Below, in pieces: positions 1 through 64,000 of a DNA stretch of 64,000 bases. The position numbers and the translations under genes were made by a program. Where the stretch lies: the NCBI RefSeq assembly GCF_041381155.1, contig NC_091142.1, forward strand, positions 35,761,604-35,825,603, given 5' to 3'. Below the pieces are notes generated by a model, which made no database searches, was not told where the DNA came from, and saw nothing but the letters and a program-made list of their open reading frames with translations. The stretch's first letter is position 1. Each line of letters begins with the position of its first letter. The stretch is from Argopecten irradians (Eukaryota > Mollusca > Bivalvia > Pectinida > Pectinidae).

Positions 1-167
1 GGGGGGGGGGGGGATGGGTTTGTGGGTGCTCAAGCTTTCATACTAACATTCGTGGTTGACACCACCATCAACATCACATATATTATCAAATCTTTGGTTT
101 ACATTAGTTTACATTTAATTGTTAATACAGGATGCAGTTCAATGCTTGTAAGACTAATGTCTCTTAC

Positions 168-389
168 CTTGAGCGAGACTTCTTTTTCTTTTTTGACTTT
201 CTGACACTATGTGTTGGGGACCTCCGACTAGACTTAGATGAACTTCTGTAGGGTGACGGTGACCTAGACCTCTTCAGAGATTTTGACCTACCAGGTGATA
301 TGGATCTATGTCGCGGTGACCTTGACCTATCTCTCTTACGAGGACTTGGAGGCCTTGGTATTCTTCGGGGTGGTGACTTTGATGATGAC
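168..389 (-). CDS. SFSWAP: SFSWAP exon: RS domain, part 2
   Basis: A 222-nt exon encoding [20 protein letters not shown], then repeated [21 protein letters not shown] and KKKKKSRSR. Human SFSWAP has [20 protein letters not shown]. A donor (AAG then GTAAGAG) ends it, so at least one further exon lies left of the window. Confidence 0.87.
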
Positions 390-3300
390 CTTTAAAAACA
401 CATCAAAACTACATTAACATTGCTCTGGTTTGATTGTGTTTGCCAACAGCCATTCTCAAAACATGTTTCATTGGAAGTATTTCGTTTACACTTTTCAGGT
501 CTATGGATTTGAAATTGCAATGTGCCAATACACCGACACTCTGATTGTACAAAATTTTAACAAACACCTGAGAACTTTAACAAAATAACAAAACAATGTT
601 CAACTGAAGTTGTTATTACAGACTTACCTTCTACTTCTAACATAAGAACTTAGTGGCACAGGAGAATGTTTCCTTCGTGACGAGGGGCTCTGTGACCTGC
701 GTGACCTTGAGGGTGGAGATGAGCCTCTATCCCGTGATTTCTTTGATGACCATGAAGAACGGTCTGAGTAGTCACTGAGACGATCTTCGTCATGAGTACT
801 GGGTGTATGAGAACGGCTGCCTATAGGTGTATCTGCTGATCCTGTGCCTCCTGTTGTAGTACAAACAAAATGTACATAAGATTTTCAATCAAACTGTTGA
901 TCAATGTAGAGCTGAAGTTGTATTTATACAGAAAGGTTCTAGTATATACACATTTTGTAGTTTAGTTAAGGATCTAAAATATACGCACTCTTAGACAAAA
1001 ATCCATAAGAAATGAAGTTGTTATACTGCTGTCAAAGCAATAGTGACTTTGAATTGACGACCCAAAAACTTTTACATGCATTATGTCTAAAGTGAAAATT
1101 CATGAAAGAATGCAGCCAGCTAACAGGTAGAAACCAACCTAATACACATACTATATCATGAATCATTCATCTAAGCCCGATGTCAAAGACAATGAGAACC
1201 CATAGCTTTTCTGACAGAGTGTAGTACTTTTAATTCCTTTTATATTTTAAATTTATCCTCATTCATCATTTTGTCTTATTACTTTTCCTCACCTGATTCA
1301 TTCATCTGATCATCGGCAGCTGGGTTTGAGGACCCTACATTGGTAGATTTGAGCATGTTGATGAACATGGCTGCCTTGCGTTTCCTTTCAGCTTGCATCT
1401 GTTTCTCCTTGTTGGCCTGGACTAGTTTCTCTCGTGCTGCGGCTGCCATTCGATCTTTAAGTCGTTCTTCAACTAACATTTAAAAAAAATATTACAAACT
1501 TTACAAAGAATTTTCAAAATCTGGAGGCAACATGCAGCAAGGTGTTGAAATATTTGTTACTTTGTTAACAATATGGTAACAGAGGTATAATTATATATAT
1601 AATGATAATACATTTAAATTTTTTTCTTTTATTTTCCCCTCCATTTTTAACCAGCTGTAGTTTAATATTTAACAATTAATAAAGAATCAAGACAACTCAC
1701 CTTGTTTTCGTTCTAACTTCTCAATTAACTCTGCTCGATCCACTCTGCTTTCTACCCTTGAGTAATCTGACCGTGAGTGGTCTGGTCGTGAATATTCTGA
1801 TCTTGAACTTTCTGATCTCATACTTTCTGTTGCCATGAAATCTGAATCTACAGGTGTTGACGTTCCAGACAGGTCTGATTTGTATGGCTTATCCCGATCA
1901 CCTACAACAGAGAAGGGTTGTTACAAAGATTCACTACATCTGTGTCGAATAGAACTGTAACAATACAAATAAGAACATGAATATGATGTGTTTCAAATTG
2001 AAATATACATACTTTCTTCGTCACTGCTGTCGTTGTCAAACACCTGTCGTTTCTCCAGTGACGTACTCTCCTGTTCTCGAGATTTGCCTTTGATGCTGAA
2101 GCTTACACCTTTTGGTCGTTCTTTTTCTAAACGTCTTTTCTCTTTGGCTGTCTCCTGTAGAAAAAAATAGGAAATGAAATATTCATCTTAAATTTATAAA
2201 TTACCCACCATAAAAAGTGTATGCAAGGGACGGAGCACCAGGTATACTGAAAGAGTCCCTGTAAATACAAACCATTCCATCATATTTCTTTTGTTACAAA
2301 ATGTAACATTCCAACAACTTACAAGTGATTAAAAATTGTAATGGCATAAGAAATGTGGTGAATGTGTGTTATGCCTATAAACTTCAATAAATAGGTGACA
2401 TTTTACAATTGTGTCTGTCGATCTGACATACTGTTTAGGATTTTCCATTTTTTCCCTTTGTCTTTTGTTTTAATATGCAAGATAATTAATTTAATGTCTA
2501 ATATTTTAAACAAACTACATAATATTACTGTATTACTGTAATACCAAGAAAACAAAAAGATTTTTTTTTTTTTCAACTTTCCAGCACAAGCTCTGATTTC
2601 TCTTTAACATTGATATTCAGATTTGTGACTTCACAACTAGATAAGCAATAAATTAAACAAACCGTCTGTTGCCTCTAGAGGAAATTTATACTTACTGTGA
2701 TATGAATATTTTTCTTGAAGTTGTAGTAAGGGTAGTGGACATGGTAGGACTCCAAGAACGCAAATCTGGGATCGTTTTTACTTTTTACAACAATTTCAAA
2801 TTCCACACCATTTTTGGCCACATACATTGCCATTCTGTCTATAACCGGCTGTAGGTCTGGCGGGGGTGGGACTACCTGTGGAGCACCAGGTATACTGAAA
2901 GAGTCCCTGTAAATACAAACCATTCCATCATATATCATATCATCTTTTAGATATACATGTACCATGCCAGGAATATTATAGCAGCTATCAAAACAAGTAC
3001 ACATTGTACTTATTAAGCTTAATTTTGTAAGTTCTACAATTAAAAATAACATTCCCTAATTGGGTATTACCTAGCTGCTATATTGTAGCTCAAAAGACAT
3101 TTAGACAGAAATGGTGTCGTCTTAAGAGCTACAATTGGCACTTATTACTGCTCATGGAGCAAAGTAACGATTATGCAAACCATTATTAAAACTTTTTATG
3201 CATTATATCGTACTTGTTTGATTTCGCTTACCTACTAGGTAAAAAAATTGAACCGTATAAAATATTAAATTCAAAAGAAGACATTATTTTTTTCTTACAT

Positions 3301-6300
3301 CTACATATGAAGATCTTTTCGAAGGAAAATTATAAGAAAGTCTAAAAATTGTGAACTTGACATCTTGTGAGCGGTACAATAGATATTAACAATAGTTGTT
3401 ATGTTTGTTTTGGACAAAAATAATATATAAATGCATGTATATACATAAATGGAAAATGGAAAGCAACAGAAAAGTATAGAAAATTGTGCTTGAGTGATTC
3501 TCTGAGGCAGTGCTCCACTAGGACACATAGGGACCATTTCGTACCCGACCGAAAGGTATAGTAGGTCCTTTACGTGTATTCGTTCTAGGTATTACCTTGA
3601 AGAGCTGTCTTCGCTGGCCGGACTGTCACGACTGAGGTAATAGTTACTGCCCAGATCTGTCCCTGGGGGTGGGGGTTGGGGCTGCTGGGCGGATGGAAGA
3701 GTGACAGGTTCCAACCCGGGCGGAAGAGGCAAATTTGGATTGGAGGGGCTGTACTCTGACGCAGACATGTAAGGAGGCAGAGGTGGTGGCTGTATGGAGG
3801 GCACTTCTTCACCGTGTCTTTCTGATCCAGAATCACTACTAACAAACAAAACATCATAATTACACAATACTGAAACATTTTACCACTTTATTCAGCTGAT
3901 CCATTAAAAAACCAAAATAATAATCATATAACAATCATTAGCATACTTATAACAATAAACAAACACTGATTTCAGGTGTCATATAGAAAATGAGAGAACA
4001 ATTAAGCTTCATCTAAGGAAATTTGATTTTCTCACTCAAGGCATAAAGGTGAACAATATAGTATACACAGTGATTTTTTTTTTTCTTTTAATTCCAGTAA
4101 AGTGGCAATGATAGGCGTTATTTCAAACAAAACAGTGGAATGGAAACCCTGGAGAAAAGCTGATAATATATATACCTGGCCTTCTCATGTTGTTTATTGG
4201 AGCGTTTGAGTGACTTGATGAGCTGTCCGTATGGAGTGTCATGGATACTAACTGCTGGCATTTTGATTGGTTTGAGGTCTGGGGTTGGTGAGGCACGCTG
4301 GATCATCAGGCTGGGATGGAGATAGCCATCTGGATGTTCTTCCTCATAGCCTGGAACACACAAAAAACACAACAAGTCATTAAACAGGTATATCCTCTAA
4401 GGAAAATAAATCTATAAATGTGTCTTCCTCATAGCCTGGAACACACAAAAAACAAACAAGTCATTAAACAAGTATATCCTCTAAGGAAAATAAATCTATA
4501 AATGTGTCACCTGTTAACCTTCACCAGCTCATATATAAAAGTTGGGCACAGATATCTGCTTTTAAAATTTACCAGCTTATATTTCATAGCTATCCCAGGG
4601 ACTTATTCTGCATTTTCATATTACAGAGTTATCTGCACTTGCCATTAGGTACCGATTGTGATGTCATATGTCTGCAAGCATAACGTCATAATTTTCGGAG
4701 AAAACAATGTGAATTGCACTCTCAAAATAATGATGTCACAATAGATACCTACCCGCAAGGGAGCTAACTTTGTAATATGCAAAGACGGAATATCTCTGAT
4801 GGCATATTTTACACATAAATGCATTGTTAGCAGTTTTTAAATACAATTTTCTCCAGGAATTTATTAAAGTCTGAAATCTAAAATAAAGCAAAATATCTTT
4901 ATTAGTTAACCATCAATTTAATACTCTATTTTTTTGTGATTTCAAATGATTACCTCATCCAATTGATATTTATTTAAGAAAAACAAACAGAATTTCAGAC
5001 TGTATACCAATTTGATCCTGTAACATGGAGACAACTTACTGCTGTCCTGTTCCTCTTTGACCTCCTCTGCCTTGGGGCGGTACTTCCCTGACTTTATCAT
5101 CTTCACCATGTGTTTGTAGTATGGATTCAGCACATTTTCAAAGTGCATGAATTCAAATTGTGAATTATTTGACTGTTTAGTTTTGATGATGATCTCCATC
5201 TGAGCACCGTGTTCTGCTATGAACTTAGCAGTCTTCTCTATGATGGCGTTCTGTTTCTCTGTTTCTGGCTGCAGTGAAGAAATTTGTAATTAGCTATAAA
5301 TATGCTCTAATAAATGTTATAATCATTATAAAGCATCAAAAGCTTTTATGTCATATCAGCAGCTATTACTGTTTTAAACATCATTTGCTATAAAGAGAGT
5401 ATTAATTTTCTTTTTCTATAATGAGAGAAATTTTCTCATGGCATGATTACAAATTGTATCTGGTTACGATGAAGATTAGATCTAAAGAGAGTCTGCCTGC
5501 CCTTCACAACGACATGGGTTTGTCACAATGCATGACCTGGATGAATTTGTTAATGTCTAGAAACAAATTATTCACCTTCAAGAACAAATACACATCAAAC
5601 CACTATGCAGCATAATCTTATAATGTTAAGGGGGCATGTCAATCATCTAGTGTATATGTAATGGATATTAACCGAAGAGTAGGTATGCATCGATTGTGAA
5701 TTATGAGCCGCGAAGTGGCCAGGGATTCACACTGCATGTGCCCAGGTTAGTATACCAATACATACCGACTCTGAGGTAAATATCCGACTTACCGCAAAGC
5801 CAAAAGTATATGTGACAAAACAGTCAAATTGTTAGCTAGTCAGTGTTGCGGATGGACTAGAAAGTGCAGGTCGAGTTCGAATCCTTGAATTGATGATTTT
5901 TCTTTTCAGTAAAAATATAATTTCCCATCTTAAAATTTGATTGGTTAATTCAATCGGAACCCTTCCTGTGATACACATTGTGTATATATACATGTAAGAC
6001 ACGACTAGCGACTGCAGGAGGATATTACTTCCAGTCTACATTAAAGTGAAGATATTTCATTTTGTAGAAAAACTGAACAACGAATAATTCAGACTACGGA
6101 TATGGAGCTAGCTGCTTTACAAAATACAGGTATACACATGTATCTAATAACATATTTAACAACATTGCATTCAATGACAGTGTGAATCATGATTTGATAT
6201 CAGAATTGTTTTTTATTATTATTATGAAAATAGCTTGTATTTTTGTGTCTTTTTATAGATTTATTATAATAATAAGAAATAAACTTTTTAGAAACTGTGT

Positions 6301-6905
6301 ATTTTAGCTATCCTTATTTTACTGTCAATTTTACGTACATGCATGTATAATATACATTTTATGTGCCTCTGTGATCCAGACCCCCATATGCGTGCAGTCT
6401 TCCTATGTAACTGTGCCCCTGTGACCCAGACCCCCATATGTGTGCAGTCTTCCTATGTAACTGTGCCCCTGTGATCCAGACCCCCATATGTGTGCAGTCT
6501 TCCTATGTAACTGTGCCCCTGTGACCCAGACCCCCATATGCGTGCAGTCTTCATATGTAACTGTGCCCCTGTGATCCAGACCCCCATATGCGTGCAGTCT
6601 TCCTATGTAACAAACCTCTGTGGTCTTAACCATGTTCCATACCCTACAGCTATGCATAAACGCAGGTTGATAACCAAATACTAACTCATGCACATGCTCA
6701 AAACAGGTTAGTATTCCAATACTAACATGTGCTCGTGCATTGTAACAAGCAATACGTTCAATAACAACTCCAATCAAACAAAGGAGCTATGCGGTAAGGT
6801 CCTGTGATATTATTGTCATTCTGATCAGAGATATACATACCACATCTACATCTGGAGGAACATGCAACTCTGGAGGAGCCACAAATGGTTTCTCTTCTAC
6901 AGGTT
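168..6905 (-). CDS. SFSWAP: SFSWAP splicing factor (10 exons, both ends missing)
   Basis: Homologue of suppressor-of-white-apricot, a nuclear SR-related regulator of alternative splicing. Exons in transcript order: 6841-6905, 5040-5268, 4176-4350, 3596-3838, 2696-2906, 2013-2154, 1701-1901, 1293-1472, 628-850, 168-389. All have GT/AG borders and all phases agree, giving about 630 residues. The order is a KPFVAP linker, SURP1, a [10 protein letters not shown] linker, a proline-rich stretch, SURP2, a basic SFSIKGK segment, an [17 protein letters not shown] helix and an RS-rich tail, as in human SFSWAP. The N-terminal DRY_EERY region should lie beyond 6905 on this strand but was not found. The last exon ends in a donor at 168, so the C-terminus lies left of the window. 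The family autoregulates by splicing its own introns, which makes the duplicated acceptors in two introns notable. Confidence 0.93.
628..850 (-). CDS. SFSWAP: SFSWAP exon: RS domain, part 1
   Basis: A 223-nt exon encoding a serine-rich stretch, then [20 protein letters not shown] and SSYVRSR. RS dipeptides of this kind mediate protein contacts and phosphorylation in SR-family splicing factors. The SYVRSR end corresponds to human SAYRTVRRSRSRSRS. Confidence 0.88.
1293..1472 (-). CDS. SFSWAP: SFSWAP exon: charged helix
   Basis: A 180-nt exon encoding [20 protein letters not shown] and [17 protein letters not shown]. Human SFSWAP has [15 protein letters not shown]...[15 protein letters not shown]. 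This predicted helix is a reliable family marker. Confidence 0.93.
1701..1901 (-). CDS. SFSWAP: SFSWAP exon: serine/arginine spacer
   Basis: A 201-nt exon encoding a series of short [17 protein letters not shown]-like repeats followed by [14 protein letters not shown]. The sequence is low complexity and poorly conserved. The call rests on phase continuity, clean splice sites and the start of the coiled segment that continues in the next exon. Confidence 0.85.
2013..2154 (-). CDS. SFSWAP: SFSWAP exon: basic segment after SURP2
   Basis: A 142-nt exon encoding [30 protein letters not shown] and [12 protein letters not shown]. The SFSIKGK plus acidic DDSxEEES order matches human ISFAIKAKEND...DDDSEEDEES. 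Confidence 0.88.
2231..2285 (-). repeat. Detached copy of the SURP2 exon acceptor edge
   Basis: About 55 bp here repeat, almost without change, the last ~28 intron bases, the acceptor and the first ~28 coding bases of the SURP2 exon (2878-2933). It lies in the following intron, in the same orientation, about 650 bp from the original. Confidence 0.85.
2696..2906 (-). CDS. SFSWAP: SFSWAP exon: SURP2 domain
   Basis: A 211-nt exon encoding [19 protein letters not shown], then [20 protein letters not shown] and [10 protein letters not shown]. It matches the second SURP of human SFSWAP nearly residue for residue ([20 protein letters not shown]). Its first 28 coding bases and the acceptor are copied at 2231-2285 in the next intron. 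Confidence 0.94.
3596..3838 (-). CDS. SFSWAP: SFSWAP exon: proline-rich linker
   Basis: A 243-nt exon rich in proline and serine ([45 protein letters not shown]). It sits between the two SURP domains, where human SFSWAP is also proline-rich. The acceptor reads GTTAGTAG, a NAGNAG-type tandem acceptor. Both choices keep the frame and differ by one serine, at 3838 or 3835. Confidence 0.88.
4176..4350 (-). CDS. SFSWAP: SFSWAP exon: [10 protein letters not shown] linker
   Basis: A 175-nt exon starting after TTCCAG. It encodes [18 protein letters not shown] and a basic segment [22 protein letters not shown] is the matching human segment. Its acceptor and first 13 coding bases are duplicated 85 bp upstream. 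Confidence 0.9.
4339..4508 (-). repeat. 85-bp tandem duplication across an SFSWAP splice acceptor
   Basis: The segment that contains the acceptor of exon 4176-4350 and its first 13 coding bases occurs again 85 bp away (cores at 4341 and 4426). The copies differ at a few positions. The upstream copy keeps a usable-looking TTCCAG. Splicing there would add 85 nt and reach a stop, so it is a potential poison acceptor. Confidence 0.85.
5040..5268 (-). CDS. SFSWAP: SFSWAP exon: SURP1 domain
   Basis: A 229-nt exon carrying the first SURP module. It shows [38 protein letters not shown] and an acidic tail EEVKEEQDS. The pattern of aromatic residues around the F-L/F-...-NPYY core is the SURP signature, and human SFSWAP reads almost the same here. 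Confidence 0.93.
5860..5930 (+). repeat. Possible tRNA-derived SINE fragment
   Basis: A box-B-like GAGTTCGAATCC lies about 35 bp after a weak box-A-like TTAGCTAGTCAGT in an SFSWAP intron. No clean cloverleaf can be drawn, so this is not a tRNA gene. A decayed tRNA-derived repeat is the likeliest reading. Confidence 0.3.
6363..6611. repeat. 50-bp minisatellite, five units
   Basis: Five head-to-tail units of exactly 50 bp, each containing CCAGACCCCCATATG and GTGCAGTCTTCCTATG, with only a few substitutions between them. It lies in the SFSWAP intron between 5268 and 6841. The unit shows no exon sequence, unlike the junction arrays elsewhere in the window. Confidence 0.93.
6841..6905 (-). CDS. 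SFSWAP: SFSWAP exon: linker before SURP1
   Basis: A 65-nt exon with acceptor TTTGCAG and donor GTATGT. It encodes [19 protein letters not shown], close to the human KPFVAPLGLSVPSDVELPP segment just before SURP1. It enters with a two-base remainder and leaves in phase 0. It is the most 5' exon that I can support. Confidence 0.85.
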
Positions 6906-9900
6906 CTGCAAATATAACAGTTGTTTTATAACCTATAATTAGTTGCCAGGATCATTTTATAGAGATGTGCAAGGTTTAAGCGACTCAGAAGTCAGAGTGG
7001 AGTAAATATATCTGAAGAAACACTACTGACCTATGGTCGGGCTGGCAACTGCCTTACATGCGATTAAAACTTGAAACCTAGAGGTGGAGGGTTAGTATCA
7101 TATGGTAACATGTCAGAGCACCTTGTAGCCACTCAAACACAACGGCCTAATATGTCTCATGATGCTTATTTAATAACACATTATTGAATCATGGCTGTAA
7201 AAAAGTTGATCGCATTTTCTTTTCAAAGTATTATTACAATTGATAATTGATTGGTTTTGATATTCAAGCACTGTTCATTAAAATTCTATTTTGAGGAAAG
7301 GGTCCTACGTTTCTGTATCATCAGTATTACAGTATTACCTAGCGATACCCAAAACCACTATAATGTTTTTAATATTGGTGCAGTCGTTCATTACTATGTG
7401 AAATCAATATCATCAGTATTACCTATTCTGTTTCAGAAAAAAACATCTATGAAATGGTCTGAAAATAACGGCGCCCCCGCGGCGCCGGCTCCCACATTAG
7501 GCCATTTACCCATATTTGGAATGTGTCAAGGACAGCTGGAACGAAGTTTAAGTGTCAAGGTCGGCGTCTTTCCATAGTATTTAATCGATTACTTTACTCA
7601 GGTTAGGGAAATTATTGGTATACAAAAGATACGTTCATTTCTACGTTGAAATATTCGTATTATTTCTGAAATGTTTAAAGCTACTCGCTGTATAAACAAT
7701 ACAGGAAGAATTCTCAAACACATTTATGTTCCCAGTGGAACGCATGTCCTTGGTTAACCATCAACACTGCTAATCCCACACTGTAAGCTCATTTTGCCAG
7801 GATCAGATTACTTAAATTTAGTTTAACTAGTACAAGGACTGCAGAGCAAGATAAATCCTGTAGTTATTCCAACTTTGGATAATCGAATCATTTGCTTATT
7901 TTCAAGGCACGTCTGTGATACCGCTAAACCTGGACTCTATATTAATATTTTTTTTTTTAATAAACAATTAAAATCATAGATTTACAATAATATAATTACA
8001 GTAATCAGCCTCGCCCGGTAAATACATAAACTTATATATCAAGTAAGGAAACGTAACAATTATCAATTTGCCTGTTCTTCACGCTAGGTCAGCATGGTTT
8101 TCTTTCTCAAATATATTGGAAATCCTCTGTACAAATGTTTTTAGTTTATTTTTGAGTAATGTACAAGATCAATTTGGGATCAAATCCATCCTAGATTTGA
8201 ATGGAAAAAGCCATACACGATGGGATAAAAGTATTGTATAATCTTAATATAACTTGCTTATCATACTTCGCGAACTCATCTATATCAAATTGTGAGTAAA
8301 TTGTAAGATATCATTGTCAACATCATATAGGATTCGAAGGTGAAGGTCACCCTGTCATCTAGTCGGAGTTAAGTAATGTCGAGGTTAATTGGTTTACCTG
8401 AGTCTGATGTAGATCACCACCGTGATAGATCTTCATTGTGTGCCAGTGTAGAGTTTTATCACAGTACTGTCTATGGTAGTACGTTACACGACACAATTTA
8501 AATTGAATATTGGTTTGTGGTTTATGGTGACCGATCATCATTTTCGAATATACACGTTGCATATACATTAAACCAGAATTTCGTGTTCACACACACTACC
8601 TGTCGTTCTTTCATTAACTGTAAATACCGTAGTTAAGGCAAGGTTGAATTTACCACGAAGTGCAGAATCTATAATCAAATCTCAGTTTCTAGAAAGTTAT
8701 ACAAGATGATGAAGGCAGTAAGATATTTTGATTCTTTTTATCAAAATATCGGTGATTAATGAAAGTTTTTTTGTAAATGGATTAATTTTTCTACATTGTA
8801 AGAATAAACTGTGGGAACTGGTCTACTGAATTTGGTACTGACAAATGTTCACTAAAAAGAACCCCCAAGTGACATGTAAAAGAGGTAAATCTTTATATAT
8901 AAGTGACGTCCTACACTCAAGGCAAATTGTGGTTGATAAACTTGTTAATGGTACCGCGAGCTAGCCAATTTAGGCAAACCAAAAAAAATGGTCTAATAAT
9001 ATACAGGAGGTCTTTATACAGGTGTTTGTTTGCTAATGCAGGTCTGTCTCTTTAATGTCTGTCATTGAGACACACAAACTATATCCAATGGCTGTAACTT
9101 GGACACTAAAGCTATATACAGCTTGAAAATTACTTAATGCAGAAGCTTCTTAATGTTGTAATGTTAAATATTCTAACATAGATTAGACTACTGAATGAGG
9201 ATGCTAGACATGACACTGAATGATTTGTTGGTTGCATCTGAACACTTTAGAATAAGATCTGTTTTGAACATTTACCAAGGTCGGTGAGTAAATTAGCCAC
9301 ATTATCGTTTGTCTATCTTTAATAACCTGTCCACTACAGTGTTTTAGTGTAGACAAATTCTAATGTGATTAGCACTCAATATCAAACTTACAAGAAGTAA
9401 CAAACAGACCATACGGGCCAAAATCCCCTGCGGTGATTGATAGGTAGTACCCTATTGTGATAGTCCGTGGAGTGATACAGCACCCTGATCAGCATTGTTG
9501 TGTGACGACCCTAAAATGGACTAATGTCTCGGGTAGATTGTGGATAGCCTGTCTGGTAAAATGTCCTGATCCCACATTTTATGTGCTAAACAAACAACAA
9601 TTTTGCCCTTCAGCTCCTCTGTAATGTGCCTGCTAATTCTATCATAACTAAGATTTCAGGCTAAATCAACTGAAATGGAAATCGTGCCGATTGTTGATGT
9701 ACCTACTTAGTCCAGTATCAATAATCATAACCCAAACATAGTGATTATAGTGGTGTATGTTGGTGGATTCTGTCCTACTCTCGTGTTTCACCAGTAAACC
9801 CCCCCTAGACTACACGCTTGTCTTTAGATCATAGAACATTATGGACTTCCAACAAATTTGGAGATTTAGGATTTTTAACTCAAGAGGGATCATGTTGGTT

Positions 9901-11165
9901 CAGTAGTTAACGGGTTAGCTGCACACAGGACAGTTCCATATATGAAGACACAGGTGAAATGGATACAATAACGGGGCCTATTGTGAAGTATATACTGATG
10001 TAAAGACATGTAACAGAAACTCTTACCATGGAACCCTTGTAATAAAAAACGGGAAGTGGTCATACTATAGATGTGGGCGTTAACGGGAGATTTCACTGAC
10101 TACATATCAAGAAATCCTTCTCGTAAGTGTTTAGCAGGGCGGTTCTGTGCAAAATTTTAAGATGCAGGTTGCCATATAAACGAACCATGCTGTCTCTTGG
10201 CTCTATCCGTTGTCAATTTGTCGTCCAATCCCACCTGGACGACCTTGATTTATCAAGGTCACACTGGGAATATAGTACATTGAGGTGTGAACGTATGGCT
10301 CCCGTACAATAGACAGTTCACTGCTACGGCTGTCAGATATTGACTTTGGGCTTTTCCAATCGAGCTAACAACTCCAAGCATTATAAATGAGTGATTTAAT
10401 ATATTTTTTCATAATTTCAGTCGTTTAATTTCCACTGGCCTATTGTTGTCCACAAACATCGAGTTTTCTCTGAACAAAAAAAACGAGGGTAGTTGACCAG
10501 CACTTCTAATGACCTCATGGTCAGTACAAGAACCTGCATCATGTCTGCATTAACTTATTTATAAACACAAAGATAATGGTCGCTGTGTCTCCCTAGTTTT
10601 CTATAAGGAGAAGGGGTCAAAAGGGGAGGATCAGTTTAATTCCAAAACACCCATGTTGAAACCACATAGCCACACCAGACCTAATTATAGCTGCAGCACC
10701 TCCCCCTAGGCTACAATATTGTAGTACCTAATGCCTGTTTAAGTCCAATACGACAAACCGAGGGGACAGAGATTTATGGACAAATATGGCAAAATACAAA
10801 TTGGAATAAGGCAGGCCAGCAGTACTCTAATACAAATTATGTTACAAATTGCATTGTGAAATCAGCTTTGCTCAGCATTGGGATTCAATATATTTTCAAA
10901 CTGGAGGTGTTGACCCCTGGGGGTGATGAGTTTTCTGATGGAGACTCGCTACACACAGTTAGACAACCAATATTCTGTCGTGTTCTATTAAAGGGGCAAA
11001 AAACTGCAGCAATTTCAATGTTTGATTCTGAAAATGTTTCATTCCAAGAGAGTTTCAGTTGTTAATTTCAGTGAATGCTCTTTTAAATGACACTTTAATT
11101 CAAATACCCTTTTGTATTCAAGAAGTTTAGAATCAAATTCTAAGAGTTTAGCCACTTTCTAGATT
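6906..11165. other. Region without recognisable genes
   Basis: Apart from the SINE at 7015-7150 I see no coding exon. The segment 7466-7580 is much more GC-rich than its surroundings and is open for 40 codons on the plus strand, but I recognise no protein in it. The 5' exons of SFSWAP and the promoters of SFSWAP and SASH1, which face each other, would be expected somewhere before 20841 but were not identified. Confidence 0.5.
7015..7150 (-). repeat. tRNA-headed SINE, 5' part
   Basis: On the minus strand this reads as a decayed serine/leucine tRNA-like head (GTGTTTGAGTGGCTACAAGG), then CCCTCCACCTCTAGG, GGCAGTTGCCAG and ACCATAGGTCAGTAG. This matches a SINE family I know from bivalve genomes. 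The body after the conserved GGTCGGTGG block is missing here. Confidence 0.6.
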
Positions 11166-11195
11166 CACATCTGAATACATGATGGTAGGGACACT

Positions 11196-11430
11196 ATGGA
11201 GGAGTGGTTTAATTACCCTGAAATATTACCACAATCTTATGAATGCCCCCTATGGGAGCAAGTCTTGGTCACAAAATTGGGTTACATTTGGGCAGTTTGC
11301 CAGCCAATGGTCGGTGATTTTTCTTTGGGTACTCTGGCTTTCCTCCACCACCAATCCTTATATGGAAATGACGACCTTTGCTGAAGTATGGGTTGACATT
11401 ACAACCTATTAATGTTGAATCCAAGTGACC
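11196..11430 (+). repeat. tRNA-headed SINE, near full length
   Basis: It reads GGAGTGGTTTAATTACCC (tRNA-like head), then GGGCAGTTTGCCAGCC, ATGGTCGGTGATTTTTC, GGGTACTCTGGCTTTCC and TCCACCACCAA. This is the same order as the SINE copies at 7015 and 45128. It is degenerate, with indels, and so looks old. Confidence 0.7.
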
Positions 11431-11525
11431 ATCATCAACATAGTAATATACTTTGTATGCTGTCTTTGCCATAATTATAATTTCAAAAAACCAACTATTT
11501 TTACTGTTGACATATTTATTTTTGT

Positions 11526-12658
11526 TAGCTCACCTGGTTCCAAAGGGCTGAGTGAGCTTTTCATGGGATAAATAATGCAGCGTCCGTCGTCCGGCGTCAA
11601 TCCCCGTCCGTACAGAAATTTAACCTCATCCTTATTGGGTCCGGATTCAAAGCATTGGCTACAAATGATTGGTGCTACCCCCCAGGGGCCGAGGGGCGGG
11701 GTCAAAATGAGGGTCAATTTGGCTATTTCCATATAAAACTTCTTCTCTGAAACTGAGATAGCACCCATAATGCAATGGTAGCATCCTTATAGGTGGGGAT
11801 TCAAAATTGTACAAATTGATGGGCTGACCCCCCCGGGGGCCTGGAGGGGCGGGCCAAAGGGTTCAATTTGGCTATTTCCATATAAATCAACTTCTAAGTC
11901 TCTGAAACCAAGCATGGGATTAGCACCCATAATGCAAATGGTAGCATCCTTATAGGGTGGGGATTCAAAACTTGTACAAATGATTTGGGCTGACCCCCTT
12001 CGGGGCCTGAGGGCGGGTCAAAAGGGGTCAATTTGGCTATTTCCATATAAATCGTTCTTCTCCTAGATTCTATGCATGATTTAGTCACCAATAATTGGCA
12101 ATGGTAGCATCCTTATAGAGTGGGGATTCAAAATTGTACAAAATGATAGGGGGCTCTGACCCCCCAGGGCCTGAGGGGCGGGGGTCCCAAAAGGGGAATT
12201 TGAGCTATATTCCATATAAATCGACTTCTTCTCTGAAAGTTCTGCAATGGATATGTAGCCACCCAAAATTATGGCATCCTTATGGTAACATCCTGATATA
12301 GGGTGAGCCGGGATTCAGCAGATTTGTACAAATTGGGCTCTGACCCCCCTTTTGGGGCAATTTGAGGGCGGGGTCAAAATTCCTCATACGGGGCCAATTT
12401 GGCTATTTCCATATAAACGACTTCTTGTCTGAACTAAGTGGGATGCATGTAATGCAATGATGTAAATCCTATATAGGTGTGCTACTTTCAAAGATTTTGG
12501 GTGGGCAGGGCTGACCCCCCCCCCGGGGCCCTAATAGGGGCGGAATTTCAAAAGCGGTCAATTTCTTCAGAAAAGAAAAATGAACTTGTATTCTCTCTGA
12601 ACTTAACTTGGCATTACACTCCAGGTGCAATGCGATACAGGCCCTCTGGGCCTCTTGT
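11526..12658 (+). mobile_element. Non-autonomous element with ~157-bp satellite core (degraded copy)
   Basis: It starts TAGCTCACCTGG with a short (CGTCC)n stretch and ends with the palindrome AGGCCCTCTGGGCCT plus CTTGTT. In between lie about five poorly preserved ~157-bp monomers (GGCTGACCCCCC, GGCTATTTCCATATAAA, GCAATGGTAGCATCCTTATA). It is the same family as 28828-31290. The layout resembles the pearl/Helentron-like elements of bivalves, but no diagnostic terminus proves the class. It has no protein. Confidence 0.75.
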
Positions 12659-15600
12659 TTTCATGTACTAATTTTCACTTTACTTTTGATTTTTGCGATT
12701 CTGACCTCATACGGGCTTCTGAAGGGTGGTATAATGGGTCAATTTGAAACTATTTCCTTTGATTCGACTTTTCCTGAACTAAAATTGCCAAGTTCGCACG
12801 AAAATGCAATGGTAGCATCCGAAAATAAGTTTGGTTGTGATTTTGTACAGTATATTTTTTAGGTCATTTCATGGTGCGTTGTCCTTGCAAACTGCAATAT
12901 ATGATATATGGTCTTGTAATTTCAGATACAATTAGGATACTATGGCTTCATAGGCCAGAATTTACAGCTGTGAAGATCTATGTATTGTATAGCTGATATA
13001 TATAATGTATATAAAGCATCATTGTACAGGTTATAAAACTCAGTGTCAAAATTAAACATTGGATTTCCATTTTGCTCTTATTTTTTAAAGTTAAAAGTGT
13101 CTTGTTGATGATATTTTCAGTTAACAAATCAAAACTCCTAGTGTGGCCACAGGCCTATACTTTTCCGGAGGTGAGCTTCAAGTGGCATTATTTTTTTTTT
13201 TTTTCTGCCTCCCTAACTGCGTGTTTGTGGGCACCAACCAATCAAATTCTCTGTCACTATCAAAATGCTTGTCAAGGCCAATCTACTGAAGAGTCATAGA
13301 TGGTTCTTTTAATGATGAAAAATGCTTTTTTTTCCTTATGGGGGTTACATAAAAAAGAAAAGTACTTGTTTTTTAATTTATCATCTGCACACTTGCTGTT
13401 ACCCAGGATGGTGTTGGTAAATTAGGTTTGATAATAGCAGCTCCTAGTACAACCAAATCAACAATGCCATATACCCATTAATCAAGCTTAGTTCAAATGT
13501 GGGCATCAAGACCAGCTCCAATAAGCTTGGTGTCTATATTATTGATCCATAGATCATGATTTAAGAACTTTAAATGTTGTTTTTGATGGAGGAGGCCAAT
13601 TTAGGGGAGAAAATGACCAGTGGGCGTGAAAGTGGCCATATCTGGCACACTGGGTTTCAATTTGCTACCCAGACATGGGTACAACTAGTGTAGAATCCCT
13701 TGTCATCATTACTGCTCCAGTAGTCAGTGTTTTGAAGGCTCAAAATTGACCGCATTATCCTTGTAAGGATACAGATGTAGTAGATTGAATTTTTTGGTGA
13801 TCCGACGCCCACAGTTTTAGAAATCGAAGCAGGGGCCCAATTTGAAGTATATTTGTTCCTTTGATAAATCCGCTACTTGAAACCAATGACAAGTAACTGC
13901 ATGGAATGTAAGCCAAATTTGGCCACAAACATCATTGGGATGAAGGGGAACAGAGTTTGTATAAATTTTTTAGCTCTGACTCCCTGGGGCAAGATGGGCG
14001 GGATCCCAATAGGGAATAAATGAGTAAATTCTATCAAATCGCTACTTGTGCCCTAAGTTTCTGCATTAATCTGAGGTAAATCCTTTATAAATCGCTACTG
14101 GTCCCTAGAGAATCAAGGGAGGTTATAGTGATCGCGTGTTGGCCCAATATGGAATTAGAACTAAACTATCAAATTGACTTCAGAAAAGAAACAATGTTCA
14201 ACCCCTATCTAGAACATTACTTGTCAAATTAACACACCATGTGAGCGATAAGCCCTTGGCCTCTTGTTTTCATTGTATCAAAATTTCCTTCTATTTTTGT
14301 CCAGGGAGGAGTTTTTTTTTTTTTTTTTTGCCTGTATTTGCGATTCTTCCTCATCACGGTAGCTTCTGTACTGCTATATGTATTTGAAACATTTTTCTTG
14401 ATTCATTTTCCTGATTTGTTCTTAATCAACTGCCAAACACACGAAATCCAATCACATGCGAAAATAAGTCGGTTTTTTTACAGTATATGTTTTTAAGGAC
14501 ATTTCATGTGCGTTGTCTCTGCTATTATTGATCTATATGAATGCTCTGTAATTTCAGATACATCTATGATAACACTACTGGCTTCCAGGCAGAACACAGA
14601 TCTGTGAAGATCTAGGAAAGAATAACTGATATATTTATAATGTATATAAACCAAATCCTACAGGGATATAACTCAGTGTCAATCGTCATTGGTTTCAAAT
14701 TGCCAATGCTTTTAAAGTTACAAAAGGTCAATTGTTGATGATATTTTCGTTATAGAAAATCAAAATTCCTAGTGTGGTTGTATGATTTGGAGTGTGCTTC
14801 AATGTGATTACTGCTCCCTAACTGCGTGTTTGTGGGCACCAAACCAATCAAATTCTCTGTCACTACAAAATGCTTTTGTCAAGGCCAGCTAATGAAGATA
14901 AATGGTTTCTTTTAATGATGAAAATGCTTTTTTTTCTTATGCTTTGTTACTATATAAAAAGAAAAGTAAAGTGTTTTATTATTTATCAATGCCACTTGCT
15001 GTTACCCAATGGTGTTGGTAATTATTAGTGTTTGATAAGCAGCTTAACAAAACCAAATCAACAATGCCAGATACTTAATCAAGCTTAGTTCAAATGTTGG
15101 CATCAAGACCAGCTCCAATAAGCTTGAGTGTCTATATTAATCCATGATCATTTAAGAACTTTAAAGTGTTTTTTTGATGGAGGAGGCCAAAGTGCGTTGG
15201 GAGAAAATGACCAGTGGGTGACTGTGGCCATAAATCTGGCACACTGGGTTTCAATTTGCAACCCAGACATGGACAACTAGTGGTAGAATGTTGGTCATGG
15301 CCTCCTGCTCCAGTAGTCAGTGTTTGAAGGTCAACTGACTCCATTATTTAAGGATAGCATTTGTAGTAATTCTGATTGAATTTTTTTTTTATCTTTTTCA
15401 TTTATGTGTGATTAGGTCATGTAGTTTTAATGAACCAAGAGGACGATGATTTTAATGCTTTATATTTGGTGCTTTTAGTAAATGGCTACTGAAACCAAAT
15501 GACCAGTAACTCATTAACTATCATTTATAAGCAGAATGGTTGGTTAAGCTTCTTCTCAATGGCCAACGAGACCTAGTCTGAAACAAGATGTTCTGAAGCT

Positions 15601-15870
15601 GCCCAAAGGATGATCAAGTTTGTGTAAATACATGACCTTGAACTTCATTCAAGATTGTCGGATCAAACATTAAAAACTTGAGTGAACCGTCCAATAGAAT
15701 CTGGAATAGAGAATCAAAGTTAGCATTATAGTGATCGCGTGTTGGCTTGATGGACAGCACTAGACTATCATTGACTGCACTAGATTGTACACGAAACACG
15801 TCACAACCCCTATCTATGATTTATCGCTGACATGTGAGTAAGCATTGCTCCGATTTTGTCATTGATCAAT
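12650..15870 (+). repeat. ~1.6-kb tandem duplication
   Basis: Two consecutive blocks, about 12650-14270 and 14270-15870, align along their length at an offset of 1590-1625 bp. Shared landmarks include CCTAGTGTGG (13138/14770), TGTTTGTGGGCACCAA (13225/14826), GGCACACTGGGTTTCAA (13643/15237) and TAGTGATCGCGTGTTGG. Both begin after a CCTCTTGTTTTCAT element end. The copies differ by many small indels, as if one had decayed or were poorly polished. No gene was recognised. Confidence 0.8.
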
Positions 15871-18800
15871 AATTGACTCTATTACCAGGGGAGTTTGGTT
15901 ATTATGCCTGTATAATATCCGTCTCTAAAATCACTATATTTTACAGCTTTGTAGAAAACTGTTATGTCTTCCCTGTCTGTAGCTTTGTCTCTTAAATCAG
16001 TCAGGACCTATCTCATCTCAACTAATTTCTTCTATCCTGACAAACTCTGAGACTTGACACATTGTGTTGTCTAATGAGCCTGTCGGCCTATTCCTGCACT
16101 TTGTCTCACTCTGATTCTATACAACGATTCTATACAACGATGGAAACTGTTAATTCTTCCACTGATATGAGAAAAGCGGCTAATGGAAAACTAAGTTTTG
16201 TGATCTGATTAGCTGTTGAATGTGTATTTGAAGTGTAGCCTGCATTGTTTTCAAAGCTTGCTCAGTGTACTTAAAATATGTCGTACACTAATCAGGTTGA
16301 ATTTCAACCATAAACTGACATTTGGAAGGAAAACAAATAGGTTTATAATAAAGCATTGATGGCACAAATTTTTTACTTTAAAATGTATTCCTGTGATTCA
16401 TGTGTTTCTGTAATGCGAACTGTGCATGCAAACTGTAATCTTAAAATGAAAAATAGTTCAGTAATGTCTGGTAGTATTTTACCTTTCTGTGTGATCCGTG
16501 ATGATAAGCTGTTATGTCTTGTTGTCTAATGTTATGATTAAAAAGTGAAATTGTAAAAGTAAGCTTGTCAAGTGAAGAATTTACATTTCAAGTAAGTGTC
16601 CTTCTAGTACGAATTTCAAATTTAAAATATCAAATGTCAAAAATTTCAACTGCAATTGATGTCCTTATAGTAATCAAAGATGGATAGAGTAATATCTTGA
16701 ACAATGGATCACAACATCTCATGTACCCAATTGCTGTGTAAGTCCTTGTAACAAATAACAATGCAATCATTATAGCAGATGTAGCGAGGAATAAAGGAAG
16801 TACTAGGATAACAATTCAGTACATGTAGATTTTGCTTTGATGATGGTAATAAAATAAATTGTATGCCTCAGGTCTAGAAAGAGGTACATTATTGCAAGTT
16901 ATGTGGTTATAATCTATACGTTAAACATTTCTAGACAAGATTATAATGTGGGAAGGAAAATGAAGAATAGGGGACATTTTCATAGGGCATTGATATAAAT
17001 GTTGGCTATTTGCACAACCGCTATATTTAAACCCATCCTTCATGTTTAGTATACTGTACAAACGTAGCGCAGCACATCAACAAGAGGACGATATACGCCA
17101 ACAATTCCTAAAATAACTTATGTTGTTTGGATTTCACAACATAATAAGTTCTTTGCTCACAAGTCGTGTCTGCACACACGGGGATACGTGCCACCCATCC
17201 GACCTCTAGTATTGTGATTACAGACATAACAAACATCACAAAAATGGTTACTGAGTGTTTTAAGATACTACAACACAAAACTTACTCTTAAGATTTTAAC
17301 GATTCTTCAACTACATACATATCTTGTTACATGGAGGTCAAAAACATGAGTTAGGTACACATAAATCAGTACACATGCAATTAATTTTCTATCCATTGAA
17401 TTGAAATTGCATGCACTTTGATAATTATCCAACTTTGGAAAAAAAAGTTCATGTATAAGACCCCTCGCAAGCTTAAGGTTTCATCCAATCACCGTCAGAT
17501 TGTGAGCTATTCAAATCTCTTTTATCAGTGGTCTGTCTGTTAAACTGTTTTGTCTGTCTGAAAAATATTCTTAATATTTTCAAAAAAATTAATTGCTAGA
17601 ATCTTTTTCTCAAATTTCAGAAATAGGTTCCCCATTAATTGTCTTTCCGCATGCAAATTACATTTAGGTATCAATTAGTAAACATTGTCAACATAATGTT
17701 GCCAATTATCTTTTAAAAAAAGTTAAATTTGTCTTCAAGGTTAATGCTTTAGACACTTTAGTTTACAAGAGTGGGAAATTCATATTTTTTTTAGAGGACA
17801 AAAACTATTTTTATTGAGATTATTTTAGGATGTAGGTGCTTCTTTACAGTAAGTACAAGGAGTAGTGTCATTTGTTGCCATGTTTCAGCGGATATGGGAT
17901 GTAACATATTGCTATAGTTTAGGAAATGAGTAATGCTTTGTATTGGAGCAGGGGTTTAGCTAGTTGACTGAGTATGGAAATTGGCATTAGTGTTTGTAGT
18001 AAATCAATAGGGTTGTAGTGTACATATCTGGCGTTGTAATTACAGCCACTGACCAATGGCCTGGTCCACTCAACTCGGGTTTGACCTCAGTTTGACCCTG
18101 GCTGGCTGGAGAATTCACCATTCCTGGACACTGATCATAATGATCCTACTTCAACCAATGATATAATTATGGTATTTCTGTCAATGGTAGAATCGTTGTC
18201 GGTTGTTTATGGGCTCTAGTCTTTGAGAGTATGGCTGTTTTCAGTATCTGAGATGTTTCCATTATGACCAGCAATGTTGTTCTTCTCTTGGCTAGATACC
18301 CCTGTTACACACATTTACATAGTGTTAGAGTCAAATGTCTTCTTGTTGTCATCGGATACATGTCTAACAGTGTTACAGGGAAGCTATTCAGTCCTAAGGG
18401 ATCCAGAGAGCTGCTGCTTCATCCGATCAGTCAATTTCACACTCATTGTAGCAGTGTAATGGGGAACTAGGGTAAAGGAAAAAGCTAGTGGCTCCATGTG
18501 AGGAATGAATCTTTGGATGGAAAACCTAAATCTGCACAGAAGTAGATAAAGATCTAGACGCAATGTGATCCCACGATTCCACAAAATGAGAAATACTCCA
18601 TATTTTGGCCCAAAATGTCTATGTGGTTATATTTTCACCAATTCATCACAAATGACTGTCCATAGAATTCAGTGTAAAGAGTAAAGTGGAGGCAATAAAA
18701 TCTAAGTGTACCCCATTCACAGAAAATGAGAATTTCCTGAATAGAAAAGGGCATTTATGTCAATTTATAAGCATTATTACCTTTCATTGTAAAAGTGGTG

Positions 18801-20841
18801 TTGCTACTGGGCCCCTGACAGCTTTGTTCCTTCAGCCGTGTCAGTGTAAGTATGGAGGGTATGTTATTGGATAGTCTCAGACCTCAGTACCTTCAAAGGG
18901 ACAGTGATAAGGGGTCAAACTTCTACACACTCATTTTTCATGTAAACAAAGAACCTATCACAGGCTATTGTTCGGTTTCACCAGCAAATATGGGACACCC
19001 TATCTGAACCAGAACATAAATAAACATTTAGTCTTAGACTCGGTTTGACTGACACCTGTCACTGTAAAACCACTATAGAGATGAGGGTATTTTATGGTTG
19101 TTTTTGCTTGTTTTACTATATTATCAGCATTTTGAGGGAAGGAGCACCTGTTTTCCTCCCCCATACTCCTACAAAGTTGTAGGACAGGTGTCAGAGTGTA
19201 CCACAGACCAGACGGCTCTGTCCATATCATATTGGCATGTACATTTCACTCCAGGCGTCACATTTCACAGGCTTCAGCTGATACTGGGGTACTCTAGCAA
19301 AGAAATGCTGCCAAGAGTTATGTGCCCCTGATAAGATAGGGGTGTGAGGTCATGACCTTTTGTATCAGGAGTAGTAATATCTCTGTAAGGTAATTATCTA
19401 TACTTAATGGAATTTTCCCAAGTACACACGATTAATTGGTGTATAGATTTTTGATGTGTATACAAGAGAAGTGATAAAATTGGAATTATCGGCTATGGAT
19501 GAAGCTGAAACACCATACACCACTATCACAAATACATCTTACATAATTTACATGAAAACTCCCCCTGGATTTTCACTTTTTTATGCTGATTAAAAAATGT
19601 TTTATTACGATTTTCTGTGAGTTTGATTGATTAAGTTAATTGATTTGATTGGTAGTATCATGAAGCATCTCAAATATGGCTGGTTTTATTTTGTGAATTT
19701 TCCTGATAAGGATAATATATTGCTGTGTAGTTGGTATGGGATCAGTGAGACTGGAGTTGTAGTGTAAATACTGTAGGGCTATCAACACTTTATAAAGTGG
19801 ATAGTGATGTATTTCTACGGTAAGGTTGTGTCTGACGGATGGACGGCCTGACAAATGATGAATTTACGACACCTCTCTAGGGCACCATCACTTTTTACTG
19901 GAACAACTACAAACACATTCCTCATTAAACAATACATTCATTTTCCAAATGTTATTCATAATTAAAGCTTTTCCTGAATTGGAGGTGCAAAGCCTGTATT
20001 ATAAGCTATCTTAGCTTGTGTTGTACACTGCGTGATTATGCCTTGGAGGAGTCTTGCCTGGTACACTGTTTGTTTTATATTAATACAGTATAACTTGATG
20101 TGTAATTTGTCGTGTAACTTGCCTAAATCAGATGTCACCTGGAATAGCATATTTGGCTGGTATAGCCAGGTTTATGGATTATACATGTTATAAATACTTT
20201 GAATTAAGAAGAAAAATGTTATACAATTATGCTGGAATACACATCAAAGAATAACATCTTTTAAAAAAGGGGGCTGTTTTAAATAAGAGCTTTCCTGGTA
20301 TTTCTTTTGAATGAATAAAAAAATGAACACCTTAGAAGAGATAATTATAATTTAGAAACTATCTAATTATATTATTACATTAAATGTTATATGTTAAAAT
20401 TTATCACAACAAGTGAGTACCTTTAGAAGGGAGATAACTCTGAACATGTTATGATAACCTCTGAAAGCCTCTACACATAGATACAAGAAGAATTAAAGAA
20501 ATGGTAGATTCTTCACTATACATATTTTCCTTGTAAGATGTTTATTTGATGGTGGGTCTGTATTGATGGTGGGTCTGTATCTACATAGTATAAGTGTCAG
20601 CATGGAGATGTCTTAAATCAGTGAAGCAGAAGTTGATTGGTCCCCACAGGAATTAGCAGTCTTCTCGTAGTAAGCTGTTTCCTCCGATCACTAATTGTGA
20701 CATGTTGAAACTTTGATGCTGTTAATGTGCTGTGATCTTGATTGATAGGAATTTGATTGCAGAAGTTGGCTGTTAAGGGATCAATTGTCCCGCAGCCAAT
20801 CTACATATATATAGGTACATATTACTTCTTCTTCATTACAG
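15871..20841. other. Non-coding region, possibly SASH1 first intron or intergenic
   Basis: No exon, RNA gene or classified repeat was recognised in about 5 kb. It contains only trivial duplications, such as two 18-bp copies of TGATGGTGGGTCTGTAT near 20548. Because SASH1 has an upstream exon (its first visible exon starts mid-codon), part of this may be intron. Confidence 0.5.
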
Positions 20842-20946
20842 ATGGCAAAGAGGAGGATAAAAAGAAGTCTTCCACATTGGGTCGATTCTTCCGGAATATT
20901 GGATTGCGACGATCTGGAAAAAAGCACTCGTACAAACCACATAAAG
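20842..20946 (+). CDS. SASH1: SASH1 exon: FRNIGLRR block
   Basis: A 105-nt exon between CATTACAG and GTACGT. It encodes GKEEDKKKSSTLGRFFRNIG followed by LRRSGKKHSYKPHK. Human SASH1-family proteins carry FRNIGIRKSSKKHS here. It enters with a one-base remainder. Confidence 0.88.
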
Positions 20947-23900
20947 GTACGTCTGAGCTCGCGTAACAGGACGTGACAGTTTCCAGGGCAACCATTGGAT
21001 TAGTGCTTTAATGATATCTGTATATTCTACCACTTAATACCACATTAACAGCATTTACATTTGGATTTGCTGATACTGATCTAAAATTTGGGTCAATTTG
21101 TTCTAACTAGAAGATAAGATAAAGGCAGATATTTGTAGTAGAGAAGAAATCAATGTCAAGTATTGAACAAAACAATGCTTATTTGACAATTTAGAATGAA
21201 GAATTTATAATATCAATGTTCTGTCTTTGTGTTTTTCGAAAGGATTAAAAAGATGAAAGAGACCAAAAAAAATTCAGGATACAATTAAACGATTATTTTC
21301 TTTTTTCTACAGGGGACCCAAACGCTTATGATATTACAATGGACGATGATGACCGCATGGCACTCATGTTGATGGTCAAGGAGGGCAAGATTACTACAGA
21401 GCATGCCCTGCAAGTGGTCAGTGGAAATTGGCCGGACGGCACAATTGTAGGACTGACCTCTCATTAAATCTCACTGCTTTCTCTTGTTTTTCTTTGCTTG
21501 TTGTGGGAATCAGAGATTCATATCAAATTTACACAAAAAAAAAATCATAATTCCATTAACTCTGAAAAACTTAACAGTGTGGCTATTTATAATACAGATG
21601 GAGTAATCATCCTGAAATATAAATGTATGAATTTCAATTTTGATGCAAGGGTCTTAGAGATTCTTCTTTTCTTCAAAAAATTCACAGAATCCCTAATCAA
21701 ATGAAATCAATGAAAGGTACTTGAATAAATTGATTTTGATAAAAGGATTTCATCTTCCCATAAAACGTAAATGTCAAAATGGCCATGGCTCAGCTCATTT
21801 CTGACTGATGCAGCCCTTAAAAATCACAAAAAAAAAAACATTTTTTTCCATAAAATGTAAAATCATAGCATTCAATATTGATCTAAACCATTACAATTTC
21901 TTGTCCTTGCCATGATAATTGAATGATGGTGACATGTAGTCTGTCCATTCCTATAGTGTCCTATCCTGTCCTGTCCTGCATTCATATATGAAGACATATC
22001 ATATGTCTTTCAGACACTTCTACAAAAAATTCAAGAAAACTTTTCACCCAATAAGTTGACACATATGCTGTAAGTTCTTGTATATTCAGCGATGTATCAA
22101 ATTTTAAAGAATCAATATATATTTGATATGAATGGTAAAATAAACGCACAGCAATCGTATTAAGACTGACAATAAGAATGATGAAATTGATAGCTATTTG
22201 AATTTTCTATGTTTCAAAGTGTTTAAGGTCAGTATTTATTCCCATATAACTCTATGTTCATATTTTTCATCACAGGTAAAAAAAATACGAGGAAGAGAGA
22301 CGGAAAGACATAGAACAGGTGAGTTGAGCGACTTCCTGAAATTGGTCAATTTCCTTTTAAAAGACAGTATAAATCAAACGTATAAAACTGACAGCTTTGT
22401 GGTTACTACAGATTCTTATATCACCTGACTTAAATTGTCTATTGTCTCTGACCTTGCCATTGTAATTTTGCATCACCTATCCATTTGTTGTCTCAAACAA
22501 TTATTGTTATTGTTATATCTTAAGAAGTCTAAGATTCCATATATTGGTCCCAGTTGAACCTCATTTACTGATAAAATTTTGAGATGAATGAGAAAATGAA
22601 GATGAAAAAATAGAGCAAGGATTTTATCTTCTTGATAGATTTACTACCGACACAATAATTGATCCCACAGAGAAATTAGAGGAGATCAAATGTACATAAC
22701 AAGGTTATAGTAGAAATCTCTCGGGAATCTTTTAACTGTCTACACATTTATGTTATCACACGGAAAAATCTATACTATGTATTTCAGAGGGAGAAGGCCA
22801 TGAAAAAGAAGAAGAAATTACCTAAGCCTGTAAAATCCCCATCAGCTACCTGTACTGGTGAGTACTTCAAATTGCATAATGTAAAAATACTTATTATAGC
22901 AGTAGGCCTAGTTTTATTTTAGTGCTTTTTGTACTGAAAAGGAAACACTAATTTATGTACAGCACTAAATTGTGTTAAAAGAGTATTTCCAGTATTGAAC
23001 CAATGAGTTAATTATAATTTACTGTTTTCGCATTTGTGCTTATGAAGTGCAAAATTTCATATTCAGATATAATCATATTCAATGAAAATCTGTTAAAATT
23101 TCATGATTAGCAGCAGTACATTATCTTGACTCTTTTCAGGTTCAGCTGCGCGCTGTGAGGTCTGCTCTGGCTATAAGGGTTCCCCACACGACCTTGGCTA
23201 CCCTGTGGGCAATGTTTGTGTGGACCCCACACATCAGATGGAGTATAGCCAGCACCGTCGTGTACACAGTGTGGGACACATCGACCACGCCTACTCACCC
23301 CGGTCCCCAGAGGGCACACGCTCACTGAACTGTACCCCTACTCACTGTGCCATGAGCCGATCGTCGGCAGTCAGTACTCCTGTCAGTTTCTACTCCCCAG
23401 GACACCACCCTAAACTTTACTCCCCAGTATTCCCACAGGATCCACGCCTGTCGCACTACCAGTGTCGGTCCTGTACACATCACCAGCACAGCCCCGCGGG
23501 GAGTGTCCCGGGGCGCTGTCATACAGCCCTGGGTGTGCGTATCAGTCAGAGTGGGTCATCCTCTGGGGGTGGCGCGGGACGACCTATCACCTGGTGGGGA
23601 GGCCAGTCGGTCAGGATCATGTGTGGACCATTCCCCCTCCACTACCTCCTTTGATTTAGTCTCCTCTGAGTCGGAACATTCTATAGACTGTCAATCACAT
23701 GGCCACGCCCCCCATAACCATGCGGCCAATCACAGGGAGAGTGGCCACTACCTCAGTAATACTGGTGCAATATCTACAAACCATGGAAACAAGTCGCCCC
23801 ACGGAGTTTGGCAGAAAACCAATCGGGACACAAATAGTCGTAACCATGTCAAGGTAAGATAATTCTGTGTGAATACCTTAGTTACAGAAAACCAGTCGGG

Positions 23901-26900
23901 ACACAAATAGTCGTAACCATGTCAAGGTAAGATAACTCTGTGTGAATACCGTAATTACAGAAAACCAGTTGGGACACAAATAGTCATAACCATATCAAGA
24001 TAAGATAACTCTGTATGAATACCGTAGTTATAATCACAACCGTGTCCAAATCAGAAAATGCTGTCGGCTATTATACTTACAACAACCAATATAAGTTCCT
24101 TAAGATCCTATGCATGACCATAGATATCCCTGAATCACATTCTTTCTCAAACAACCATTTTATACCCCCATCCTTACACACACACAACAAATTCAGTTAG
24201 GGATAGAGTTTTACTGGGTACAAAGATTGTCTTCCCCACAACTACTTAAGGAATTTCAATGAAACTTTGTAGCAATGTGGCAATAATCATTATTATGGGG
24301 GTGGGGTGGGTGTAGGCCTTCTGTTGGCCTCTAGTTAGCTTCTGCTGTTTCATAGTTTTTGTAAAAAGGTGTCCAACTGGGAATTAATGTTCTTTGATGT
24401 ATTAAATCTAATGAAAAGCTATGTGTCCCAACATATTTGGAATTATTACAATGTTTATTAAACAGAAGAGAAAATGTAATTATCGCTTTTAAATTTCACT
24501 GACTGCTATGCATTCTAAAACAAAAATTATTTTTTAAGTCTTTGGAAATTTTGAAGTATAAGCATCCAGGTCAAAGCTGAAATACTGAAAGAGACAATAC
24601 CTAAATATTTGTGTGTATACCACCTATATTTGTTTTAAAAAAATGTAGAATAAATAAACAGAGTAAATCTGCAGCAGTTCTTGCAATTTTAATCATTAAC
24701 TGTAGTGAATTATTGCAAGACAGAAAAATCTCAAATTTGTTATTTGGATGAGAATTAAGAAATCTATGGAAGAGATATGAATTAAAATGTTTTTTAAAAG
24801 GAAAAAAATTTTTTTTTTTCAATTAAGCTGAAAATTAGTAATTTATAAAAAGTAATGGTTGTTACAACGCTATGGCTGTTATTGATCCAATCACTTTGTT
24901 ATGGTAGAGAGATGAGTATTTTGATTTGTTGAACCATGTGAGATGCATTTTGTATTTAAAAACAAAAAATAAGGAAATATTTATTCATGCTTGGTTTTCA
25001 GATTTGTGTTTGTTGTTTTGAGATTTCTCCCCATTTTCTATGAATCCTTTTTGAACATTTGAGTGGCTGTGCTTTGATCTAATTAGTTTGTGAAATGTGT
25101 TTTAGATGTCTTGTTACGTGTAACTCCTCAGTCCATACATCATTTAAAATCAATAGTTATCACGTTATGATAAAATGCTGGGCATGACCCTGATGCAAAA
25201 TTCAAAACAACTTCACGCAATCCTTCCGACATTCCTGCACTAAACATGACAGTTGTTTAAACACTGCTGTAATATTGGTCTTGATGTGGACACATAAACA
25301 TGTATGACTCCCCATCAGGTTTTGGGAACTGCTCCAACACCAAGTTCCCCCAGTCCCCAAATCTATGGTTCTCGCCTGATATTGTACCCGTGCCTATATT
25401 TGTAGTGAAATGGCTAAGTAACCATGTCTGCCTGTGTGTTGTATAACTTATATTGATTGGAATGGATGTAACACTAGTTGTAGTGCTAGCATTGCAGAGG
25501 ACATTAATCAAATGATGATGAAGCGTTTTGTGCCTTTTTGTTGAATTCCGCTTCACCACGGCTATTGGATCTCGTCAGATGTGTAACATGCGCTGGGTTT
25601 GGGCAGCAGGCGTTTTTTATTTGTTTCCCCCGTTTATAGTGGCCCTTTAGGGACAGATTGACGACTGTCATTGATGAATTATTCAATCTCCTGTACATAG
25701 TGATAAACCAGGCCCGGGCACGGACGCTACTACTGTAGTCCGTCAGCTTATTACCAGATTAATGAAATCTATATGCTTCCTCTCCACTTCATGCCAAATG
25801 GGGGGGAAGTGGTCGACCATTTGTGGAGAGTTATAGTACAAGCTGTAATTGTTCCGACAAATAGGCATCCTTTAGATATTGTCATCTATTCACTAAGGCC
25901 CATTTTCTGGACACTAGGAATAATGGGTGTTGAAGGAAGAGCGTTCATTGTAAAGATATGTGCACAGGGAACTGTAGCCGGTGACAATGTATTGGGTTTC
26001 TGAATAATGGTCTGGTAACTATTACCCTAATGTACAGTCCCATTAACCACTAGTTGTGATGGTATATGTTTCTTTAGGGGTTTTTAGTCAGAATTTTTGT
26101 CACTTCTACAAAAATTCTGGTAAATTTTTATACACTTACAAAAGAAAAAATGTGTTAATATTTTTTCCCCTAAATCTTCAAATTAAGATATTTGAAATAA
26201 ATAACATACAAATAGGCAGGCGAAAAAGTGAAATACAAGTAATTACTATCTTCCACGTGCTTTAGAAGGTTTTTGTTTTGTTTCATTAAGGAACAAGAAA
26301 GACATATGTGATTGTACTTTTTAAAATAAAAAAAAGTCCTGTTCATTATTTAGTTATTATACATGTTACGACTTTATTTAGCTATTTTGTAAAACAGTTT
26401 GATTCAAATGTCCAAATGATGAAAAAAATATAATAACAGAGAATTGATATGGTTGGAACTGTTGTTCGTCTTGTGCAAGTTTTAACTTTGCATAAAGATT
26501 TGTATATTTTGTATGTAACAGGAAACATTGGCAGTAACTGTAGGAGCTTCACCGAAGTCTGCCAGCTCTGATAGTAACCATAGTGCTGACTCCAGTGGTC
26601 TGTGTAAGTATAAACTCACTCATATACCATAGGTCAAGGTCATATGTTATATCTACTCTCAAATGGAGTTAAGGTCACAAAGCTGTTCATTGTCTTACCT
26701 TATGTAGGCCAATGTCACCAAGATGATGGTATCTACTCTTCCATAGAGTCCTAGAGGTCAACTGTTCAAAGCTGTTAATGTCTAATGTAAGCTAACGCAC
26801 ATGTTGATATTTATTATCTCATAGAGGTCATGATCAAAAGCTGTTAATATCTACTGTCTCATGTTTGTCAAGGTCACCAGGATGTTGATATCTACTCAAG

Positions 26901-29900
26901 GTCATTATAGTAGTTATAGCTTTGTGTTGGTCAATGTTAGCTTTTACTCTCATAGGTGTCAAGGTCACAAGGATGTTAATATTTACAGCCTCATGTAGGC
27001 CAAGGTGAAGATCATTATGTGAGAGGTCAATACTAAATGTGTAGGCTAATGATTGTTATACTGTAAACAAACTCTTTCACGGTTACTAAATTTCACGATT
27101 TTAATTTCAAATGAAGTCTGCTGATATTCAAAAACTTAATTGAAATAAATTTCAATAATATCAAAGTAAATAATAATTCGCAAAGGTCAACTTTAGTGTG
27201 GTATACATTAACCAACACTGAGGACTTAAAAAGGAGAAAAGTTGTCACTTGTGCCAAATGCATTAGGTCTTTGACTTAGTGTGAGAGAGGTAACAGAAGT
27301 TTTGAGTAATTCCCTGGCTGCTGTGCAGTAGGTAGACGTTGTGTAACGGCCTAGAGAAGGTCATGGTGTTACAGCTGTGAAGAAAGTGAATCATCGATCG
27401 TTCTATACACAATACATTAATGTAACATTAATAATAGACACACTAGGATAAATTTGGTTTTATTGTGAGCCTAAGAAAAATGATGTCCTTGGCTAGTTTT
27501 TAGCTCCTCGTCACATATGTAATTTTATTGTAAGCTCTGAAGAGGAAATGTCCTTGGGTGACTTAATGGTGACACTATATAAATTTGATTTTATACCTTT
27601 TACTGTGAACTGAAGTAGTGTCTAGTGTGTTTATCCATTTGAGTAATAAAGCCACTTTACATGGGAGCAAAAAATTTCACTATCCACAGTACAATTATAT
27701 TATGACAAAACTTAAGTAGTCTTCATATTTAGCCTACTTTAAGTTGTTGTTGTCGGCTATGATTTGTCGCCAATTTTGAATGTCAAGGACAAGGTCAAGG
27801 TCACTTAATACTCTACACCAACTTTTTTTGTGCATGATTTACATTTAAGAATTTTGAATTTTGTAAATTAGAATAGCTTATCTTTACAAATTAAAATCTA
27901 CATGATTTATATTGATAGGAATTGCCATTCAAATTTTAATCCGTGAATATTAATATTCACAAACTTATTTTGAAATGAAATTTACTAATGTTGAGGTCAA
28001 ATTTTCTGTTTCTTCTATTCCAATTCTGCATGTTATAGAGCTTTCGGGATTGTATCAATAATAACTGGATGCTATTGATTATGACACCATTATTTTGTGA
28101 GCATGATTTTTCTCTGAAAAATATGACATTACCTACACACAAGGGTAGATAACTCTTTTAACAAGCAAAGATAGAATTGTGATGGGATGCTCACTGATGT
28201 AGAAATAAGGACATTCTTGTTTTTTGACTTATTTTATCAACTATCCCCTAGTTACCTATACTTACTCATGAGTATTGGTTTACAGGTAGTTACCGTAGTA
28301 CCAGCCCCAACACAGGCCAGACTGGGGTGTCTGTGGAGGAAGTCTCTGGCTGTGGTCAAGTGTCCTATGTCCAGGCTCATAGTGACTTTGTCCCGACCTC
28401 TAAAAGTAGGGACGCCCTCACGTTGCAGGTCAGTTCTGTAATTATTTTAATGCTACAAATTAAATAACCATTATTATTTTTCACTCTAAAAAAATAAAAC
28501 TCAACCATTTAACTTTAGTACAAAACTAACAAAACACGGATTACATCTCCCTTCTGTAACATATATAACTCAACCATTTAACTGTTTTTAGTTTTGTACC
28601 AAAGTTAAATGGATGAGTTTTATTTTTGACAGAAGGGAGATGTAATCAGTGTTTTGTAAGTTTTGTACCAAAGTTAAATGGTTGAGTTTTATTTTTGAGA
28701 GAAGGGAGATGTGATCCGTGTTTTATTAGTTTCGTACCAAAGTTAAATGGTTGAGGTTTATTTTTGACAGAAGGGAGACGTGATCCATGTTTTGTTAGTT
28801 TTGTACAAATGTTAAATGGTTGATTTTTAGCTCACCTGGTCCGAAGGACCAAGGTGAGCTTATGCCATACCGTGGCGTCCGGCGTCCGTCGTCCGTCGTC
28901 CGTCGTCCGTCCGTCCGTCCGTCAACAATCGACTTCTTCTCCATAACCGCTGGTCGGATTTCAACAAAATTTGACTGGTAGAATCCTTATGGGCTACTAA
29001 CTGAAAATTGTACAAATGATGGGGCTGACCCCCCAGGGGCCTGAGGGGCGGGGCCAAAAGGGGTCAATTTGGCTATTTCCATATGAACGACTTCTTCTCT
29101 TAAGCATGAGATTCTGCAATGGTAATCGTTATAGGGTGGGGATTAAAATGTACAAATGATGTGGCTGACCCCCCGGGGCCTGGGCGGGGTCCAAAGGGTC
29201 AATTTGGCTATTTCCATATAAACACTTCTTCTCTGAAACTAAGCATGAGATAGCACTCATAATGCAATGGTAGTATCGTTATAGGGTGGGGATTAAAAAT
29301 TGTACAAATGATGTGGCTGACCCCCCGGGGGCCTGAGGGGCGGGGTCCAAATGGGGTCAATTTGGCTATTTCCATATAAACAACTTCTTCTCTGAAACTA
29401 AGCATGGATAGCACCATAATGCAATGGTAGCATCGTTATAGGGTGGGGATTAAAAATTGTACAAATGATGTGGCTGACCCCCCGGGGCCTGAGGGGCGGG
29501 GTCCAAAGGGGTCAATTTGGCTATTTCCATATAAACAACTTCTTCTCTGAAACCAAGCATGGGATAGCACCCATAATGCAATGGTAGCATCCTTATAGGG
29601 TGGGGATTCAAAATTGTACAAATAATGGGGCTGACCCCCAGGGGCCTGAGGGGCGGGGCCAAAAGGGGTCAATTTGGCTATTTCCATATAAACGACTTCT
29701 TCTCTGAAACCAAGCATGGGATAGCACCCATAATGCAATGGTAGCATCCTTATAGGGTGGGGATTCAAAATTGTACAAATGATGGGGCTGACCCCCCGGG
29801 GGCCTGAGGGGCGGGGTCAAATGGGGTCAATTTGGCTATTTCCATATAAACGACTTCTTTTCTGAAACTAAGCATGAGATAGCACTCATAATGCAATGGT

Positions 29901-32900
29901 AGTATCGTTATAGGGTGGGGATTAAAAATTGTACAAATGATGTGGCTGACCCCCCGGGGGCCTGAGGGGCGGGGTCCAAAGGGGTCAATTTGGCTATTTC
30001 CATATAAACAACTTCTTCTCTGAAACCAAGCATGGGATAGCACCCATAATGCAATGGTAGCATCCTTATAGGGTGGGGATTCAAAATTGTACAAATGATG
30101 GGGCTGACCCCCCGGGGGCCTGAGGGGCGGGGTCAATTTGGCTATTTCCATATAAATGACTTCTTCTCTGAAACTAAGCATGAGATAGCACTCATAATGC
30201 AATGGTAGTATCTTTATAGGTTGGGGATTCAAAATTGTACAAATGATGTGGCTGACCCCCGGGGGGCCTGAGGGGCGGGGTCAAAAGGGGTCAATTTGGC
30301 TATTTCCATATAAATGACTTCTTCTCTGAAACAAAGCATGGTATAGCACCCATAATGCAATGGTAGCATCCTTATAGGATGGGGATTCAAAATTGTACAA
30401 ATGATGGGGCTGACCCCCCGGGGGCCTGAGGGGCGGGGTCAAAAGGGGCCAATTTGGCTGTTTCCATATAAATGACTTCTTCTCTGAAACTAAGCATGGT
30501 ATAGCACCCATAATGCAATGGTAGCATCTTTATAGGATGGGAATTCAAAATTGTGCAAATGATGGGGCTGACCCCCAGGGGGCCTGAGGGGCGGGGTCAA
30601 AAGTGGCCAATTTGGCTATTTCCATATAAACGACTTCTTCTCTGAAACTAAGCACGGTATAGCATTCATAATACAATGGTAGTATCCTTATAGTGTGGGG
30701 ATTCAAAATTGTGCAAATGATAGGGCTGACCCCCCGGGGGCCTGAGGGGCGGGGTCAAAAGTGGTCAATTTCCATATAAATGACTTTTTCTCTGCAACTT
30801 AACATGGGATTACGCTCATAATGCAATGGTTACATCCTTATAGGGTTTAGATTCAAAATTTTGCAAATGATGGGGCTGACCCCCCGGAGGCCTGGAGGGT
30901 GGGGTCAAAAGGGGTCAATTTAGCTATTTCCATATAAACGACTTCTTCTCTGCAACTAAGAATGGAAGAGCACTTATAATGCAATGGTCGCATCCTTATA
31001 GGGTTGGGATTTGAAATTGTGCAAATGATAGGGCTGACCCCCGGGGCCTTAGACGGCAATAGATGCGAGGTCAAAAGGTCAATTAGGCTACTATTTTCAT
31101 ATAAATTACTTTGTCTCTGAACCTATGTATTGGATAGCATATTTGTATGGTATCAATAGCATCATTGTATGGTTGTGATTCAAAATTAAACTTTGGGAGT
31201 CAATTTTGCTTATTTTTCTAATTGTCAGAGTCTTGTGATAATTACTAACAAAAAACCAGGTGAGCGATACAGGCCCTCTGGGCCTCTTGTTATTTTTGAG
31301 AGAAGGGAGATGTGCTTTGTGTTTTGTTAGTTTTGTACCAAAGTTAAATGGTTGAGTTTTATTTTTAACAGAAGGGAGACGTGATCCGTGTTTTGTATAA
31401 GCCTCCTGGAGACCTGTGGAGAGGAGTACTCAAGGGAAAGACTGGCTGGTTCAGAGTATCCTGTGTAGAACCTTTATACACAGGAGAAACTGCTCTGGAG
31501 CCGTGGCTGGACCAACGCCCAAACAAACCCAAAACTGTACAGGAAGTGCTGCATGTCATAGGGCTAGAGGTAGGTTGTCATAGAAACAAGGCTATAGGGC
31601 TAGAGGTAGGTTGTCATAGAAACAAGGTTATAGGGCTAGAGGTAGGTTGTCATAGTAACAAGGTCATAGGGCTAAAGGTAGGTTGTCATAGAAACAAGGT
31701 TATAGGGCTAGAGGTAGGTTGTCATAGAAACAAGGTTATAGGTCTAAAGGTAGGTTGTCATAGAAACAAGGTCATAGGGCTAAAGGTAGGTTGTCATAGA
31801 AACAAGGTGCCTAGAGGTTACTTATCATAGATATAAGAGCATAGTATGACAGGTCATGGTTGTTATGGCTTCCAGGTCATTAGGGCAGATTGTAGGAGGA
31901 AATAGCTGCCTGGCTCTGATTTCTCAAAACAAAAGTGCAGAAAGGTATGATTTATTTTTATTAACCAGGGTTTGCAGACTCTTATCAACTTAATTGTCAC
32001 TTATTTAGTAACATCATGCAGATCATGGTACAGTTTACTCCCATAACATGAGAGTCGACTGGTCAGCCGTTTTTTTTATCGGACGTTATTTTGCTGACTG
32101 GCGACTCTCATTTCCGAAGGGTCATTTCTTTGATGCAGCTTCCGACGTCAGATGAAGGCAGAAGGAAAAGTGCAATAATATCAATATTTCTTGCTCTAAC
32201 AGTGATAACATTGATGTGTACTTTTACAGTTTAGGTATTAATTATTCCATTTATCTAGGAAAACCATAACTTGAGGCCTCATAAAATAGTATTTTAGCTG
32301 ATTAGATATGACGAATCCTTTCCGTAACATTTTGACCTAGATTTAAATATGGCGACTGGTTACGACAAAAAACGGAACGTGAATTCAAGCGGGCAGAATG
32401 CAAGTAAAAGTTACTTTGCAATTGGTTTTTTTGGCGAGGTAATCACCTCGCCATTGTGATCGTGGTTGCAAAATTCTCTTTCAGTCAATTTCCTCAATAT
32501 GATTGGCTAAGAACTTGCTCGCAGATACTAGCGCTCCTAACGGCAGTGTATTCAACAACTTTGATTTTACCGGGAATTTTAAATAGCAAATTTTGAATAT
32601 GAAAGTTACTGAAATAAGCGTATCTGTAATGTTGAAATAGGGTTAGTAGATTACTGCTTTCATATCCTTACATAAACTTTATCCAACATGTGTATTTTCA
32701 CTTACAGTTTTTAGACTTTTCGTATTACAACGCATGAATTATTCCCATTTATCTACTCGGGAAAAAAAGATAATCCATATTTCACCTAAAACCATGGATT
32801 TTTGTTCTTTGAACTTGAAGGCCAATAAATTTCAGGCGTGATAAAATAGTATTTTAGCTGATTAGATATGACGAATAATCTTCCCTTTCCGAATATTTAC

Positions 32901-35900
32901 CTCATCATAAACATTTTGACCTAGATTAGTTAAATATGAGGTTCGACTGCTTTCATCAAATGTAGGCGCTACGACTGATAAAAAACAATGTTTAGGCATT
33001 ACGTACGTAATTTCAAGCGGTTCGTATAACTCAGAATGCAATGTAAAATTTCTTTTTTCATAAACGGTTTAGAGGCATTAAAAAAATGTTTCAATTTCAA
33101 ACGTGGAAGAAAACTTTGGTGGGACTTCGCCGCAATTGTTTTTTTCTATTTACACCGCCGGATCTTTGCCGACTTTTCGCCGAAGGGTCATTTCTTTGAT
33201 GCAGCTTCCGACGTCAGATGAAGGCAGAAGGAAAAGTGCAATAATATCAATATTTCTTGCTCTAACAGTGATAACATTGATGTGTACTTACAGTTTAGGT
33301 ATTAATTATTCCATTTATCTAGGAAAAACCATAACTTGAGGCCTCATAAAATAGTATTTTAGCTGATTAGATATGACGAATCCTTTCCGTAACATTTTGA
33401 CCTAGATTTAAATATGGCGACTGGTTACGACAAAAAACGGAACGTGAATTCAAGCGGGCAGAATGCAAGTAAAAGTAAAGGCAGATCAAGCGTTTTGGGG
33501 ACTTTGCAATTGTTTTTTCTATTTACCGGCCGATCGCTTTCATCATGAAGTTTGTCTGGGTCATGAAAGTTTACGTTAGGAGATGTAAATATTTGTTTTT
33601 AAATGGATTTTACGGCTGATTTTGTCAAAATACTTGTTGATTTATGAAAAAGAGGTAGGTATTTGACATTGATGACGATTTAAATATGATTTAAACGTTT
33701 TATATTGTCATAATCCAAACTTTGAAAATGTTGTCCTCAGCATCAGGTAAATGGCCTATCGGAAGTTAGAGGTTAGACACGACGTAATGTTCTAAAAGTG
33801 TTTCGTCGTGCTATACCTCTAACATTGTTGGAGTAGGTACAGTTTTGTTTGGTAATAATGTAATATTGTAACAGAGTTCTATTACAGTATCATTATATTG
33901 TTTCAGAGTCTGGAGACAGTTTTTATCCAGAATGGATTTGATGAGCTGGACACTTTTGCTAATGTTGACGAGGAGGACCTGGACGTATTGGGAATATTTG
34001 ATCCTCTCATCAGGACCAAACTACTGAGTACAGCCGACCTCATCAAAAACACACAAGGTACAGACACTAGCTTAGACAGCTGCTTATGTCAATGCTTAAT
34101 TATGATCAATTAGTTTCAAAAATTTTAATTTATAAAAGTGGAACTTTTCTCGTCTTAGTCAAAATTGAAAATCTTTCGACTCATGAAAATAACTGGCTTT
34201 ATATAATACAATGTTATTTAATCATCTCTACTTTGACTGTTGCAGACACACCTACATTACAATGGAAGTTTCCCCAGAGTCGGGCTGGACCTCCAGTGGC
34301 TTTTATCAACAAAGAATATCGACACGGTACATCTTATGCTCCTAGTCAGGACTCTGGGTGTTATGCAAGCTTTGAACATCTGGCTCATCGAGAAACTTAC
34401 CCTACCTCGAGTGAGCTCAAACAGCAGTATGGTTTACATTCCAACAAAGAGAACATTTCCCCCGGACCCAGGGCTGGTCCTCTGCGGACCTCGCGGGGTC
34501 ACTCGAGTGTGGGCAGTCCTGGAAATTCTGAGGATTTAGATAGAAGTGATAAGGAATATACAGCTGAGGACCGCGAGGTCAGTGAAATAACAAATAGTGT
34601 GGATTGTCCGGCACCCACCAACGATCTATCGAGACACTCGGGTGATATGGTTATCATGTGTAATTTTGCCGGAACACAAACTACTCCTACTTACGGGAAA
34701 TCCAACTGTGATAATTTATCTAATAATATGTCCTCACCCAAAGCTCACATGCGCCAAAGTAGTAGCACCAATAGTGATTTTGTGTCTTCTAGTCAATCCC
34801 ATGAGGGAAATGTGTGTTCTCCTGGGCATAGTACACAGCCATTTCCACGCAAGTTTGTTCCCAGACAGGACTGGAATAGTCGAGATGTTCAGGTTCAAGT
34901 GATGTGTCCTCTAGGAAGCCTGAACCTGAACGCTGATAGTGTACAGGAGGGTGAGGTGCCACACTCCCATGTAACACACCATACACCCCCATCATCCTTA
35001 GTGCTCAGTAGCCCCCAGGGGCACAACCCCCAGGGGCACAACCCTCAGGGGCCTAACCCTCTGGGTCAACACCCTCAGGGCAGTAGTAACCCTAATGAGA
35101 CAGGAAATGTTGGATATCGTAGTATGTCCCGCCCAGACGACGGAGGGTACCGTAGTGTAGGTCAGTTGTCACGGAGACCCATATCAGCAGACAGGGCTAG
35201 TGTCAAGGCCACCAAACCAGAGGAGCCGCCTGAGTACCGAACAGTGATGCGTTCTCTGCTCAATCTCATCACATCCAAACTGCTGTCAGAAAACATAGAT
35301 CTTGCCTTAGAACCATATTCTACAAAGGTACGTTATGTTTGGTGAGGAACAGCAGAAGATTTTAGATTAAATAGGATTCTTAAGTTAAAGGAGAAAAAAA
35401 AATAGTTTGTGTGTTTTATATATTCAATAAATGGAAAGGGTTTCAGGAGGGATTTTGAAATTTTGAAGACCATGTACTGGGCATTACAAATATTGTATAT
35501 CAAGATATTCTTTGATTATTTAAAAATTAAGATCATAAAACTGAATTTATGCCATTGAATATACTTTTTGGCTTTGAATTCTGTGAAAATTTCATGTATA
35601 AAGACCTAAAAGAAAACTGCTTATAGACAATTCTGTGTTTTTTATGATGTTTCTCTATTATTATATTGTAGACGGGGGAGTGTGGTATTCCTCCACTCCT
35701 GGTCCAGAGGTACGCAGACGAGCTGAGACAGGATCTGGTTAGTGTGGCCCTGGTGGTAGATCAAGTCCGTGTCCAACAACTGTGTAGCCGACACAGACCA
35801 GCGGTCAGTATTTAGCTTCTATCAAACATTTTTTTACTGGCAAGGTTTATTCTTTCTTTAGATAGGGTTTTACAAAATCGTTTAAATTCTTTCTTTTACA

Positions 35901-36452
35901 ACATTTCTATGAAGTTTTATGCATGTAAGAGACCGATTTAGAAATCAAATAGTTACGGGCCCAATTAAGGAAATTGAACAATGTCTTTAAAATCATCCTC
36001 TATTGTCGGAATGAAAAAAATGTGCATGTTTAATCTTCAGCTACTTGCTGATATGTCCTTAAAAATTCAATTCTTAAAAATGTATATAGATTAACACCAT
36101 CATTAACAAAGGGGAGACAACCTAATTTTTTCCACTTTTCTGTTCATCATAACAGGTGCTGTCACGTGATTTGCCTGAATCTGCTGCAAAGGCTTGTGAG
36201 ATCAAGATTGCATCAATCCCCGAGTTCTTTACGTCTATCGGCCTTCCAATGTACACCAATATGTTCCTGGAGGAAAACCTCACAGCAATGGAGGATTTAC
36301 TTCAGCTCAATTTCGAAGACATTCGTGATATCACCCGTACACATGGTAAACATGTCAAACGAATCTCTCATGCACTAGATTGGGTACGAACACGTATCTC
36401 GACACTGAGAAAGACTAGCGCTAAGGATGCAGCTGTGATGGATCGAGTGTAA
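20842..36452 (+). CDS. SASH1: SASH1-family SAM/SH3 scaffold (12 exons, 5' end missing)
   Basis: Invertebrate member of the SASH1/SLY scaffold family, cytosolic adaptors in signalling and cytoskeletal control. Exons: 20842-20946, 21313-21416, 22276-22318, 22788-22857, 23140-23853, 26522-26603, 28286-28428, 31372-31569, 33907-34057, 34246-35327, 35672-35803, 36156-36452; about 1040 residues. The order matches human SASH1: FRNIGLRR and MALMLMVKEG blocks, long variable region, SH3, SAM1, DSGCYAS motif, ENIDLALEPYSTKTGECGIP block, SAM2, stop. Exons 3 and 5 each need a one-base frame correction in a homopolymer (A8 at 22278-22285, G5 near 23567), most likely sequence errors. The first visible exon enters mid-codon, so the start lies upstream. 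Confidence 0.92.
21313..21416 (+). CDS. SASH1: SASH1 exon: MALMLMVKEG block
   Basis: A 104-nt exon encoding GDPNAYDITMDDDDRMALML then MVKEGKITTEHALQV. This is the most conserved N-terminal block of the family (YDITLSDEDRIALMMMVKEK). The donor chosen is GTCAGT at 21417. A second in-frame GT 30 nt later would add VSGNWPDGTI. Confidence 0.88.
22276..22318 (+). CDS. SASH1: SASH1 exon: KKYEEERRKDIEQ helix (frame shifted by A8)
   Basis: A 43-nt exon between ATCACAG and GTGAGT. Read from the preceding phase it gives VKKIRGRETERHRT and cannot join the next exon without a stop. With seven rather than eight A residues it gives VKKYEEERRKDIEQ and joins in phase to REKAMKKKKK. Human SASH1 has LKEYEAQHRQ at this point. 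An extra A in the run is the simplest explanation. Confidence 0.78.
22788..22857 (+). CDS. SASH1: SASH1 exon: lysine-rich segment
   Basis: A 70-nt exon encoding REKAMKKKKKLPKPVKSPSA then TCT. It is strongly basic and could act as a nuclear localisation or membrane-contact segment; that is inference from composition only. The splice sites are clean. Confidence 0.8.
23140..23853 (+). CDS. SASH1: SASH1 exon: long variable region (one frame break)
   Basis: A 714-nt exon. The first ~430 nt read SAARCEVCSGYKGSPHDLGY and onwards in the phase given by the previous exon. The last ~280 nt read RDDLSPGGEASRSGSCVDHS and onwards in the phase demanded by the next exon. The two frames meet in the GGGGG run near 23567, where one G fewer restores a continuous protein. 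The region is rich in Cys, His, Ser and Pro, with paired CxxC (CEVC, CRSC), but matches no domain I know. Its donor edge is repeated downstream. Confidence 0.78.
23812..24035 (+). repeat. 73-bp array carrying the SASH1 exon-5 donor edge
   Basis: Three units, offset by exactly 73 bp (23812, 23885, 23958). Each holds the last 39 coding bases, the donor and about 30 intron bases ending in TTACAG. The second unit is therefore a complete in-frame cassette (AG, 39 nt, GTAAG). The third has lost the donor GT. Confidence 0.9.
26522..26603 (+). CDS. SASH1: SASH1 exon: serine-rich segment
   Basis: An 82-nt exon encoding ETLAVTVGASPKSASSDSNH then SADSSGL. It leaves a single T that joins GT of the next exon to make cysteine. 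This fixes the phase of exon 5's second half. About 2.7 kb of intron precede it. Confidence 0.78.
26612..27020 (+). repeat. Degenerate ~45-60-bp repeats in a SASH1 intron
   Basis: Loosely repeated phrases AGGTCAAGGTCAC, GATGTTGATATCTACT and CTCATAGAGGTCA recur about seven times. They begin just after the exon donor but include no exon sequence. The divergence suggests an old minisatellite. Confidence 0.55.
28286..28428 (+). CDS. SASH1: SASH1 exon: start of SH3 domain
   Basis: A 143-nt exon encoding YRSTSPNTGQTGVSVEEVSG, then CGQVSYVQAHSDFVPTSKSR and DALTLQ. The VxAHSDFVPTSxxxDALTL stretch is the first SH3 strand and RT loop, equivalent to ARVHTDFTPSPYDTDSLKL in human SASH1. Confidence 0.88.
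28497..28827. repeat. 70-bp array carrying the SH3 exon acceptor edge (left part)
   Basis: Units repeat the last ~45 intron bases, the acceptor and ~24 coding bases (AAGGGAGACGTGATCC) of exon 31372-31569. Direct copies have cores at about 28631, 28701 and 28771, exactly 70 bp apart. One further copy at 28497-28560 is inverted. The array resumes at 31291 beyond an inserted element. Confidence 0.88.
28828..31290 (+). mobile_element. Non-autonomous element with ~157-bp satellite core, inserted in an array
   Basis: About 2.46 kb. The left end folds on itself (AGCTCACCTGGTCC / GGACCAAGGTGAGCT) and is followed by (CGTCC)n. Then come about 13 tandem monomers of ~157 bp, each with GGCTGACCCCCC, GGGGTCAATTTGGC and GACTTCTTCTCTGAAAC. 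The right end has GGTGAGCGATACAGG and the palindrome AGGCCCTCTGGGCCT. There is no coding capacity. It splits one unit of the 70-bp array, so it is younger than the array. It resembles pearl/Helentron-like elements of bivalves; the class is not proven. Confidence 0.82.
31291..31371 (+). repeat. 70-bp array carrying the SH3 exon acceptor edge (right part)
   Basis: The last duplicated unit (core at about 31303) lies 70 bp before the true exon start at 31372, and continues the array interrupted at 28827. The copy reads GAGAGAAGGGAGATGTG, so its acceptor is GAGAG rather than AACAG. Confidence 0.85.
31372..31569 (+). CDS. SASH1: SASH1 exon: rest of SH3 domain and start of SAM1
   Basis: A 198-nt phase-0 exon encoding KGDVIRVLYKPPGDLWRGVL, KGKTGWFRVSCVEPL and NKPKTVQEVLHVIGLE. 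The KGD, W-GVL-GKxGWF and final strand are typical SH3 elements. The PKTVQEVLHVIGL end starts the SAM helix, as in human (PKSVEDLLDRINL). Both edges of this exon are tandemly duplicated in its flanking introns. Confidence 0.92.
31556..31810 (+). repeat. 36-bp array carrying the SH3 exon donor edge
   Basis: Seven units of 36 bp follow the donor. Each has ~12 coding bases of the exon end (ATAGGGCTAGAG), then GTAGG and GTCATAGAAACAAGG. As 36 is divisible by three, the exon frame stays open through the array, reading VGCHRNKVIGLE seven times before a stop at about 31828. Each unit offers an equivalent donor. Confidence 0.92.
32100..33500 (+). repeat. Intronic block with ~300-bp direct repeats
   Basis: Segments 32105-32412 and 33177-33475 are nearly identical. 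A partial, diverged copy lies at about 32838-33060. The middle contains the hairpin GGCGAGGTAATCACCTCGCC at 32434. The short spacing, absence of coding sequence and lack of TG...CA ends argue against an LTR pair. It looks like a local segmental duplication of an unclassified repeat. Confidence 0.7.
33907..34057 (+). CDS. SASH1: SASH1 exon: SAM1 domain
   Basis: A 151-nt exon encoding SLETVFIQNGFDELDTFANV, DEEDLDVLGIFDPLIRTKLL and STADLIKNTQ. It aligns with human SASH1 SAM1 ([20 protein letters not shown] then [20 protein letters not shown]). SAM domains mediate homo- and hetero-oligomerisation. Confidence 0.93.
34246..35327 (+). CDS. SASH1: SASH1 exon: long disordered linker and C-terminal conserved block
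   Basis: A 1082-nt exon. It starts DTPTLQWKFPQSRAGPP and contains QDSGCYASFEHL, equivalent to PRDSGCYESSENL in human SASH1. A serine-rich, probably disordered region follows. A short coding repeat (PQGHNPQGHNPQGPNP) lies at about 35010-35090. The end, RSLLNLITSKLLSENIDLAL then EPYSTK, matches the [20 protein letters not shown] block. The frame is open throughout. Confidence 0.92.
35672..35803 (+). CDS. SASH1: SASH1 exon: GECGIPPLLVQRYADEL block
   Basis: A 132-nt phase-0 exon encoding TGECGIPPLLVQRYADELRQ, DLVSVALVVDQVRVQQLCSR and HRPA. Human SASH1 has GRCGIPEALVQRYAEDLDQ and DQIRVKQLRKQHRMA. This block between the two SAM domains is specific to the SASH1 branch and decides the orthology call. 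Confidence 0.94.
36156..36452 (+). CDS. SASH1: SASH1 last exon: SAM2 and stop
   Basis: A 297-nt terminal exon. SAM2 reads SIPEFFTSIGLPMYTNMFLE, ENLTAMEDLLQLNFEDIRDI and HGKHVKRISHAL, and a basic tail ends in AAVMDRV followed by TAA. Human SAM2 has VSDWLISIGLPMYAGTL. Confidence 0.93.
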   Translation: MLSRDLPESAAKACEIKIASIPEFFTSIGLPMYTNMFLEENLTAMEDLLQLNFEDIRDITRTHGKHVKRISHALDWVRTRISTLRKTSAKDAAVMDRV

Positions 36453-37640
36453 AATAAGTGGAAATGTGTGTTCATGTGTGGTTAAATATGTTCATGTAAG
36501 GTTTAACATCAGTAGTTATTCATTCATGTGAGGATAAACTTCATTCATATTAGAATGAACCCTTTGAGAAATATACGAATTAAGTGACAGGAGTACTATC
36601 TCTTCATTGTTGTAGGCTCAATCCAGAGTAATTCTACAAATTTGCAAAATGATTTACTTCTTCATACAAATTTTGTGTGGTTGTCTTTTTAAAGTCCATT
36701 GAAATTTTATGGACCTTTTTACTAAGAATATATTTTCCTTTTTTGAAGGAACGGTTTTATCATCTTGCATTTTACATATTACCCAGTATTTTTCACCCTG
36801 GTTCAACAGTCTTGCTGTCGTCTGTCCCATAATTTGGCAGTAGTTTAATATATACCTTCTAAACTTTTATCACATGGTTGTCGATTTGGCAGTGTTTCTA
36901 TGGTTGTAGGTTTCTTGATCAATTATTTACAAAATTTGGAGATTACATATTCTCTAGATGTACAGGAATCTCTTTTTACCTGTCGGTTGAATACTGCTGA
37001 ATATTAGGACTCATTTTTTGTGCTAAAGACCTTGACATAGTAAACACCTTGACATAGAGAAAAACTATTTATTTTAAATGTCAGAATATTGTATTATTCT
37101 TTAAATATTTATTATGTAAAGGCGTGGTTGTAAGAATGGTTGTTGTACAAGTTGTACATTGCTATAACAGTGAGGTTGGAAACACTCAACCATATCTGTA
37201 TAGATCACCATCAGTGTAAATCTATTTTAAATCTTTCGATAACAGTACAGAAAACTTTTAGAGTGTTGTGATAATTTTCAGACTTGTATTTTCCTTAAGA
37301 ATTTTCCCCATTACTTACACTACATGGCCATGTTGGTTTGTCAAAATCAACACTTTATTTCACTCAAAGTAATTTTCCATGACAGTACAATATATAAACG
37401 TTTGATGGTTGATCTGTAATGGCTGATGTTCCGGGTAGATTATATATGTATGTTGATGTCTGTGTGTTGGGGGTTTGTTCTTGCCTCTGCTATATATCCC
37501 AATGACCTTCATAAAGGTTATTGTAATTATGTGTATACGAGTCAATGACACAACCATCTTATATTGAAATCTGTATCCTTTATAACAAATATAGCTTTGT
37601 CATTTATTTGTTGCGGTTACAACACTCATTAAAGTTATGG
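36453..37640 (+). other. Probable SASH1 3' UTR
   Basis: AT-rich sequence after the stop without repeats or open frames. An ATTAAA-type signal lies at about 37630 (CACTCATTAAAGTTATGG) and could mark the poly(A) site; this is inference from sequence only. Confidence 0.45.
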
Positions 37641-37862
37641 AACTATATACACATGTGTTTGACTTGTTCATTTCTATCAGACGAAGTCAAAATGTGTTGA
37701 CTTTGGTGCAATCAAATTTTAATGCAATTTACTTTTGAACAAACGAGTGCGATGATAAATTAACCTACAGTAAAACAATGTATAGCATGCACAAAATGCA
37801 GCAAGTACTACCATAATTTTTGTGCAAAAGTGCTCGCACAAAAATGCAGTAAGATAAGATTA

Positions 37863-38460
37863 CAGTGGACCCGCGATAATCAGGACGCCGATAGTCTGGA
37901 AAACACACAAACCGGACTGAAATGTCAGGGAAACGGATTTACATAAAGTTATTTATACTCACTAGTTCGGAAATTCGGATTCCGAATCCGGAACTCTATT
38001 TCGGAACGGAATGTAATTTTTGTTGATAAATTCCCGCAATAATCCGGACAAGTTGTTGTCGCCACGTGCCGAGAAAATCAAAGGTCAGCTACAGTCATGT
38101 GTAAAATGCACACTGAAAAATGACATACGGATGGGATACGTGGCTATATGCATACACAGTACACAATTAACAATGGCTTTCGGTTTTGTATTTTGAAAAA
38201 GAAATACGTTTATTTAATATTCTTAACGTAATAATATAAAAAAAAACAACACCTATAAAACATAACAAACGAAGTATTTATTATAATACACGTATATTAC
38301 AGAAAAAGCCTATCATCGATTACAAGGTTAAGGGGAGTAACTCGTACGTGACAATTTAATTGACTATGAACACGGAATTCGGCAGTCCGGAAAACTCGTA
38401 ATCCAGACGATTTAGGCTGGGAACGAAGGTGTCCGGATTATGGAGAGTCCATGGTACTGT
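37863..38460. mobile_element. Tigger/pogo-like MITE
   Basis: The ends are inverted: CAGTGGACCCGCGATAATC on the left, and the complement of GGATTATGGAGAGTCC...ACTG on the right, sharing GATAATCCGGAC-type termini. TA flanks the left end. About 600 bp with no transposase. Termini of this kind are typical of pogo/Tigger members of the Tc1-mariner superfamily. The right TA is not perfect. Confidence 0.65.
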
Positions 38461-38670
38461 TAAAATATGCAAGTTATAGTTTACAGAATAGTGTGTACAT
38501 CAATATAACTGATCTTGTAATATCATTGGAATGAGGACACCTTTTTAATAAATGTATAGCATGCTCTTGGACCCATCTGTAAGTTTTAGCCTTCCTGAAG
38601 TCAAAGGGAAGCAACTCTTAAAAAACAATCAGTTTTGACACTGAAAATGAATTTCACCTTTACGGCCATG

Positions 38671-38985
38671 CCATCCTTAACATTCCATGTGTTACCATCA
38701 CTGTCATAATATCCACCCCTGGAAAATGCTATAACAAAACTGAAGGCTCCATGTGCAACAGAAGATGAGACAGGTAGTTTGGTCATTTAATTTACATCAA
38801 AAGAATCTAATAACTGTACACTTTAGTTGACTGTATGGCTTTGAAGTTGTGCGTCTCTCTCTATAAACGAAATTTCTGTAATTGGTCAGTTTTTTCTCTC
38901 TCGAAATGCCTTCAAATTTACTATGACATATTTCAGGAGTGGATATTATGACAGTAATAGTAACCCCTGAAATATCGAGGATGGG
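38671..38985. mobile_element. Short TIR element, CCATCCTCGATA family
   Basis: The left end CCATCCTTAACATTCC...TCATAATATCCACCCC mirrors the right end GGATATTATGACAG...CGAGGATGG. It is about 315 bp, non-coding, and the same family as the copies at 57262 and 59952. Confidence 0.6.
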
Positions 38986-39589
38986 GGCAACTGGGGCATG
39001 CATACATTTATGAATTTAAAAACAACAAACATGATTTATCTATTTGTAGTTCTCTTTATAAATGATTTTCTATTTCACAATATGTACATATATCTGTTCA
39101 AATATATATATATAATATAAATATGTATCTATATAACATATTCTTTATTATGAATGTGAATGATACATATTACACACTTTAAAGAAAAAACACAAATCCC
39201 CCGGGATACAGGTTACCATGGTGCTTTGGTTGGGAAACCTTGAAGTTACACGTGCTTGGGACTAGTAATTTTCTATTCCTGGTACTGAAGAAAGCAGAAA
39301 GACTTGAATTATGATACATCTTAAACTCGAGATACTCCATGATTGAAGCATGATATTGTATTACTTTAGGCCAATGGTACCATGAGAATACAGTGTATGA
39401 GTGAGGGTACAGTTTATGTGGATGAACAAACATCAAAGACTTCCACATTCCCCTGACCAGAGTGACCTGTATCCACTGTAACTTGCATTGTATAAAGATT
39501 TCTATGAAATCAAGCAAACCTTTTGAAGATGTTGATAACTAAATCTTATAGCAAGGGTAATCTAGTATGTTTAACAACCAAAATATAGT

Positions 39590-40490
39590 CGTACCTGTAT
39601 ATAATGACCACCCAAGGGACAAACCTGTATATAATGACCACCCAAGGGACAAACCTGTCTATAAAGACCACCCAAGGGACAAACCTGTCTATAATGACCA
39701 CCCAAGGGACAAACCTGTATATAATGACCACCCAAGGGACAAACCTGTCTATAATGACCACCCAAGGGACAAACCTGTCTATAATGACCACCCAAGGGAC
39801 AAACCTGTCTATAATGACCACCCAAGGGACAAACCTGTATATAATGACCACCCAAGGGACAAACCTGTATATAATGACCACCCAAGGGACAAACCTGTTA
39901 TAATGACCAAGGGACAAACCTGTATATAATGACCACCCAAGGACAAACTGTTATAAACCACCCAAGGGACAAACCTGTATATAATGACCACCCAAGGGAC
40001 AAACCTGTTATAAGACCACCCAAGGACAACCTGTCTATAAGACCACCCAAGGGACAAACCTGTATATAATGACCACCCAAGGGACAAACCTGTATATAAG
40101 ACCACCCAAGGGACAAACCTGTATATAATGACCACCCAAGGGGGACAAACAAACCTGTCTATAAAGACCACCCAAGGGACAAACCTGTATATAATGACCA
40201 CCCAAGGGACAAACCTGTATATAAAGACCACCCAAGGGACAAACCTGTCTATAATGACCACCCAAGGGACCAAACCTGTCTATAATGACCACCCAAGGGA
40301 CAAACGTTTAATGACCACCAAGGGACAAACCTGTCTATAAAGACCACCCAAGGGACAAACCTGTCTATAAAGACCACCCAAGGGACAAACCTGTCTATAA
40401 AGACCACCCAAGGGGACAAACCTGTATATAATGACCACCCAAGGGACAAACCTGTATATAATGACCACCCAAGGGACAAAGAGAAATGGT
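39590..40490. repeat. 30-bp minisatellite, ~29 units
   Basis: Head-to-tail units of 30 bp with the consensus ACCACCCAAGGGACAAACC, mostly intact on the left and with small deletions to the right. Open frames on both strands are by-products of the 30-bp period. Flanking phrases (GTCGTTATATAGAGGTGG) look like degenerate units of the same repeat. Confidence 0.95.
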
Positions 40491-41389
40491 CTTCATAGCC
40501 AAGTGACCTTTATCCACAGGCCAAATTAAGTTACAATTGACCAATTTGTACCCAAAACAGTGGTCATATTAAACAGGTAGTCGTTATATAGAGGTGGTTG
40601 TTAAGACAGATATTACTGTACTATCTATAAGGTTTATTTCCTAGAAACGAAACCTTCACATTTTTGTAAAAAAAAAAAAAAAAAAGTTTTCAGATACTGT
40701 ACGTAGAAATTGAAAAGAAAATAATATAAAATGAGGACTTACCAATGAGTGTTGGATTTAGGATCTAAATGGTCATAAACAAAATTATATAAATATATTC
40801 AGCAAGATCATAGAAACGTTCATCAGACATTTTGTAAGATGAGCTAAAAATATTGCACCTTTATGAATATGAACCCAGAAAGTGGACTAAAAGTTAATGA
40901 CATGTTCAATAAATATGACTTCAGCTGACATTTTAAAAATCTCATTTAAAATGTTGCATGTGTGTAATAATACAATAAAGATAACCTGTGGAGTCGGTGA
41001 TGAGATCATCCAGTAATGGAATAACACTGAATGCCACAGCTGGAACACGACCTAGCTACAGTCGTCTCCCCTTACAATACACACAATTATAACACATAGT
41101 ACAATATACTGTACATAATTACTAGCTAGAGTGGGAATGGATTTCATATCACTGCTGCTTCCATAGTAGGATTCTTGATTCCTTTCTTTATAAAGTATAT
41201 GGGAATTATATACATGAAAACGATAATACTGAAGGAATAACTGTGACAATATTTTTCTTCAATGGCATACGTCTCTTAATCCTGGACTGGACTAAAAGTG
41301 TGGTTCATTAACTGCTACATTCAAGTAGCATGAAGCACTAAAGTACTTTTAAGCTATAGCTAGTGTGTATTGATGCTAATTTCTAGCAG

Positions 41390-41770
41390 AGAATGATTTC
41401 ATATACAGTAATAATACTTCCTTACGTCTAAACACAAACAATGAGGACCAACTTACTGCTAAACTTCAGTGAGGTACTACTGTATCGACATTGGTACAAG
41501 CAGTGCGTACTAACTAGTTTACTAGTAACACCCAACTCTAGATGTGTGTACTTCTAAAATGCTTAAATCTAGCAGTGTGTAGTTCCTAAATTCTAAAGCA
41601 CTAGCAATATCACTATTGTGTGTACTTCCTTACTGCTAAATGCTAGCAGTGTGTACCAACTTCATGCTAAACTTTAGCAGTGTATCATTGTGATGTTTAG
41701 CTTCAGCAGTGTGTATTTTCTTTCTGCTTGATTCTAGCAGTATGTTCTAACTCCATGCTACATATTGTAA
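41390..41770. repeat. Degenerate ~40-bp repeats
   Basis: The phrases CTAGCAGTGTGTA and CTAAACTTTAGCAG recur about eight times with variable spacing. It lies downstream of the CYB5R4 stop on that gene's 3' side and could be in its 3' UTR. No function is suggested. Confidence 0.55.
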
Positions 41771-42126
41771 AACATTATGGAATACTTTAAAAGTACTTGC
41801 TAGAAAACTACAGATGACATGAAATGAAATCAAAATGTGAAGTTATGAAATCTTAAATTTTTTCTTCAATACTGATTATTCTGCAAAAATAGAAGTTTCC
41901 TGGAAATCATTTGTGTCCTTATTGTAAATATATTTATACTATATCAATAAATTCACACATGTACACACATTGTCTAGAACATAACACTGTGAATCACCCT
42001 GTTCTTACGATACAGAATTATCGGAATAGCCATGTCACATCAGCTATTCTGATGACTATACATCGTCACTGGTTAACCTTTAGGATATCCCCAAGGGTAC
42101 ATCTTACAACTTTGTTATATATTATC

Positions 42127-42224
42127 CTGTAAAATTTTGTTGTCAATTGTCTGATCCCAAGATGGTATTACATTATCCTGTGGAATTTTGTTGTCAATTA
42201 TCTGATCCCCAGATGGTATTTAGT
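42127..42224. repeat. Short tandem duplication, two units of ~50 bp
   Basis: TTTTGTTGTCAATTGTCTGA and the following CCCAAGATGGTATT occur twice in a row with few differences. It lies about 400 bp downstream of the CYB5R4 stop, probably in the 3' UTR. Confidence 0.65.
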
Positions 42225-42615
42225 CGCTCCTCATGATCTCACACCCAGGTGTACCAGTTCAACGTCAGGAGTAAATGTTGAAGCATATACACAATGCAAA
42301 ATGCAAAGCAGTACCCATGCGGTTTGATTGACTGCTGGTAAACTGTCAATTCATCTTTAGGATATCCTTCAGGGTACATGAAGTCACTTTCTTGCTGTCT
42401 CTCCTGTAGACTTTTATGTATACATGGTAAATTTCCCTGTAAAGATTACGCTGTAGACTTTCACGGAGTACCCTGAAGACAATCTTCTATGGTACAGACA
42501 ATTCTGTAGACTTTTGGCGTTGACTTTTTTCAGGTTATGTATGATAACATTCCATCTCACAATATAAATATCTATTCCTGATACAATTTAATCCTACAGA
42601 TTTTGATAACGTGGA

Positions 42616-42670
42616 TCATCCTAGAAAGGCGTGCAGGTTATCATCACTGTATCCTATGTCTTTAGCTAAT
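42616..42670 (-). CDS. CYB5R4: CYB5R4 last exon
   Basis: A 55-nt terminal exon encoding LAKDIGYSDDNLHAFLG and TGA. Human ends LLHDLNFSKNEIHSFTA. The split codon CA|A (Gln) joins the previous exon in phase. Confidence 0.9.
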
Positions 42671-45600
42671 CTGGAGAAACAAACACAGAAAAGGTTTACA
42701 ATGATTAAATGAAATACTTTGGCACATGGCATTTAAATCAGTTACCTGGCAACAATATAAACCTTTACTGTCAGTGTTTGTCAATACTGTATTAAAATTC
42801 ATTTTTCTGTCAGTGATTTAAATTGTTTACACAAATATTATCATCAAAGTAAAATCCACATATTGTCTGCCCATTTTTTAAAGGTATTTTAATTCACTTT
42901 TTTATGACCAAAAAGTAAATCTCTGTTTTAAAACTGAAACTACAAAATGTTGGAGAAAGTTGGTTTACTGAAGTTTGAGGACGCTCCCTGATATACTTAC
43001 TGTATAACAGTCTTAGTAAATGGTGTAGGGCCACAGGCACATATAAGGGTGTCTGTTTTGGCCTCTGTGAATGGACTAAAACTTGTCATCAGATCCTCAC
43101 AGATCCGCCCGTGAGAACCTGTCCAGCTGCTACCTGGCTCCGATAGTACATATTGCACTGAAAACCTGTAAAAAAGATAAAATAGTTGGGTATAGTTACT
43201 TTATTACCATTAGATAAGTTCCAATAAATTATTTTAGATTTACCCATTTTATGGTGTTTTTGTTTATACACAAGTTACTTTATGATATTCATGAAATAAG
43301 TTACTAATCATGTTTGTGCATGAGAAGTCAAAGTCTATGTGATTGGAAAATTACTAAAGTAAAACATATTTATAACGAACATGTTTACAACCGAATCGTG
43401 ATTATAATGTAGCAATTTTTCGTTACCTGTCAAGGTTCCTATAAACTATGCTTATATTGAAGTGATTTTGTTGGTCCCAAAGGTTTGCTATAACCATGTT
43501 TTACTATACTCTGATATCTATTTCTGGAATCTTGTGAAAGGCAAGTCTATTACATTGCCATCTGATCATGGTTGACTGAATTACTTACCATTCATTTTTC
43601 TCTGATATATTCTGTCTAGGTGCTCTCTCCATAATATGTCATCTTCCGTTTTATTGAAAAACATTTAATTTGACTTTCCTGGAAAAAAAATGTTTGAAAA
43701 CCATTATGATATAATTTTTTATTCAATCCATTTTTATATCTCAACAAAATATTTGATACATGGATATAATCTGAACAAGAATTTCCACAGAAATGAATGT
43801 CATCTACAAATTAATTTAATTACAATAAGAGGCCCAGAGGGTCTGTATCACTCACCTGTTATTTTTAGCAATTATCACAAAAACTGTTACAATTAGAAAT
43901 CGCAAAATTGACCCCACAATTTTGAATCCCAACAATAATGATGAATACCATATGACTATGAGTGTTATTAAAATGAGAAGTTTCAGAGAAGAAGTTTTTT
44001 TTTATATGAATGTTGACATATTTTGGAATTGCCCCTCAGGCCTCAGGGTCAGCCCCATATCATTTGTACAATTTTTGAATCCCTAACCTATAAGGATGCT
44101 ACCATTGCATTATGAGTGCTATTCCATGCTTAGTTTCAGAGAAGAAGTTGTTTATATGAAATTAGCCAAATTGACCCCTTTTGGCCCTTTAGGGGGATCA
44201 GCCCGACAAATTCATACAATTTCAGTAGCTCATAAGGATGCTATCAGTCAAATTTTGTTAAATTCCGACCAGCTGTTATGGAGAAGAAATTGATTGTTGA
44301 CGAATGCAGGGCACCAGAAACCACGGTATCGCATAAGCTCAACTGGTCCGAAGGAAAGTGAAATTGAAAGTGAGGCTGAAACCTTACCTATTGGTGTTTT
44401 GTGATAAACAGTGGTTGATTAGTCCCACCATCGGCGTGAAGCCTGTTCCAGCAGCATACATGATGAGGTCACCTTGCCCATCGAGTCGACTTTCTCTGAA
44501 GTTTCCCTCATACTGGCTGACTTCTATAGAATCACCTACAATACATCACAGAACATGATTTATAATCATCACACTTTGATAAAGTTCTTTTAATACATTT
44601 AAAGGTATGCAAGATTTTGGTATATAGCTACCATGAGGAAAATTTCAATTTAATATTAGGTTTATATAATTGTGATATGAAATATCTAATAAAATCATCG
44701 TTAACTTACCTGGCCTTAACGAGTTTATCCATGGAGTTATCGCTCCGTCCGTGTAAATCTTGATCATTAAGTAGAACACCTTTCCCTGCGTTAGCCGATG
44801 GTCAGTGTCTTGTGTCCCGAGCAAGGGCTGGACGACTGTGTAACTTCGCTCTACCATCACACCTGGAATAAACAATGGTTAAGCTTATTAAGGGTGTATT
44901 CTGTACAGCATGGTCTTTGTAAAGCACTTCCCAATAATCATATGTCCAATCTTTGTTTCTGAATACTTATATCATAATTTTACCTGCATGTGTTTAATCA
45001 AAACTATATCTCTGAACAATGAAAGGCACATAGGCATTATTAGTCACTTAAGTTCAGAAATAAAACGTAAAAGTTTAGTATTTTTAAGTTTTCAAAATAA
45101 TATCTACATATTAATTTGGTAAGGTTATTCCATGTTTGAAAGCCAGTGTTACTCATAGATGTGCCAGGTTTTAGTGGTAGAAGAAGCCAGAGTACCAAGA
45201 GAAAATCACAAACCTACGGTTTTAACCTGACAACTACCTATGCAGGTTCCCAATATAAGAACCTGAGGTGATTGTCAGTGGTGAAATTCTGGGACACTTT
45301 AACCACATGGCCACAATATTCCTCTACATCTTTGTGAATATGTACAGAAAACTAAGTATGGTAGTCATACTAGATGTGTCAGAAATATACATACATACAG
45401 ACAAAGTCTTTAGATGGTACTGACATTACTTACCCTCGACATTGTGACGTACATGTACATGGTAACCGACAGGTACACACATACAGGTGCCAGGAGGCAG
45501 ACTTACACACAAGAGCTTTGTATCATGGTTAACAGAGACAACGGATTCCAAATGGCAGCTTACTATTATACCAAACCTAGAAAACAACAATTACATGTAA

Positions 45601-47598
45601 TTACAGATGACATAGAGCAGCTTCTATATACCAAACCTAGAAAAACAACAATTACATGTAATTACAGATGACATAGAGCAGGCTTCTACATACCAAACCT
45701 AGAAACAACAATAACATGTAATTACAGATGACATAGAGCAGATTCTATATACCAGACCTAAAAAACATCAGTTACATGTAATTACAGATGACATACAGCA
45801 GCTTCTATATACCAAACCTAGAAACAACAATAACATGTAATTACAGATGACATAGAGCAGATTCTATATACCAGACCTAAAAAACATCAGTTACATGTAA
45901 ATTACAGATGACATACTGGCAGCTTCTATATACCAAACCTAGAAAACAATCAATGACATGTAATTACAGATTGACATAGAGTAGCTTCTATATACCAACC
46001 TAGAAAACGACACACATAAACAACAGATTACAAAATGGCAGCTTCTATATACCAAACCTAGAAAAACATCAATTACATGTAATTAACAGATGACATAGAG
46101 CAGATTCTATATACCAAACCTAGAAACAACAATTAACATGTAATTCGCAACAGATGACATAGAGCTGCTTCTATATACCAAACCTAGAAACAACAATAAC
46201 ATGTAATTACAGATGACATAGAGCAGATTCTATATACCAGACCTAGAAAACAACATCATTTACATGTAATAACAGATGACATAGAGCAGATTCTATATAC
46301 CAGACCTAAAAAACATCAGTTACATGAAATTACAGATGACATACAGCAGCTTCTATATACCAAACCTAGATAAAACATCAGTAACATGTAATTACAGATA
46401 ACATAGAGCAGATTCTATATACCAAACATGGAAAACAACAATTACATGTAATTACAGATGACATAGAGCAGCTTCTATATACCAAACCTAGAAAACGACA
46501 CACAGAAACAACAGATTCAAAATGCAGCTTCTATAACAAAACCTAGAAAACATCAGTTACATGTAACTACAGATGACAAGAGCAGCTTCTATATACCAAT
46601 CCTAGAAAACAACAATTACATGTAATTACAGATGACATAGAGCAGCTTCTATATACCAAACCTAGAAAACAACAATAACATGTAATTACAGATGACATAG
46701 AGCAGCTTCTATATACCAAACCTAGAAAACAACAATAACATGTAATTGCAGATGACATAAAGCAGCTTCTATATACCAATCCTAGAAAACAACAATTACA
46801 TGTAATTACAGATGACATATAGCAGCTTCTATATACCAAACCTAGAAACAACAATTACATGTAATTACAGATGACATAGAGCAGATTTTCTATATACCAA
46901 ACCTAGAAACAACAATAACATGTAATTACAGATGACATAGAGCAGATTCTATATATCAGGACCCTAAAAAACATCAGTTACATGTAATTTACAGATGACA
47001 TACAGCAGCTTCTATATACCAAACCTAAGCAAAACAGTAAATTTACGTGAAACTGCATTTATTATCATACAATTGACATCATCTTCATACATTGTATATC
47101 AAATCTGTATGTATAATAAATCTTAAAACAGCGATTAAATGTTTTTAATATCATGTTAGAAACAAAGGACCTGATAGAAGTACATAAAAGTTCAGAAAAA
47201 TTTATATAGCTTAAGTCATTTGATTTCGAAACGAGAACTGTAGAAAAGATCAATACAAAATAACATTGGCATGTCTGAGTAACTGAAAAACTCAATAAAG
47301 GGCCATAAACTATCCTTTGATAATTCAGAAATAATGCCTAAACATCGAGCCTGTAAGAAATCTAACTGTATTAACCAAGTTTTTAAAGAAAACCTCTACA
47401 CTTGTAAGAAAAATAGATTTTTATATGTATGAACTGTAGGTTTTTCTACTAATGTAAATAATTTTGTTACCTTTATCATTTGTCGGTGTGTAGGAGCTAT
47501 GTCCGTCCAGTGAACTTGCCCAGTCCACGCCACGTGCTGTCCTGTGGTCTGTTTCTGTAACACTAACTCTGTCTTCCCTGTCTGTTTCTGTACCGTCA
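42616..47598 (-). CDS. CYB5R4: CYB5R4-like CS/cytochrome b5 reductase (7 exons, 5' part missing)
   Basis: Homologue of Ncb5or/CYB5R4, an ER-linked NAD(P)H reductase that passes electrons through FAD to a cytochrome b5 module in lipid metabolism. Exons in transcript order: 47471-47598 (CS domain), 45434-45576, 44710-44862, 44388-44535, 43589-43678, 43001-43165, 42616-42670. Seen motifs: flavin-binding ERSYT, nucleotide-binding AAGTGFTPM, CGPTPF, and the C-terminus DDNLHAFLG then TGA. The N-terminal cytochrome b5 domain (HPGG) was not found, so it lies in undetected exons or is absent. Exons 45434-45576 and 43589-43678 need small frame corrections. Two introns are filled with junction-derived arrays. 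Confidence 0.9.
43001..43165 (-). CDS. CYB5R4: CYB5R4 exon: NADH-binding lobe with CGP motif
   Basis: A 165-nt exon encoding FSVQYVLSEPGSSWTGSHGR, then TDTLICACGPTPFTKTVIQ. CGPTPF is the conserved cysteine-glycine-proline motif of the b5-reductase nicotinamide site (human CICGPVPF). Confidence 0.93.
43589..43678 (-). CDS. CYB5R4: CYB5R4 exon: KVKLMFFNKTEDD (two offsetting shifts)
   Basis: A 90-nt exon with good splice sites. The exon length fits both neighbours, but the internal frame does not. With one A fewer after KVKL it reads MFFNKTEDDILWREHLDRI, identical at its core to human KVKLMFFNKTEDDIIW. With one A more near the end it reads QRKNEW and joins FSVQYVL. Two offsetting homopolymer errors are the simplest reading. 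Confidence 0.8.
43827..44354 (-). mobile_element. Short copy of the ~157-bp-core element
   Basis: Inverted relative to the copy at 28828. It starts AAGAGGCCCAGAGGGTCTG and ends ACGGTATCGCATAAGCTC...GGTCCGAAGG, with only about two core monomers between. It lies wholly inside a CYB5R4 intron. The terminal foldback is partly lost. Confidence 0.75.
44388..44535 (-). CDS. CYB5R4: CYB5R4 exon: nucleotide-binding AAGTGFTPM
   Basis: A 148-nt exon encoding DSIEVSQYEGNFRESRLDGQ, then GDLIMYAAGTGFTPMVGLIN. Human has VSSPEGNFKISKFQELEDLF then LLAAGTGFTPMVKILN. The GTGFTPM loop binds the NADH pyrophosphate. Confidence 0.94.
44710..44862 (-). CDS. CYB5R4: CYB5R4 exon: FAD-binding RSYT and LMIKIY
   Basis: A 153-nt exon encoding VMVERSYTVVQPLLGTQDTD, then GKVFYLMIKIYTDGAITPWI. 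RSYT is the family's RxYT flavin motif (human KPYTPVS), and LMIKIYxxGxxTP matches LIKIYPTGLFTP. Confidence 0.93.
45128..45318 (-). repeat. tRNA-headed SINE
   Basis: On the minus strand it reads GGCCATGTGGTTAAAGTGTC (tRNA-like head), then GTAGTTGTCAGG, ACCGTAGGTTTGTGATTTTC, GGTACTCTGGCTTC and CCACTAAAACCTGGCAC. It is the same family as the copies at 7015 and 11196 and sits in a CYB5R4 intron. Confidence 0.75.
45434..45576 (-). CDS. CYB5R4: CYB5R4 exon: start of reductase fold
   Basis: A 143-nt exon encoding CHLESVVSVNHDTKLLCVSL, then PPGTCMCVPVGYHVHVRHNV (human LISKEDVTHDTRLFCLMLPP and VPVGQHVYLKL). Its first 15 bases carry two extra nucleotides compared with the array copies of the same edge. 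The array copies give GLVYRSC, matching human GLYYRKC. The genomic exon gives FGIIVSC instead. Confidence 0.85.
45577..47035 (-). repeat. ~60-bp array carrying the CYB5R4 exon acceptor edge (~24 units)
   Basis: On the minus strand each unit has an intron end TTGTTTTCTAG, about 20 coding bases GTTTGGTATATAGAAGCTGC, and about 30 bases including CATCTGTAATTACATG. Units at about 46020 and 46505 keep a longer piece of the exon (CTGCCATTTTG), which shows the exon is the source. Single units vary by substitutions and small indels. Confidence 0.92.
47471..47598 (-). CDS. CYB5R4: CYB5R4 exon: C-terminal half of CS domain
   Basis: A 128-nt exon encoding TVTVQKQTGKTELVLQKQTT, then GQHVAWTGQVHWTDIAPTHR. 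Human has VVESVGKIEIVLQKKENTSW in the CS (p23-like) domain between the b5 and reductase parts. It enters with a one-base remainder. Its end (AAG, phase 0) does not fit the next exon without a one-base change. Confidence 0.8.
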
Positions 47599-48867
47599 CT
47601 GTAAAAGGGGAGACAACCACATGTATCACAGAAATCAGGGGAAACAAACACATTTTCTCGTACACATCAACTTAATACTTAAGAAATGCAGCATAAATTT
47701 TTCTCATATTGACGACAGCGGGGCAAACCTTACTGTATTGGAGTGCCCAACTTACACAAACTAATGCAATGTACCTAATGCAGTCATTGTCAGAGACCAA
47801 CGGCTGATCGCACTACACTTAGCAACACTTACAGGATGATAAAGTGTAGCGTAGTGCAAGTGCGATCAACTGTGGTGTTTCTGAGGGGATGTCCCACGCA
47901 CGTTTTTGTTCACAGTGGAAACAACAAAATATTTCTATTGAAATGACCTTAACACAGTTTCAACTGTGACAGATTGACAGCACTTAACTATCAAATACCA
48001 TTTAGTATTTAAATAGGGACATAATAACAGATCAAGTATCATCTAAAATCATATATACGGACAACCATTATGTCAGTATAATGTTAAACGTTATTTAACC
48101 GTTCATATTCATCAGTGATGTCATTCTTCAACATCTGTCAAAATAACAAATCATAATTTGCCCCCCCTTACCAACACCAACATTGATAATCACATTCAAA
48201 ACAGTGTAGTAGTACATCAGCAGAACCTAATTAATCTCCAAAGATAGAGACAGTGGATCTCAAATATAACGGGTCAAAATTCTTAAGTTGTAAAAGACTC
48301 TGCATGACCCTCAACGTTTGACCAGCCTAAAGTAAGGTAATCTGACACACAAAGGTTGAGATTGTTTCTGGGTTATTTCCATCAAGGCGGAGGAATGATT
48401 ATATTCCATCTTACCCCAAATTATGATGTGACTGAAATTGATCATAGATATTGTTCGATATCATTGTATTGATGGAACTTGCATGACATGAAACTTTTTC
48501 TTGTCATTGTTAAGAAAGTCACAACAGTTCATTAGCACTTTCAACATAGGGGTGACGGTCTTACAGAAGGAATGTTACAATTTCACTAAGTAATCCAACA
48601 CTCATTAAACTGATGTCTATTCCTGGACTAAGGTAGATACTCCTCACAACAATGAAAGGTACAGACCTGACAGTTAACTCATTTTACTGGTCATACACCA
48701 GGTACAACTACGGCGACCAAAAAAGAATCAGGACTAATAACCTTCAAAACAACTTCAATCCACTATGTCCAAAATTATTTGTATAAAGTCCTGCAAAATA
48801 ATCTGAACAATAAATTAGAGGTCTTACCCAAACATGCCAAAATCTACATTAACACACTCATCTACCT

Positions 48868-50345
48868 ATATGTATGGTGAAGGTATGGTCCTCTATATAC
48901 ACGCACAGACTGTCAGTACATACCTACATGTATGGTGAAGGTATGGTCCTCTATATACATGCAGACTGTCAGTACATACCTTATATGTATGGTGATGGTA
49001 TGGTCCTCTATAAACATGCAGGCTGTCAGTGCATACCTATATGTATGGTGAAGGTTCCACTAATGGTCCTCTATAACACATCCCCATGACAGCTGTCAGT
49101 ACATACCTAGATGTAATGGTGAAGGTATGTCCTCTATATACACACAGGCTGCTTCAGTACATACCTACATGTATTGTGAAGGTATGGTCCTCTATATTAC
49201 ACCCAGACTGTCAGTACATACCTACATGTATTGGTGAAGGTATGGTCCTCTATATAACACCCAGACTGTCAGTACATACCTGTATGTATGGTGACGGTAT
49301 GGTCCTCTATATACACACAGGGCTGTTCAGTTCATACATACCTACATGTATTGTGAAGGTATGGTCCTCTATATATACCACACAGGACTGTCAGTACATT
49401 ACCCTATATGTATTGTGATAAGGTATGGTCCTCTATATACACCCAGGCTGTCAGTACATACCTATATGTATGGTGAAGGTATGGTCCTCTATATACACAC
49501 CAGGCTGTCAGTTACATACACTATATGTATTGTGAAGGTATGGTCCTCTATATACACCCAGGACTGTCAGTACATACCTATTATGTATGGTGAAGGTATG
49601 ATCCTCTATATACACACAGGACTGTCAGTACATACCTATATGTATGTGAAGGTATGGTCCTCTATATACACCCAGGCTGTCAGTACATACCTACATGTAT
49701 GGTGAAGGTATGGTCCTCTATAAACATGCAGGCTGTCCCAGTGCATACCTATATGTATGGTGAAGGTATGGTCCCTATATATACACACAGGCTGTCAGTG
49801 CATACCTACATTGTATGGTAATGTAGGTCATGGTCCTCTATATAAACCCAGGCTGTAAGTACAGTAACCTACATGTATGGTGAAGGTATGGTCTCTATAT
49901 TTCACTGGCTGTTGTTCAGTCATTACCTACAGGTATGGTGAAGGTATGGTCCTCTTTGGTCCTCTATATACACCCAGGCTGTCAGTACACATACCTACAT
50001 GTATGTTGTGAAGGTATGGTCCTCTATATACACCCAGGTCTGTCGATACATTACACTACATGTATGGTGAAGGTATGGTCCTCTATATACAACACAGGGC
50101 TGTCAGTACATACCTACGATGTACCTCTATGGTGAACTAGGTATGGTCCTCTATATACACCCAGGAAACTGTCAGTACCATTACCTACATGTATGGTGAA
50201 GGTATGGTCCTCTATATACACCAGGCTGTCAGTACATACCTACATGTATGGTGAAGGTATGGTCCTCTATATAACCCAGGCTGTCAGTACATACCTACAT
50301 GGCTGTCAGTACATACCTATAGTATGGTGAAGGTATGGTCCTCTA
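48868..50345 (-). repeat. ~57-bp array carrying a CYB5R4 CS-domain junction (~26 units)
   Basis: On the minus strand each unit reads ACTGACAG, about 42 bases beginning CCTGGGTGTATATAGAGG, then GTATGT. The 42 bases translate as WVYIEDHTFTIHV, which resembles human CYB5R4 IIKDYLYLIHI in the CS domain, and the remainder G fits the next exon in phase. One unit may be the real exon, but I cannot tell which. The units vary mainly by short indels. Confidence 0.85.
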
Positions 50346-50399
50346 TATTCACACCCAGTTATAGATTTTCAAATATATGGTCCTCTATTTATCAGTATC

Positions 50400-53300
50400 T
50401 ACATGTAGCAAGTTGCCAGATGCAAATTTTGTCAAAAAATTTACATTACATACCTATTTTTAGAAGATTTTTTTAAACGGGTCCTCGATTTTAAGAAATG
50501 ACCCATTTGGCGGCCATTTTGGAAATTGTGTCTTTTTTCGCTTCAAGTAGAGCCACAGTTTTAACATTTTTTACTGAAATTGTTTTTACTTAAATCATTA
50601 CTGCGCCAGCATTTTTAGCTGTATTTAGCTAAAATTTGCTGCAAATCGTTACTAGGTTCGTAGTAATTAAAAATATTGAGCATTAATATGTGAAACAATA
50701 CACTTTTGTGACTTTATTTTTACATTTAATGGTAATTTGGGCACTTTTATTTTTTACTCTAAAATACTGAAAAATAACAAAAATTCAAATGGGGCAAAAA
50801 AAGTAAGCACACGGACCCCCAATTTTTCTTCCTGATTTAGAAAGAACAACCGTTTCCCTATTGATATGCAAAATAATAACAAAAGTTTAATACCAGAACT
50901 TTTTCTATAAAGGGTTAAATTGGCAAAAATGGCTGAAAATGGTGCATTTTGTTGCACAAAATTAAGGGGTAGGGGTAGCATATGTTGTTATTCTGAGAAA
51001 AAATATTAGTCTAATTGATCAAAACTGGTATATTTTTAAAGAAGACTACTAGAAAATGATTCTACAAACCTTCATACATATCAAACACCTCATTAAGAAA
51101 TTATGGCTTTAATCTCTAACTTATATGGCCAAAACGGCAAAAATTCCCATAAAATCCAATATTTTGTCAACTAGGTGTCTTTGAGTGACAAAATCTCAAA
51201 AACGAGCACACGGGACATGTTTTTTTTCTTCCATTTTCTTTTTATGGTACAAACTTTTTTTTCCAAAAATCCATATGAGAAAAAAAGTTTAATACAAGAA
51301 AATTTTGACTTCTCAGAGGTGTACATCCTTAAGTTGAAAACATGTAACCAACATGTAGTTTGTGTCAAATTGTAAATACAATATCCTGTCACTTATATCA
51401 TGTTATAACCATTAGTCGTATTTAATTGTTTTCTTTATTTTTCAGCAAATGATCATGGGACTCATTTTTGGAACAGTTGTGTTTTTTGCAGACTTATTTC
51501 CTTGTAAAGGAGCATTCTAAATATTAATTGAACTTTGAACAACCAAGGGAGCTGGATCTTCTAATGCTATCATCTCCTACAGGTTTCTGTCATATCAAAT
51601 ACATATAGGCTCAATATTTTGATATGGCATAAACCTTTAGTTGAGTCGCATGGATATCAAACCGTTGAGCATCATTTAAATAGTATTCATGTTACTGATG
51701 TCTATATATTATTTTGTGTAATAGACCATGGTCACTTGAATTTGAGGCCACCTAACACCTCTGTTATGGTCGCCAGGCATCTGTGCCAACTGCTATCTGA
51801 AAAATACTGGTATCACCTACTGTACTATACTATTTATATATAGAGGCCACCTGATATCTGATGGTATCACCTAGCACGTCTGTGTATACATGTATATGTC
51901 TTATATTTAAATGTAGTATCCATGGTACAATATATAAGGTATTGCATGATAATGCCAAAATCCTATATGCTGTAAAACACGTGTGACATCATGTAGCCAC
52001 ATAATACGTAACTATCAACAAAAATTCAAGTTAAATTCGACTCCGATATTTTTAGTATTTGTAGATGTAGTTGAAATTAAGATATATTAAAAAATGTTTA
52101 TAATGTTTTTTTAATAACTTTGGTACAGCAGTTGTTGAAAGTCGATACATGTAAACTTGCCTTCATTTTAAACTGGTCGCCATAGAAGTTACGATTATTG
52201 CCGAACGGAAGTCGGAAAGTTCATTTCCCGTTTTCGGAAGAGTTCGGACAGACGTTAGTAGTTACGGTGGTCACATGACGTTTTCGGCAACGACGTTACA
52301 ATGTCGTCTAACTTCGGCTTGTTTGACTAAGTGGGACCCACCTAGTGATGTTTAATATTTATTTGATTTGCATCAAATTATTCCGAATCATAATGGCTCA
52401 TCTTGACTTCGATTAAGTCCTGTCTCTGCATGATTTACAAAAGGATTTTTTTTTTCAATATTCTTCTAAATCATAAAAATAAGAAAGATACGGATATTGG
52501 GCCTTTAAAGTAATTGTTACACATGTTTTGTTATCAGCTTAAATCATAAATCAGTGAGAACAAGAGTTTGGTTACATCCAAAATAGTGTACATTGTGTAT
52601 TAAATAAGACAATGTGACTGTGGAAAAAGAAAGATTTTCTACTGAAAGAATTTGAATTTAATTGACAGGAATGGAAGTTTGAAAGAAAAGTATGTGTATA
52701 CATGGGTTTAATAAGAGTGCAAGTGTAAAAAAAGATGTTGAGAAGGTAAGTTGGTAATCAACATTAATCATTTACATCCTTGTTACAAAAATATCTTACA
52801 TAGTTGAACAAAATTCTTTGAGGAAACAATACAAAAAACATCTTTACATGCATGTATATTTAATAGCACTATTCAGTTTACTATATATTTGTATCAGCCA
52901 TCTCTGAAAATCTAAAGAGGTGGATAATGTCAGTTTAGATTGATTGGGTTGCCATGATATGCTTTATGTGCGTAAGTGTTAAATATATATTTTATGATGT
53001 TGTTAATTTATTTAATTGATTTACACAATGTTATGAAAATATTGATGATCAATAAATCATGAAAATGAACATTTAGTTTTGCATTACTTTACTTTAATTG
53101 TTTCATCCAAGATTAATTGATTTATCTACATACAGATATCTATTTAAACTCCTACAGATATCTATTTAAACTCCTTAGATATATAACGTACTTTTGTTTC
53201 ACTGTTGCTGTTCAGAAATTGATGTTGTCAGATATGAATATGTGTCCACGGTAAATTGTAAGAAGTCAAAGGCACAATCCGGTCATTAAGCAACTTTGCT

Positions 53301-53530
53301 AGCCAAGGATATTCAGTCCGATTCTCTTACAACGAAGTTGGTCACTAAGTTATATACAGAAAATTCGGATAAACAATTTACAGTTATAACACAAAGGCAC
53401 GAAAATACACATTTGGTGAAACAAAATAAAAAATGGAAGATTCTTAATAGCAAAACTCAACTGGCCCTCTATATATTTAACCTGTCTAATACATGTTGTA
53501 TGTAAAACTCTTGATTGAATAGAACGTTTC
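50400..53530. other. AT-rich region without recognisable genes
   Basis: No coding exon or classified repeat was recognised. Phrases such as GGCGGCCATTTTGG and repeated poly(T) runs suggest old repeats. The missing 5' exons of CYB5R4 would be expected here or beyond, but no HPGG-type cytochrome b5 motif was seen on the minus strand. Confidence 0.45.
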
Positions 53531-53540
53531 TGGTGTTTCA

Positions 53541-54629
53541 GGGGCGTAGGAAGCGGGGGGGGGGGGGGGGGGGGGCAACTGGCCCCCGTTCACCAGGACG
53601 GGGGGGGGGGGGTAAACATGTCATTTTTTTGCCCCCCCCCCCCCTTTTCGCCGACTGAAATGTTCTAAAAATGCAAATTTGAAAGAAAAATGGGTCCCTC
53701 CTGCACATTTTTCGTTCTTAATTCTAAAAAATTTCCGCTGCGCGGCGCATTTCCTAAAACGTTCAAGCACATTATGTTCAAACTTTTAATAGCAGAAATT
53801 CAATACACATTAACTACACTGAAAATGTCCATTAAGGGATTCTACGTACTACATTTGTATTTCAAAAAATGTCTCTTAAAAGATTATACTTTGCTTATAT
53901 GTCTTAGCAAGACAATTAATTCATTATTATTTTGAGTTCAGATCAAGCAGGGTTGCACAATGATATAACGACACAATTATCACAATTATCATTTCTAAAT
54001 GCATGCTACTTTAAATCGAAAAATTACCATGGTAAGAACGCTTTAAAATCATTAAAAATACATCGTAAAACTCATCTCAGCCATTCTAAATCGTAAATTT
54101 TTTTCCCGGGGAAGACCCCCGGACCCCCAAACACCAAAACCTCGCGCCTTCGGGCGCTCATAAATTCATCCAAATGCATCGTAAAACTCATCTTAGCCAT
54201 TCTAAATCGTAATATTTTTTTCCCGGGGGAGACCCCCGAACCCCCCAAACACCAAAATCTCGCGCTCGCAAAATTATCAAAATACATTGTAAAACTCACC
54301 TCAGCCATTCTAAATCGTAATATTTTTTCCCGGGGTCGACCCCTAGACCCCAAAATCTCGCGCCTTCGGCGCTCACACGCTAATTTGGCCAATTTGCGTA
54401 TTCGTTACGTATTTCGTTGCGTATTTCCTTATAGCGACCCCACTGTCAATAAATGTGTACAAGGATTATATTTAATGATATATAAAAAAAAGTATATAAA
54501 GTATATATGGTTGTGTGTTGAATTAATCTCCTCCTGTAGGTGCGGCGGGGGGTTACAAAATATTGAGGACCTTCCCCCCCCCCCCCCCCCCCCCCCCCCC
54601 GATTACGTTTCATGTTCCTACGCCACTGT
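53541..54629. mobile_element. hAT-like non-autonomous element
   Basis: The ends CAGGGGCGTAGGAA and the complement CAGTGGCGTAGGAA form a terminal inverted repeat of a type common in hAT elements, and each is followed by a long poly(G)/poly(C) run. Inside, three ~120-bp units (CAGCCATTCTAAATCGTAA, then CCCGGGG and CTCGCGC) lie in tandem at 54065-54370. There is no transposase. The 8-bp target duplication could not be confirmed. Confidence 0.6.
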
Positions 54630-55031
54630 GTTATAACTGGAAAAGCCACTCAATTAGAAAAGCAAACGCTAGATAAATTGAGAGAGAAAACGAAAAAAAG
54701 TTATGAGTCGCATGAGAGATTTATAGTACATTAAAACTGTTTTTTTTAACGATTCAAAATGTGAATATTTTGATGAGCCGATAGAGCTAGAAGACCAAAC
54801 ACATGTAGCAAATGTTCTAGTTATTTACAGAGTTTTCATAAAAAGAAGATATTATATATATATAAATATAATGAAAACAAAAGTGAATTTAAAGCCCCAG
54901 CTTATAAACACGCTCATAATACGCACAGAGCTGTTTATACTAGTAATTTGGCTATACATCTTGGTGCAGTTAATCGCATTGCAATAGTGCCACATTTGCT
55001 CATTATCAAAAAGAACATTTTTCTGTACGTA

Positions 55032-55364
55032 CTATCACCGACTGGGAACACAGGGGGCCAACTCAATGAAAATGGATGTTGTCATACATTATTTTGTATT
55101 TGGAGGATGGACTGATGAGTATATATGACAGTCATGTGATTTTTTTTTCAAAAAATACGAGATTTGAAAAATTATTAAAAAATCGGCATATTTACTAATA
55201 TTTACTAAATCGGGATTTTTTAATAATTTTTCAAATCTCGTATTTTTTGAAAAAAAAAACACATGACTGTCATATATACTCATCAGTCCATCCTCCAAAT
55301 ACAAAAAAAAAATGTATGACAACATCCATTTTCATTGAGTTGGCCCCCTATCACCGACTGGGAA
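55032..55364. repeat. 296-bp foldback flanked by 17-bp direct repeats
   Basis: Arms 55053-55200 and 55200-55348 are almost perfect inverted copies over ~145 bp each, with a very short centre (TTTACTAATATTTACTAA). CTATCACCGACTGGGAA stands at both ends (55032-55048 and 55348-55364). No coding sequence is present. Confidence 0.9.
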
Positions 55365-55423
55365 AGGATGTGAAAAATAAAAAGTTAATGCATGCGAACC
55401 CCAAAGTATTTCGTGTTTTATTC

Positions 55424-55848
55424 GTGTAATTTGGTATGCGAAGCAAATATGGCGTCGAAAGCTCCGCTTCCAGTGTCAACCGAAAATAATAAAATGATCG
55501 GTACTGTAAAGTCAGTGATTTTTCACAGTGGAAACAGAGTAAAGATTCTGTCTAGCATACGGCCGTTTTAACGAACTACGATTTCACGTTCAGCCAAACA
55601 AAGTCCTGTACCGTGCCCAGGTGCTGTATTTTGCGTGAAAATCGCGCGGTTTTTCTTCAAAAGATTTTTATTTAACAGAGGACAGTAATTATCTGTTGCA
55701 GTTTTAGAAACTGCAATCATTTTGTTGTTGAAACGCAATATCTATAAGATGCATGAAGCATAGAAGAGACATGAGTGATTTCCCGATCACGGTTGACACT
55801 CGAAGCGGAGCTTTCGATGCCATATTTGCTTCGCATACGAAATTACAC
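55424..55848. mobile_element. TIR element (MITE-like) upstream of the F-box gene
   Basis: About 75-bp inverted ends: GTGTAATTTGGTATGCGAAG...CATATTTGC-type on the left mirrors GCTTCGCATACGAAATTACAC on the right. The ~275-bp centre is non-coding. It ends about 200 bp before the F-box start codon and so could contribute promoter sequence. Confidence 0.75.
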
Positions 55849-56046
55849 CTTCGCATACCAAGACACGTTCGACCCACTGTATACGGTCTTTAGCGATACC
55901 ATATTTATTATTGCAGCTAACCTAAACATAATGATTGGTTCTAAATCTCACCCGAATGTACAGATGAGTACATCGTTAAATTGTGCCGTTTTTCTGGCGC
56001 GAAAGATGGCGTTATTTTGTAATAATTACGTCACAATGCCTTTGTA

Positions 56047-57094
56047 ATGGCGACGCTGGAAAAACAAGGCGATGACCACTTCGATACTCCAGAAGAGAAT
56101 GATGACTTTAGTCCAAGGTGGAACAACCTACCCGATGTTCTAGTAATACAAATATACGGATATCTTTGCGACCATGCAAGGTTACGCATGGCATGTGTCT
56201 GTAGGCGGTGGAGGGATCTGTTCTATACGCCGTCTCTTTGGCGACGCAGACGAGTACATTTTATAGGACTCAGGGCAGAACATAAGGCTAAACGAGAATG
56301 CCAATATATCGACATCATGGGACAGCATCTGAAGACGCTAAAACTCTCATTTGGTAAACCGACCTTCCGGACGGTCAAGGTCATGGCTCTGGCAGCTGAA
56401 ACCTATCTGAAACATCTGCTTTACGATTCAAAGATACGCCTAACTAAATTGTTTTTGAATCAGTTGGATTTGGAGCATTCCTGGCACTTCTGGATATCGC
56501 GAAATAAAGTAATTGGAGCTCTGTGTAGACTATTCAGGCGACTTCGATATCTCGAAACAGTCAGTGTCATTTCATGTCGACTTTCGTTACATGAAGGCTG
56601 TCGTCTGCTTGAGTCCCTCGGGCGCGGTTACGCTGGGAAAACGCTCAAAGTATTATCAGCCGATGATCTCTTCCAGACAAACGTTTTACCAATACGCCAC
56701 AAACGGTACCTTACTGCATTATCTAAATTTTCGTCACTCTCGCAGATCTATGTGAATTATTCTTCTATCAATGATGACGTTTTGGACTCGTTCGCTGAAA
56801 ATCTTGGCAATACATTGCAAAAGCTGACACTATCTATAGAACGGAATGTTAGCCATATTGTTATTCCGTCTGTGGTTTGGACTAACTTCACCCGGAAATG
56901 TCCCCAGACTGTGGTCATTCTCTACATCTACGTTACTGGACGTCGATATGATCCTACAGCAGCACTAGTCAAGGGACTTCCGCTCAGAGAACTGTTCATC
57001 GTGTCCTGGGCGTCCGTCGTGACACACGACGATATGCAAGGACAAATACCATTTCTACTCCGACACATTGGAAGAACATATCCGGACACACTTG
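56047..57094 (+). CDS. FBXO39: F-box gene exon 1
   Basis: Starts MATLEKQGDDHFDTPEENDD. The ATG lies just after the stop of a 90-codon upstream frame. The exon ends at CACTTG|GTAAGC. Unspliced reading runs on to a stop at 57225, which would give a 392-residue form with an unrelated tail. Confidence 0.88.
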
Positions 57095-59128
57095 GTAAGC
57101 ACATTACATGGTTCCCAGGGAGACCTGACATGATTATGTATGTTTGCCATTTGCCATCTAGCAGCATTCATTTTGACCCGTTTCGAGTTTCACTTCTGAT
57201 CGCCTCCTCATCACCCCTGTTATAGGTTCTGTTAATAAGTCAGAATACTATAAAATACCATCCTCGATATTCCTGGGGTTCCGTTCACTTACTATCTCTA
57301 CACCCCTGGACTATCTCATAGTGAAATTGAAGGCAGCTCAGCGGAAAACATTTGACCAATCACAGGCTAGCAAAGATTTCCTTTGAAAACTACAGAGAAA
57401 GCGACGCTTAAAGTTGTATTTCTGGTAATTTTCACTGTAACGATACATTGCTTAAACATTTGATATTTGAACATGCACATGTAACTTATTGATTATGCTC
57501 CCCAAAAGAATGTGTCGGCCTATAAGTCCCTGGTTTTGAATACAGCGCCTTCAATCACCGCCATGTTCAGTACCTTCGGCTTTTGTCGGCATTCCGAATC
57601 GTACCACGTGACTTATGCCTACACGTCCTGTACGTGGTGATCCAGGTAACTAGCGTAAGCGCACATGTGTTTGTTTATGTTTTCCTTCTGGCTAATATGA
57701 GCAAATCATGCTGGTATATGTCCACAGAGCGAGTATTTGAAACATCTACATGTAATTCACCACATTGCCGTAATTCAATATTGTGGGTATCAAATATTGT
57801 AATGTGCAAGCATTATTTTTCTTTGTAGATCCAGTCTGCTGAGGTCGACCGCATGTTTTGTTTATGAAAAAAAAATTGTTGACATTTGGTTTCACAACTC
57901 TCGTGTTACTTCGAGATTGTCGCGACGATGTTCGGAAGAGTTCGGAAATGAGTCGGCATCTTTCGAGTTTAATTTTGACGTGTACACGTTAAAAAGATTT
58001 TTTACTTCTATAATTAAAAATCCTTGCAGTGCTGCAACTTTGTACAAAAGTTTGCCTCCAGTTTTACTATGAGATAGTTCAGGGGTGTATAGAGATCGTA
58101 AGTGATCGGAACCCCTGGAGTGTCGAGGATGGTAAAATACAAGCACATATGTGTATGTAGTGTGCGTTGTTAAAATAGTATCCTTATGGGTCAGCGTCTA
58201 TGTAAATATTCTTAATGCATAAGGAAACACCAATGACGGAACCCAACCAAAGGTATGGAATATTTATAAGTATCACTGTAAAATACAATCGAAATGTCAA
58301 AACATCTGTTTCCAAGTGGCTGGACTAAAGCTGAAGTGATCGTATGCTATTGGATTTTCAGAACTGAGAGGTGGGAAGTTACAAGTCCAGCATCGTTTCT
58401 TGTAGCAATCATTTGTGGGAAATAAAATGTTGAATATGATGTCATCATAATTAAGTATACAATGTAGCTAAACGACCATAAAATGAAGTTTGCTCTCACA
58501 GAACAGCTCACTCTGCAGTTAGACAAGAACCCACAGATAGACGAGGTGTTGATATATTTACTAATGAGATGTAGCCGGAAGCTGAGACATATGCAACTCT
58601 GCTGCCAACTGGCCGTCTCTACGATCGACCGAATACGTCTTTCTTCTGCTACATAACTACCTTCGTAAGTAGCGAGAGCTTAGGGTATCTACCGGGACTT
58701 GACATGTTACAGTGGGAAAAACCTAATAATTCCACTATATTATCGTTGGGCCATTTAGTTGAACCATGTGTGTTTAGCACGCTGGTAGTCAAAGACCCAC
58801 TATAGACTAATTAGTATACAGCAGGTCTTTGACTTACCAGCGTAAAACACAGTCTGGTTTAACATTTTGGCAGAGCAGGGTATGTCAGATCCCGTTCTCA
58901 ATACATGTATTACAAATGTCTATTTAAAAGATCGTGAATCTTTACATTATTGACTATTCTCATATTTTTCCTCTTTCCGTGTACAGTTATTGTGTGAATT
59001 TGTGTGATTTTAACGTTACAGATTTGCACACTATGAGTTTGAGCATTCACGGCCTAAATGAACATGAATGGCACCGACTGCGGCAAATACAACAGCCTCT
59101 TATCAACGCTATCAACAGGATGCCCTAA
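56047..59128 (+). CDS. FBXO39: FBXO39-like F-box gene (2-3 exons)
   Basis: Substrate-receptor candidate for an SCF ubiquitin ligase. Exon 1, 56047-57094, is 349 codons. The F-box is at about residues 24-65 (WNNLPDVLVIQIYGYL, then ACVCRRWRDLFYTPSLWRRR). Leucine-rich-like repeats follow, including LEHSWHFWISRNKVIGALCR, as in human FBXO39. Exon 2 starts at 58502 and a candidate last exon lies at 59022-59128. In-frame reading of exon 2 stops at 58656. Reaching exon 3 needs either a weak donor at 58637 or a frame change before the strong donor at 58665. Exon 1 alone is certain. Vertebrate FBXO39 is about 440 residues, close to the sum of the three exons. Confidence 0.83.
57262..58133. mobile_element. 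TIR element, CCATCCTCGATA family, in F-box intron 1
   Basis: About 75-bp inverted ends: CCATCCTCGATATTCC...GGGGTTCCG...CACTTAC on the left is mirrored at 58060-58133. It is about 870 bp and non-coding. Conserved sub-terminal phrases include GACCAATCACAGGC and CAAAGATTTCCTTTGAA. Fragments of the same family recur at 38671 and 59952-60860. The superfamily is unknown to me. Confidence 0.75.
58502..58656 (+). CDS. FBXO39: F-box gene exon 2 (end uncertain)
   Basis: After CTCTCACAG it reads EQLTLQLDKNPQIDEVLIYL, then LMRCSRKLRHMQLCCQL and STIDRI. This aligns with human TLQKLTCEF...[32 protein letters not shown]. The phase fits exon 1. The coordinates given run to the in-frame stop; a splice at 58637 or 58665 is possible. 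Confidence 0.72.
58758..58863. repeat. ~105-bp hairpin in F-box intron 2
   Basis: The arms GTTGAACCATGTGTGTTT...CGCTGGTAGTCAAAGACC and GGTCTTTGACTTACCAGCG...GGTTTAAC pair over ~40 bp with a few mismatches and a loop of ~20 bp. It could be a tiny foldback transposon or a source of hairpin RNA. Confidence 0.7.
59022..59128 (+). CDS. FBXO39: F-box gene candidate last exon
   Basis: After CGTTACAG it reads LHTMSLSIHGLNEHEWHRLR, then QIQQPLINAINRMP and TAA. The position and charge pattern suit the FBXO39 C-terminus (LQEIYRKYRKLIESELN), but identity is weak. Its end is repeated downstream. Confidence 0.55.
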
Positions 59129-59320
59129 AATGTATAGGAAACGGCAAATTTAACAGCCTCTTATAAATATCAACGCACGCCACCAACGGGAGGCTCTAAA
59201 GATTCATCGGAAACGTCAAATACAACAGTCACTTAACGCCACCAACGGATTGATCTAAAGATTTATCGGAAATAGCAAAATAACCCTTCTCTCATCAACG
59301 CCATCAACGGGAGCTATGCT
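59080..59320 (+). repeat. ~60-70-bp array carrying the F-box stop-codon edge
   Basis: Four degenerate units. Each contains the last coding bases and stop of the preceding exon (CAAATACAACAGCCTCTTAT, then AACGCCATCAACGG and CTAAA) with ~20 UTR bases. The first unit is the coding end itself. Confidence 0.75.
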
Positions 59321-59951
59321 CTATTTTATTTAGGTCTTGAGCCGGTTCATCAGAATAATACAGACTGGTCTCTACATCGCCCCTTGACCGAGTGGTTACG
59401 ACTCAGTTCGGCCACACCATGACAATCTAGCTGACTTAAAATTTACAAGCCAATTTTAAGCCAATCAAACTTCAGCTCAAGTGTTGTCGCGCCCCGATTC
59501 CAAAACAATCGCAATTTAACATTGCGTTTCGGTTTTTGCAACGGGACTGCTATCCTATAGCATTGTCGTAATGGCAACACTTTTCAAATAATGAATAAAG
59601 TTTTAACTACATTTCAGCGTTAGCCATTTTATGTGCAGACCCACGAGAAATATGTTTTATCGATGTACATGCATTAAAACTATGACAGTCTACGACACAC
59701 AAATGCAGTCGCCTGGCCAAACATGTATACCAGCTGCGGCTTATACGTACAAAGTACCACAATCACGTCCTTAATTTTCGTATTAACGATAAGATTTCCT
59801 CAGATTAAATCCAAAATGATTGTTCGTCTTGTTGTTCGTCTGTGTATATAAAACAAGTACAAGTGTAAGTAAATTTTTGATACTGTATTACGAAATGTCG
59901 ATATCGGATACATTAGAAATAAGTTTGTTATGCCAGAGAGACTAAAACGAG

Positions 59952-60860
59952 CCATCCTCGATACCCAAGGGGTCGTAATATCCACTCTTGGATCATCCTC
60001 GATACTCCAAGGGTGACTATCAATGTCGACGTTTTCGGTTTATCCACCCCTGTGACTATGTCATAGCAAAACTGGAGACTACATATATTTAATTATGTTT
60101 GACACCTTATTAGTAAGTAGTTATATAAACATAGTTTATTTGGTTCTTTGATGTACATTCATTCCACAATACAGGAACCATCTAAGTAGCCATACCGATA
60201 CAACCAGTATTAGAGGATGATACGTCAATAGAATCAAAAACGAATAATTAACGGTACATTGTAAGTCGACTGTTGCTTTGAAGTTGGGCGTCGCTCTCCT
60301 AATAATCTTCAAAGGATCGAAATCTCTGCAGGCCTGTAATTGGTCATTTGCCCCCCCCCCCCCCCCCCCTGAACTGCCTTATAAAAAAGGCCTAGTTCAG
60401 GGTGGATATTTGACGACATGCGATAAAAGTAACCCCTGAAGTATCGAGGATTGGGTTAGTTCATAGCAAGGATACGTCCTTGCTCATTGTTAAACTGAAG
60501 GCAGCCCAGAAGAAATAATACGAATTTCATTTTATGTGTACATCAAAAGTATCGAATAATAGCTATACTGTGTTTCGAATAACGGTACACTGTGCACGTG
60601 GTTTGACTGTGCTGCTTTGAAGTTGGGCGTCGCTCTCTTGTAATCTTCAAAGGCGATCTCTGCAGGCCTGTGATTGGTCAGTTTTTACTCCTAAACTGCA
60701 TTCATAGATACATTTACCATTTTCCATCCAGGATAAAATAAACGCTGCTACCTCTGCAAACATGTGGCATCTCTCCAACATATAATCTCTAGAGTTCTGA
60801 GACTTCAACGGTGTGAAAGTAACCCCAGGCCCCGATTAAGTCTGCACTTCTGTATCGAGA
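59952..60860. mobile_element. Nested fragments of the CCATCCTCGATA TIR family
   Basis: Left-end sequences at 59952 and 59993, a right end at about 60437-60454, and sub-terminal blocks (GCTTTGAAGTTGGGCGTCGC, GCAGGCCTGTAATTGGTCA) at 60270 and 60610. At least two copies are present, truncated or nested. A poly(C) run of 20 at 60351 is probably poorly measured. Confidence 0.6.
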
Positions 60861-61749
60861 AATCAAAGCAATAATGGGTATCAAGGATGAAAATTACATG
60901 TAGCAATGTCAGCAAAGTGATATTATTTCACAAGTAATTGCGCTTTTAAGCAAATATATGACTTATAACATATCATGTCAAAATATGCTTAATTAATGTA
61001 CATGTATTTATTTATTTTTTACTTTGTACTGTATAAATTAATGTATAAATTGATATTATATTAGCATACAGTATCCCTGTGGCAAAACAGAGTGTCCATA
61101 TTACAGTGTACATGTACGTGTATTATTGAAGCGGAATTGAACATATATTCTACTTAATGTATCTGGGGTTTTTTAATATATCGTTAGTGAAAAGAGTTTC
61201 CAGAGAAGGGTATTTTTCATACAAACATTTTTTTTTTCATTTAAAGCATTGATGTTACTATTGTGTTAAAGAAATTTTGTTTGCAAACTGTGTGAATCCG
61301 CGTAGCGGATTCTCACAAAAGTTTGAAAATAATTTATTTCATAACCATTTAAATGAAGTTAAAAAAAATAGCTACATCAATACTTACAATTCATTTTTCA
61401 GACTACTTGATAACATAAAGTACGTTTAAACGTACGGTTTTTTTTCCAATGGATTTTTTTCTTCATAGTATATGAGGAAAAAGAATTTGCCAATCAGAGA
61501 GTTGGATTCAGTATGAAAACAAAGTGAAAATTAATTATTTTCATATCCGGAAAATCTCTCCAGTCTCGACTCAAAAAGTATTTTTGATATACTGTACATC
61601 TCACAGACGCTTGATATGCAGGTGATTGCAATGAAGCAGGATAATGACACAGATTTCCCGTGAAAACGTTTGGAAATGTCGTGATCAACTGTCTGTTGTG
61701 GTATTTTACGATATAAACCTGATAGTTACACATATAAAGTAGTGTCAGT
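60861..61749. other. AT-rich spacer before ESS2
   Basis: No repeat family or exon was recognised. It should contain the ESS2 promoter. I see no clear TATA box or GC-rich island and cannot place a start site. Confidence 0.4.
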
Positions 61750-62671
61750 ATGGCTCTACAGAAAGCTAATGATCTAACTGTAGCTACTACAGATTCAAGT
61801 CGACAGGGAAACAAGAAGACAAGCGTAAAGGTGCTTGATGAGGAAACGTACACAAAGGTAATGTCGGTGTAACAATCAGACAGCAACACAGATAAATATG
61901 ATGTTATAAACCAGTATACATTCTATAGATGTATATAATGTACATGTTCATAGCAATTACACTGCCATGTCGATCATAGGAGTGAATGGAGACAATATGA
62001 TTAAGTATTTTTTTTTCTATTTTTCTATTTTTCAACATAGATCAACTTTGGCCATTTGTTCCTACAATGCTCAATTTATATTAATAAACATGTAAATTTT
62101 CTTAATAATTCTTTGTAAAACGCCTCTTAGTGGTAAGAATTCGCAAAATCTCTAATTTATCATAAACTTCTATTCCGTCCCAATAATCCATATTTCATGT
62201 AATACATTTTCGTAGCTGGTATTAAAACTTAACCTGTCATTAAAAAAAAAAAAAAACGAACGAGACAGGTTAGGTACTAATCCCTATTGAGATTTCTCCT
62301 CTAGACTCTTTTATATTCGGACGTTTGATAGATGTCTATCTATCAAACGTCTGAATATAAAAGAGTCTAGAGGATGTTTGATAGATAGACATCTATCAAT
62401 CGTCCTAATATAAAAGAGTCTAGAGGAGGAATCTCAATAGGGATTAGTTAGGTACCTATGCGATACAGTGTATATAAAATAGTTACAATGTGACTGATTA
62501 CTTTTCAGAATCTTGAGAATATCATTGAGAGAGATTTTTTTCCTGACTTACCAAAACTCCAGTCACATACAGAATATTTCACAGCCTTGGAGAAAAATGA
62601 CCTGGTCAAGCTTCGTGAGATACAGATGAGACAAAATACTAATAGACCACAGACAGACTCTACAACCGGAT
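61750..62671 (+). CDS. ESS2: ESS2 splicing factor homologue (first two exons)
   Basis: Homologue of ESS2/DGCR14, a nuclear protein associated with the spliceosomal C complex. Exon 1, 61750-61857, starts MALQKANDLTVATTDSSRQG and ends VLDEETYTK. Exon 2, 62509-62671, reads NLENIIERDFFPDLPKLQSH, then TEYFTALEKNDLVKLREIQM. Human has VLDEEEYIEGLQTVIQRDFF, then PDVEKLQAQKEYLEAEENGD and LERMRQIAIKF. Splice sites and phase agree. The rest of the gene (~400 residues in human) lies right of the window. The 650-bp intron holds a nested palindrome. Confidence 0.93.
62268..62456. repeat. Nested palindrome in ESS2 intron 1
   Basis: The outer arms CTAATCCCTATTGAGATT and AATCTCAATAGGGATTAG enclose three alternating copies of a ~45-bp arm (CTCTAGACTCTTTTATATT, then CGGACGTTTGATAGATG). 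Any neighbouring pair of inner arms can fold, so two alternative hairpins exist. No coding capacity. Confidence 0.88.
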
Positions 62672-63260
62672 GTAAGTTCTATGATTCAAAGTTAATCAGT
62701 ACTTGCCATGTAAGATATTAATTTGATGTCCCTGTCATGAAATGAGATACATGTACATCAGCCACAAATCGTCAATCACAAATCATCTGTGTCGACGGCC
62801 TGGTCAACACTATTAGAAAAAGATGTACAATGTATAGTGTTGCTCATTTCCATCCAATACTGCTTTGGTATTATATAATAACATATTGTACTGTGTAACG
62901 GTATGAACATTTATTTATATCTTAGAAATCAAGTGTTGGTAGTTTATGTAAAATTAGTAGTCTCTTTGAATATCCTGACATGGTCTTGACAAAGTGTTGT
63001 TTCATATCGTTTTGATCCCAAATCAAAGATGTCACAAATGTGCATGATATACATGTTATTTTATATGACTGTTGTCGAGATTGTCAGATGACCATTAAGG
63101 CCCTTGGGCCTCTTGTTATCTATTTTGTCACTTTTGTGCTACATGTATATGTGAACTGTGTATGCTGATCTATAGAAAATATCATGGAGAATTTTGGTTT
63201 ATAATGTTTGACGAAGCAAGGGTAATGTAACTGGTTAATATCAATCAAGGGTCACACTTA
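62672..63260. other. ESS2 intron 2 sequence with an element end
   Basis: Non-coding. At about 63083-63113 it contains TTAAGGCCCTTGGGCCTCTT, the palindromic end of another member of the mollusc element group seen at 28828. I see no matching left end inside the window. Confidence 0.45.
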
Positions 63261-63267
63261 ATAACGA

Positions 63268-63680
63268 CAACAAACGACAACAAACGACAACACATTAAAT
63301 ATAAGGAAAAGTTAGTGACAACACAAGATATGTTATTCAGTACATTAAAATGAATATTCTACCAAGTTTTATGAAGATTGGAGCAAAAATGAAGGAATTA
63401 GAGCGATTTTAATATTCTGAAATCGGCCGCTGGTCAACGATAAATCGAGTGACAAGAGGTTTGCCGTGACGGTATACCGACAACACGTTGTAACATCAAA
63501 AATGTTTTAAAAAACCTAACGACAACAGAAGATGTGTTATTTGTCATACTATAATGCATCTATGTACAAAATTTCATTACGATTGGAATAAAAATGAAGA
63601 CTTTATACCTGTTTTAATGTTACGAGATCGGCGACTGGTCAGGTTTACTACAGACAACAGATCGACGACTCACACACACG
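63268..63680 (+). repeat. Two diverged ~200-bp tandem units
   Basis: Two successive blocks share CGACAACA...AAGATATGTTATT, a GATTGGAGCAAAAATGAAG-like phrase and GAAATCGGCCGCTGGTCA, at an offset of about 210 bp. A (CGACAACAAA)3 stretch precedes the first. It looks like the edge of a satellite-type repeat. Confidence 0.65.
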
Positions 63681-64000
63681 CCTGTACACGCGTGTGTACG
63701 AGTGCATAGGGTCTCGATACTGTTTGTCCAAGCCATTATTGTGTAAACATCATTATAGTCGGTGTAGAACTCTAGGCCATACTCAATACACGAGTATGTT
63801 ACCAGACCCTACGTGACGTTACCCAAATTGGAACACTTTTGAAGATAATTGTAAAAAATTTCATACATGTGGTTGAATCTTAACATTCCACAAATAGATG
63901 CTTTTATTAATAATTTCATGATTTGTTTACTTGTCAGCCCTGTGTTTCAGCAGATTTGAGTACCCAAAATAGAACACCTCCTAAATAATTAAAGTTTGAT

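Follow-up and report, generated by a model that had tools for sequence, protein, structure and literature searches.

In a 64,000-nt stretch of the bay scallop (Argopecten irradians) genome, hereafter the window, we found six tandem arrays in which the repeated unit spans a genuine splice junction, with three in SASH1, two in CYB5R4, and one in SFSWAP. The units are arranged head to tail with periods of 36 to 85 bp, which fits the definition of a minisatellite or VNTR (roughly 10 to 100 bp), and in all six the unit includes an authentic splice site belonging to the host gene, as in splice-site minisatellites of the IFI6 type. These are probably ordinary young minisatellites in which the founding 36- to 85-bp duplication straddled a junction by chance, with their clustering here due to chance or a local effect.

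Splice junctions within repeat units

Five of the arrays (SFSWAP, 85 bp; SASH1, 73, 69, and 36 bp; CYB5R4, 60 bp) were confirmed by splice sites together with protein homology. In SASH1 (+ strand), a 5' splice-site array at positions 23812 to 24030 has three copies of a 73-bp unit made of 42 nt of exon end and 31 nt of intron, with the splice site at 23853 and a change of GT to AT in the third copy. Another 5' splice-site array, at 31558 to 31808, has seven copies of a 36-bp unit with the splice site at 31569; AGGTAGGT is intact in all seven, and the units are open in the reading frame of the exon (open reading frame 31369 to 31830). The SASH1 3' splice-site array, with 69-bp units, totals five direct copies and one inverted copy and is divided by an element at 28830 to 31290. 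Its left part (28490 to 28829) contains three direct copies with the exon edge as well as the inverted unit (28530 to 28574), and its right part (31291 to 31395) contains two exon-edge copies followed by the true exon, the edge of which is at 31372.

The sequence dividing this array (28830 to 31290, + strand) is a Helentron-like non-autonomous element of the HINE type, with central tandem repeats (158 bp, 12.4 copies), and comparison of the filled and empty sites places it at a T-rich site with no target-site duplication (one base is ambiguous). In these traits it resembles the published description of the oyster Helentron Cg_HINE, given in PMC7492417 as non-autonomous, with central tandem repeats, a T-rich target, and no target-site duplication. 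The scallop element differs in being an insertion within one junction array, and it is not the source of the arrays.

CYB5R4, on the minus strand, has a 3' splice-site array at 45555 to 47042 (60-bp unit, 25 copies by alignment, exon edge at 45576). The consensus unit contains TTTTCTAG/GTTTGGTATATAGAAGCTGC, with support from protein P0001, and the units are open in frame over several copies (open reading frame 46567 to 46854). When aligned by eye, Pecten maximus protein P0003 appears to run 18 residues back from this exon edge into the intron, and the five positions expected over the exon edge of the next copy do not match, so the acceptor array looks lineage-specific. The CYB5R4 5' splice-site array (48861 to 50364, minus strand; 25 copies by alignment) has a 56- to 58-bp unit consisting of the last 49 nt of the exon (LTAWVYIEDHTFTIHV) and 7 nt of intron (GTATGTA). 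Its true exon is absent from the window and adjoins the homologous array in a second, cleaner copy of the SASH1-CYB5R4 locus elsewhere in the assembly, on contig C1 at 42.55 to 42.62 Mb, the window itself lying on C9 at 35.76 to 35.83 Mb.

In SFSWAP, also on the minus strand, TRF reported a 3' splice-site array at 4334 to 4508, with 2.1 copies of an 85-bp unit that contains TTGTGTGTTCCAG/GCTATGAGGAAGA and has the exon edge at 4350. Its 26-bp cores (4338 to 4363 and 4423 to 4448) are identical, and the exon beside 4350 is confirmed by proteins P0145 and P0146; we found no second copy of this array in the assembly. An SFSWAP 3' splice site with its exon start occurs as a single dispersed copy at 2232 to 2285 (minus strand; blastn, 57 bp, 98%), whose source lies near 2880 to 2936, at an offset of 648 bp, with the source acceptor at 2906 and an identical 47-bp core. 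For comparison, an array of five 50-bp copies in an SFSWAP intron (6362 to 6611, no strand assigned) has no exon edge.

In every array, the true exon lies at one outer end and the copies are on its intronic side (an arrangement that the CYB5R4 donor array displays in the C1 copy only). Many copies keep the exact splice-site core; the share ranges from every copy for the 36-bp unit to one-third for the 56-bp unit. Each exon edge is present once in protein records P0001 and P0121, and the exons flanking each array appear to join without added sequence in P0001, P0121, and P0145. The units have no shared secondary structure, with one of the six (SFSWAP, -2.24) below a z score of -2.

The first-pass annotation of this DNA had proposed at least eight exon-edge arrays or duplications in four genes. 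The presence of exon edges in the repeat units was borne out for the six arrays described above, by splice sites, protein homology, and the exon on C1, but the arrays fall in three genes and the count was too high. The SFSWAP segment at 2231 to 2285, listed among these, is the single dispersed copy and not an array; the SASH1 segment at 28497 to 31371 does contain the 69-bp 3' splice-site units but consists mostly of a transposable element that has 158-bp repeats of its own. We also rejected a proposed F-box junction array (59080 to 59320), which is a degenerate four-copy repeat at the coding end of a putative F-box gene (59075 to 59324, + strand; 12.8% substitutions and 8% indels relative to a unit guessed by eye); the unit covers the stop codon, and no splice junction was seen in it. 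The view that the arrays are not one transposon agrees with our results: the units are unrelated to one another, the element at 28830 to 31290 is the sole one, and a transposon was rejected as their source.

Chance expectation and origin of the arrays

In the origin that we favor, a founding tandem duplication of 36 to 85 bp would cross one splice junction, and slippage or unequal exchange could later expand the array. Such arrays would be tolerated, and the duplication not purged, because one exon and its splice site are left intact. Tolerance of exon-edge duplicates had also been suggested in the first-pass annotation; alone, it prevents only a deficit and yields no excess over harmless intronic arrays. 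The six cases would then have come together here by chance, or through a local effect, in a minisatellite-rich genome.

Against a chance origin stands a strong local excess under a model of uniformly placed seeds, with six junction arrays in the window compared to 0.57 to 0.88 expected (P = 5e-6 to 1.2e-4). These tests leave out arrays below 20 bp, and they use an approximate position for the CYB5R4 donor; the 12-array version also leaves out two element arrays of 158 and 163 bp, and the ten-duplication version leaves out inverted pairs and element repeats. Of the seven intragenic TRF arrays of 20 bp or more, excluding element-internal and coding arrays, six hold a junction (P = 1.4e-5 with seeds confined to gene spans). 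In the C1 gene span, a junction lies in 5/8 arrays with periods of 30 bp or more, after removal of coding, element, and satellite arrays, compared to 0.41 expected (P = 8e-6). Arrays outside the gene span were left out of this count, and some of its junction positions are tblastn ends that were not adjusted to GT/AG. However, simple coverage showed no enrichment of junctions in the window arrays, which runs against this pattern: with 12.5% of the window occupied by arrays, 7.8 of the 62 listed junctions would be expected inside them, and 4 were seen (5 when the right-hand part of the SASH1 3' splice-site array, beyond the element, is included). Thus, the earlier claim that junctions are spanned beyond chance holds for the random-seed model in this window but not for simple coverage. 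In addition, 845.76 Mb corresponds to some 13,200 stretches of the window's 64-kb size, so that 0.07 to 1.6 windows like this one are expected genome-wide at P values of 5e-6 to 1.2e-4.

We also analyzed 40 arrays from 18 stretches outside the window (14 chosen at random and four C9 flanks, each of 10 kb; 180 kb in total), a sample drawn without regard to genes and containing element-like and probably coding arrays. Strong splice motifs occurred in these arrays at the background rate, in 5/40 compared to 3.9 expected at the 5% level, with 8 compared to 7.6 at the 10% level, 1 compared to 1.6 at 2%, and 0 compared to 0.8 at 1%. In the same motif test, the window differed from this sample (6/14 versus 5/40 at the 5% level; Fisher P = 0.024, 0.013, 0.015, and 0.15 at the 5, 2, 1, and 10% levels, respectively). 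The earlier suggestion of a process that generally favors exon-edge duplication was therefore not upheld by these 40 arrays, which are a small sample. A weak, local or gene-confined bias toward junctions is possible; one confined to genes could be missed by a sample of this size and composition.

We consider it unlikely that scallop exon-intron borders are preferred sites of minisatellite birth or retention, a preference that could arise, for instance, from breaks coupled to transcription or splicing, from template switching, or from a selected exon copy that keeps reseeding the array. The proportions of junction arrays in the window and on C1 favor such sites, and the inverted unit at 28530 to 28574 and the dispersed 57-bp copy at 2232 to 2285 hint at template switching; as proof of it we rejected the inverted unit, which is a single case. 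In contrast, the sampled arrays elsewhere had no splice-motif excess, the pattern was found post hoc in one window, and the C1 arrays, which represent the same locus, provide no independent test. Short direct repeats flanking junctions likewise argue against preferred sites, since the fraction of junctions with 8-mers was 0.11 (n = 54) compared to 0.155 of random intronic sites (n = 600), and 6- and 7-mers were also lower at junctions, so that there is no microhomology excess. A rather improbable form of this idea is that, in scallops or some gene neighborhoods, borders are true hotspots where the exon copy under selection holds one end in place and time after time seeds a new array of decoy splice sites; if that were true, the birth and persistence of junction arrays would far outpace those of arrays lying wholly within introns. 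A genome-wide excess, if shown, would suggest that some mutational process is linked to gene structure; no such excess is seen in the present sample.

It is highly improbable that the arrays function, like the human IFI6 minisatellite, as a source of alternative splice sites. The intact donors and open frame of the 36-bp units, and the 60-bp units that are open across several copies, are what such a role would draw on, but the extra units are absent from P0121 and P0001, and the 73-, 69-, 85-, and 56-bp units were judged by eye to be frame-shifting or stop-bearing.

The second copy of the locus and assembly quality

All five SASH1 and CYB5R4 arrays are present in the C1 copy, so they are not local assembly artifacts. 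The flanks of the window and C1 copies are 99.2% identical over 10.4 kb, and the two are probably alleles rather than a duplication. Copy numbers in the window and on C1, respectively, are 3.0 and 3.0 for the 73-bp array, 5 and 5.1 for the 69-bp array, and 24.5 and 24.6 for the 60-bp array, and they differ for two of the five arrays (7 and 5 for the 36-bp array, about 25 and 42 for the 56- to 58-bp array). On C1, the 69-bp array is contiguous (69 bp, 5.1 copies) and the Helentron-like element is absent.

That the arrays are assembly artifacts is barely credible, given their recurrence on C1, the lower indel numbers of the CYB5R4 arrays there (1 insertion and 13 deletions; 2 and 12) with the correct exon attached, and the repeated occurrence of array copy variants with linked substitutions, which stand against an indel-rich CYB5R4 donor array in the window (68 insertions to 17 deletions), frame-breaking indels relative to P0001 in the coding exons adjoining the CYB5R4 arrays, the joining of SFSWAP and SASH1 with both N termini missing, and the gap filling of one published A. 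irradians draft, which may not be the source of the window, with PacBio reads by PBJelly (PMC7090048). The exact copy numbers and the SFSWAP-SASH1 join are doubtful, and the assembly probably contains a chimeric join by which three gene models are cut short. Arrays in which as many as about 40 nearly identical exon edges lie next to a true exon offer a natural test of how the spliceosome chooses one site from several nearby, and two locus copies with unlike copy numbers make this question testable.

Comparison with known junction repeats

The first-pass annotation knew of no named process that would generate these arrays. Junction-spanning minisatellites are already on record (human IFI6, human exon-boundary minisatellites, and potato RdRp). 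Turri et al. reportedly described, in 1995, a minisatellite with multiple splice donor sites in human IFI6 (6-16). As in the scallop, that minisatellite lies across an exon end. Its units serve as splice donors, and these repeat donors are used in mRNA, whereas such use would be conjectural in the scallop; the scallop case also hits several junctions of neighboring genes, acceptors included. The IFI6 (6-16) gene is mentioned in PMC4526556.

Internal tandem repeats at exon-intron boundaries are described for human segmental-duplication genes in PMC2812944, where, as in the scallop, variable minisatellites (with units of about 30 bp on average) may sit at exon-intron borders. In that account, the human repeats led to new introns or alternative transcripts, whereas in the scallop ancestral splicing seems to be kept with up to about 42 copies. 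In potato RdRp, according to PMC4974935, a tandem duplication across an intron-exon boundary likewise spans an intron end and an exon start, and there one duplication gave rise to a new intron; in contrast, the scallop copies are many and seem to remain intronic.

Repeat arrays at exon edges

Within the 845.76-Mb Argopecten irradians assembly, the window (G000:C9:35761604-35825603) contains 62 exon edges in four genes, with a GT or AG no more than nine bases from each position set by homology or reading. The SFSWAP model is a 100% match to the A. irradians protein record P0145, SASH1 and CYB5R4 were placed with records P0121/P0122 and P0001, respectively, and the edges of the F-box gene are based on sequence reading only.

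We found 14 tandem arrays of at least 20 bp in the window (TRF, overlapping rows merged), and in six of these the repeat unit contains a splice junction. At the SFSWAP 3' splice site array (junction at 4350), the exact site core is present in both copies. SASH1 has a 5' splice site array of 73-bp units (junction at 23853), with an exact core in 2 of 3 copies both in the window and on C1, another contig of the assembly that carries a second SASH1-CYB5R4 copy; a 3' array of 69-bp units (junction at 31372; 3 of 5 copies in the window and 4 of 5 on C1); and a 5' array of 36-bp units (junction at 31569; 7 of 7 and 5 of 5, respectively). In CYB5R4, the core is exact in 12 of 25 copies of the 60-bp 3' array (junction at 45576) in the indel-rich window sequence and in 15 of 25 on C1, and in 7 of 25 copies of the 56- to 58-bp 5' array (48861-50364), also indel-rich, compared to 14 of 42 on C1, where the core was defined slightly shorter. 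The donor of this last array is CATGTAG|GTATGT after in-frame joining to the next exon, as read by eye on C1 against P0001.

The exon's reading frame is open across all seven copies of the 36-bp array (31558-31830), so any copy used would add 12 residues per unit. An inverted SASH1 3' splice site unit lies beside the direct array at 28530-28574 and is present on C1 too. SASH1 also contains coding minisatellites with 57-bp and 15-bp units, at 1119-1402 of L007 (a stretch of C1) and at 35012-35080 of the window.

The first-pass annotation had claimed at least eight exon-edge arrays or duplications in SFSWAP, SASH1, CYB5R4, and the F-box gene. The six with a splice junction in the unit stand; the sequence at 2232-2285 is a single dispersed duplicate, the F-box repeat was rejected as a junction array since it covers a stop codon, and 28497-31371 is mostly an element (28830-31290) with 158-bp repeats. 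This element is inserted at a T-run within the SASH1 3' array, with an empty site on C1, and it fits the description of the oyster Helentron-like HINE in excerpts of a published account (PMC7492417). Related pieces are found near 11627-12632 and 43824-44302. A 1.16-kb duplication within 12692-15779 (77% identity) and a palindrome of ~300 bp at 55052-55349 (92% identity) are perhaps mobile-element remains.

Comparison with chance expectation

When every array was reduced to one unit and the seeds were placed at random, 0.88 of the 14 arrays was expected to contain a junction, compared to the six observed (P for six or more, 1.2e-4). Leaving out element arrays lowered the expectation to 0.57 for 12 arrays (P = 5e-6). 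With seeds inside gene spans, 0.83 was expected for the 7 intragenic arrays (P = 1.4e-5), and with the CYB5R4 donor array left out, 5 of 6 were observed and 0.72 expected (P = 1.1e-4). Among ten intragenic local duplications (blastn), 7 span a junction, with 1.59 expected (P = 8.4e-5), as do 5 of 8 arrays on C1 (0.41 expected; P = 8e-6). Two points count against an excess. First, with 12.5% of the window occupied by arrays, coverage alone predicts 7.8 of the 62 junctions inside them, and 4 lie there (5 if the split array's right part is included). Second, the genome comprises ~13,200 windows of this size, so 0.07 to 1.6 equally extreme windows are expected.

We also scored arrays with splice-site matrices from 26 donors and 27 acceptors, excluding array junctions from training, and counted repeat units whose site strength reaches that of the top 5% among non-array stretches of the same length. 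Six of the window's 14 arrays pass, and they are exactly the six junction arrays. The outside sample held 40 arrays from four 10-kb flanks on C9, the window's contig, and 14 random 10-kb stretches out of 160 drawn; 5 of these 40 pass versus 3.9 expected, which is no excess, and none pass at 1% versus 0.8 expected. Fisher P values for window versus sample were 0.024 at 5%, 0.015 at 1%, and 0.15 at 10%. Another run, with array junctions kept in training, gave 2 of 40 for donors and 2 of 40 for acceptors at 5%, and inspection by eye of two of its matches showed no exon at the border of either array. Since the outside sample is near expectation, a genome-wide bias as large as that in the window is unlikely, judged from a small, genic and non-genic sample that includes element-like and probably coding arrays; on the same sample, the suggested general process of exon-edge duplication was not borne out.

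Two very long outside arrays, with 60-bp units at 2416-9920 of stretch L034 and 69-bp units at 4-3318 of stretch L021 (TRF, 11.4 plus 113.1 and 48.4 copies, respectively), have unit lengths that are multiples of three, are open by eye, and possibly encode repeat proteins.

The second copy and a probable chimeric join

The 70 kb of C1 compared (42,550,001-42,620,000) carries SASH1 exons from amino acid 185 to the end of P0121, with the short exon for amino acids 520 to 531 unlisted at the cutoff used, and CYB5R4 exons for amino acids 1 to 531 of P0001. Identity to C1 is 99.2% for window positions 18393-28829 (10.4 kb), 99.15% for 33180-38240 (5.1 kb), and 94.2% for the indel-rich 40274-50301 (10.1 kb), and pieces located between window positions 7.8 and 18.4 kb are 80 to 91% identical. 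All five SASH1/CYB5R4 arrays recur on C1, with fewer indels in both CYB5R4 arrays than in the window, and the true exon (RFDWYQ...TIHV) is directly continuous there with the first unit of the CYB5R4 donor array; thus, these five arrays are real. Copy numbers in the window and on C1 are 3.0 and 3.0 (73 bp), 5 and 5.1 (69 bp), 7 and 5 (36 bp), 24.5 and 24.6 (60 bp), and 25 and 42 (56 to 58 bp); in two of the five arrays the number differs, as would be expected of VNTR alleles.

The N-terminal exons of SFSWAP and SASH1 are lost at ~6906-7777. The window contains the SFSWAP exon for amino acids 156 to 177, and amino acids 1 to 155 of the Pecten record P0146 have no match in the assembly among the 13 matches listed at E 0.001; CYB5R4 amino acids 1 to 213 are absent from the window and present on C1. 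It is possible that the second SASH1-CYB5R4 copy is a real recent duplication. Because of the unmatched SFSWAP segment and the CYB5R4 segment found only on C1, the window from ~7.8 kb on looks like a second haplotype of the C1 locus, mistakenly joined to SFSWAP on C9 by a probably chimeric join at ~6906-7777. Compared to P0001 and P0121, coding exons have single-base indels at 47471-47598, 45555-45576, and ~23560 (frames by eye), and the CYB5R4 donor array of the window has an excess of insertions; both look like uncorrected long-read sequence.

Origin, persistence, and known parallels

A duplication across one junction would leave the exon intact and keep one intact splice site, so splicing could continue unchanged. 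P0001 and P0121, both from short contigs and taken as transcript-derived, have a single copy of each exon edge. The Pecten maximus record P0003 appears to extend past the CYB5R4 exon edge, back into the intron by 18 residues, with no match to a second exon-edge copy, so the CYB5R4 3' array probably arose after the Argopecten-Pecten split. Tolerance of such duplications, as proposed in the first-pass annotation, accounts for the arrays not being removed but cannot account for an excess over intronic arrays. For such an excess, either mutation would have to be biased or the exon copy under selection would have to act as an anchor, a possibility of low probability.

A targeted literature search on tandem repeats at exon-intron boundaries found no genome-wide survey of their enrichment there. 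Individual parallels are described in excerpts of published accounts: repeat units serve as splice donors in human IFI6 (PMC4526556), human genes are modified by minisatellites at exon-intron boundaries (PMC2812944), and a potato gene gained an intron via duplication across an intron-exon border (PMC4974935; reviewed in PMC3443670).
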